Below, piece by piece: positions 1-36,427 of a stretch of DNA of 36,427 nucleotides. Source of the stretch: Paludibacteraceae bacterium (GTDB taxonomy: Bacteria; Bacteroidota; Bacteroidia; Bacteroidales; Paludibacteraceae); assembly GCA_017444615.1 (NCBI GenBank), contig JAFSWF010000039.1, positions 1 to 36,427 of the forward strand, in the 5' to 3' direction. The notes beneath the pieces were generated by a model. It did no database searches, was not told the origin of the DNA, and was given only the letters and a program-made list of their open reading frames with translations. A program made the position numbers and the translations under genes. The number at the start of each line of letters is the position of its first letter. Position 1 is the stretch's first letter.

Positions 1-39
1 AATAACCTACTAATCACCTACTAATATCCTACTAATCAT
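1..39. repeat. 11-bp direct repeat array upstream of rsmH
   Basis: Three consecutive 11-bp units of the form CCTACTAATCA occupy positions 6-16, 17-27 and 28-38, with two differences in the middle unit. The array lies in the gap before rsmH, just upstream of its start. It resembles the other short arrays in the window but has a different period. Function unknown. Confidence 0.8.
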
Positions 40-57
40 ATACAAGTGGTGGCTCTT

Positions 58-1146
58 ATGAATGAAACGGTTTATCATATACCGGCGATGCTGAAGGAGA
101 CGATTGAGGGGCTGGCGATTAAGCCGGATGGGATTTATGTGGATATGACGTTTGGGGGAGGAGGACATTCGCGCGCAATTTTAGCAAAAATGCGCGAGAA
201 TGAAGAAAGGGCTGGTATGGGTTCGGTGCAAACTATAGGACATCTGTACTCGTTTGATCAGGATGCGGAGGCGTTGCAGAACGCGATTGAGGATGAGCGG
301 TGGACGTTTGTGCATAGTAATTTTAGGTACTTGAAGAATTGGATGGATTATTACGGGGTGGAGGCGATTGATGGTTTGTTAGCAGATTTAGGGGTTAGTT
401 TTCATCATTTCGACTGTCCGGAGAGAGGGTTTAGTTTTCGATATTGTGCGCCGTTAGATATGCGGATGAACCAAACGGCGAAACGGACTGCGGCGGATAT
501 TGTGAACGGTTACAGCGAGGAAGAGTTGGCGAAGGTGTTTTGGTTGTATGGCGAGTTGAAGAACGGAAGGGCGATTGCAAGGAATATATGCCTTGCAAGG
601 GCGAAGCAACCTATTGAGCGGACGGAGGAGTTGGTGGCGGCTGCGCTGAGGTGTAAAGTAGAAGACCTAGGAGGCCTAGGAAGCCTAGGAGGCGCAGAGG
701 GAAAAGGAGAGGAAAAGGGATGTCGCACAGAGGACGACATAACAAAACCGAAGAACGACACAACAGAACCGGAAAGTAAGGAACTGAATGTGCCGGCTAA
801 TGCGAAGAAGGAGTTGGCGAAGGTGTTTCAGGCGTTGCGGATAGAGGTGAATGATGAGTTGGGTGCGTTGCGGGAGATGTTAGTGGCGGCAAGGGATTTG
901 CTGAAACCCGGAGGACGGATAGCGATACTGACTTATCACTCGTTGGAGGACCGGTTGGTGAAGAATTTTCTTAGGAGCGGGAACTTAGAAGGCACGATAG
1001 AGAAAGATTTTTACGGCAATAACTTGAGTCCGTTTGATGTTATCGAGAAGGGGCGTGAAGCTTCGGCCGATGAAGTAGAACGGAACCCAAGGGCCAGGAG
1101 CGCAAAGTTACGAGTAGCTGAGAAACGCTCACTTGCGAAGCCCTAA
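58..1146 (+). CDS. rsmH: 16S rRNA (cytosine-1402-N4)-methyltransferase RsmH
   Basis: RsmH transfers a methyl group from S-adenosylmethionine to N4 of C1402 in the 16S rRNA decoding site and is normally the second gene of the dcw cluster. The SAM-binding motif GGGGHS is at residues 33-38, followed by SFDQD and the conserved ADLGVSFHHFD and GFSFR segments. The C-terminal YHSLEDRLVK motif is intact. The frame is open from a GTG at 46, but the ATG at 58 gives the usual family N-terminus (MNETVYHIP) and is preferred. The protein is 362 aa, longer than the roughly 300-310 aa usual for the family. The excess is a low-complexity insert at about residues 202-247, built from 9-bp and 21-bp repeats. The stop codon lies inside a large palindrome (1136-1277). 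Confidence 0.96.
   Translation: MNETVYHIPAMLKETIEGLAIKPDGIYVDMTFGGGGHSRAILAKMRENEERAGMGSVQTIGHLYSFDQDAEALQNAIEDERWTFVHSNFRYLKNWMDYYGVEAIDGLLADLGVSFHHFDCPERGFSFRYCAPLDMRMNQTAKRTAADIVNGYSEEELAKVFWLYGELKNGRAIARNICLARAKQPIERTEELVAAALRCKVEDLGGLGSLGGAEGKGEEKGCRTEDDITKPKNDTTEPESKELNVPANAKKELAKVFQALRIEVNDELGALREMLVAARDLLKPGGRIAILTYHSLEDRLVKNFLRSGNLEGTIEKDFYGNNLSPFDVIEKGREASADEVERNPRARSAKLRVAEKRSLAKP
661..774 (+). repeat. In-frame repeat insert in rsmH (9-bp and 21-bp units)
   Basis: Three 9-bp CCTAGGAGG-type units (666-674, 675-683, 684-692) encode LGG, LGS and LGG. Two 21-bp units (733-753 and 754-774) encode the related heptapeptides DDITKPK and NDTTEPE. The whole stretch up to about 800 sits between two conserved RsmH segments (ALRCKV and KKELAKVFQ) and has no counterpart in typical RsmH proteins. 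It is an in-frame expansion in a surface-exposed part of the protein, by inference. Confidence 0.85.
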
Positions 1147-1277
1147 GCCATTCGGATAGCGTTTATACTCTTCGGAGTAACTCGCCCCCCTGCTCGACGA
1201 GTTTTGGAGCACCCCTTCTCCAAAACACGCCTCCGAGAGAGTATAAACTTATTGTCCGCCTAAAGTGGAGGGCTTCG
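1136..1277. repeat. Large nested palindrome between rsmH and ftsL-like gene
   Basis: Outer arms CGAAGCCCT (1136-1144) and AGGGCTTCG (1269-1277) are exact inverted repeats. Inside them, 1161-1177 pairs with 1231-1248 (GTTTATACTCT against AGAGTATAAAC plus a further short stem). At the centre GTTTTGGAG (1201-1209) pairs with CTCCAAAAC (1218-1226). The unit can fold into one long hairpin about 140 nt long and it contains the rsmH stop codon. It has no T-tract, so it is not a classical terminator. It may be a dispersed palindromic element or an RNA processing site. Confidence 0.75.
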
Positions 1278-1334
1278 AATGAAAACCGTTACCTACGTTC
1301 GCGTACGTTTGCAATAAAAGAAAGAAAATAAAGA

Positions 1335-1655
1335 ATGGCAGATGCGCATGACATACAGAGTTGGTTGAACGGCGATAAGCTGCGGAGTAAGAAGATACGG
1401 GAACAGTATCCTCTTATCGGGTTGATTGTGGGACTGCTGTTTGTCTATATCCTGACGGGTTATCAGGCTGTGAAACAACAACATAGGCTGACAGACACGA
1501 AGAAAGAGATGTTAGACGCTAAGTTTCGGTACATGACCATCAGTGCACAGCTGACGGATGAGACGAAGCAATCGAAGATTGTAGCGGCGTTGAAAGAGCA
1601 AGGGAGCGGGTTGCAAGAAAATCGGGTGCCGCCGACGAAGATAATTGATAATTGA
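1335..1655 (+). CDS. FtsL-like division protein
   Basis: This 106-aa protein has a cytoplasmic N-terminus of about 25 residues, one hydrophobic segment (about residues 26-44, LIGLIVGLLFVYILTGY) and a periplasmic part with heptad-like spacing that could form a coiled coil. Size, topology and position directly between rsmH and ftsI match FtsL, the bitopic divisome scaffold that works with FtsB/FtsQ and FtsW/FtsI. Primary sequence of FtsL is poorly conserved, so the assignment rests mainly on context. The C-terminal residues IIDN and the TGA stop are encoded by a 7-bp AATTGAT array that runs on into the gap, so the extreme C-terminus is repeat-derived. Confidence 0.72.
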   Translation: MADAHDIQSWLNGDKLRSKKIREQYPLIGLIVGLLFVYILTGYQAVKQQHRLTDTKKEMLDAKFRYMTISAQLTDETKQSKIVAALKEQGSGLQENRVPPTKIIDN

Positions 1656-1680
1656 TAATTGACAATTGATAATTAAAAAT
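1643..1680 (+). repeat. AATTGAT heptamer array at 3' end of ftsL-like gene
   Basis: Successive AATTGAT, AATTGAT, AATTGAC, AATTGAT units follow with 7-bp period, then a degenerate AATTAAA. The array supplies the last codons and the stop of the FtsL-like gene. The same family forms the 3' end of the efflux adaptor gene at 24972-24999. Confidence 0.85.
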
Positions 1681-1702
1681 TGTACAAAAACCAAGATAAA
1701 CC

Positions 1703-1824
1703 CTTTTAAATGTTTTTTGAGCTTTGCTCATACGATCATTGCTGCTAAAACCTACTTAAAAGTGAACTTTTAGATAGCTTTTATCATCAAATATCGTGCT
1801 CTGCGAGTAAAAAACATTTAAAAG
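1703..1824. repeat. Palindromic unit between ftsL-like gene and ftsI
   Basis: A perfect 16-bp inverted repeat, CTTTTAAATGTTTTTT (1703-1718) and its complement (1809-1824), encloses about 90 bp. That interior has a further small palindrome around 1757-1775 (AAAAGT/ACTTTT). It fills almost the whole gap before ftsI. No promoter of the TAnnTTTG type is evident in it. Confidence 0.7.
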
Positions 1825-1883
1825 AAATAAACATAAAAAACAGTTTCTGATCAAATCGAGAAAACATTTTTTATTGAGGAAAG

Positions 1884-3683
1884 ATGTCTGATGAGCAAAG
1901 AAATACGGTGTTGCGGTTTGCGGTGATATTTATTATCATTGCATTGGGGTTTGTGGCTGTGTTGGGTAAGATTGTGTATATTCAGACAGTAGAACGCGCG
2001 GAGTGGATGAAAGTGGCGGAGAAGCAAGTTCCGACACACCGTCCTATTCGTGCAACAAGAGGAAATATTTTGGACTGCAACGGACAACTGTTGGCATCGA
2101 GCATGCCTCAATATTATATGTATATGGACACGCGCGTGGAGGCGCTTCATCTGGAGAAGGGGAAACTTTTTAACCTGCATATAGACACGTTAGCGGCGGA
2201 TTTGGCACGAGTGGTAGGTGGTAAGACGCAAGCGGAGTACAAGTCGCGCATTACGCAGGCGTACAAGAAAGGCGAGAAACGACTTAGGGTGTGCGACAAG
2301 CGTATCAATTACTTGCAACGGCAGGCGTTGGAGAAGAACCCGTTGATAGCAAAAGGTAAGTACAAGAGTGGTATTTTCTTTGAAGACCAGCACCGACGGA
2401 TTAAGCCTTTTGGCGTGCTGGCGAGTCGTACCATCGGTAGTATTTACGGCGAGGACGGTGTCGGTAACTCGGGTTTGGAGAAGCGATTTGACAAAGAGTT
2501 ACGCGGCGTGGATGGTATGAGTAGTATCGAGCGTATCGGAGGACGGAATGAGTCGGTGACGATAGAAGAGGCGAAAGACGGCTTAGATATTGTGACAACT
2601 ATTGATGCTAACTTGCAGGATATAGTGGAAAACGCGCTGATGGCTAAGTTGGCAGAGAAGAAAGCGCAATGGGGTTGCTGTATTCTGATGGAGGCGCAAA
2701 CGGGTTATATTCGCGCGATTGCCAATTTGGATAGAGCGAAAGAGGACAACAGCTATTACGAGGCGCAGAACCACGCTGTGCAGCGTGTGGAACCGGGATC
2801 GACGTTTAAGACGATTGCGTTGGTGGCGGCACTGGATGACGGTAAGATTCGGATTAACGACACGGTGAGTATCTCTAAGACTCCGTGGGTGTACATGCGC
2901 AAATCGCGCCACGTGGACGCACACCCGATGGACACCGTGTTGACTGTAAAAAGCGCGTTGGCGGTGAGTAGTAATATCGCGTTGGCGAAATTGATTACCC
3001 GCAGTTATGAAGGTTCGGCGAATAAGTTTGTGAAGCGGATAGCGAGAATGGGATTGATGGATAGCGTTTATTGCGAGATTCCGGGTGCTGACAAGGCGCG
3101 TATAGAAGTGCCGAACGATACCGTGACGCTCAGTAAGATGAGTTATGGGTATTCGGTGGAGTTGAGTCCTATGCAGATTCTGATGTTCTACAACGCGATT
3201 GCTAATGAGGGCAGGATGGTAAGGCCGATGTTAGTGACCAGTATAGAGCAGAATGGCGAGGTGGTGAAGGAGTTTAAGCCGGAGACAGTGAAATCGTCTA
3301 TTTGCAGCAAACGAACACTGGAGGATATTCGCGGGGCGTTGCATGATGTTGTGTGGGATAATCATCTGGGCACGGCGTCCGTTAACCCGTGGAAAGGTCG
3401 CAAAGCACAATCGGATTTAGTTAGCATAGCGGGTAAGACAGGCACGGCGCAGTTACTGCGCGGTGGACGGTATGTGAAACGACATCGTATCACTTTTGTG
3501 GGGTATTTTCCGGAAGAAAATCCTAAGTACACGTGCATTTGTATGATGGAAGATCCGGAACCGCCGTACTATGATGCGGGAATGGATTGCGGTTCGACCG
3601 TTCGGACGATTGCGGAGAAGACGATGGCGTATACGGGTTGCTATGTTTATCAAGAAGGCGTGCGGGTGTTGGATAAACGGTGA
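1884..3683 (+). CDS. ftsI: Penicillin-binding protein, division transpeptidase (FtsI/PBP3 type)
   Basis: A class B PBP that crosslinks septal peptidoglycan together with the SEDS polymerase FtsW, encoded downstream. There is one N-terminal membrane anchor (about residues 11-31), then a dimerisation/pedestal region containing RGNILDCNG, then the transpeptidase domain. The three active-site motifs are visible: SxxK as STFK at 306-309, SSN at 362-364 and KTGT at 518-521. The protein ends at residue 599, about 78 residues after KTGT. Many Bacteroidetes homologues run on into a C-terminal PASTA domain, which is absent here, with a clean stop and no sign of a frameshift. The start ATG follows an A-rich leader without a Shine-Dalgarno motif. 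Confidence 0.95.
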   Translation: MSDEQRNTVLRFAVIFIIIALGFVAVLGKIVYIQTVERAEWMKVAEKQVPTHRPIRATRGNILDCNGQLLASSMPQYYMYMDTRVEALHLEKGKLFNLHIDTLAADLARVVGGKTQAEYKSRITQAYKKGEKRLRVCDKRINYLQRQALEKNPLIAKGKYKSGIFFEDQHRRIKPFGVLASRTIGSIYGEDGVGNSGLEKRFDKELRGVDGMSSIERIGGRNESVTIEEAKDGLDIVTTIDANLQDIVENALMAKLAEKKAQWGCCILMEAQTGYIRAIANLDRAKEDNSYYEAQNHAVQRVEPGSTFKTIALVAALDDGKIRINDTVSISKTPWVYMRKSRHVDAHPMDTVLTVKSALAVSSNIALAKLITRSYEGSANKFVKRIARMGLMDSVYCEIPGADKARIEVPNDTVTLSKMSYGYSVELSPMQILMFYNAIANEGRMVRPMLVTSIEQNGEVVKEFKPETVKSSICSKRTLEDIRGALHDVVWDNHLGTASVNPWKGRKAQSDLVSIAGKTGTAQLLRGGRYVKRHRITFVGYFPEENPKYTCICMMEDPEPPYYDAGMDCGSTVRTIAEKTMAYTGCYVYQEGVRVLDKR

Positions 3684-3717
3684 TTTTAGAAAAAACAATA
3701 AAAAACATTTTTAGTCA

Positions 3718-5208
3718 ATGATATTAAGCGAGTTAATAGCGGCAATTGAGCCGATAGAGGTTGTCGGGCGGACGGATAAGGAGATTACGGGTCTGCATTT
3801 CGACAGTCGAAAAGTTGGTGCAGGCGATCTGTTCGTAGCCCAGGTAGGCACAGCAGTAGATGGTCACACGTTCATTGATGGTTGTGTCGCTAAGGGCGTG
3901 AGTGCGGTGGTGATGAGTAAACCCCTCCCTACCCCTCCCCTCAAGGGAGGGAACGCAGATGGAGTGACTTATATCCTTGTTAAGAACACGGATGAGGCGT
4001 TGGGTCGTTTGGCGTGCCGATGGTTTGGTGAACCGAGTAAACAGTTGACGTTAGTGGGTGTGACGGGAACGAACGGTAAGACGACGATTGCTACCTTATT
4101 ATATAAACTCGTGCGCGCGATGGGACATAAGGCAGGTTTGCTGAGTACCGTGGTCAATTATATTGAGGACGAAGCAGTGCCGGCGACCCATACCACGCCT
4201 GACGCGTTGGAGTTGAACGGTTTATTACGGCGGATGGTCGATGCGGGTTGCGAGTACGCGTTCATGGAAGTGAGCAGTCACGCGATCGCGCAAGAACGCA
4301 TTGCGGGTTTGGATTTTGACGGGGCGCTGTTCACTAACCTGACGCGCGATCATATCGACTACCATAAGACGTTTGACAACTACCGCGATACGAAGAAACG
4401 GCTCTTTGACGGGTTGAAGAAGAGTGCCTTCGCCGTAACTAACAAAGACGACAAGAACGGGTTGGTGATGACGCAAAACTGCAAGGCGGCGGTGCACACC
4501 TACTCCACCCGTTCGCTGGCGGATTACAAGGCGCTGATACTGGAAGAAGGTTTCGAGGGGATGATGCTCAATATGAACGGCAAGGAGGAGTTCGTGCCCT
4601 TATTGGGACTGTTCAACGTCAGCAATTTGCTGTGTATCTACGGCGCAGCGCTGTGTTTGGGATTTGAGGAGTTGGAGGTGCTGCGTGTGCTGAGTACGCT
4701 GAAGCCGGTGAATGGTCGGTTTGAGACCATCCATAGTCTGAAAGGTTGGACGGCGATAGTTGATTACGCCCACACCCCCGACGCCGTGGAGAATGTGATT
4801 AGTACGATACGAGAGATACTGGATGAAGGACGAAGGACGAAGGACGAAGGCCAAAGGAAACTGATTACCGTCATCGGTTGCGGAGGTAATAGAGATAAGG
4901 GCAAGCGTCCGATGATGGCGCAGATAGCCAAACGAGGCAGCGAACAGTTGATTCTGACGAGCGATAACCCGCGCGATGAAGAACCGGCGGCTATCTTAAA
5001 AGATATGACAGATGGGTTGACGGCGGAGGAGTTGCGTAGTACGTTGGTGATCGAAGATCGTGCGGCAGCTATCCAAACGGCATGTCTGCTGGCACAGAAA
5101 GGCGATGTCATTTTGGTGGCAGGCAAAGGTCACGAGGACTATCAGATCATCAAAGGGGTAAAACATCATTTTGATGACCATGAAATCGTTCGCAAGTTTG
5201 CGAACTGA
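3718..5208 (+). CDS. murE: UDP-MurNAc-L-Ala-D-Glu:meso-diaminopimelate ligase MurE
   Basis: MurE is a cytoplasmic ATP-dependent ligase that adds the third amino acid to the peptidoglycan precursor. The P-loop TGTNGKTT is at residues 116-123. The DNPR motif at 416-419 is the signature of enzymes that use meso-diaminopimelate rather than lysine, so the murein is inferred to be of the DAP type. GKGHEDYQ near the C-terminus is also typical. Two stretches look like in-frame insertions: PLPTPPLKGGNAD at about 69-81, encoded by a GC-rich hairpin, and GRRTKDEGQR at 371-380, encoded by 7-bp repeats. The stop codon TGA overlaps the start of another heptamer array (5207-5241). Confidence 0.97.
   Translation: MILSELIAAIEPIEVVGRTDKEITGLHFDSRKVGAGDLFVAQVGTAVDGHTFIDGCVAKGVSAVVMSKPLPTPPLKGGNADGVTYILVKNTDEALGRLACRWFGEPSKQLTLVGVTGTNGKTTIATLLYKLVRAMGHKAGLLSTVVNYIEDEAVPATHTTPDALELNGLLRRMVDAGCEYAFMEVSSHAIAQERIAGLDFDGALFTNLTRDHIDYHKTFDNYRDTKKRLFDGLKKSAFAVTNKDDKNGLVMTQNCKAAVHTYSTRSLADYKALILEEGFEGMMLNMNGKEEFVPLLGLFNVSNLLCIYGAALCLGFEELEVLRVLSTLKPVNGRFETIHSLKGWTAIVDYAHTPDAVENVISTIREILDEGRRTKDEGQRKLITVIGCGGNRDKGKRPMMAQIAKRGSEQLILTSDNPRDEEPAAILKDMTDGLTAEELRSTLVIEDRAAAIQTACLLAQKGDVILVAGKGHEDYQIIKGVKHHFDDHEIVRKFAN
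3921..3954 (+). repeat. GC-rich hairpin insert inside murE
   Basis: CCCTCCC (3933-3939) and GGGAGGG (3945-3951) form a perfect stem with a 5-nt loop, preceded by another C-rich copy. In frame it encodes PLPTPPLKGG, between the conserved N-terminal substrate-binding segment and the next beta-strand of MurE. Similar C-rich/G-rich palindromes occur at 14877-14896 and 35977-35993, outside genes. Confidence 0.75.
4824..4858 (+). repeat. CGAAGGA heptamer array inside murE
   Basis: Five 7-bp units (TGAAGGA, CGAAGGA, CGAAGGA, CGAAGGC, CAAAGGA) lie end to end and encode GRRTKDEGQRK just before a beta-strand (LITVIGCGG). A near-identical array is in murG (12098-12125). Confidence 0.9.
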
Positions 5209-5241
5209 TGTACGATGTACGATTTACGATGTACGATTGAT
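5207..5241 (+). repeat. GATGTAC heptamer array between murE and mraY
   Basis: Five 7-bp units: GATGTAC (5207-5213), GATGTAC, GATTTAC, GATGTAC and GATTGAT. The murE stop codon (5206-5208) overlaps the first unit. The family recurs inside korA (19018-19053) and korB (20177-20204). Confidence 0.9.
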
Positions 5242-5268
5242 TGATGATTGAAAATAATTTACGATTTT

Positions 5269-6540
5269 ATGTTATACTCTTTATTCAATGCTTTAGGACA
5301 ATTCCCCGGGTGGCGGTTATTTACCTACATTTCCTTCCGGGCGATATTAGCGGGTGTGCTGGCCCTGCTGATCAGTATTTGGTTCGGTAATTGGTTCATC
5401 AATTACATGAAGCGTCATAACATCAGCGAGGTGCAACGCGATGCCAAGACTGACCCGTTCAATGTGGGCAAGAAAGGTGTGCCGACGATGGGTGGATTAG
5501 TAGTGATTACGGCGATTTTGGTGCCGTGTCTGTTGCTGGGTAAGTTGACGAACGTCTATATGATTCTGATGCTCGTCACTACCGTGTTGATGGGACTACT
5601 GGGTTTTGCGGACGATTATATCAAGACCTTCAAGAAGAACAAAGACGGTCTGAACGGTTGGATTAAGATTGCGGGACAAGTGACGCTGGGTCTGATTGTG
5701 GGTCTGACGCTGCGTTTCTCGCCGATGACGACGATGAACGAAACGATTCATCACCGCATTGAGAATAACATCGAGGTGTTTGAGAAGAGTCCGGAAATCA
5801 AGTCCACGCAGACCACTATTCCGTTTGTGAAGCATCATAACTTCAACTACGCCGACCTGTTCTCGTTCTTAGGCGAGGAGAATAAGTATCGCGCGGGGTG
5901 GATTTTCTTTGTTCTGCTGACAGTGTTTGTGGTAGCGGCTGTGTCTAACGGCGCTAACCTGAACGATGGCATGGATGGCATGTGTGCCGGCAACTCAGCG
6001 ATCATCGGCATTGCGTTGCTGATATTAGCTTATACGAGCGGTAGTGTTGTATGGGCGGAGTATTTTGATGTAATGTACATTCCTGGCAGCGAAGAGATGG
6101 TTGTCTTTTTGGCGTCGTTCGTAGGTGCACTGGTGGGTTACTTATGGTGGAATGGTTTTCCGGCGCAGATCTTCCTTGGCGACACCGGCAGTCTAACCAT
6201 CGGTGGCATCATCGGTGTCTGCGCGATGGTTATTCACAAGGAGTTGATGGTTCCGGTGCTGTGCGGCGTATTCCTGATGGAGAGTATCAGTGTGATTCTG
6301 CAAACGCAGGTGTATAAATTCTATAAGAAACGCGGGCAGCACGTACGCGTGTGGAAACGGGCACCGCTGCACGACCATTTCCGCACATCGGTGGAACAAG
6401 TTCTCCAAAACGACCCCACTTGTATCATTAAGTTCAAAGGCACGGAGAACTTACACCACGAGACCAAGATTGTGCTGCGGTTCTGTATCGTGACGCTGAT
6501 CTTGGCAGCAGTAACTATTTTGACATTGAAGATAAGATAA
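5269..6540 (+). CDS. mraY: Phospho-N-acetylmuramoyl-pentapeptide transferase MraY
   Basis: MraY is the polytopic inner-membrane enzyme that makes lipid I from UDP-MurNAc-pentapeptide and undecaprenyl phosphate. The catalytic aspartate pair in FADDYIK falls at residues 115-116. NLNDGMDGM (D233, D236), GDTGSL and the LHDHF motif are all present. The frame is open from a TTG at 5248, but the 5' codons come from the heptamer array region. The ATG at 5269, giving MLYSLFNALG, matches the family N-terminus and leaves a 423-aa protein. That is the length seen in Bacteroidetes, which carry an extra loop compared with the 360-aa E. coli enzyme. The stop codon directly abuts a dispersed palindromic element. 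Confidence 0.96.
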   Translation: MLYSLFNALGQFPGWRLFTYISFRAILAGVLALLISIWFGNWFINYMKRHNISEVQRDAKTDPFNVGKKGVPTMGGLVVITAILVPCLLLGKLTNVYMILMLVTTVLMGLLGFADDYIKTFKKNKDGLNGWIKIAGQVTLGLIVGLTLRFSPMTTMNETIHHRIENNIEVFEKSPEIKSTQTTIPFVKHHNFNYADLFSFLGEENKYRAGWIFFVLLTVFVVAAVSNGANLNDGMDGMCAGNSAIIGIALLILAYTSGSVVWAEYFDVMYIPGSEEMVVFLASFVGALVGYLWWNGFPAQIFLGDTGSLTIGGIIGVCAMVIHKELMVPVLCGVFLMESISVILQTQVYKFYKKRGQHVRVWKRAPLHDHFRTSVEQVLQNDPTCIIKFKGTENLHHETKIVLRFCIVTLILAAVTILTLKIR

Positions 6541-6667
6541 TTAACAATGAAGAATGAAGAAAGGGTTTGTAGAAGGTTTGGTACTAAATTACAAGATTAG
6601 CACAAACAAAACGTTTTTCAAAAGCTCTTAGAATTCTTTCATAATTCGTAATTCTTAATTCATAATT
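6539..6667 (+). mobile_element. Dispersed palindromic intergenic element, copy 1 (MITE-like)
   Basis: The left border has heptamers AATTAAC, AATGAAG, AATGAAG (6539-6559). The core begins AAAGGGTTTGTAGAAGG. The right border has heptamers CATAATT, CGTAATT, CTTAATT, CATAATT (6640-6667), which are inverted relative to the left ones. Core ends match copy 3 in the same orientation (AAAGGGCTTGTAGCAGG at one end, CTTAGAATTCTTT against CCTAGAACGCTTT at the other). The element fills the whole gap between mraY and murD and has no ORF. Confidence 0.7.
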
Positions 6668-6673
6668 CAAACT

Positions 6674-7966
6674 ATGCATAGAATAGTAGTTTTAGGTGCG
6701 GGAGAGAGTGGTAGCGGAGCAGCTATCTTGGCGAAAGAGAAAGGATTTGATGTGTTCGTCAGCGATTGCGGAACGATCAGCGAACCTTATCGTGCGTTAT
6801 TGGACCAAAACGGTGTTACATGGGAGGACGGTCAGCACACCGAATCGTTGATTCTCAATGCCGATGAGGTAGTGAAATCGCCCGGTATACCTACCTCTGC
6901 ACCGCTGATCCAAAAACTGATGGCGCAGGGTACTCCCATCATCTCTGAGATTGAATTCGCTTCGCGTTACACGAACGCGAAGATGATTTGTATCACCGGT
7001 TCGAATGGTAAAACCACCACTACCTCGCTCATTTTCTATATCTTGCAAAAAGCGGGCCTCAATGTCGGTTTGGCAGGTAATATCGGTAACTCGCTGGCGC
7101 TGCAAGTTGCCCACGAGGACCATGATTATTACGTGATTGAGTTGAGTTCGTTCCAGTTGGACAACATGTACGATTTCAAAGCGGACATCGCCATCTTACT
7201 GAACATCACCCCCGACCATTTAGACCGATATGATTATCAGTTCCAGAACTATGTGGATGCTAAGTTCCGCATTGCGCGCAACCAGACGGCGGATGACGCC
7301 TTCATCTATTGGGCGGAAGATCCGGTGATTGACCGGTGTCTGAAGACACTGAGGGACAATAACGCCATCGGTGCGACCCTCTACCCCTACGGATTTAACC
7401 AACCCAACCCGTTGCCGGTGGGTGAAGACGAATTGGCACTCAAAGGGCGACATAACGTCCTCAATTCGATGGCGGCAACGATTGCAGCGAAGGTATTGGA
7501 TATAAAGAACGAGGTTATTCGCGAGAGTCTGAGGACCTTCCAAGGCGTGGAGCACCGCTTGCAATATGTGGCAACGGTGAAGGGCGTACGGTATATCAAC
7601 GATAGCAAGGCCACGAACGTCAATTCGTGCTGGTACGCGTTGGAGTCCATGACCACACCTACCGTTCTTATCCTTGGCGGCAAAGATAAAGGCAACGATT
7701 ACAGCGAGATAGATGAGCTGGTTCGCCAAAAATGCCACACCCTCATTTTTATGGGGTTGCACAACGAGAAGTTGCGCGAACACTTCGCTTCGTTCGGGTT
7801 GCAGATTATTGACACCGACAACCTGCATGATGCCGTGCAAGGGGCTTACAAGGCAGCGAAAGAAGGGGACACCGTACTACTTAGTCCATGCTGCGCCAGC
7901 TTCGATTTATTCAAGAGTTATGAGGACCGCGGCGAGCAGTTTATGGCGGCCGTTCGGGCACTTTGA
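6674..7966 (+). CDS. murD: UDP-MurNAc-L-alanine:D-glutamate ligase MurD
   Basis: MurD is a cytoplasmic ATP-dependent ligase that adds D-glutamate to UDP-MurNAc-L-Ala. Residues 1-95 form the Rossmann-like UDP-binding domain, starting VVLGAGESGSGAA. The P-loop GSNGKTT is at 109-115, and the C-terminal ligase domain includes RLQYV, NDSKATN and LGGKDKGNDYS. Its 430 aa are normal for the family. The stop is 5 nt before the ATG of the next gene, indicating one transcript. No heptamer insert was found inside this gene. Confidence 0.97.
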   Translation: MHRIVVLGAGESGSGAAILAKEKGFDVFVSDCGTISEPYRALLDQNGVTWEDGQHTESLILNADEVVKSPGIPTSAPLIQKLMAQGTPIISEIEFASRYTNAKMICITGSNGKTTTTSLIFYILQKAGLNVGLAGNIGNSLALQVAHEDHDYYVIELSSFQLDNMYDFKADIAILLNITPDHLDRYDYQFQNYVDAKFRIARNQTADDAFIYWAEDPVIDRCLKTLRDNNAIGATLYPYGFNQPNPLPVGEDELALKGRHNVLNSMAATIAAKVLDIKNEVIRESLRTFQGVEHRLQYVATVKGVRYINDSKATNVNSCWYALESMTTPTVLILGGKDKGNDYSEIDELVRQKCHTLIFMGLHNEKLREHFASFGLQIIDTDNLHDAVQGAYKAAKEGDTVLLSPCCASFDLFKSYEDRGEQFMAAVRAL

Positions 7967-7971
7967 TTGAT

Positions 7972-8865
7972 ATGAAACGCGTCATCATCATAGGATTAGG
8001 CACTATTGCTCATCATCATCTGGCGGCGCTTCGCGCGGTGGAAGGTGTGGAGATAGTGGGCCTATGCGACCTGCGACCGGAGGCTTCTAAGCAACCGGAG
8101 TTCGCTTGCTATGATTTTGACACGCATGTAGAGCGATTGATTGGTCGTGTGCACCCCGACACAGCGATTATCTTGACGCCGCCGAACAGCCATAGAGCCA
8201 TCGCCGAACAATGTATTCATCTGGGACTCCATGCCGTGATTGAGAAACCTCTGGAAGATTGTGAGCGAGATGTTGCTTATCTGCTGCAACCGGAAGTGGC
8301 GCAACACTGGACACCGGTTTATCATAGTATCTGCGGACCCGAAGTGCAGTGGTGGTTGACGCATATGGGCGAGGTACCGGTGGAGAGTATCCGCATTGCT
8401 TTCTCGGACCCCTATGCAACCAAAAAAGGACATATCCATTTGGCCAAACGCGTGTTGGGCGGAACCTGGATAGACAGCGGTGTGAACGCCTTGGCCTTAG
8501 TGGCCCTTTTGGCACCCATCAGAGACATGCGCGACGCGCAAGCGGTGCACTTCACCGACCCCGATAGCGGACTCTATTATCAATCGGATTTTATGGCGCG
8601 ATGCGGGCAGACAGAGGTGGAGATTGCTATTCGGTGGAATGAGAACATCAATCATAAAGAGACGCTCATTTGCGCCAACGGTAAAACCTATCGGCTTAAC
8701 CACTCCGCTCAATCAGTCGAATGCGAGGGGCAGATACTGTTCCGAGATAACTCTTGCGAACGCCTGACGGCGCAATACACTGCGTTCTATCGGCAGTACC
8801 CGAACTTGACACTCACGATGGCACAAACCAAAGAAATCTATAAAATATTGTTTGAAAACCTATAA
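7972..8865 (+). CDS. Gfo/Idh/MocA-family oxidoreductase
   Basis: This 297-aa NAD(P)-dependent dehydrogenase-like protein has an N-terminal Rossmann fold with the dinucleotide motif GLGTIAHHH (residues 7-15). ILTPPNSHRAIAEQ and the EKPLED segment follow, as in the Gfo/Idh/MocA family (glucose-fructose oxidoreductase, inositol dehydrogenase). The usual EKP catalytic lysine is present. The C-terminal alpha/beta domain is short. Substrate cannot be told from sequence. A TTG at 7963 is in frame but overlaps murD, so the ATG at 7972 is preferred. It sits between murD and ftsW, where Bacteroidetes normally have no gene, 5 nt after murD and 11 nt before the next gene. It may act on a sugar nucleotide or wall sugar, which is speculation from context. 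Confidence 0.82.
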   Translation: MKRVIIIGLGTIAHHHLAALRAVEGVEIVGLCDLRPEASKQPEFACYDFDTHVERLIGRVHPDTAIILTPPNSHRAIAEQCIHLGLHAVIEKPLEDCERDVAYLLQPEVAQHWTPVYHSICGPEVQWWLTHMGEVPVESIRIAFSDPYATKKGHIHLAKRVLGGTWIDSGVNALALVALLAPIRDMRDAQAVHFTDPDSGLYYQSDFMARCGQTEVEIAIRWNENINHKETLICANGKTYRLNHSAQSVECEGQILFRDNSCERLTAQYTAFYRQYPNLTLTMAQTKEIYKILFENL

Positions 8866-8876
8866 AAAACAAGACT

Positions 8877-10367
8877 ATGGAAGATCTTATTAAAAAATTC
8901 TTTAAAAAACATTGGAAGAGTAAACCTTGGGTGGTTATACTACAAACCGGTTTGATAGCGATAGGGGTATTAGGGTTGCTATTTCTTTTTCTTCTCCTCG
9001 CGGAATGTAAAAATCCTTCCGAGCACGAGTGTGGAAGATTCTTTAGTGCTCCATGGGAGATAGGCATCAACTTAGTAGCCTCTTTCTTCGCCTTTATCAT
9101 TGCCTATGAAATTGTAATTGCCATCTCAAAAAATCTACAAAAATTCGAAGATGAGATTAAAGCCAGTTACCTCAACTCCAACTTGCAGCCACAATATAAT
9201 CCGAAAGGAAAAAATGAGAATGGTTACCGAAAGGATTTTATTCTTCATAAAGATAGCGGCAGGTTCATTGTTTATGTCAATGATCTCTACCGGCAACTTA
9301 GGAATCATTCTAATCATCTCTATTTCTCGGATGATAAAGATAGCCATTTTGAGCCGGATCTGTATATTATGATGCATGTCGGCACCTTGTATGGCGCGCA
9401 TGCCACCAGCAAGACCGTCAGCGAACTGACCGTTCGATTGAATGATTTCCATGACGACAAAAACAAAGATAAGAAAGCCATCGCTTATACAACCCGTAGT
9501 ACCTATTTGGCGCACTTACTGACCAACCGCGCCATTGATTATCCGCTGGAGAATGATTTAACGGTGCGTAAGATTTATGAAAACACCGAAGAATTAACGC
9601 CGCTCAATCGCTCCAAACTGTCGAATCATATTGGCGTGAATGCCTTGGTTTTTCTGAAGGAGAATGAAAATGATACGAATCCTATTCTTATTCTTCCCAA
9701 GCGTGGTAAGGACGCTACCGTGGCTAAGAATGGTGTTACCGCCAGTATCGCTACCCGCTTGAATCTGAAAGCCTACGAGCCGTTGTTCAAGGAAAGCAAA
9801 GAGGTAGATGAGCACACTATCTCGCAGGCTTGCGTGGTAGATAATCTTACTTCTGCGCTTATGATTGATGAGCAATATAAAGATGAAATGCGGGACAAAA
9901 TGAAGGCGGAATTGCATTTCTTAGGTCTGTCGCGCGACCCCTACGAGGGCGGCAAACCTACCCTCTTCTATTACATCAACCTATATATGACGCAAGAAGA
10001 GTTCATATCCAAACTCAATCCTAAATACAAACCCGACGGCATTGATGCCGTGCAGGAATTGTTATACGTCAAATGGGAGAATGTAGGCATCACAACTTGG
10101 GAGGAGAAAATCCAAAAACGCGATGCCAATCCGAATGCTAAACCACTTACGGATAGCGAACGGTTGATTATGGAAGATAAGGAATACGATAAATCACGCT
10201 TGCTGCTCAAAAAGCCCGACCACTATAAGTATTCCAAGAAAGAGAAACGCTACACATTTACTACCGACGAAAAGGCACAACAATTCATCTTCGAGCAGAA
10301 CTTGATTGCCAACTTGTGGTTCTATGTAAACAAAGACAAAAAGAAAATTAATGAAATTCAATCTTAA
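8877..10367 (+). CDS. Unrecognised protein with two N-terminal membrane segments and a large soluble domain
   Basis: This 496-aa protein was not recognised. Two strong hydrophobic segments are visible, about residues 18-41 and 63-85, with two cysteines (C44, C52) in the short loop between them. The remaining roughly 400 residues are hydrophilic and inferred to lie on the cytoplasmic side. That part contains ILPKRGKDATVAKNG and HFLGLSRDPYEGGKP, loosely suggestive of a degenerate Nudix-like fold, but no GX5EX7REUXEE box was found. The C-terminus is lysine-rich. The gene overlaps ftsW by 17 bp, so translation of the two is probably coupled and both belong to the dcw operon. Its codon choice looks more A-rich than that of neighbouring mur genes, by eye. 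It contains none of the heptamer arrays. Horizontal acquisition is plausible but not shown. Confidence 0.6.
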   Translation: MEDLIKKFFKKHWKSKPWVVILQTGLIAIGVLGLLFLFLLLAECKNPSEHECGRFFSAPWEIGINLVASFFAFIIAYEIVIAISKNLQKFEDEIKASYLNSNLQPQYNPKGKNENGYRKDFILHKDSGRFIVYVNDLYRQLRNHSNHLYFSDDKDSHFEPDLYIMMHVGTLYGAHATSKTVSELTVRLNDFHDDKNKDKKAIAYTTRSTYLAHLLTNRAIDYPLENDLTVRKIYENTEELTPLNRSKLSNHIGVNALVFLKENENDTNPILILPKRGKDATVAKNGVTASIATRLNLKAYEPLFKESKEVDEHTISQACVVDNLTSALMIDEQYKDEMRDKMKAELHFLGLSRDPYEGGKPTLFYYINLYMTQEEFISKLNPKYKPDGIDAVQELLYVKWENVGITTWEEKIQKRDANPNAKPLTDSERLIMEDKEYDKSRLLLKKPDHYKYSKKEKRYTFTTDEKAQQFIFEQNLIANLWFYVNKDKKKINEIQS

Positions 10368-11583
10368 CTATATTGACCGGACGTTTTGGTTCTTTTTCAT
10401 CGCCCTGATTGGTGTGGCCATTCTTGCCCTATTCTCGGCGAGTTCGACCCTCGTTTATATGCATCATTCGGCGCTGGGTCCTATCGGACAACAGATGTTC
10501 TTCATTCTGCTGGGTGTGGCGGCAGCGTTTATCATTCAGTTCATCCCCACCTATTGGGTGCGGTTCGGAGGGTATATCTTGCTGGTTATCAGTACTATCT
10601 TTGTCTATACCACCCTCATTCCTCATAATCCCTTAGTGGTCACTATTAACGGTGCCGCGCGGTGGATTCGCATTGCCGGCATCACGTTTCAACCTTCGGA
10701 ATTGGCCAAACTGAGCCTTATCATCGTCATTGCCGACCAGTTAGCGCGGATACGCACCGAGGCAGATAAGCGGAAGTATTTCTACCGCACGCTCATCATC
10801 ACCGTGATTGTAGTACTGCCTATTCTGACTTCTAATCTCTCAACGGCGGTGCTCATTAGTGGGATTGTGTTCTGCTTGTGGATTCTGGCACGTGTTCCGT
10901 GGAAATATACGATGTCGGTGGTCGGCATTGCAATCTTGGTTCTGGCGTTGGGTTACACGATTGTGGAGTTCGGTTTTGTTCGTCCGCAACGAGAGATGCA
11001 TGGTCCTTTCAAACGTGCCACTACGTGGGTGTCGCGTATAGACCGGCATTTTGTGGATGACGGCAAGGATAAATACACCCTCACCGATGATAATATCCAA
11101 GAGGTATATGCCGCCGTGGCGATTGCACGAGGAGGTACAACGCCCCTCGGCGTGTTCCCCGGTAATAGCAAAGAACGCGATTATCTGCCGCTGGCGTTTG
11201 CCGATTATATCTTCGCCATCATCGTCGAAGAGAGCGGTGTTCTCGGAGCGTTTGGACTGATTTTCCTGTACATGGCCATTCTCTTTAGAGCCTGCAATGT
11301 GTCCAGCCGGTACTCCGATATGCCGGCGATGCTGATGACCATGGGACTAGCGCTGATGATTACTTGCCAAGCCCTTATATCCATGCTCGTTGCAGTCGGG
11401 TTAGGACCCGTAACCGGTCAACCCCTACCCCTTATCTCCAGAGGAGGAACGAGTGTGCTCATTACATCCATTTATTTTGGCATCATGATGGGTGTCAGTC
11501 GCGAACAATTGGAACTCCGCGACCGCGTCAACGAAACCATCGAAGAGAGCCTTGATGATGCACCGATAGTTACTTTAGAATGA
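10351..11583 (+). CDS. ftsW: Lipid II glycosyltransferase FtsW (SEDS family)
   Basis: FtsW is the septal peptidoglycan polymerase and partner of FtsI. The 410-aa sequence has about ten hydrophobic segments and SEDS signatures: FSASSTLVY near the N-terminus, NGAARWI, FQPSELAKL, and the C-terminal PLPLISRGGTSVLITS segment. Rather than RodA, the FtsW identity follows from its place between murD and murG. The ATG lies within the end of the preceding gene (17-bp overlap). The stop is followed one base later by the murG start. No heptamer insertions are present. Confidence 0.94.
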   Translation: MKFNLNYIDRTFWFFFIALIGVAILALFSASSTLVYMHHSALGPIGQQMFFILLGVAAAFIIQFIPTYWVRFGGYILLVISTIFVYTTLIPHNPLVVTINGAARWIRIAGITFQPSELAKLSLIIVIADQLARIRTEADKRKYFYRTLIITVIVVLPILTSNLSTAVLISGIVFCLWILARVPWKYTMSVVGIAILVLALGYTIVEFGFVRPQREMHGPFKRATTWVSRIDRHFVDDGKDKYTLTDDNIQEVYAAVAIARGGTTPLGVFPGNSKERDYLPLAFADYIFAIIVEESGVLGAFGLIFLYMAILFRACNVSSRYSDMPAMLMTMGLALMITCQALISMLVAVGLGPVTGQPLPLISRGGTSVLITSIYFGIMMGVSREQLELRDRVNETIEESLDDAPIVTLE

Positions 11584-11584
11584 T

Positions 11585-12649
11585 ATGAGATACTTAATTT
11601 CCGGAGGGGGAACCGGCGGACATATCTTCCCCGCAGTCAGTATTGCCAACGCCTTGAAGGAGTTAGATCCGGAGGCAGAGATTTTGTTTGTAGGTGCGCT
11701 CGGTCGGATGGAGATGGAGCGCGTTCCGCAAGCAGGGTACAAGATCATCGGTCTGCCTGTTCGGGGCTTCAACCGCGCACAGCCGTGGAAGAACATCTCC
11801 GTTCTATGGGACCTTCTTCGTTCGCTTATCCAAGCCCGGCGTATCATCAAAGATTTCCGTCCGGACGTCGGTGTAGGAGTCGGTGGTTACGCCTCCGGTG
11901 CAGCCATGTGGGTGGCAGCGAAAATGGGGATTCCTATTTTGTTGCAAGAACAAAACGGCTTTGCCGGTGTTACCAATAAACTCCTCAAAGACAAAGCCGC
12001 GAAGATATGCGTGGCGTACCCAGGGATGGAGAAGTTCTTCCCAGCCGATAAGATCTTACTCACCGGCAATCCCGTGCGGCAGAACCTGTTGGAGGGGCGA
12101 AGGACGAAGGGCAAAGGGCAAAGGCATTTGCTCATCATCGGCGGTAGTCTCGGTGCACGCACTATCAACGAAGCCGTGTTGGCGGGACTGCCGCAACTCC
12201 AAGAAGCCGGTATTCAGGTCGTTTGGCAAACCGGCAAGTACTATTTCGAGAAATATCGAAATATCGATATGTCGAAATATCAAAATGTTGAAATCTACGA
12301 TTTCCTCTCGGACATGCCCGATCGGTATGCCACGGCTGACCTCGTTATCTCCCGTGCCGGCGCGTCGTCGATTAGTGAGATCTGTCTGCTCGGCAAGCCG
12401 GCTATTTTGGTGCCTTCACCCAATGTGGTGGAGGATCATCAGACCCATAACGCCATGGCGCTCGTCAACCGCGACGCCGCTATCTTGGTGCGCGATGCCG
12501 ATGCCGCCAGCCAACTCATTCCTACCGCCATCGCCACCCTCAACGACCCGGCATTGCTCGCCAAACTACATACCAACGTGCTCCAACTGGCTGAGCGTGA
12601 CTCCGCCAAACGCATTGCGCAAGAAGTCATCAAATTATGTCAAGCTTGA
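11585..12649 (+). CDS. murG: UDP-GlcNAc:lipid I N-acetylglucosaminyltransferase MurG
   Basis: MurG is a peripheral inner-membrane GT-B glycosyltransferase that converts lipid I to lipid II. The N-terminal glycine-rich loop GGGTGGHIFPA is at residues 7-17. GVGGYASGAAM, LLQEQNGFAGVTN and the C-terminal donor-binding region (IIGGSLGARTINE, SRAGASSISE) are all present. Two low-complexity stretches are repeat-encoded: GRRTKGKGQRH before the first beta-strand of the C-terminal domain, and EKYRNIDMSKYQNVEIY about 40 residues later. Neither touches the catalytic motifs. The next gene overlaps the 3' end by 13 bp. Confidence 0.97.
   Translation: MRYLISGGGTGGHIFPAVSIANALKELDPEAEILFVGALGRMEMERVPQAGYKIIGLPVRGFNRAQPWKNISVLWDLLRSLIQARRIIKDFRPDVGVGVGGYASGAAMWVAAKMGIPILLQEQNGFAGVTNKLLKDKAAKICVAYPGMEKFFPADKILLTGNPVRQNLLEGRRTKGKGQRHLLIIGGSLGARTINEAVLAGLPQLQEAGIQVVWQTGKYYFEKYRNIDMSKYQNVEIYDFLSDMPDRYATADLVISRAGASSISEICLLGKPAILVPSPNVVEDHQTHNAMALVNRDAAILVRDADAASQLIPTAIATLNDPALLAKLHTNVLQLAERDSAKRIAQEVIKLCQA
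12098..12125 (+). repeat. CGAAGGA heptamer array inside murG
   Basis: Four 7-bp units (CGAAGGA, CGAAGGG, CAAAGGG, CAAAGGC) encode RRTKGKGQR. They sit at the inter-domain linker just before the strand LLIIGGSLGA. Same family as the murE array at 4824-4858. Confidence 0.9.
12250..12297 (+). repeat. GAAATATC octamer array inside murG
   Basis: Six 8-bp units with the pattern GAAATATC, GAAATATC, GATATGTC, GAAATATC, AAAATGTT, GAAATCTA encode the stretch from EKYRNIDM to VEIY. Period is 8 rather than 7. Confidence 0.75.
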
Positions 12650-13779
12650 ATCCCACACTTCCTCAACCGGCTCGCAATAGGCGCATGGATATCCTGCGTG
12701 CTATAACGATTGTACTGGTGGTTATCGGTCATACGGGCTCCATACCGGGCGCTTCGTGGTGGGAAATCCATTTCCCTCTTTGTACCTATCGACTGGCTAT
12801 TTTCCTTTTCGCCAGCGGATATTTTTTCAAAGATATCGATTGGAGAACCTACCCATCCTTTGTTTGGCGCAAAACCAAAGCGCTCGCATTTCCTTTATTG
12901 GGATGGAATATAGTATATGCCTGCGTGGCTACTATTTTTGTATGGAAAAATGCGGTGGATTACTTACCTCCTATTCAGCGTATATGGACATTTCACGCAT
13001 TGTTTGCGGAACCCTTTTGGAGTGGACACCAATATATATTTAACCTTGCCACGTGGTTTGTAGGTATGCTATTTGTCGGGTTAGTAGTGTACGGACTCAT
13101 TCACATCACAACTCGCCAATGCAAGTATATTGACCACTTGTTGCTGGTTTTCTATTTTGGCATTGCAGTCCTTGGATTATATGCCGCTCGGTTCCCATTG
13201 GGACACGAATGGTTATTGCCTCTTCATGTCTCCTACGCGCTGTTTTTTATTCATTTTGGAAAGTATTACCGCCGTTATCTGGAACCCTTCATCGAACGTG
13301 TACCCACATGGCTTTTGCTGCCTATTATCCTACTATTCCAATATACGGTTGTTCACTTCACGGGGATTAAGTTATTCGCGTTAGTTTGGATGAATTTCGA
13401 GGGGTTAATAGTTGCTCCTATAGGCTTGGCGATAGCCGGAATACTACTTTGGATGCGGCTCTGTCGAATTATTGAGCAGAATGTTCTACCCAATAAATTA
13501 GAAAAATGGGTGAGCGAATCCACATGGGATATCATGACCCATCATATCTTTGTTAAAGTGATGGTGGCGTGGCTACTTATCCATTTTGCTATCGAACCAC
13601 AACTGCTGCCTGCCTATCGACAAAGTATATGGTTCCTTCCCTCCACTATGGATTACTGGACATTAATCCTTTTAGAAGTCGGATTGCCCGTTGCTTTCCA
13701 CTACGCCTTTGGTTGGTGTAAGAAACGCTTTAGTCTTTTCTTAAATAAGAAGGATAATGCTTTAGGAACGTCCGTATAG
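12637..13779 (+). CDS. Acyltransferase-3 family membrane protein
   Basis: This 380-aa polytopic protein has about ten hydrophobic segments. The N-terminal RMDILRAITIVLVVIGHTG carries the Arg and His typical of acyltransferase family 3 (OafA, WecH, NodX), which O-acetylate or succinylate cell-surface sugars at the inner membrane. LAIFLFASGYFF is the second conserved segment. The start overlaps the 3' end of murG by 13 bp, so it is co-transcribed with the murein genes. It stands where murC/ftsQ usually follow murG. Modification of peptidoglycan or a surface glycan is plausible, but the acceptor cannot be told. Its 3' end overlaps the convergent DHH gene by 50 bp. Base composition appears more AT-rich than murG. 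Confidence 0.84.
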   Translation: MSSLNPTLPQPARNRRMDILRAITIVLVVIGHTGSIPGASWWEIHFPLCTYRLAIFLFASGYFFKDIDWRTYPSFVWRKTKALAFPLLGWNIVYACVATIFVWKNAVDYLPPIQRIWTFHALFAEPFWSGHQYIFNLATWFVGMLFVGLVVYGLIHITTRQCKYIDHLLLVFYFGIAVLGLYAARFPLGHEWLLPLHVSYALFFIHFGKYYRRYLEPFIERVPTWLLLPIILLFQYTVVHFTGIKLFALVWMNFEGLIVAPIGLAIAGILLWMRLCRIIEQNVLPNKLEKWVSESTWDIMTHHIFVKVMVAWLLIHFAIEPQLLPAYRQSIWFLPSTMDYWTLILLEVGLPVAFHYAFGWCKKRFSLFLNKKDNALGTSV

Positions 13780-14803
13780 CGCGTCCGAGCGAACCTATAT
13801 AATCGCCTCCGGACGCGTTCGCGTGACCACCGCCACCGAACACCTCATGCGCCATAATATTGACCGGACGGTCGCCTTGCGAACGGAACGAAATCTTAAT
13901 CACCGGCAGTGACGTGCCGGGCTTAGGCGGTTGTTCGCGCATGAAAACCGAGTAATACACATCGCTGATCTGCAGCGGCATGTTCACTAATCCCTCCGTA
14001 TCTCCGGCTTTGTAGTTAAACCGCTGCAACTCCTCATCCGATAGCGCTATCAACGCCAAGTGATGCTCAGGGAAAAGCTGCAACTTGCGATGCAAAGCAT
14101 ATCCAATCAATCGCAACCTATCCGGCGAATACTGATTGAAAACGGCGTCGTAGATCTCGTCCTTGTTAATCCCTGCCCGCAGTAAGTCCGCTATCATCTC
14201 ATAGATATCGGGGTTATTACTGTTGAACGCAAAATTGCCCGTATCCGTCATCAATCCCGTGTACAGACAAATAGCAATCTGACGGCTGATAGCTGAAGAC
14301 TGACGGCTGACAGCGGCTATAAACCTATACACCAACTCACAGGTCGAGGTCGCATGCGGATAAGAGAAGGCGATGGTTGCAAAATCCGATGGGTTGAGGT
14401 GATGGTCAATCATAATCTTCGGGCAGTTATTGAGCATAATCCGCTCGCCTACGGGACCGATACGTTTCGGTTCATTAAAATCCAAACAGATATGCATATC
14501 CGCCTCAGCAATCACTTGGTCTGCTTCTTTTTCGTGCCCTTCGTACACCAGCACGTCCTTCGCCCCGGGCAACCATGCCAAGAACTCCGGACACGCATTA
14601 GGCGTTATCACCGTCACTTGCTGACTATTGAGGTCTGTACTCTGTATTCTGTACTCTGTATTCTCTAACCACCCCTTCATTGCCAGCGACGAACCCATCG
14701 CATCGCCGTCCGGCGCGATATGCGTGAAGATAACAATCCGCTTTGCCTGAGCAATCAGCCCCTTCGCCTCTTCTACCTTCGCCAAATCCAATATCTGTTC
14801 CAT
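13730..14803 (-). CDS. nrnA: DHH-family phosphoesterase, NrnA-like (oligoribonuclease / pAp phosphatase)
   Basis: A cytoplasmic Mn-dependent DHH/DHHA1 phosphoesterase that degrades nano-RNAs and, in many members, 3'-phosphoadenosine 5'-phosphate. Motifs are HIAPDGD (28-34), CLDFN, MIDHH (131-135), TGLMTDTG and the DHHA1 glycine cluster GGGGHANASGG (323-333). The reading frame is open to 14911, but the promoter at 14820-14850 lies inside that extension. The ATG at 14803 (MEQILDLAKV) is therefore the start, giving 357 aa and a very short leader. Two heptamer inserts are present: NTEYRIQSTD near residue 48 and SRQSSAISRQ near residue 166. The 3' end overlaps the convergent acyltransferase gene. 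The NrnA substrate assignment is by family only. Confidence 0.9.
   Translation of the reverse strand: MEQILDLAKVEEAKGLIAQAKRIVIFTHIAPDGDAMGSSLAMKGWLENTEYRIQSTDLNSQQVTVITPNACPEFLAWLPGAKDVLVYEGHEKEADQVIAEADMHICLDFNEPKRIGPVGERIMLNNCPKIMIDHHLNPSDFATIAFSYPHATSTCELVYRFIAAVSRQSSAISRQIAICLYTGLMTDTGNFAFNSNNPDIYEMIADLLRAGINKDEIYDAVFNQYSPDRLRLIGYALHRKLQLFPEHHLALIALSDEELQRFNYKAGDTEGLVNMPLQISDVYYSVFMREQPPKPGTSLPVIKISFRSQGDRPVNIMAHEVFGGGGHANASGGDYIGSLGRAIRTFLKHYPSYLRKD
14279..14313 (-). repeat. TTCAG-type heptamer array inside nrnA
   Basis: On the + strand the units read CTGACGG, CTGATAG, CTGAAGA, CTGACGG, CTGACAG. On the coding strand this is the CAG-NN-TCAG type, encoding SRQSSAISRQ. Same family as arrays in korB, MATE, prmA, folC and dnaE. 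Confidence 0.88.
14635..14662 (-). repeat. AATACAG heptamer array inside nrnA
   Basis: Four 7-bp units on the + strand (CTGTACT, CTGTATT, CTGTACT, CTGTATT) encode NTEYRIQSTD on the minus strand. A second copy of the family is in folC (30868-30895). Confidence 0.9.
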
Positions 14804-14819
14804 AGTTCCAAAATTTGTG

Positions 14820-14850
14820 CAAAGGTACAAAAAAAAACGCATATATGCAA
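14820..14850 (-). promoter_or_regulatory. Promoter of nrnA
   Basis: On the minus strand a TACCTTTG box (complement of 14820-14827) is preceded, exactly 20 nt away, by TTG (complement of 14848-14850). This matches the Bacteroidetes TTTG-N19/21-TAnnTTTG promoter. The -33 region contains TTGCATATATG. The box lies about 17 bases before the ATG at 14803. Confidence 0.8.
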
Positions 14851-14860
14851 GACTTTGGGC

Positions 14861-14899
14861 AAAAAAAATAAACACACCCCTCCTTTTGAGGAGAGGCGT
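14861..14899 (-). terminator. Intrinsic terminator of the lipoprotein/OMP operon
   Basis: Read on the minus strand, a GC-rich stem (CTCTCCT and AGGAGGGG, around 14877-14896, small loop, one bulge) is followed by a T-rich run complementary to 14861-14872. It lies about 28 nt after the outer-membrane-protein stop codon and just before the nrnA promoter, as expected for a terminator separating two units. Confidence 0.72.
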
Positions 14900-14924
14900 G
14901 CATAAATACATTCCTTAGAGAACG

Positions 14925-15902
14925 TTATTTCTTCGAACCGAAGTAGAAAGCAATATACAAATTGGCTCCCAAGTTATTAGTATCAAAGCTGAAACCTACG
15001 TTCGTCATAGGCGTGTCCAGATCGGTGATGGTTTCTTTGGAACCGGTTAATGTATTCCATCCTTCGTACTTATTGGCAATCTGCGGTGTCCATTCGTAGC
15101 AAAGTCGCACATTGACGTTCGCGCCCAAAGCAATCTTCGGAGCCACAAAGCACTCCACACCGATAGAGCCGTAGATACCTGCCATATGAGTTCCTTTGCT
15201 GGCATAGACTTGTTTGGTGCGCAGCGACGTCATATACGGGTAAGCAGCGGCCACAGCAGCCGGCACAACGGGCGACAGGCCTGCATTAGTCGGGGCGGTG
15301 TTATAAGCGGTTATCTCATTACCATAGGTGTATTCTAACTTGTCAATCATCTGGTTGCCATACATAGCGCCTATGCCAAAGACGCCTTGCACACGGCGTT
15401 TGCCTACGTGATACTCCACACCGAGGGCTGCCGTCAAGGCCAATTGGGTACGAACCTGTGCATCAACGGCCTTGGCTACGCTGGTCGGGTCAACAAACAA
15501 CGCCGCATCGTCCACTACATACTGACGGTTAGCGCGATTATTGAAATTGATACCTATATTGGCCTTAATGCCGAGATTATTAGTCACCATATAAGCTCCC
15601 ATGATCGACGCCAAACCATTCCATAATCCGCTACCGTGGATATCGTTGCTGGTCAGCGTATTAGGATTTTGCGCCACCACTCCACCGCCATTAAGGATCG
15701 AGTTACCGGTACCGTTGAACATATTGCCGATAAACTTAGTGAACGGATCCAACGCAATTCCGAAAGTCCAATCACCAGCCTGCGGAAGGAACTCGCTGTA
15801 ATCCCGTTGGGGTTTGGGAGCCGGTTCCTTTACTTCTGCGTCTTGCGCGAGCATCGGAAGAACGAATGCCGCTGCAATGATTATACTAATGATACGTTTC
15901 AT
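14925..15902 (-). CDS. Putative outer-membrane beta-barrel protein
   Basis: This 325-aa protein begins with a clear signal peptide (MKRIISIIIAAAFVLPMLAQ, cleavage likely after residue 19). A short acidic/proline linker follows, then alternating amphipathic strands with many glycine and aromatic residues (for example GIYGSIGVECFVAPKIALGANVNVRL). The chain ends in an aromatic-rich strand, ANLYIAFYFGSKK. These are the hallmarks of a small outer-membrane barrel in Bacteroidetes. No specific family was recognised. It starts 20 nt after the upstream lipoprotein gene and shares its promoter, so the two may form one surface complex. A terminator follows. Confidence 0.72.
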   Translation of the reverse strand: MKRIISIIIAAAFVLPMLAQDAEVKEPAPKPQRDYSEFLPQAGDWTFGIALDPFTKFIGNMFNGTGNSILNGGGVVAQNPNTLTSNDIHGSGLWNGLASIMGAYMVTNNLGIKANIGINFNNRANRQYVVDDAALFVDPTSVAKAVDAQVRTQLALTAALGVEYHVGKRRVQGVFGIGAMYGNQMIDKLEYTYGNEITAYNTAPTNAGLSPVVPAAVAAAYPYMTSLRTKQVYASKGTHMAGIYGSIGVECFVAPKIALGANVNVRLCYEWTPQIANKYEGWNTLTGSKETITDLDTPMTNVGFSFDTNNLGANLYIAFYFGSKK

Positions 15903-15922
15903 ACGATCTATTGCTTTTGAGG

Positions 15923-16879
15923 TTAATTGGATGTGCTGGTCTTAACGAACGACATGATGATATTATTCGGCATCTCAAACTTATGCGTCAGTTCTACATT
16001 AGCGTTCAAATAGGAACCGGTGTTATTGGATTGGTAGATACCTTCAACTCTTCTCGAAACCCATTTACTTTCTTCGTTCTGATAATACTCAATATACTTA
16101 TCGGTCATATAAGCGGCAGACACTACCTGAACGTAAACATCTTCCAGAGACCACGTATCATACAACTGTGCGGTAATCTCATACACACCATCGCTCAGAG
16201 GCTGGCTGTTGAACACCAATCGACGGGTCGGGTCATTCTGGTTAACAAAGGTAATATCTACCGTCGTTTGTGCACTCTCGGTGGCAAGAACAGGATTAAC
16301 GCCTATCACATTGCCTTCATAATCGTAAATCGGATTTTGCTTGTTCACTAACACTTGTCCGCTCAACACCACTTGTTTCGTCCGGCTCTCAAGAGCCGAA
16401 ACCGTGTTAGCGGCCATCGTAATATCCGCTAAAATAGTAGCATCTCCGTCGCGAATAATACCAGCCACCGCTGCACCGCTATAAGAAGCCGATACTTCAC
16501 GAATATCCAAAGACGTGCCTCCGATGTTTTCGAAATATTTATCCACAAAAGCCACGGGCGTAACAGAGATGTTCACTGCCGTCGGACCTACGGGAATATC
16601 CAATGCGTATTTGCCTTCTTCATCCGTTTTGGCATTAATAAGCTTGCCCGGAGAAGCTAAACCGCTGTAGAACACCTCAACAATAATCTCTCTATTGGCA
16701 GCGGGACGAAAACCGGCAAGAATAGTGCCATTTGCCTCAGCCTGATAGCCCGGGTTATACAAAACGCGCCCCGACACTTTGGCAGAACCGGAAATCTGGT
16801 CTACGTCTAATTTGGACTGTTGCTCACAGCCTGTCAAAACCAACAGAACTGCTGATACGAATAAGAGAAACTTTTTCAT
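15923..16879 (-). CDS. Putative surface lipoprotein
   Basis: This 318-aa protein has a lipoprotein signal peptide with lipobox LTGC (cysteine at residue 18). The next residues, CEQQSKLDVDQISGS, place several polar/acidic residues close to the cysteine, which can favour surface export in Bacteroidetes. Residues about 35-105 (KVSGRVLYNPG to VNISVTP) resemble a carboxypeptidase-regulatory-like beta-sandwich. A second similar segment appears around VVLSGQVLVNKQNPIYDYEG. Function unknown. It is the first gene of a two-gene transcript with the outer-membrane protein downstream and has a consensus promoter at 16976-17006. Confidence 0.72.
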   Translation of the reverse strand: MKKFLLFVSAVLLVLTGCEQQSKLDVDQISGSAKVSGRVLYNPGYQAEANGTILAGFRPAANREIIVEVFYSGLASPGKLINAKTDEEGKYALDIPVGPTAVNISVTPVAFVDKYFENIGGTSLDIREVSASYSGAAVAGIIRDGDATILADITMAANTVSALESRTKQVVLSGQVLVNKQNPIYDYEGNVIGVNPVLATESAQTTVDITFVNQNDPTRRLVFNSQPLSDGVYEITAQLYDTWSLEDVYVQVVSAAYMTDKYIEYYQNEESKWVSRRVEGIYQSNNTGSYLNANVELTHKFEMPNNIIMSFVKTSTSN

Positions 16880-17371
16880 AAAAATTAGTAATTAGAAGGT
16901 TAGTAATAAAGATAATTTGTTATATCATCAGTTTTCCTGAATATGATTCGAGTAAGAATTTTGTGTTTTCGCCTGCAAAATTACAAATATTTTTTCATAT
17001 ATGCAAATTTTTTTTACAATTTTTATTATCTTTTCTATTTCTTGTTCGACCATGCGCTGAAGACTCGTTTTTTTTTGACAAAGAGCCGGAAGAGTTACCT
17101 CTCGTAAATGGTTCGAAAAGAGTTCGAGAAGCCTTCGTGAATGGTTCGAGAATAACCGGTACGGTCATGGCGGATAATGAACAAAATAGAAAAGAAGAAC
17201 GATTATTTTGCAAATTCTCTTGCATATATGCATGGAATGTACCTTCGGCACGCCCCTTCCCTAAACAAGTTTAGGGCGGGTCCATCCGAAGGTACGGTCG
17301 CACGAACGTGCGAGTAAGCAAGCCTTTTGCAGCAAAAAATTCAAGTAAACTTGATTTTTTTCGTCAAATAC
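16880..17371. other. Divergent intergenic region without a supported gene
   Basis: This gap of about 0.5 kb separates the lipoprotein and korA genes. It holds two promoters, one at each end, and a nested hairpin region (17239-17380). It also has a degenerate repeat at 17106-17153, where AATGGTTCGA recurs at 17107 and 17140. Short open frames exist on both strands (about 70-100 codons), but they overlap each other, lack family resemblance and one contains the promoter, so none is called. A third TTGCATATATG motif (17220-17231) is present on the + strand. Confidence 0.7.
16976..17006 (-). promoter_or_regulatory. Promoter of lipoprotein/OMP operon
   Basis: The minus strand carries TAATTTTG (complement of 16976-16983), exactly 20 nt downstream of TTG (complement of 17004-17006). 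It matches the Bacteroidetes consensus and again starts with TTGCATATATG, as at the nrnA promoter. It leaves a leader of about 90 nt before the ATG. Confidence 0.78.
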
Positions 17372-17380
17372 TTGCTTATT
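17239..17380 (+). repeat. Nested hairpins upstream of korA
   Basis: GTACCTTCGG (17239-17248) pairs with CCGAAGGTAC (17286-17295), enclosing CCCTAAAC/GTTTAGGG (17259-17276). Next come GCACG-AA-CGTGC (17300-17311) and TCAAGT-AA-ACTTGA (17341-17354). AGTAAGCAAG near 17313 is mirrored by CTTGCTTATT (17371-17380). These lie just upstream of, and partly overlap, the korA promoter. They could be operators or remains of a palindromic element. Confidence 0.65.
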
Positions 17381-17402
17381 CCATTTTTTTGTAGTACCTT
17401 TG
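17372..17402 (+). promoter_or_regulatory. Promoter of korAB
   Basis: TTG (17372-17374), 20 nt, then TACCTTTG (17395-17402) match the Bacteroidetes promoter. The -7 box is part of a perfect 8-bp inverted repeat, ACCTTTGC-AGTC-GCAAAGGT (17396-17415), that spans the probable start site. Positions 17378-17405 are identical over 28 bp to the dnaE promoter region (35653-35680, other strand). Confidence 0.85.
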
Positions 17403-17443
17403 CAGTCGCAAAGGTTGACAAATAAAAAAAAGCAATAAATAAA

Positions 17444-19339
17444 GTGAAAAACGTAGTAGTACGATTTTGTGGAGACTCGGGCGATGGCATGCAGTTAACC
17501 GGCAATCTATTTGCGCAGTTGGGTGCCGAATTGGGTCATGAGATCTCTACGCTGCCGGATTTTCCGGCAGAGATACGTGCGCCGCAAGGGACCTTGGGCG
17601 GCGTGAGTGGATTCCAGGTAGAATTAGGCGCGGAGGTCTATACACCGGGCGACAAAGCAGATGTGATTGTAGCGATGAACGCCGCTGCACTGAAGGTATG
17701 TACCTTGGGTAGTAATTTCAATCGTCCGCAGGCGCATTTTGATGATGCTTTCTCGTTATTCCACCGCCACGCGATAGTGATTGTGGACACCGATTCGCTG
17801 ACGGCGAAGGATTTGGAGAAGGCGCAATTCAAAACCGATAATCCTTTTGAGGAACTCGGTCTGCCGGAGAGTGTGCAGATTGTGCCGGTGGCACTGACAA
17901 CGCTCACCAAAGAGGCATTGAAAGAGTCCGGACTGGACAACAAAGCAATGCTCAAAAGTCGGAACATGTTTGCCCTCGGGTTGGTATGCTGGCTGTTTGA
18001 TGAACCGATGGACAAAGCCATTCATCTATTAGAGGACAAGTTCAAGAAGAAACCCGCCCTCATTGCTCCTAACACTAAAGTGATGGTGGATGGCTATAAC
18101 TACGGTTGCAATTTGGCTCTGAGTGTGAGCCAAATTCGATTAGATTCTCAATCACCAATCACCAATCACCAATCATCAATGCCCGCAGGGCGCTACACCT
18201 CTATTGCGGGCAATAAGGCGACAGCGTGGGGACTGATAGCCGCAGCGGAGAAAGCCGGTAAGCGTCTCTTCCTCGGTTCATATCCCATCACACCGGCCAC
18301 GGATATTCTGCATGAGTTAGCGGGTCGCAAGGACATGAACGTCATGGCCGTTCAGGCGGAAGATGAGATAGCCGCCGTTTGTATGGCTATCGGTGCGTCG
18401 TTCGCAGGCGATTTAGCATGCACGAGTACGAGTGGTCCGGGTCTGAGCCTCAAATCCGAAGCGATAGGTTTGGCGGTGATGGCGGAGTTACCGTTGGTGG
18501 TGATGGATGTGCAGCGCGGTGGCCCGAGTACGGGTCTGCCTACCAAGACCGAACAGACCGACTTGATGCAAGCCATCTACGGCCGTAACGGTGAGTGTCC
18601 GGCGGTGGTGATTGCCGCTTCGACGAGCGCTAACTGCTTTGATTATGCGTACGAGGCTTGCCGCATTGCGATGGAGTACATGACACCGGTGATCCTCTTA
18701 ACCGACACCTACCTAGCGAACGGTACGGCTCTCTGGCGCATTCCTTCGTTGGAAGAATTACCCACTATCACTCCGCAGAGTGTGCCCGATGAGTTGAAGG
18801 GTCATTATAACCCTGCCCTGCGGGACGAGCGCGGCGTACGGTACTGGGCTTTCCCCGGCATGGAAGGGTTTGAGCACCGTAACATGGGTCTCGAACGCGA
18901 TGGTGAACGCGGCACTATCTCTACCAACCCCCAGAACCACGAACAGTTAGTGCGTGCCCGTCAGCACAAAGTGGCACAGATAGCCAATGCCATTCCTGAC
19001 CTGAAGGTCATTAAGGGCAATGTACAAAGGGACAATGTACGATGTACAAAGGATTTATTGTTAGTGGGATGGGGTTCGACAGAAGGTCATCTACGTGCGG
19101 CAGCGAATGAGTTGGGTTGCGATCTGGCGCATTTCCATTATATCCACCCCCTGCCCAAGAACACCGCAGAGGTGCTGAGCCACTATCAGCGTATCATCGT
19201 TTGCGAACTCAACGCAGGTCAATTCGCAGCCTATCTGCGTTCGCAATTCCCCCACTTACCCATTGAACAATATAACGAAATAACGGGTCAACCGTTCTCT
19301 GTAGAAAGGATCGTCAATTATGGAAGCAAGTCAATTTAA
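17444..19339 (+). CDS. korA: 2-oxoacid:ferredoxin oxidoreductase, fused gamma-alpha subunit (KorA type)
   Basis: This subunit, with KorB, oxidatively decarboxylates a 2-oxoacid (most likely 2-oxoglutarate) to the acyl-CoA with reduction of ferredoxin. The N-terminal gamma domain (about residues 1-195) begins VVVRFCGDSGDGMQLTG. The alpha (pyrimidine-binding) domain starts near residue 250 with GNKATAWGLIAAAEKAGKRLFLGSYPITPATDILHE. Start is GTG at 17444, about 40 nt after the -7 promoter box, as no upstream ATG exists. Two repeat-encoded stretches occur: SQSPITNHQSS in the inter-domain linker (about 235-246) and NVQRDNVRCTKD near residue 527. The 631-aa length is slightly above the usual for the family. 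The 3' end overlaps korB by 20 bp. Confidence 0.93.
   Translation: MKNVVVRFCGDSGDGMQLTGNLFAQLGAELGHEISTLPDFPAEIRAPQGTLGGVSGFQVELGAEVYTPGDKADVIVAMNAAALKVCTLGSNFNRPQAHFDDAFSLFHRHAIVIVDTDSLTAKDLEKAQFKTDNPFEELGLPESVQIVPVALTTLTKEALKESGLDNKAMLKSRNMFALGLVCWLFDEPMDKAIHLLEDKFKKKPALIAPNTKVMVDGYNYGCNLALSVSQIRLDSQSPITNHQSSMPAGRYTSIAGNKATAWGLIAAAEKAGKRLFLGSYPITPATDILHELAGRKDMNVMAVQAEDEIAAVCMAIGASFAGDLACTSTSGPGLSLKSEAIGLAVMAELPLVVMDVQRGGPSTGLPTKTEQTDLMQAIYGRNGECPAVVIAASTSANCFDYAYEACRIAMEYMTPVILLTDTYLANGTALWRIPSLEELPTITPQSVPDELKGHYNPALRDERGVRYWAFPGMEGFEHRNMGLERDGERGTISTNPQNHEQLVRARQHKVAQIANAIPDLKVIKGNVQRDNVRCTKDLLLVGWGSTEGHLRAAANELGCDLAHFHYIHPLPKNTAEVLSHYQRIIVCELNAGQFAAYLRSQFPHLPIEQYNEITGQPFSVERIVNYGSKSI
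18149..18183 (+). repeat. CAATCAC heptamer array inside korA
   Basis: CAATCAC three times, then CAATCAT and CAATGCC, at strict 7-bp spacing. It encodes SPITNHQSS in the linker between the gamma and alpha domains. The family recurs at 24749-24769 and, reversed, at 30392-30419. Confidence 0.9.
19018..19053 (+). repeat. CRATGTA/CAAAGGR heptamer array inside korA
   Basis: Units CAATGTA, CAAAGGG, (one extra A), CAATGTA, CGATGTA, CAAAGGA encode NVQRDNVRCTKD. A sister array in korB (20177-20204) encodes DVQKDDVRCTE. Confidence 0.85.
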
Positions 19340-20363
19340 ATCCGATCAATACGTACGTTTCTGCCCGGGTTGCGGCGATCACGCTATTTGTATGGCGCTG
19401 CAGAAAGCGATGGCGCAAATAGGTATTCCTCCCCACCAAGTGGCAGTTATCTCCGGTATCGGTTGTTCGAGCCGTATGCCGCATTACCTCAACACCTACG
19501 GCTTCAACACCATCCATGGTCGCGGTGGTGCCATTGCCACCGGCGTCAAGACCTCACACCCCGAACTGAGTGTTTGGCAAATGAGCGGTGATGGTGACTG
19601 TCTGGCTATCGGCGGCAATCATTTCATTCATGAGATCCGCCGCAACGTGGACCTCAATGTCTGTATGTTCAATAACCGCATCTACGGTTTGACCAAAGGT
19701 CAATACAGTCCTACCAGTCCGAAGGGTTTTGTGTCGAAGTCCAGTCCTTTCGGTACGGTGGAGCGTCCGTTCATTCCGGCCGAGTTAGTGTTAGGCGCAC
19801 GGGGTACGTTCTTCGCCCGCACGCTGGATGTTGATATGCCGACGACAGTGGATTGTCTCGTAGCGGCAGAGCAGCATAAGGGTTGCTCCATCGTTGAATG
19901 TCTGGTCAATTGCGTCATCTTCAATAACGGCACGCACGCATGGATTGCTGACCGCGAACAACGCGCCGAACATTCCATCATCCTCAAGCATGGCGAGAAA
20001 ATGATTTTCGGTGCCAATAAAGACAAGGGTCTGGCAATCAGCTTTCAGCCTTCAGATTTCAGTCTTCAGATTATCGTAGTGGATGCGGATGATCCCCGTG
20101 TGCTCGTTCATAATGCCCACCAAGAGGACCCGACCCTCCACCGCCTCCTCGCCCTCATGGGACAGAACAGAGTTATAGATGTACAAAAGGACGATGTACG
20201 ATGTACGGAGAATGAGCTTCCAATTGCTCTGGGCGTCATCCGCGATGTAGAGGCAGAGAGTTACGATCAGGCCGTCAATCAACAAATCAAGGACGTGCGT
20301 AGCCACGCCAAAGCGAAAACTTTCGACGAATTGACGGCCACCCTCGAACAATGGACAATGTAG
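19320..20363 (+). CDS. korB: 2-oxoacid:ferredoxin oxidoreductase, beta subunit (KorB type)
   Basis: KorB is the thiamine-diphosphate-binding subunit of the KorAB enzyme. CPGCGDH (15-21) supplies the conserved cysteines. The ThDP/Mg motif is GDGDCLAIGGNH beginning at residue 90. GIGCSSRMP and NRIYGLTKGQYSPTSPKG are family hallmarks. The ATG lies within the end of korA (20-bp overlap), so the subunits are co-translated. Two repeat-encoded stretches are present, AISFQPSDFSLQ (about 238-250) and DVQKDDVRCTEN (about 286-297), each preceding a hydrophobic strand or helix. The 347-aa length is close to normal. No ferredoxin-like delta subunit is adjacent. Confidence 0.94.
   Translation: MEASQFKSDQYVRFCPGCGDHAICMALQKAMAQIGIPPHQVAVISGIGCSSRMPHYLNTYGFNTIHGRGGAIATGVKTSHPELSVWQMSGDGDCLAIGGNHFIHEIRRNVDLNVCMFNNRIYGLTKGQYSPTSPKGFVSKSSPFGTVERPFIPAELVLGARGTFFARTLDVDMPTTVDCLVAAEQHKGCSIVECLVNCVIFNNGTHAWIADREQRAEHSIILKHGEKMIFGANKDKGLAISFQPSDFSLQIIVVDADDPRVLVHNAHQEDPTLHRLLALMGQNRVIDVQKDDVRCTENELPIALGVIRDVEAESYDQAVNQQIKDVRSHAKAKTFDELTATLEQWTM
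20039..20073 (+). repeat. TTCAG heptamer array inside korB
   Basis: Five 7-bp units: CAGCTTT, CAGCCTT, CAGATTT, CAGTCTT, CAGATTA. They encode SFQPSDFSLQI. Same family as those in MATE, prmA, folC, nrnA and dnaE. Confidence 0.9.
20177..20204 (+). repeat. GATGTAC-type heptamer array inside korB
   Basis: Units AGATGTA, CAAAAGGA (8 bp), CGATGTA, CGATGTA encode DVQKDDVRCT. The array is related to the korA array at 19018-19053 and to the murE-mraY spacer. Confidence 0.82.
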
Positions 20364-20370
20364 AATTTTT

Positions 20371-22035
20371 ATGGATTGGTTAAATAATTTATTTTTCGGT
20401 ACGGGCATAGCCCATTCGATTTTTGTGCTGGCTTTAGCTATCGGCTGCGGTATTCTGCTGGCTGAGAAACTCAAGATCAAAGGTATCACACTCGGTATCA
20501 CATGGATTCTATTCTGCGCCATTGCCTGCAGCCATTTCGGCATGCGCCTCGACCCCTTAGTAGAGTCGTTTGCCAAGGATTTTGGTCTCATCCTTTTCGT
20601 TTATTCGATAGGTTTGCAAGTAGGACCGGGTTTCTTCTCTTCCTTCGGCAAAGGTGGTCTGAGACTGAACATGTACGCCCTCGCCATCGTGCTGTTAGGT
20701 TGTCTCACGGCATGGCTCATCCATTGGATCAGCGGAGAGAGTATCGCCACGATGACCGGTGTGCTCTTTGGTGCCGTCACCAACACCCCGGGTCTGGGTG
20801 CCGCACAACAAGCTTTCCAAGACATCACCGGCAGCTCCAACCCCAACATAGCCAGCGGTTATGCCATGGCGTACCCCTTAGGCGTCGTAGGTATATTAGT
20901 ATCGCTGATGCTCATCAAACTCTTCTTTAACATCAAACTCGAAAAAGAGGAAGCGCGCGTCAAAGCCGAGAAGGGCGAAGAGCGCCAAGTGGAGCATATC
21001 GACTTGCAACTCACTAACCCACAAGTAGAAGGAATCCGCGTACGCGATTTGGGACTGCTGACGCATGTAACGCTGCTCGTCAGTCGATTACTGGACACGA
21101 AAGGCAATGAGTTCATGCCCGACGCCGACACTATCTTACACGTAGGCGACCGTGTACGTATCGTCACGGACTCCGTCAACGAACGAACCGCCATGCTGTT
21201 GGGCGAGAAGATAGATATCCAATGGGAGGAGAAAGAGAAGAATATTCACCTCGTCAGTCAGCATATCGTCATCACCAAACCGAAGATGAACGGCAAGAAG
21301 ATCCGAGACCTCAAGATCCGCGATGCCTTTCAGATCACCATCACTCGTGTGCGCCGAGCCGGTATAGAACTGCTGGCTACGCCGGACTTGATTCTTCAAC
21401 TGGGCGACCGCATGACCGTCGTAGGCGAGAAAGAGGCGGTGGAGAAAATGGCCGGTGCGTTTGGTAATAACACCAAGAAGCTGGACGCGCCTAACCTCGC
21501 GTCGCTCTTCTTTGGAATCGTGCTCGGCGTCACCTTAGGTTCGCTACCTATCATGCTACCGGGTTTGTCGCAACCCTTCAAATTAGGTATCGCCGGCGGT
21601 TCGCTGATTGTGGCGATTCTGATTGGTGCATTCGGAACCAAATACCACGTGGTCACCTATACCACTACCTCGGCCAACCTCATGATCCGCGAGATCGGTA
21701 TCGCCCTGTTCTTGGGCGCAGTAGGGTTTGGTGCCGGTAAGACCTTCATCCCCACCCTCTTGGACGGCGGTTATCTATGGATAGGTTACGGTGTGATCAT
21801 CACCCTGGTGCCACTTCTGCTCGTCGGCGTCATCGCACGGCTATGGGCTAAGTTGGATTACTTCACCCTGATGGGACTGATTGCCGGTTCCACCACCGAC
21901 CCGCCTGCTTTGGCATACGCCACCGCACAGAGTTCGGTCAATGATCGTGCCGCCGTGGCGTATTCCACCGTCTATCCGCTAACCATGTTCCTCCGCGTCC
22001 TCACCGGACAACTGATGATACTGCTGTTTATATAA
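20371..22035 (+). CDS. AspT/YidE-family transporter with TrkA-C (RCK) domains
   Basis: This 554-aa inner-membrane protein has two blocks of hydrophobic segments (residues about 10-190 and 375-554), separated by a soluble region. That region contains two RCK/TrkA-C-like repeats: GIRVRDLGL to VGDRVRIVTD and GKKIRDLKI to LGDRMTVVGE. This is the layout of the aspartate:alanine exchanger AspT and of YidE/YbjL. TNTPGLGAAQQ and the matching TTDPPALAYA in the second half are family signatures. Transport substrate is unknown. Starts 8 nt after korB, so it is probably in the korAB operon. No heptamer insert was noticed inside, but the stop is followed within 10 nt by the border of a dispersed element. 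Confidence 0.85.
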   Translation: MDWLNNLFFGTGIAHSIFVLALAIGCGILLAEKLKIKGITLGITWILFCAIACSHFGMRLDPLVESFAKDFGLILFVYSIGLQVGPGFFSSFGKGGLRLNMYALAIVLLGCLTAWLIHWISGESIATMTGVLFGAVTNTPGLGAAQQAFQDITGSSNPNIASGYAMAYPLGVVGILVSLMLIKLFFNIKLEKEEARVKAEKGEERQVEHIDLQLTNPQVEGIRVRDLGLLTHVTLLVSRLLDTKGNEFMPDADTILHVGDRVRIVTDSVNERTAMLLGEKIDIQWEEKEKNIHLVSQHIVITKPKMNGKKIRDLKIRDAFQITITRVRRAGIELLATPDLILQLGDRMTVVGEKEAVEKMAGAFGNNTKKLDAPNLASLFFGIVLGVTLGSLPIMLPGLSQPFKLGIAGGSLIVAILIGAFGTKYHVVTYTTTSANLMIREIGIALFLGAVGFGAGKTFIPTLLDGGYLWIGYGVIITLVPLLLVGVIARLWAKLDYFTLMGLIAGSTTDPPALAYATAQSSVNDRAAVAYSTVYPLTMFLRVLTGQLMILLFI

Positions 22036-22044
22036 ATAATTAAA

Positions 22045-22188
22045 AATTAAGAATGAAGAATGAAGAAGGCGTTCTAGGGAGTTTGGTACTACGTTTGATG
22101 TCTGTACGGACTCTAATAGTTTGTACTAAACTCTATCAATGAGCACCAAACCTGCTACAAGCCCTTTCTTAATTCTTAATTCATAATT
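22045..22188 (-). mobile_element. Dispersed palindromic intergenic element, copy 2 (inverted relative to copies 1 and 3)
   Basis: The left border has heptamers AATTAAG, AATGAAG, AATGAAG (22045-22065). The right border has CTTAATT, CTTAATT, CATAATT (22168-22188). The core begins GCGTTCTAGGGAGTTTGGTAC and ends CCTGCTACAAGCCCTTT. It aligns to the reverse complement of copy 3 with roughly 85-90 % identity by eye and one gap of about 32 nt. It lies between the AspT-like and MATE genes, ending directly before the MATE TTG start codon. Confidence 0.78.
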
Positions 22189-22190
22189 CG

Positions 22191-23519
22191 TTGAATACCA
22201 TTAATCGAAATATTCTTCGCCTGGCGATACCCAGTATTCTGGCGAACATCACCATTCCTTTGGTGGGCATAGTGGATACGGCCATTATCGGTCATATCAG
22301 CGACGCCGCAGCCATAGGCGGTATCGCTATCGGTACGATGCTCTTTGATTTGCTGTATTGGAACTTCGGCTTCTTACGCATCGGTACCAGCGGTTTGACG
22401 GCGCAGGCATACGGCGCAGGTCGTATGGATGAATGTCGGGCACTGCTGCAACAAGGCATCCGCATATCCCTCATCGCCGCCGTAGGTATATGGTTGATAC
22501 AATGGTTCTTCGTCACCGCCATCCTTTGGTGCGTACCTTGTTCGCCGCAAGCTGCCGCCGTGGCACGGGAATATTTCTTCATTCGTATATGGGCAGCGCC
22601 CGCCACCCTCATCCTCTTTACGATGAAGGGTTGGTTTATCGGCATGCAAGATACCCGTCGTCCGATGGTAGTGGATATAACGGTCAACGGGGTGAATATG
22701 ATTGCCAGTTATCTGCTGGCCGTCAACGCCGGTCTCGGCGTGGCCGGCGTAGCCTATGGCACCCTCATCGCCCAATACACCGGTCTCGTGCTGGCAGCCA
22801 TCCTCTTTTATACAAGGTACTCAGCATTCAGTTTTCAGAAGTCAGCTTTCAGTTTTCAGAAGTCAGCATTCAGCATTCAGCTTTCAGATTACTTCCGTTT
22901 CAATGCGAACCTGGTGGTGCGGTCGTTGTGCTTCATGATCATTTATGTGGGGTACACGTGGTTGGCTAGTCGGTACGGCGATACCGAATTGGCGGTGAGC
23001 AGTATTTTGATGAAGTTGTTTATGTTCTTCTCTTTCTTCGTGGATGGTTTTGCGTACGCCGGCGAAGCGCTGGTAGGTAAGGCGTTTGGAGAAGCCAAAG
23101 CAGCCGTCAGCATTCAGCATTCAGCATTCAGCGACATCGTCCGCTTGCTCTTCAACTGGGCAGTGGGTGTAGGATTGCTCTTCACAGCCGTCTATGCCCT
23201 GTGGGGGAAGGCTTGTATCGGCTTATTAACCGATGACCGGTCGGTTTTGGACGCTGCGGGGCACTATATAGGTTGGCTCATTGCGATGCCGATTGTCAGC
23301 ACATTAGCGTTCATGTGGGACGGCGTCTATACCGGTGCGACGGCAGGCAAGTATATTCGCAATGCAATGATCTGGGCAGCAGCGGCTTTTGCGGTGCTCT
23401 ATGTGTTAAGTTTCCGCTTCGTTGGTGCGCAGGCATTATATATCGCTTATTTTGCACACCTCTTCGCCCGCGTGGTCTATTTAAGTGTTAATTGGAAGAA
23501 AATCAATATAGCGCAATGA
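22191..23519 (+). CDS. MATE-family efflux transporter (DinF type)
   Basis: A 442-aa multidrug/toxin exporter with 12 predicted membrane segments, coupled to a cation gradient. The N-terminal IPSILANITIPLVGIVDTAIIGHIS is the classical MATE/DinF signature. Start is TTG at 22191, since there is no ATG in frame upstream of this segment. It comes right after a palindromic element. Two repeat-derived stretches occur: SAFSFQKSAFSFQKSAFSIQ (about residues 211-230) in the cytoplasmic linker between the two six-helix lobes, and AVSIQHSAFS (about 306-315) in a loop of the second lobe. Both avoid membrane segments. The stop codon overlaps the next ATG. Confidence 0.92.
   Translation: MNTINRNILRLAIPSILANITIPLVGIVDTAIIGHISDAAAIGGIAIGTMLFDLLYWNFGFLRIGTSGLTAQAYGAGRMDECRALLQQGIRISLIAAVGIWLIQWFFVTAILWCVPCSPQAAAVAREYFFIRIWAAPATLILFTMKGWFIGMQDTRRPMVVDITVNGVNMIASYLLAVNAGLGVAGVAYGTLIAQYTGLVLAAILFYTRYSAFSFQKSAFSFQKSAFSIQLSDYFRFNANLVVRSLCFMIIYVGYTWLASRYGDTELAVSSILMKLFMFFSFFVDGFAYAGEALVGKAFGEAKAAVSIQHSAFSDIVRLLFNWAVGVGLLFTAVYALWGKACIGLLTDDRSVLDAAGHYIGWLIAMPIVSTLAFMWDGVYTGATAGKYIRNAMIWAAAAFAVLYVLSFRFVGAQALYIAYFAHLFARVVYLSVNWKKINIAQ
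22817..22886 (+). repeat. TTCAG heptamer array in MATE gene (10 units)
   Basis: Ten units, each ending in TCA: GTACTCA, GCATTCA, GTTTTCA, GAAGTCA, GCTTTCA, GTTTTCA, GAAGTCA, GCATTCA, GCATTCA, GCTTTCA. A 21-bp higher-order repeat (three heptamers) is visible and encodes SAFSFQK twice. It is the longest array in the window. Confidence 0.95.
23103..23130 (+). repeat. GCATTCA heptamer array in MATE gene
   Basis: GCCGTCA followed by three exact GCATTCA units. It encodes AVSIQHSAFS in a loop of the second lobe. Confidence 0.93.
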
Positions 23520-23950
23520 AAAAGATATTCATTAATCATTATTCATTATTCATTATTCTGGCGGTACTGCTGAGCAGTTGTCAAGACCAGGTACAACAAG
23601 TAACCGGTACATATTCGTATAAGATTAGCGGCAGCGCGGAGGTAAGCACCGACTCGGTGGTGCTATCGAATGAGCAAGGGGCTATGGACCTTATTCGCAT
23701 CGATACGACCGCTGCCTTGCTGACTTTCAATGAGTTACGCGGGGCAACGTATGTAGCGAATGCCACTATCCATGGCAAGACGATTGAACTATCGCCCTAC
23801 AAACGCAATCTCACGATTGGTTCCCGAACGTACCCCATCACTGCCTCCGGTACAGGCACTATTTATGAGAACACGCTGGTACTGACCTTATCCTACAAAG
23901 GTGAGGATGTGTCAGCAGACGAAATCTTATTGGTATGCAAAAAGAACTAA
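23516..23950 (+). CDS. Small lipoprotein of unknown function
   Basis: A 144-aa protein with lipobox LLSSC and then a beta-rich body (GTYSYKISGSAEVS to LVLTLSYKGEDVSADEILLVCKKN). That body is reminiscent of small lipocalin-like or calycin-like Bacteroidetes lipoproteins, but no family is recognised. The frame is open from 23492, but the ATG at 23516 overlaps the MATE stop (ATGA) and gives a normal signal peptide MKKIFINHYSLFIILAVLLSSC. The hydrophobic core of that signal peptide (NHYSLFII) is encoded by a CATTATT heptamer array. The gene overlaps the following adaptor gene by 16 bp. Confidence 0.75.
   Translation: MKKIFINHYSLFIILAVLLSSCQDQVQQVTGTYSYKISGSAEVSTDSVVLSNEQGAMDLIRIDTTAALLTFNELRGATYVANATIHGKTIELSPYKRNLTIGSRTYPITASGTGTIYENTLVLTLSYKGEDVSADEILLVCKKN
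23530..23557 (+). repeat. CATTATT heptamer array encoding a signal peptide core
   Basis: CATTAAT followed by three exact CATTATT units. In frame they encode NHYSLFIIL, the hydrophobic core of the lipoprotein signal peptide. Confidence 0.92.
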
Positions 23951-24984
23951 GTTTACTGTTCTGTTGTTGGCTGATGGTAGTACTCCACTCGTGCTCGTCG
24001 CCTACTAAGCAGCGCAAAGCAGAAGTGACGCCTCTCTCCGTTAAGACGATGGTTATCGGGGCGCAGGAAGACGCGGTGGCGTACACGCGGTATGTAGGAA
24101 CCGTAGAAGCCATCCAAGAGACGCCACTGAGCCTGCAAAGCGCCGGTCGTGTGACGGAAGTGATGGTACAAGAAGGGAGTGCCGTCAGCCGTGGACAAGT
24201 GATCCTGCGTATCGATAACACGCAGGCAGTCAATGCCTTGCGTTCCACCGAAGCCACACTTCATCAAGCCAAAGATGGGTACAACCGTGCCCAACAAGTG
24301 TACGCCAAAGGGGCCATCACCGACCAACAAATGGTGGAGATAACCAGTAAGCGCACGCAGGCGCAAGCCCTGTATGACGCCGCCAAACGACAAGTGGAGG
24401 AATGTGAACTCAAAGCGCCATGCGATGGTGTAGTGAGCGGTTTAGATACCCGCATCGGTCAGACTATTGTGCCAGGCGTGCCCCTTTTACAACTACTGGA
24501 CCTCAGTGCCTACGCTGTGCGGTTCACCGTACCGGAAAACGAGATAGGTGGTTTAACCATCGGACAGAAAGGACTGGTGGAATGCACAACGATGGATACC
24601 GTTCTGGCATGCGCCATCACCGATAAGGGCCTCCAAGCCAACCCTCTCGCGCATACCTACGACGTGAAAGCGCGTATCCAAGGCGGACAGCCGATCCTGC
24701 GACCGGGGATGGTATGCAAAGTACGGATGACCAACGAGGCCCTGACTGGACCAATGACCAATGACCAATCAGCTATCATCATTCCGGCTAAGTGCATACT
24801 GCTCAAACCTGAAGGTCCGACCGTGTGGCTCAAGGTGAATGGCGTAGCCGTCAGGCGGTCCGTGACCATAGGTGGCTACCAAGCAGAAGGAGTACTGATC
24901 ACCGCAGGCCTGCAAGCAGGCGACACGCTGATTACAGAAGGATATCAGAAACTTTACATGGGATGTAAAGTAATTGATAATTGA
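23935..24984 (+). CDS. RND efflux periplasmic adaptor (membrane fusion protein)
   Basis: A 349-aa adaptor that links an RND pump to an outer-membrane channel. Lipobox LHSC (cysteine at 20) anchors it to a membrane. YVGTVEAIQETPLSLQSAGRVTEVMVQEG and GVVSGLDTRIGQTIVPGVPLLQLLDLS are the two halves of the lipoyl/biotinyl-like domain. The alpha-hairpin lies between them (AVNALRSTEATLHQAKDGYNRA). The start overlaps the small lipoprotein by 16 bp. A GACCAAT array inserts GPMTNDQSA near residue 273. The last residues, VIDN, and the TGA stop come from an AATTGAT array, so the final C-terminal residues are repeat-derived. Confidence 0.92.
   Translation: MQKELSLLFCCWLMVVLHSCSSPTKQRKAEVTPLSVKTMVIGAQEDAVAYTRYVGTVEAIQETPLSLQSAGRVTEVMVQEGSAVSRGQVILRIDNTQAVNALRSTEATLHQAKDGYNRAQQVYAKGAITDQQMVEITSKRTQAQALYDAAKRQVEECELKAPCDGVVSGLDTRIGQTIVPGVPLLQLLDLSAYAVRFTVPENEIGGLTIGQKGLVECTTMDTVLACAITDKGLQANPLAHTYDVKARIQGGQPILRPGMVCKVRMTNEALTGPMTNDQSAIIIPAKCILLKPEGPTVWLKVNGVAVRRSVTIGGYQAEGVLITAGLQAGDTLITEGYQKLYMGCKVIDN
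24749..24769 (+). repeat. GACCAAT heptamer array in efflux adaptor gene
   Basis: Three exact GACCAAT units encode GPMTNDQS before the strand AIIIPAKCILL. Related to the CAATCAC arrays of korA and the folC-prmA junction. Confidence 0.88.
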
Positions 24985-24999
24985 TAATTGATAATTGAA
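24972..24999 (+). repeat. AATTGAT heptamer array at adaptor/pump gene junction
   Basis: AATTGAT three times, then AATTGAA. The TGA stop of the adaptor gene (24982-24984) and the probable TTG start of the pump gene (24995-24997) are both inside the array. Confidence 0.93.
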
Positions 25000-27900
25000 A
25001 ACGCAGAAACACATAGAAGGCGCGATGCGGCATCACGGATTAGTGATGGCGGTATTCCTTATCCTTATGGCCTTCGGTATCTATTCACTGCCGAAGATGA
25101 ACAAGGATGAGTTTCCGCAATTCACTATGCGGCAAGGATTAGTGGTGGCGCTGTACCCTGGTGCAACGGCGGATGAGGTCGAGCAGCAAGTCACTATCCC
25201 CTTAGAGGATTATATCAACACCTTCGAAGCCGTTGATAAATCCCTCACCTTCAGCAAAACCTACGACGGTATCGTCTATGTGTATGTGATGCTTCGCATG
25301 CACGGTGTGGATAGCGAGGTGGCATGGAATAAGATTCGTGCCGGATTGCCTCTTATCCAGCGAACGAAGATGCCAAGCGGTGTGCTGCAGACCTTAGTCA
25401 TCGATGATTTCGGTAACACCTCATCACTGCTGATAGCGGTGGAGAGTGCGCAGCGTAGCCCTCGCGAACTGGAGCAGTACACCCAGCAGATATGTACCAA
25501 ACTACGTACCATACCGGAAATGGGTAAGATACGTATCATGGGGCAACATACGGAAGAGATTGCCATCACTATCGATATCGAACGCTTGTCCCAATACGGC
25601 ATCAGTCCGACGGCCATACAAGCCCAAATGGCACTGCAAGGCCTACGTATCATCGGCGGCGAGAACGATGGCCACTCACTACAAGTGGTCATTCCGTACC
25701 AATCGGAGTATGAGATGCAAGAACAGATCATTTGGGCAGACCCTGTCACCGGTGCCACCGTGAGGCTGAAAGATATCGGCACTATCGAACGCCGCTACCA
25801 ACAACCCAAGCAATACGTAGAGTTCAACGGCGCTTCGTGTCTTATCATTAACATGGAGATGGTGCCGGGCAATAACATCGTCGCATTCGGCCAAGAGGTA
25901 GATAAGCAACTGGCACAAGCTGCCGCCATCTTGCCGCCCGATATTCAGTTCCACCGCATTACTGACCAACCCAAAGTGGTCAACGATTCCGTCATCTCTT
26001 TCCTGCGGGATATTGTCATTTCCATTCTCGTTGTCATCGTCGTCATGCTGATGCTCTTCCCTCTGCGTACCGCCTTAGTAGCCTCGACGGGTGTGCCTGT
26101 CTGCACAGCGATTTGTATCGGGTTGATGTTTCTGACGGGTATCGAACTGAATACTGTCACTTTAGCGGCGCTCATCTTCGTATTAGGTATGATCGTGGAT
26201 GACTCGGTTATCGTCATAGACGGTTACTCCAATCAGTTGGAGAAAGGACACTCACGCTGGTACTCCGCCGTTGTTAGTACCAGTCTGTTGTTCGTGCCGA
26301 TGTCTCTCGCCACCTTGGCTATTTCAGGTATGTTCTTCCCCATGACGCGTATCATCACCGGTCCGCTGGGTGAGTTCGTACAACTATTCCCTTGGGCGGT
26401 ACTCTTTGCCTTAGTGGCCAGTATCTTCTACGCCACGTGGGTAACGCCTTTCCTGGCATTCCGGTATGTGCATCCGCGTAGCGAAGAAGAACTGACACGC
26501 TTCGAACGGGCGCAGAATAAGTTCTTCACATGGCTGCAAGACCTGTATAAACGTTTGTTACAACGCTGCTTTGACAAACCTATCATCGTTTGGATAATGC
26601 TCATCGCTGCATTAGCAATTGGTATCATCCTCTTGGGACAGAACAACCTACAGTTACTACCGAAAGCGGAACGGGAGTTCTTTGCCGTGGAGATCCATTT
26701 ACGAGATGGCGCCGGACTGGACGAGACGGCTGCCGTAACAGATTCGTTAGCCAAGATCCTTCGTGCCGATAAACGTGTAACCGGTGTAACCGCCTTCATC
26801 GGTCAGTCATCGCCGCGTTTTCACGCCACCTACACCCCGCAGACACCCGCTGCCAACTACGCCCAGCTGATCGTCAACACCCACTCCAGCAAGGCCACAG
26901 CGCAGGTTCTCAAAGACTATACGGAACGGTATGAGAACTATTTCCCGAACGCCTATGCGCGGTTTAAACAGTTGGATTACCAAGCGGTCAAGAACCCCTT
27001 AGAGGTACGGGTGATAGGTGCTGATAGAGAAGCGATGGCACTCATTGCGGATAGTATCTACCGCTATATGGTCTCGCAACCGCAACTCCAATGGGTGCAC
27101 AGCGATTATGACCGGTTGGCACCCTCTACGCGTATCGTGCTCAAAGCGGACGAAGCTACTCGCTTAGGTATCACGGAGACGATGTTGTCGCTTTACTTAC
27201 GCCAAGTGACCCAAGGCGCCACCATCACCACCTTGTACGAAGGCAGTTACGCCGTGCCGGTGGTGCTCTATACCGCCGGTGCCAAAGAGATGCGTATCGA
27301 TGAGTTAGCCGCACTGCCGGTACCCACTGCATTGCCGTCCGTTTGGGTACCGCTTCGGCAAGTAGCCTCCCTCGAACCCGATTGGCACCATACGCTGCTT
27401 GAGCGACGCAATGCCGAACGAACTATCACTATCGGTGCTGACTTGCGCGGAACCACCAGTCAAGTAGATGCCGAACGAGACGTCAAACAGTGGATTAACA
27501 CCCACCTGACCTCTTTACCCGAAGGTGTCTCCATCACCTACGGCGGCTTATCGGAAGTGAACGGTATGATTCTGCCGCAGATCTTTTGGTCCATCGTAGC
27601 CGCTTTGGCGGTGATGTTAGTGTTGCTGCTCTACCATTTCGGTAAGATCGGTTTGGCGCTACTCACCCTCTCCAGCGCGGTGCTATGTATCTTCGGTTCG
27701 ATGGTAGGACTATGGATCTTCGGTCTCGATATCTCCATCACCGCCGTGTTAGGGGTCGTCAGTCTCATCGGTATCATCGTCCGCAATGCCATTATGATGT
27801 ACGAGTACGCAGAGGATGCTCGCAAATACTTACAACTCACCTACCGCGAAGCGGCTTTTCGGGCAGGCTTACGCCGTATGCGACCTGTCTTCCTCACCTC

Positions 27901-28066
27901 CGCTACCACCGCCCTCGGTGTGCTGCCGATGATCATCGCACACACCAGTCTATGGATGCCGATGGGCGTGGTGATCTGCTTTGGCACTATCTTCACCCTC
28001 CCGCTTACCGTCACTATCCTACCGGTAGTGTATTGGAAAGCCTATCAACGACATGACCCCAAATGA
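24995..28066 (+). CDS. RND-family efflux pump, AcrB-like inner-membrane transporter
   Basis: A proton-driven tripartite efflux pump subunit, 1023 aa, full length for the hydrophobe/amphiphile efflux group. There is one N-terminal TM helix, a large periplasmic loop, TM2-6, a second loop, then TM8-12. The proton-relay aspartates in TM4 are in IVDDSVIV (residues 402-403). The TM10 position that is lysine in AcrB appears as arginine (IIVRNAIMMYEYAED, about residue 930), which also occurs in other RND proteins. The TTG at 24995 gives a normal amphipathic N-terminus (KTQKHIEGAMRHHGL). An ATG at 25025 would shorten it. No heptamer array was seen within this 3-kb frame. Drug or lipid substrate unknown. 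Confidence 0.95.
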   Translation: MKTQKHIEGAMRHHGLVMAVFLILMAFGIYSLPKMNKDEFPQFTMRQGLVVALYPGATADEVEQQVTIPLEDYINTFEAVDKSLTFSKTYDGIVYVYVMLRMHGVDSEVAWNKIRAGLPLIQRTKMPSGVLQTLVIDDFGNTSSLLIAVESAQRSPRELEQYTQQICTKLRTIPEMGKIRIMGQHTEEIAITIDIERLSQYGISPTAIQAQMALQGLRIIGGENDGHSLQVVIPYQSEYEMQEQIIWADPVTGATVRLKDIGTIERRYQQPKQYVEFNGASCLIINMEMVPGNNIVAFGQEVDKQLAQAAAILPPDIQFHRITDQPKVVNDSVISFLRDIVISILVVIVVMLMLFPLRTALVASTGVPVCTAICIGLMFLTGIELNTVTLAALIFVLGMIVDDSVIVIDGYSNQLEKGHSRWYSAVVSTSLLFVPMSLATLAISGMFFPMTRIITGPLGEFVQLFPWAVLFALVASIFYATWVTPFLAFRYVHPRSEEELTRFERAQNKFFTWLQDLYKRLLQRCFDKPIIVWIMLIAALAIGIILLGQNNLQLLPKAEREFFAVEIHLRDGAGLDETAAVTDSLAKILRADKRVTGVTAFIGQSSPRFHATYTPQTPAANYAQLIVNTHSSKATAQVLKDYTERYENYFPNAYARFKQLDYQAVKNPLEVRVIGADREAMALIADSIYRYMVSQPQLQWVHSDYDRLAPSTRIVLKADEATRLGITETMLSLYLRQVTQGATITTLYEGSYAVPVVLYTAGAKEMRIDELAALPVPTALPSVWVPLRQVASLEPDWHHTLLERRNAERTITIGADLRGTTSQVDAERDVKQWINTHLTSLPEGVSITYGGLSEVNGMILPQIFWSIVAALAVMLVLLLYHFGKIGLALLTLSSAVLCIFGSMVGLWIFGLDISITAVLGVVSLIGIIVRNAIMMYEYAEDARKYLQLTYREAAFRAGLRRMRPVFLTSATTALGVLPMIIAHTSLWMPMGVVICFGTIFTLPLTVTILPVVYWKAYQRHDPK

Positions 28067-29421
28067 AGAAACGTCTCTATATAGTAGCATTTAACTGTTG
28101 GCTGTTGGCTGTTGGCTCTTTATCGGCTAATAGCACCCTAACCTTGGACTCTTGTCTCACGCTCGCCAAACAGAATAACCCTTCGTTGCGCAAGGCGCAG
28201 TTGGAGGTGCTGCGGGCGCAAGAGGTGAAAGCGCAGGCATTGACCAAATACTTCCCGCAGATACAAGGAATGGCATTCGGTTATCATGCCTTGCATCCGC
28301 TGGTAGATGTAGGCATCGACGATATCGGTAATGCGGCCGTGCGCGACCTGCTCACCACCCTCTACGGCAATTACGGGGCAGCGTTAGGGTTGGAGAATAG
28401 TTTCAATCTCTTCCAATACGGTTACACCGCCGGCGTGTCGGCTATCCAACCGGTGTTCATGGGCGGTAAGATTGTGGCAGGTAATCAGTTGGCGAAAGTA
28501 GGTGTAGAAGCCGCGCAACTACAAGCTCAGATCAGTGCGCGCGATATGCTCGAACAAGTGGAACAAACTTACTGGTTCGTCTATGGTCTGCAGCAGAAAC
28601 AAACGCTCATTGACGAAGCCTTAGGACTCTTAGACACCCTTTCGACCATCGTCTCTGCCGCAGCGTCCGCAGGCTTAGCCTTACCCGCTGACACCATGCA
28701 AGTGGCACTCAAGCGCGACGAAGTGCTCCGCTCACAAATCCAACTAACCACCGGTCTGGCTTTAGCCCGTCAAGCCTTAGCGCTTTCCGTCGGATTACCC
28801 ATGACCGATACCATCTTCGTGCGCGAGGATGGCTTAAACGACGCGGATGAGAAGGTCTCGCCGAACGGCACCGGTACACCCGAAGCGGCGTTATTAGCGT
28901 TGCAAGTACGCGCTGCTGAACTGCAACGCCGCATGACCCTCGCTGACGCGCTGCCACAGGTAGCAGTGGGTGCCGGGTATGGCTATAGTCATCTGCAGAC
29001 GAATGTGCTCAAGAATGGACTCAACAGTAATGCGAAAGGCAATGGTGCCGTCTTCGTTACCATGCGCGTACCGCTGACGGCGTGGTGGGAGACTGCCCAT
29101 AAACTGAAAGAACAACAGTATGCCATCGAGCAGGCACAACTGGATGCCAATTATCTCGGTGCCCAACTGGATCTGCGCACCCAACAAGCGGCAGATCAGT
29201 TATTGGCAGCAGAGGCACTGGTGCAACTACAGCAGAAAGCCGTCACCCATGCCGAAGAAGCCTACCGGCAGATTCAAGTACAATACGAAGCGGGACGAGC
29301 CACTATCCATGACCTGCTCCAGCAACAAACCGCCTGCACCCAAGCACGCAATGACCTCACCGATGCCGAGATTGCCTATCGCATCGCGTGGCGGCGGTAC
29401 CAAGACCTAATAAATAATTAA
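28063..29421 (+). CDS. TolC-like outer-membrane efflux channel
   Basis: A 452-aa outer-membrane factor that completes the efflux system; start and pump stop overlap (ATGA). The N-terminal signal peptide MKKRLYIVAFNCWLLAVGSLSAN is partly encoded by a CTGTTGG array. The mature protein has the duplicated OEP layout: LTLDSCLTLAKQNNPSLRKAQLEVL in the first half, and AAELQRRMTLADALPQVAVGAGY in the second. Long helical, glutamine- and alanine-rich segments continue to the end. The C-terminus LINN and stop lie in AT-rich repeats that open element copy 3. Confidence 0.92.
   Translation: MKKRLYIVAFNCWLLAVGSLSANSTLTLDSCLTLAKQNNPSLRKAQLEVLRAQEVKAQALTKYFPQIQGMAFGYHALHPLVDVGIDDIGNAAVRDLLTTLYGNYGAALGLENSFNLFQYGYTAGVSAIQPVFMGGKIVAGNQLAKVGVEAAQLQAQISARDMLEQVEQTYWFVYGLQQKQTLIDEALGLLDTLSTIVSAAASAGLALPADTMQVALKRDEVLRSQIQLTTGLALARQALALSVGLPMTDTIFVREDGLNDADEKVSPNGTGTPEAALLALQVRAAELQRRMTLADALPQVAVGAGYGYSHLQTNVLKNGLNSNAKGNGAVFVTMRVPLTAWWETAHKLKEQQYAIEQAQLDANYLGAQLDLRTQQAADQLLAAEALVQLQQKAVTHAEEAYRQIQVQYEAGRATIHDLLQQQTACTQARNDLTDAEIAYRIAWRRYQDLINN
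28095..28115 (+). repeat. CTGTTGG heptamer array encoding tolC signal peptide
   Basis: Three exact CTGTTGG units in register encode CWLLAVG, the hydrophobic core of the signal peptide. Confidence 0.92.
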
Positions 29422-29598
29422 CAATGTACAATTAACAAAGGGCTTGTAGCAGGTTTTGTACTCATTTGTAAAGGGTATGGTACTCGTCTGTAGGGTTTGG
29501 TAGAGTTTGGTACAAACCAGTAGAATCCGTACAGACTTCAAACGTTGCACAAAACTCCCTAGAACGCTTTGTTAATTGTTAATTATTAATTGTTAATT
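29416..29598 (+). mobile_element. Dispersed palindromic intergenic element, copy 3 (longest)
   Basis: The left border has heptamers AATTAAC, AATGTAC, AATTAAC (29416-29436). The core begins AAAGGGCTTGTAGCAGG. The core ends CCTAGAACGCTTT, followed by heptamers GTTAATT, GTTAATT, ATTAATT, GTTAATT (29571-29598). Core ends are imperfect inverted repeats of each other (AAAGGGCTTGTAGCAGGTTT against AAAGCGTTCTAGGGAGTTTT). The interior has about 21-bp direct repeats starting GTACTC. It occupies the gap between the convergent tolC and prmA genes and supplies both stop codons. Confidence 0.8.
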
Positions 29599-30389
29599 GT
29601 TTTCCCAAACATCAACATCCGCCATTCGTTTTTGGCGTGTGTAGCCAAATGACGCAAACCGTTCGCTGCAGCGGCTTCAATTAAAACGGGGCAGTCTTCT
29701 TCATAAAAACCACTCATCCATAACTCTCCGCCGGTTGTCAGACTGGCCGCGTACGAAGGCATATACTCCAACAGAATATTGCGGTGAATGTTGGCAAGGA
29801 TTAAACTGAAAGCTGACGGCTGACGGCTGAATGCTGACGCATGTAGCACCTCTATCTCTTCGCCGTTCAGGGCTGCGTTCTCTTTGGCATTCGCCACACT
29901 CTTCTCATCAATATCTACCGCCACCACATGTTCGGCTCCTAAGCGTTTGGCAAAGATGGCGAGTACACCCGTACCCGTACCGTGATCTAAAACCTTTCTG
30001 AATACTGAATGCTGACGGCTGACGGCTGATTGCTGCAAGTAATCGATCATCATTGAAGTGGTCTCATGATAACCGGCACCGAAGGCGCAATGGGGAATGA
30101 TACGTATGCCTAACGGTAACTCTTGCACGGGGTGCTCGGATTCCCAAACGGCATTCCAGTTCTCGTCGGGACACTCTTCTACGCCTTCCCAATGAACCGA
30201 TCCGTCATCTTCGTGCATGACACAAAAATACATGATCCGTTGACTATTAATCGCCCAGACCTCCGAAGGGATATAATAGTTCTCTCCATCAATGGTGTCC
30301 ACGCCGTAATTGCACAGCGTTTGGTCAAACACATCTTTCTGCCACTCCTCCTTAAAAGAAGTCTTAATATGAATCACATGATATCGCAT
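29586..30389 (-). CDS. prmA: Ribosomal protein L11 methyltransferase PrmA
   Basis: PrmA uses S-adenosylmethionine to trimethylate ribosomal protein L11 in the cytoplasm. GAGYHETTSMMIDYL, the SAM motif I VLDHGTGTGVLAIFAKRLGA and ILANIHRNIL (motif IV) identify it; 267 aa is near the family length. Two TTCAG-type arrays are embedded: SAVSRQHSVFRK just before motif I, and SAFSRQPSAFSL just before motif IV. The C-terminal TINN and stop are encoded by a GTTAATT array that is the border of element copy 3. It starts 14 nt after the folC stop and is the last gene of the dnaE-folC-prmA operon. Confidence 0.93.
   Translation of the reverse strand: MRYHVIHIKTSFKEEWQKDVFDQTLCNYGVDTIDGENYYIPSEVWAINSQRIMYFCVMHEDDGSVHWEGVEECPDENWNAVWESEHPVQELPLGIRIIPHCAFGAGYHETTSMMIDYLQQSAVSRQHSVFRKVLDHGTGTGVLAIFAKRLGAEHVVAVDIDEKSVANAKENAALNGEEIEVLHASAFSRQPSAFSLILANIHRNILLEYMPSYAASLTTGGELWMSGFYEEDCPVLIEAAAANGLRHLATHAKNEWRMLMFGKTINN
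29806..29840 (-). repeat. TTCAG heptamer array in prmA (before motif IV)
   Basis: On the + strand: CTGAAAG, CTGACGG, CTGACGG, CTGAATG, CTGACGC. On the coding strand it encodes SAFSRQPSAFS directly before LILANIHRN. Confidence 0.92.
29998..30039 (-). repeat. TTCAG heptamer array in prmA (before motif I)
   Basis: Six 7-bp units on the + strand: CTGAATA, CTGAATG, CTGACGG, CTGACGG, CTGATTG, CTGCAAG. They encode QQSAVSRQHSVFR directly before the SAM-binding strand. Confidence 0.93.
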
Positions 30390-30391
30390 TT

Positions 30392-30419
30392 ACCAATCAC
30401 CAATTACCAATCACCAATC
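30392..30419 (-). repeat. ACCAATC heptamer array at folC/prmA junction
   Basis: ACCAATC, ACCAATT, ACCAATC, ACCAATC on the + strand. Read on the minus strand (GATTGGT) it contains stop triplets. It encodes the folC C-terminus VIGDW, provides the TAA (30404-30406) and runs up to the prmA ATG. Confidence 0.92.
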
Positions 30420-31708
30420 ACCAGTGCCTCGCCCACGAGGTAATTACTGCCTCCAATGAAGATGGCGTCATCTTCTTGTGCCTGCGCCTCAGCGTATTTT
30501 ATCGCTTCTTGCGGGTTCTCTATGGCCAAGGGCTGAATACTGAATGCTGAAGGCTGAATACTCTCCCAAAGGGAGCGCATCTCTTCTGCCGTACGCGCGC
30601 GCTGCGTGTTCGGACGCGTAAATATATAATGATACCGTTCTCCAGTAGGCATCAGCCGCAGCACTTCTTCGGAGTCCTTATCGTTCACCATCCCAAAGAC
30701 GATCCAAACATGTGGGTTCTTCAATCCGCGTAATTGTTCCGCTACATACCATAGTCCGTGACTGTTGTGCCCTGTATCGCATATCGTTAGTGGTCGCTCG
30801 CAAAGCGTCTCCCATCGTCCCCGCAAACCGGTCAACGAGCACACATGTGAAAATCCCTCACGAATATCTGTATTCTGTACTCTGTATTCTGTATTCCCTA
30901 ACGCGCGTAATGCTACATATGCCGTTTGCAGGTTCTTCTCCTGATAAATCCCTTTCAACTCACATTCGGGCGCTTCGCGCAGGCGCACCTTCCGCAAGTA
31001 CCCACATTGGTCCGCGAACCAAATCCGGCAATCGGTAGTCTCCAATCCATCCCCTAAGATACCGCACTCGTTAGCTTTTTCCAAAAAAACCGGCGCGGTC
31101 TCTTCATCCGTCTCGCCTATGACGCAAGGCACGTTCGGTTTGATGATACCGGCTTTCTCGCGGGCTATCTCAGGGAGTGTCGTGCCCAAGTACTCCGTAT
31201 GGTCAAAGCCGATATTAGTAATGACGCTCAACACGGGTGTCAGCACATTCGTACTGTCTAATCGTCCGCCGAGCCCTACTTCCACTACCGCTATATCCAC
31301 CTTCTCCCGCACGAACTGATCGAACGCCATCATCGTCATCGTTTCAAAGAACGAAGGTTGCACTTCATCTAAGAACGCTCTATGACGGGTGATAAACGCC
31401 GCCACTTGGTCTTCGGGGATAGGAGTGCCGTTGATGCGAATGCGTTCGGTCAGCGACACTAAATGCGGACTGGTGTACAGCCCCACTTTGTATCCCGCCG
31501 CTTGCAAGACCGCTGCAATGAGATGACTTGTCGAACCCTTACCATTCGTACCTGCCACATGGATAGCCTTCAGTCGTTCATGCGGGTTACCCACCTCCGC
31601 CATCAACCGTAAGGTCTGTTCCAACCCCGGCTTATACGCCGCTCCGCCTACCAAGTGAAACGGTGGCCGCGACGAATACAAATATGTAACTGCTTCAGAA
31701 TAAGTCAT
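30404..31708 (-). CDS. folC: Folylpolyglutamate synthase / dihydrofolate synthase FolC
   Basis: A cytoplasmic Mur-ligase-superfamily enzyme that adds L-glutamate to dihydropteroate and/or folates. The P-loop GTNGKGS is at 53-59, with YTSPHLVSLTERIRING and the NIGFDHTEYLG segment after it; 434 aa is normal. Two arrays lie inside: NTEYRVQNTD near residue 272 and SIQPSAFSIQ near residue 384. The C-terminus and stop (VIGDW) come from a third array. It starts 31 nt after the dnaE stop and precedes prmA by 14 nt. Confidence 0.95.
   Translation of the reverse strand: MTYSEAVTYLYSSRPPFHLVGGAAYKPGLEQTLRLMAEVGNPHERLKAIHVAGTNGKGSTSHLIAAVLQAAGYKVGLYTSPHLVSLTERIRINGTPIPEDQVAAFITRHRAFLDEVQPSFFETMTMMAFDQFVREKVDIAVVEVGLGGRLDSTNVLTPVLSVITNIGFDHTEYLGTTLPEIAREKAGIIKPNVPCVIGETDEETAPVFLEKANECGILGDGLETTDCRIWFADQCGYLRKVRLREAPECELKGIYQEKNLQTAYVALRALGNTEYRVQNTDIREGFSHVCSLTGLRGRWETLCERPLTICDTGHNSHGLWYVAEQLRGLKNPHVWIVFGMVNDKDSEEVLRLMPTGERYHYIFTRPNTQRARTAEEMRSLWESIQPSAFSIQPLAIENPQEAIKYAEAQAQEDDAIFIGGSNYLVGEALVIGDW
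30533..30560 (-). repeat. TTCAG heptamer array in folC
   Basis: CTGAATA, CTGAATG, CTGAAGG, CTGAATA on the + strand. On the coding strand it encodes SIQPSAFSIQP before the strand LAIENPQE. Confidence 0.92.
30868..30895 (-). repeat. AATACAG heptamer array in folC
   Basis: CTGTATT, CTGTACT, CTGTATT, CTGTATT on the + strand; coding-strand peptide NTEYRVQNTD. Same family as nrnA 14635-14662. Confidence 0.92.
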
Positions 31709-31713
31709 GACGG

Positions 31714-31745
31714 GATTACGGAATTACGGAATTACGGGATTACGA
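31714..31745 (-). repeat. GATTACGG octamer array between dnaE and folC
   Basis: Four 8-bp units: GATTACGG, AATTACGG, AATTACGG, GATTACGA. The dnaE stop codon (complement of 31740-31742) is inside the array and the rest fills most of the 31-nt gap to the folC start. Confidence 0.88.
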
Positions 31746-34700
31746 CCGTTCCTCTACCTTAAAATCCAACACGCCATCCATCCGTTTATCACAAAGCCAG
31801 CGATAGAGAGCCGGCGTCACATGGATAGGCGTACGACTGGTGAAAGCCACCTGCTGACGGTTAATGGGGTTATAGATGCTGATATGCAGCGTCGATGAAC
31901 CCTTGCTCTGCTTAATCTGCTCCGCCAGTTCGTCCATCAGTTCATTCGTCAATGCCGGCAGCGAGAGGCGAATGGCGATACCTTCCGTGCGTTTATCTTG
32001 CACCTCATTGAGCATCTGCACGGACTGCACCATAAACTCATACTCCGCCTCCTCTTCCGGTGCCTCTTTGAACCATCGCTGACCGGCGTTCTTCTGCTGA
32101 ATGACGCCTTGTACCAACACATGCAGATCCTTGAGCATCATGTGAGCGAACTGCTGGTAGGCTTGGCCGAAGAGGAAGAACGAATAACCGCCCGTATAAT
32201 CTTCGATCGTGTACCGGCCATACGGGTTACCTTTTTGACTGATTTTCTGTTCCGCCTCGATGATGATACCGCCTAAGAGACAGGGTTGGTTCTTATGGAC
32301 TGCAATGAACTCCGACGGCAGTTCTGGTCGCTGCCCCTCTTCGTTCACTTCCGTACGCAATTGCGCTTCTGCCGCGGCACGCGCGTCCGCTTTGCGCCAA
32401 CCGTCGAACCGCATCAACTCCTGCGCGGTGATGTTACAGAGTTCCTTCACTTCGTAGGCATATTCATCCAGAGGGTGCGCCGAGAGATAAATACCAATCA
32501 GGTCTTTCTCACGGTTAAGCCGCTCAATGGCATTCCACCGCGGTACTTGAGGCAGGTCTGGGTGCTTGATCTCCACCGCAAAATCAAGGTCCGCAAACAG
32601 CGAATTGGTATTGTTGGCTTGGTCCGCCTGCCATTTATTGCCGTAGTTCATCAGCAGTTCGAGACCCGTCAGACCATCCTCGTTGACGCCAAAGAACTGC
32701 TCGCGGTAGATATCTTCGAAGCACTCAAAAGCACCGGCTTGTGCGAGGCACTCCATCGTTTTCTTATTGCAAGACTGTAAGTTAACGCGCTCCAGGAAGT
32801 CGAATATATTCTGATACTTACCCCCCTTCTCTCGCTCTGCGATGATGGCCTCAGCTGCGCCTTCACCTACACCCTTGATACCGCCTAAACCGAACCGTAT
32901 ATGACCTTTGCTATTAACGGTGAAGTTCAGTTCCGATTCATTCACGTCGGGTTCAAGCACATTGATGTGCAGCGCACGGCACTCGTCCATTAACTTAGTC
33001 ACCTCCTTGATATCGTCTTTGTGCACAGTCAGGTTAGCTGCCATGAACTCTGCCGGATAGTGCGCTTTGAGGTAACCCGTTTGGTACGCTACCCACGAGT
33101 AACAGGCCGCGTGCGATTTATTGAAAGCGTAGGACGCGAATTTCTCCCATTTGGTCCAAATATCATCCAAGATCTTAGGGTCATGTCCGTTCGCCTTACC
33201 GCCGGTCATGAACTTATCCTTAAGGGAGGCCAGCACTGCAATCTGCTTTTTACCCATTGCCTTACGGAGCTTATCACTCTCACCGCGGGTGAAGTTAGCC
33301 AGCAGACGGCTCAGTAACATCACCTGTTCCTGATAAACAGTCACGCCGTAAGTGTCCTTGAGGTATTTCTCCATCACGGGAATTTCGTACGTCACGGGTT
33401 CAATGCCCTGCTTGCGTTTGATGAATTGCGGGATATAATCCATCGGTCCCGGACGGTAAAGGGCGTTCATGGCGATGAGGTCACCGATAACGGTCGGCTT
33501 CAGTTCGCGGAGGTATTTCTGCATACCGGCGGACTCGAACTGGAACACTGCCACCGTGCGACCCTCTTGAAAAAGCTTATAGGTTAACTCATCATCGATA
33601 GGTATATGGTCGATGTCAATATCGATACCGCGCGCTTTCTTGATATTACGCAAACACTCCTTGATGATGGTCAAGGTAATGAGGCCGAGGAAGTCCATTT
33701 TGATGAGACCAACCGACTCCACCACATGTCCGTCGTATTCGGTCACGAGCACACGCTTCTTGCTGGCCTTATCCTCCACCGAACTCAGCGGGGCGAAGTT
33801 CGTCAGGTCATCGGCACCGATGATGACGCCGCAGGCGTGAACACCTACTTGTCGGATGGTACCCTCCAACCGCGCCGCGTATTCGAGCATCGACCGCGTG
33901 TTGGGGTCTCCCGTCTCGTACTCGCGCTTCAGTTCGTCGATGTACTTATAGCAGTTTTTCAGGTTCACCTTAGGTTTCTTCGCCCCTTCGGGTAAACCTT
34001 TGAGCACACTGTCCGGAAAATCACGGTCTGGTATCAGTCCCTTCAGTTCGTTCACGAACGCCAGCGGCACTTGCTGCACGCGACCTACGTCAGCGAGCGC
34101 CGATTTGGTAGCCATCTTACCGTAAGTGACGATATGCGCTACGTGAGTCTCGCCGTACTTACGGCTGACATAATCCAGCACCTTACCGCGGCCGCAGTCC
34201 TCAAAATCGGTATCTATATCCGGCAGCGATATACGGTCGGGATTCAAGAAACGCTCAAACAGCAAGTCATACTCTAACGGGTCTAAGTCCGTGATACGCA
34301 AGCAGTAGGCCACTACCGAACCGGCGGCCGAACCACGACCGGGTCCTACACTCACATCCAACTCCTCACGCGCTGCGCGGATGAAGTCCATCACAATCAG
34401 GAAGTAACCCGGGAAACCCATAGAGATGATGGTGTTCAACTCAAACTCAATCCGCTCCTTGAGCACCTCATCGTTCTCCAACCGTTCCTTGCCGTAGCGC
34501 TTCAACGCACCCTCCATCGTCAAATGACGCAAGTAAGCACTCTCGAAAGCCAGACGATCCGGATAATCCTCTTCGCGACCAAAAGAGGCAGGAATGTCAA
34601 ATTTAGGCATGATAGGCTCATGGTCGATATCGTAGATCTCCACTTTGTTCACTATCTCCTGCGTGTTCGCCAGCGCTTCGGGGATATCCGCAAATATCTC

Positions 34701-35636
34701 CGCCATCTCCTCAGGCGTCTTCAACCATTCCTGCTTGGTGTAGTGCATACGGTTGACATCGTTCACGTAATGGTTGGTGCTCAAGCATATCAAGCGGTCA
34801 TGCGCCTCCGCGTCCTCTTCATTCACGAAATGCGAATCGTTCGTACAAATCACTTTCACTCCGTATTTGCGAGCCAACGCCATAAGCACAGGGTTGACTT
34901 GTTTCTGCCGCTCATACACCTCTACATCCGCACCGGGTTTTTGCGTCTCATGCCGCTGCAACTCAATGTAATAATCTTCGCCGAAGAGGTTCTTAAACCA
35001 TTGTATTGTCTCCTCCGCCTCTTTAAACACACCCTGCTCAATCAACGTCTGAATGCTGACGTCTGACGTCTGTTCGCCAACGCCAACGCCAACGCCAGTG
35101 CCGATGCCACTTAATACTTTCTGCGGCAATTCGCCTCCCAGACAGGCAGAGGAACAGATGATACCTTCGTGGAACCGTTCCAGCAGTTCGCGGTCGATAC
35201 GAGGCGTGTAGTAGTACGCATCAGACATATAACCTAAGGACACAATGCGGCAGAGGTTATGGTAGCCAACCATGTTCTTCGCCAGCAGAATCAAGTGCCA
35301 CCCCGACCGGTCGATGTAATACGTGCGCCCTTCCGGACTAACGGCTTTGTCATCCAGATGCGACAACCGTCCCCTCCGCGCGCAGTACGCCTCACAACCC
35401 ACAATAGGCTTGAAGGGAACAAACTCTTCTCCCTTCTCTTCGGCTGCCGCTTTGCGCTTTTTATTCACCCCCTTGCAATAATCCAGCAGGTCTTTGATGC
35501 CGTACATATTACCATGATCGGTCAGCGCCACGGCGTTCATGCCCGTCGCGATACATTTGTCCACTATCTCCTCCACCTTACTCAACCCGTCCAGTAGCGA
35601 GTAATGCGAGTGCACATGTAAATGCGTAAATTCCAT
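31740..35636 (-). CDS. dnaE: DNA polymerase III alpha subunit DnaE
   Basis: The replicative polymerase catalytic subunit, 1298 aa. An N-terminal PHP domain begins HLHVHSHYSLLDGLSKVEE. The catalytic aspartates are in PDIDTDF at 472-478 (D473 and D475 match E. coli D401/D403). The tandem HhH region (FGLGGIKGVGEGAAEAII) and an OB fold (PCLLGGIIIEAEQKISQKGNPY) follow. The ATG at 35636 is fixed by a consensus promoter about 20 nt upstream and by a rare good Shine-Dalgarno (GGAGG, 5 nt before the ATG). A composite array inserts GIGTGVGVGVGEQTSDVSIQ near residues 177-196 in the PHP region. It heads the dnaE-folC-prmA operon. Confidence 0.98.
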   Translation of the reverse strand: MEFTHLHVHSHYSLLDGLSKVEEIVDKCIATGMNAVALTDHGNMYGIKDLLDYCKGVNKKRKAAAEEKGEEFVPFKPIVGCEAYCARRGRLSHLDDKAVSPEGRTYYIDRSGWHLILLAKNMVGYHNLCRIVSLGYMSDAYYYTPRIDRELLERFHEGIICSSACLGGELPQKVLSGIGTGVGVGVGEQTSDVSIQTLIEQGVFKEAEETIQWFKNLFGEDYYIELQRHETQKPGADVEVYERQKQVNPVLMALARKYGVKVICTNDSHFVNEEDAEAHDRLICLSTNHYVNDVNRMHYTKQEWLKTPEEMAEIFADIPEALANTQEIVNKVEIYDIDHEPIMPKFDIPASFGREEDYPDRLAFESAYLRHLTMEGALKRYGKERLENDEVLKERIEFELNTIISMGFPGYFLIVMDFIRAAREELDVSVGPGRGSAAGSVVAYCLRITDLDPLEYDLLFERFLNPDRISLPDIDTDFEDCGRGKVLDYVSRKYGETHVAHIVTYGKMATKSALADVGRVQQVPLAFVNELKGLIPDRDFPDSVLKGLPEGAKKPKVNLKNCYKYIDELKREYETGDPNTRSMLEYAARLEGTIRQVGVHACGVIIGADDLTNFAPLSSVEDKASKKRVLVTEYDGHVVESVGLIKMDFLGLITLTIIKECLRNIKKARGIDIDIDHIPIDDELTYKLFQEGRTVAVFQFESAGMQKYLRELKPTVIGDLIAMNALYRPGPMDYIPQFIKRKQGIEPVTYEIPVMEKYLKDTYGVTVYQEQVMLLSRLLANFTRGESDKLRKAMGKKQIAVLASLKDKFMTGGKANGHDPKILDDIWTKWEKFASYAFNKSHAACYSWVAYQTGYLKAHYPAEFMAANLTVHKDDIKEVTKLMDECRALHINVLEPDVNESELNFTVNSKGHIRFGLGGIKGVGEGAAEAIIAEREKGGKYQNIFDFLERVNLQSCNKKTMECLAQAGAFECFEDIYREQFFGVNEDGLTGLELLMNYGNKWQADQANNTNSLFADLDFAVEIKHPDLPQVPRWNAIERLNREKDLIGIYLSAHPLDEYAYEVKELCNITAQELMRFDGWRKADARAAAEAQLRTEVNEEGQRPELPSEFIAVHKNQPCLLGGIIIEAEQKISQKGNPYGRYTIEDYTGGYSFFLFGQAYQQFAHMMLKDLHVLVQGVIQQKNAGQRWFKEAPEEEAEYEFMVQSVQMLNEVQDKRTEGIAIRLSLPALTNELMDELAEQIKQSKGSSTLHISIYNPINRQQVAFTSRTPIHVTPALYRWLCDKRMDGVLDFKVEERS
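35049..35106 (-). repeat. Composite heptamer and hexamer array in dnaE
   Basis: On the + strand four heptamers (CTGAATG, CTGACGT, CTGACGT, CTGTTCG; 35049-35076) pass directly into hexamers (CCAACG three times, CCAGTG, CCGATG; 35077-35106). Coding-strand peptide: GTGVGVGVG followed by EQTSDVSIQ. This is the only place where two different periods abut inside a gene. Confidence 0.9.
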
Positions 35637-35640
35637 ATTC

Positions 35641-35645
35641 CTCCA
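35641..35645 (-). promoter_or_regulatory. Shine-Dalgarno site of dnaE
   Basis: The minus strand reads TTGGAGGAAT directly before ATG. GGAGG is well spaced. Most other genes in the window have A-rich leaders without such a site, so this one is notable and supports the dnaE start. Confidence 0.6.
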
Positions 35646-35655
35646 ATTTAGCCTG

Positions 35656-35687
35656 CAAAGGTACTACAAAAAAATGGAATTACCAAA
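35656..35687 (-). promoter_or_regulatory. Promoter of dnaE-folC-prmA
   Basis: The minus strand has TACCTTTG (complement of 35656-35663), exactly 20 nt downstream of TTTG (complement of 35684-35687). It fits the Bacteroidetes consensus. The 28 bp 35653-35680 are identical, on the opposite strand, to 17378-17405 at korA. Confidence 0.85.
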
Positions 35688-35781
35688 TAAATTGGCAAAA
35701 AAAATCAGTTATGCTTGCATAAAATGAGTTTTTTTACCGATTCAGTTGGAGTTCGCACATCTGTGCGATTTTTTCTCTGTT

Positions 35782-35829
35782 AACTAGTTTTCTAGATGGC
35801 TAGTTAACTAGATTTCTAGAGTTCTAGAC
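35782..35829. repeat. NNCTAGNN octamer array
   Basis: CTAG occurs six times at exactly 8-bp spacing (35784, 35792, 35800, 35808, 35816, 35824) within AACTAGTT, TTCTAGAT, GGCTAGTT, AACTAGAT, TTCTAGAG, TTCTAGAC. Each unit is itself close to palindromic. Confidence 0.93.
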
Positions 35830-35940
35830 GACTATTCACCCGTCCCCTACCGCTTTTATCCGTCTCACTCTCGAGACCATCTCGCGATCATTACGGACGT
35901 CTCTGTACGGTCGTTCTCCCGCTCTCACCGCCCGCCGTTT

Positions 35941-36024
35941 GACAGGTTCCTCTATCGTTCTTTAGTACGTACGTTACCCCCCCTTAAGGGGGGCTAACAG
36001 TACTAAACGAACAGGAACCTCGTC
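35941..36024. repeat. Long imperfect palindrome downstream of the nagB-like gene
   Basis: AGGTTCCT (35944-35951) is matched by AGGAACCT (36013-36020), TTAGTAC (35962-35968) by GTACTAA (36000-36006), and the centre is a run of six C, TTAA and six G (35978-35993). It can fold into an approximately 80-nt hairpin, 25 nt beyond the stop of the nagB-like gene. There is no clear T-tract. Confidence 0.72.
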
Positions 36025-36048
36025 AAAAAGTATCTCCATATAGGATCT

Positions 36049-36427
36049 TTACAGATGATACTGCACGAAGGCTTCGATGGCTTCGTAGTTAGCGAGACCG
36101 AGTCGGGCATAGAGTTCGGCGGTAGCATGGTTACGGTCCTCGGCGCGTTGCCAGAAGAGGCGCTCATCATCGCCTTTGAAGGGAGCCGATTCCATTTGGC
36201 TTTGATGGCGAAGTATCGTCTCTCGCTTGAAGATCAATTCTTCCGGCGACATCGGCACTGCCATCTCAATCTGATCGATTGCCCATTCCATCCATGCCCC
36301 GCGGTACATCCATATGCGGCAGTCTTTGAGCCATTCGTCCCACGCGGAAGATTGTTGGAGTTCTTTCAGTGCCGTTTCCACCACCTCGAAGCATGTGCGA
36401 TGCGTGCCATGCGGGTCTGCAAGGTCT
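36049..36427 (-). CDS. C-terminal part of a PIG-L/LmbE-type deacetylase, probably a NagB-like fusion (partial)
   Basis: The gene runs off the window edge, and the frame stays open to the last codon. The visible part, read from the edge, begins DLADPHGTHRTCFEVVETAL and continues MYRGAWMEWAIDQIEMAVPMSPEE, then HQSQMESAPFKGDDERLFWQRAEDRN and YEAIEAFVQY. DPHGTHR with a downstream MESAPF segment is the pattern I associate with the C-terminal PIG-L (LmbE-like) domain of a long Bacteroidetes glucosamine-6-phosphate deaminase-like (NagB) protein. The N-terminal NagB domain is outside the window, so the fusion is an inference. The GTG at 36384 is internal, not the true start. Confidence 0.62.
   Translation of the reverse strand, partial: DLADPHGTHRTCFEVVETALKELQQSSAWDEWLKDCRIWMYRGAWMEWAIDQIEMAVPMSPEELIFKRETILRHQSQMESAPFKGDDERLFWQRAEDRNHATAELYARLGLANYEAIEAFVQYHL

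Follow-up and report, generated by a model that had tools for sequence, protein, structure and literature searches.

Heptanucleotide repeat arrays within and between housekeeping genes of a Paludibacteraceae bacterium: dispersal, slot reuse and possible copying

The 36.4-kb stretch of Paludibacteraceae DNA analysed here (the window), like the rest of the genome sampled, is interspersed with short tandem arrays of 7-bp units, many of which lie in frame within conserved genes. The excess of such arrays is genome-wide, their words recur at unrelated sites, compound words with a single sharp end are dispersed, and the arrays inside genes avoid stop codons, sit in loops and occupy slots that are reused in different species. 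We consider it probable that these arrays are dispersed small repeats which were copied between sites, then altered by slippage and finally filtered by selection, and they are best read as a variant of the heptanucleotide repeats known from cyanobacteria, working in the manner of the in-frame palindromic elements of Rickettsia.

Period-7 arrays in the window and across the genome

The window contains 22 perfect period-7 runs of at least 16 bp, whereas 60 order-2 Markov simulations gave 0.13 on average and never more than 1; this bears out the more than twenty arrays reported by the first-pass annotation. Other periods between 3 and 13 yielded only 0-3 perfect runs each; the runs at periods 14 (16 runs) and 21 (10 runs) are harmonics of 7, and periods 22 and 24 gave four and three runs, respectively. 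Tandem Repeats Finder returned 28 period-7 rows with scores of at least 30, and 27 of these were placed relative to genes named from their Pfam families: 17 within frames, 6 across gene ends and 4 in intergenic regions.

In-frame arrays are present in every gene that the first-pass annotation names (forward strand unless marked minus), namely, in murE (GGACGAA, 4821-4858), murG (GGGCAAA, 12095-12124, amino acids 171-180), nrnA (CTGACGG, 14279-14311, amino acids 201-211, and TCTGTAC/TCTGTAT, 14634-14664, amino acids 83-93, both minus), korA (CAATCAC, 18149-18180), korB (TCAGNNT, 20038-20072, and ACGATGT, 20191-20207, amino acids 291-296), the MATE gene (9.6 units of TCAGCAT/TCAGTTT/TCAGAAG, 22821-22887, amino acids 211-233, and TCAGCAT, 23107-23132), the HlyD-type adaptor gene (GACCAAT, 24749-24769, amino acids 272-279), tolC (CTGTTGG near the start, 28095-28117), prmA (GCTGACG at 29812-29839, amino acids 184-193, and at 30011-30029, amino acids 121-127, both minus), folC (CTGAATA, 30533-30562, amino acids 383-392, and TCTGTAT, 30867-30896, both minus) and dnaE (ACGTCTG/CTGACGT, 35045-35072, amino acids 189-198, minus). 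One more, of TATTCAT (23526-23558), lies in a small ORF at 23492-23950. Other arrays lie at gene boundaries. They run across the ends of ftsL (6.1 units of GATAATT, 1640-1682), tolC (AATTAAC, 29416-29438), prmA (TTGTTAA, 29569-29601, minus) and folC (ACCAATC, 30392-30423, minus), cover the murE-mraY junction (GATGTAC, 5207-5237) and span the adaptor (hlyD) stop and the acrB start (TAATTGA, 24971-24998); the four intergenic arrays follow mraY (AATGAAG, 6546-6561), precede murD (TTCATAA, 6638-6669), follow an antiporter-like gene (AATGAAG, 22045-22067) and precede the MATE gene (TTCTTAA, 22166-22189).

Eight words recur within the window (TAATTGA, GATGTAC, AATGAAG, TTCWTAA, TCTGTAY, CAATCAC, TCAGCAT and GCTGACG), in agreement with the at least seven families described earlier. 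The outermost of the annotated arrays, beginning at 3921 in murE, is instead a C/G-rich palindromic insert, ACCCCTCCCCTCAAGGGAGGG (3920-3952, forward strand), a different repeat that sits in frame in the same kind of slot as the heptads and is partly matched at six further sites in the genome. The repeat at 35075-35097 in dnaE has a 6-bp unit and is not a heptad.

Arrays confined to the window would have spoken against the first-pass reading; the draft genome to which the window belongs (G000, 76% complete), however, carries 2.1 arrays per 10 kb in 311 kb of other stretches. The window itself, with 5.8 per 10 kb, is approximately 2.7 times richer, and the overall density including the window is 2.5 per 10 kb, compared with 0.023 in Markov controls, so that the predicted enrichment over random sequence is borne out. 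With ORFs taken as the longest open frames rather than gene calls, 47 of 87 arrays are wholly inside ORFs, whereas the other 40 are partly or wholly outside, in about 10% of the sequence, which corresponds to an approximately sevenfold higher per-base density outside ORFs. The arrays are short, with a median length of 32 bp and a maximum of 180 bp, and exceed 70 bp in only 3 of 123 Tandem Repeats Finder rows; in having an exact 7-bp period beyond chance, they qualify as heptanucleotide long simple sequence repeats (LSSR). A separate class of repeats with period 11 is mainly intergenic.

The host is a member of the Bacteroidales with relatives from the rumen and gut. Density is uneven in the wider genus: small samples of two genomes yielded 1.7 runs per 10 kb (G001, 12 kb) and 1.0 (G017, 20 kb), and that of G005 none. 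Heptad arrays, including those of the TCAGCAT word, are also dense in GC-rich phage contigs, and the phenomenon therefore extends beyond the lineage of the window. In one phage contig, the compound (GCTGAAT)n-CAGAAATC-(CCTGACC)n occurs at three places with differing n.

Tolerant slots in variable loops

Orthologues were compared for about two-thirds of the coding arrays of the window (those in murE, murG, korA, korB, the MATE gene, prmA and dnaE, and folC 271-281), using the closer species only (16-20 of about 30 loci per gene; 18 of 30 for dnaE; nine species for the murE slots) and one genome per species, so that all contrasts are between species. In these alignments the coding arrays are found in variable loops, away from conserved residues, and the frames stay open. 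In phase-variable contingency repeats, differences in unit number between strains switch the reading frame; the open frames seen here come from alignments of different species. The 50 arrays of six genes fall into 18 slots; 13 of these are occupied in at least two species, and in 11 of the 13 the words are clearly different. An array was also present in another species at 28 of 78 comparable array sites, compared with 3 of 208 random sites, or in 41 of 194 versus 4 of 551 cases when counted by pairwise comparison, the two-way comparisons not being independent of each other.

Relatives either lack the murE array at amino acids 368-381 or have another repeat there, other words occupy the murE-mraY junction in other species, and the korA loop (amino acids 236-246) holds other inserts. 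At amino acids 240-251 of korB the segment has been replaced rather than lengthened, and the slots at amino acids 306-314 of the MATE protein and 271-281 of FolC contain perfect arrays in six species. Such different words at orthologous sites would reflect the repeated refilling of the same tolerant slots. By contrast, 15 of 47 pairs of orthologous arrays have units that are identical or one base apart (3% of random pairs), as in murE slots 136 and 453, where both species have an identical or near-identical word, so that inheritance or drift in place accounts for many arrays. The first-pass annotation had named shared residues in distant homologues as evidence against its reading; at the compared sites, related homologues lack the array residues. 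Its view that housekeeping proteins rarely tolerate such arrays needs to be qualified: conserved residues are indeed avoided, but the proteins do tolerate arrays, because these lie in loops of variable length and sequence.

Recurrent and compound words

Pairs of arrays with the same word number 102 in G000 (67 without the window), 27 times the 3.8 that random local heptamers would give (no more than 12 in any of 200 draws). Across eight species, 123 same-word pairs were found within species, compared with a permutation mean of 65, and none of 2000 permutations reached that number. Word sharing is the same at distances of 5-70 kb (4.6%) and across different contigs (4.7%), and local spreading was rejected, sharing being independent of distance except for a slight surplus among pairs less than 2 kb apart (6 of 69). 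Start and end phase are common to 36 and 38, respectively, of the 102 pairs, which are not independent of each other, against an expectation of 1/7. Exact words are shared by 2.7-3.8% of comparisons within genomes and about 1% between them, with only a modest contrast for words within one base (9-12% versus 6-7%), and exact word spectra differ among species of similar GC content. Nevertheless, a common sequence bias exists, since the units are enriched in TCA/TGA (54 of 87 in G000 versus 20 expected; 37 of 82 versus 18 in relatives) and in AAT/ATT (52 of 87 versus 19; 54 of 82 versus 15).

Further evidence comes from compound 7+8 bp words, 15-18 bp long, in which the order is fixed and copies are present on both strands. 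AAATGGTAAATGACC occurs in G000 as 21 exact copies at 19 places and is absent from 16 genomes of other families; the reversed control has no copies in G000 and one in all 41 genomes. AAATCGTCAAATCGTAAA has 19 copies in the related species G002 and 2 in its relative G004, and is likewise absent from the 16 genomes of other families. A 26-mer of the G000 word had no exact match in the viral_contigs collection, whereas one of the G002 word matched two contigs. The right end of the copies is sharp. In G000, 16 of 19 copies continue with AAATGGTAAAT after the motif, beyond which column identity drops from 0.89 to 0.53, and the downstream flanks are on average 26% identical; in G002, identity falls from 0.95 to 0.42 within one column. 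Because motif searches fix the motif itself, sharpness was measured only outside it, and the flank alignment further included loci from 14 of about 15 places in G009 and 6 of about 12 in G018. The left end is gradual.

Copies ending 3-7 nt before a frame-opening ATG account for 8 of 19 in G002 and 6 of 19 in G000, where classification was confined to loci carrying the exact motif (19 of 20 fetched). Copies within ORFs share the same end, although some of these labels are doubtful, locus L382 being a gene junction. The same locus provides the only clean empty site for a compound copy, by comparison with G022. Two G002 copies are followed by tRNA-like pieces only, in which ARAGORN calls no tRNA genes.

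Copying, slippage and related repeats

The proposal that copying, slippage or both carried the families to unrelated sites thus gains support from the dispersed compound words, their common sharp end and the surplus of same-word pairs. Under the scenario we favour, short arrays and compound words would be copied to other places in the genome, possibly through template switching or repair-type copying from one array to another, and slippage in 7-base steps would lengthen, shorten and homogenize them. Selection would then retain copies mainly between genes, over stop codons and just upstream of starts, whereas the survivors within genes would be those in frame, free of stops on the coding strand and located in an already variable loop, and tolerant slots would be refilled time and again with words that differ by species. 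For the pure heptads, which constitute most arrays, the case for copying rests on statistics, and no donor-to-recipient event was caught among the compared genomes. More tentatively, a transposase-independent copying process, which may also act in phages of unrelated bacteria, could spread heptad arrays throughout a genome as selfish units, fixed at one end, that keep overwriting tolerant loops in housekeeping proteins with the words of their own species; we hold this to be a serious possibility rather than a probable one.

Loops of 7 bases escape mismatch repair. Independent slippage at each site, with the polymerase slipping preferentially by heptads and with composition, stop avoidance and bias giving rise to the shared words, would account for the dominance of period 7, the common bias of the units, the different copy numbers of a murE array in G002 and G004, and the occurrence of the TCAGCAT word in unrelated GC-rich phages. 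However, compound words of fixed order and with one sharp, fixed end, dispersed over 19 places in each of two species, are not accounted for by slippage acting independently at each site, and neither the divergent word spectra of species with similar GC content nor the shared phases fit this explanation, which we regard as unlikely. Polymerase slippage had been conjectured as the origin of heptanucleotide repeats (Mrazek, 2007, as retold in PMC4679880). It is also quite unlikely that the arrays are a true mobile element made of heptads and moved by an unrecognized enzyme of its own: one end is sharp and the other ragged, copies lie on both strands and expansion is species-specific (19 copies against 2), but the left end is gradual, neither terminal inverted repeats nor target duplications were seen by eye, and a search limited to Y1 transposases (PF01797) and reverse transcriptases (PF00078) gave no match in G000 (76% complete), G004 and G006.

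The compound copies that end shortly before ATG codons would be expected of functional sites under selection, such as sites near start codons that bind a regulator of translation or of RNA, as proposed for the TAACTGA repeats of Beggiatoaceae (PMC4679880). Given that copies within ORFs have the same end and that one slot holds different words in different species, we find this explanation highly improbable. As for an artefact of assembly or binning, the compared genomes are drafts, mostly metagenomic, but the arrays are short, the frames stay open and arrays of the same kind are present in assemblies of several series (RUG, UBA, RGIG and others), which leaves it a negligible chance.

Profile searches for PF00078, PF01797, MutL and SbcD_C identified no copying enzyme. 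Reverse transcriptase (PF00078), present in 12 of 41 genomes and within the genus only in G002, G008, G012, G015 and G018 (absent from G000, G003, G004, G006, G021 and G022), does not track the arrays. The REP transposase family had no match in G000, G002, G004 and G006 and weak matches in G003, G018 and G022. The arrays are not due to a loss of mismatch repair, as MutL is present in 37 of 41 genomes (no match in G012, G016, G021 and G035), and the absence of SbcD_C, which was found in only 4 of 41 genomes, does not discriminate, since array-poor genomes also lack it. Nor did the repeats fold clearly better than their shuffled versions: when four repeats were folded as single-stranded DNA (both strands in one case), the best value was -2.7 kcal/mol, with z of at least -1.5.

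The short tandemly repeated repetitive (STRR) sequences proposed as the nearest analogy have degenerate units and high copy numbers, and in filamentous cyanobacteria they are largely intergenic. The analogy, drawn by description, is apt with respect to degenerate heptad units in short dispersed arrays, but not to location, as about half of the present arrays are inside ORFs, including those of housekeeping genes; moreover, related species here use different words in a given slot, one end of the compound words is fixed and the host is not a filamentous cyanobacterium. STRR are described as short arrays of 7-base units with no known function (PMC2670836). Period 7 also dominates among prokaryotic LSSR (Mrazek, 2007, retold in PMC4679880), and some of those repeats, like about half of the present arrays, are inside genes. 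The GGGNATC repeats of Xanthomonas and Nostoc, reported as one word type over-represented in non-coding DNA, with about a third inside genes in Nostoc (PMC4692102), differ from the many coexisting words that recur here at unrelated sites. The TAACTGA repeats of marine Beggiatoaceae, according to the account in PMC4679880, are dispersed, mainly intergenic and often just upstream of start codons, and have also been recorded in five Bacteroidetes, among them a Paludibacter, with a suspicion of horizontal spread but no mechanism; they share dispersal and the frequent position upstream of starts with the present arrays, which, however, use many words instead of one and are also in frame in genes. 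Rickettsia palindromic elements (RPE) are inserted in frame in unrelated genes as well (Ogata, 2000, retold in PMC10969869), but these are palindromes of about 150 bp with a conserved peptide (PMC10969869), whereas the present arrays are direct repeats, much shorter and without strong folding. MITEs and REP/RAYT elements are similarly small and dispersed; unlike MITEs, the aligned compound copies and the one empty site display no terminal inverted repeats or target duplication by eye, and as regards REP/RAYT, G000, G002, G004 and G006 have no Y1 transposase match.

To our knowledge, heptad repeats have been on record in bacteria for decades, with no mechanism generally accepted. The density of the present arrays and the availability of many related genomes allow copying to be separated from slippage, and compound words with fixed ends can serve as tracers. 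In gut bacteria, the arrays steadily supply housekeeping proteins with new in-frame peptide segments, a form of protein change akin to that by RPE, and the copying agent, if found, could explain a long-known class of repeats shared by cyanobacteria, Xanthomonas, Beggiatoaceae and others.

Heptad arrays in the window and its draft genome

The window contains 22 perfect runs of period 7 that reach 16 bp or more, compared with 0.13 in Markov simulations, which confirms the abundance of such arrays reported in the first-pass annotation; a comparable excess at other periods occurs only at the harmonics 14 and 21. Gene and peptide were tabulated for 27 window arrays. The first coordinate assigned to the heptads, 3921, belongs instead to a separate repeat, an in-frame C/G-rich palindromic insert of the CCCTCCC..AAGGGAGGG type (3920–3952), which is partly matched at six further positions in the same genome.

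The genome-wide search found arrays outside the window as well. Our sample of the draft genome (G000; 1.6 Mb, 72 contigs, completeness 76%; closest named records, rumen and gut Bacteroidales and Paludibacteraceae assemblies) comprised the window and 20 further stretches (347,548 bp) and yielded 87 merged arrays, a density of 2.5 per 10 kb where controls gave 0.023, with 21 in the window (5.8 per 10 kb) and 66 in the remaining stretches (2.1 per 10 kb). Forty-seven lie wholly within ORFs, 21 extend over an ORF edge and 19 are intergenic; because ORFs occupy 90% of the sample, density is about sevenfold higher outside genes, although the in-gene arrays still far exceed chance. In most genomes surveyed, long simple repeats are most often heptanucleotides, for which polymerase slippage has been proposed (PMC4679880). 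The open-access literature (titles and beginnings of abstracts, few subscription papers) yielded no report of such arrays in this lineage, nor of different heptad words, i.e., repeated units, at one orthologous slot.

The window also carries period-11 direct repeats (1–36), present likewise in the fetched loci L117 (6750–6794, sharing AATAACCTACT with the window), L119 (6790–6818), L131 (11459–11545) and L148 (5741–5778). They are mainly intergenic (0.68–1.28 per 10 kb in the genus, 0.07 outside), some of those at the beginning of the cell-wall cluster being alike in several species, and may be operator arrays, possibly of the MraZ type. A six-base CGCCAA repeat (35075–35097), read as a Gly-Val run, adjoins the dnaE heptads. 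Two genes between murD and ftsW (7963–10367), one oxidoreductase-like and one of 496 aa with no Pfam family assigned, as well as an acyltransferase gene (12637–13779, after murG), had no match at E 1e-20 in stretches from 13 relatives.

Probable copying of words within genomes

Pairs of arrays with the same word number 102 in G000, against 3.8 for local heptamers, and 9 versus 0.24, 5 versus 0.12 and 2 versus 0.11 in the compared genomes G002, G003 and G006, respectively, with none observed in G004. Exact words are more commonly shared within than between species, hardly depending on distance. Among pure arrays, 36 of 102 pairs share the starting phase and 38 the ending phase (14.6 expected; the pairs are non-independent).

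The strongest evidence for copying is provided by compound words. The 7+8 bp word AAATGGTAAATGACC is present in 21 copies at 19 places in G000, 20 copies in G009, 14 in G018, 11 each in G015 and G008 and 1–4 in five further genomes, and is absent from the other 15 genus members and from 16 genomes of other families. AAATCGTCAAATCGTAAA has 19 copies in G002, five in G021, four in G018, two each in G004, G007 and G011 and one each in G000, G022 and G023, with none in genomes of other families. In both cases, the copies have a common right end, AAATGGTAAAT following the motif in 16 of 19 G000 copies and ...CGTAAAT in G002, after which identity falls immediately; on the left the copies fade out gradually, and the flanks are unrelated. 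The earlier proposal that word families spread between unrelated sites is thus supported. Copies lie 3–7 nt upstream of an ATG (8/19 in G002, 6/19 in G000), inside ORFs (7/19 and 6/19) or at other gene junctions. Where copies lie inside ORFs in G009 and G000, the unit before them mostly has the 8-bp form, which, on our reading, would give a 15-bp, stop-free repeat of five codons, N-D-Q-M-V. One G002 copy appears to have an empty site in G022, where an overlapping stop and start stand in place of ~50 extra bases. Directly after two G002 copies (L392, L394) are tRNA-like 5' parts, perhaps broken or chimeric pieces, in which ARAGORN called no tRNA.

Spread across the lineage and in viral contigs

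Array density is 0.7–1.75 per 10 kb in seven close species, 0.2 and 0 in two more distant genus members and 0.4, 0 and 0 in three other families. Around murE (80 named loci), the closest clade (22 loci) has 1.43 period-7 runs per 10 kb, and two further groups of 17 and 12 loci have 0.66 and 1.05. The value outside the genus (29 loci) is 0.42, with L166 alone contributing 6 of 24 runs.

A 26-mer of TCAGCAT units matched nine stretches of GC-rich (59–70%) viral contigs with 2.7–14 period-7 runs per 10 kb, a density biased upward because the presence of such an array was the criterion for choosing the stretches. The IMG/VR contigs L417–L425 carry dense heptad arrays, partly in ORFs. Of ten proteins scanned against Pfam, five had no match, namely one on L420 and those on L417, L425, L416 and L415; matches to phage proteins (terminases, Mu-like portal and protease) came from L418, L419, L420 and L424. 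One 40-kb contig, with ten matches across four stretches, bears the compound [GCTGAAT]n-CAGAAATC-[CCTGACC]n at three places with differing n, which points to copying together with copy-number change in an unrelated genome. Leaving the fetched word aside, 23 of 37 viral arrays contain TCA/TGA (18% expected), an excess also seen in G000, where AAT/ATT is enriched too; arrays are perhaps born over stop codons.

Slots and words in housekeeping genes

Orthologues were aligned at array sites, using the closer species for korB, folC, prmA, MATE and dnaE. At MATE 306–314, the word is TCAGCAT in G000, AAAAATT in G015, AATGGAC in G051, GGTGAGC in G048, GGATTAG in G003 and AAAGTCG in G022. The AAAGGTG array of G046 is imperfect, whereas G018 has a palindromic insert and G004 a short loop. 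After residue 235 of korA, 9 of 17 close species have a short loop of GxPNEAHG type; the loop carries heptads in G000 and G053 and palindromes in G021 and G022, while G043, G048, G050 and G052 have other repeats or longer segments there. The same pattern holds for murE 62–92, folC 271–281 and prmA; G000 is the only species with heptads in dnaE, where the others have a short loop, palindromes or a different repeat, and at korB 240 the segment is replaced at unchanged length. In-frame C/G-rich palindromic inserts of the type described for the window occupy korA, dnaE, folC, MATE or murE loops of G018, G021, G022, G047, G050 and G052, which in other species contain heptads. The third type of in-frame repeat, built around AGACCGCTTCGCTC / ACAGCGGAGCGGTCT, is found in the dnaE loop of G002, G022 and G048, the korA loop of G048 and G050 and the murE loop of G004.

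The 50 perfect runs in korA, korB, folC, prmA, MATE and murE occupy 18 slots, and at least two species have runs in 13 of these; 11 of the 13 include words at least two bases apart, and the other two, both in murE, hold words that are identical or almost so. Gapped columns are touched by 39 of the 50 runs, and mean identity is 0.19–0.38 in array columns versus 0.54–0.88 in whole proteins. In a set of 101 G000 arrays from Tandem Repeats Finder, 51 are coding, and their main unit is stop-free in all frames in 45 cases on the coding strand and in only 21 on the other (random coding heptamers, 73%).

Among arrays with alignable flanks from eight species, the orthologous segment also carried a period-7 run (at least 8 matches) in 41 of 194 comparisons versus 4 of 551 random positions (two-way and non-independent), and 28 of 78 array sites, versus 3 of 208 random sites, had an array in the orthologous segment. 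Of 47 pairs in which both orthologues had a run, 15 had units that were identical or differed by one base (3% among random array pairs) and 26 had units differing by at least three (84% among random pairs). G015 and G046, the most similar pair examined (87% nucleotide identity over aligned codons), retain an identical imperfect folC array and differ in their words at the MATE slot. Therefore, some arrays are inherited, whereas others have been rewritten.

Excess, dispersal of compound words, their fixed end, slot reuse and filtering by frame and stop codon are all demonstrated by these data; words would be transferred between arrays by template switching or conversion, and 7-base slippage may follow. 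Reverse transcriptase and Y1 transposase were tried unsuccessfully as copying enzymes in the draft genomes, and the repair genes MutL and SbcD did not separate array-rich from array-poor genomes; as the drafts are incomplete, missing enzymes are weak evidence. The in-gene arrays represent tolerated inserts that selection has filtered rather than conserved residues.
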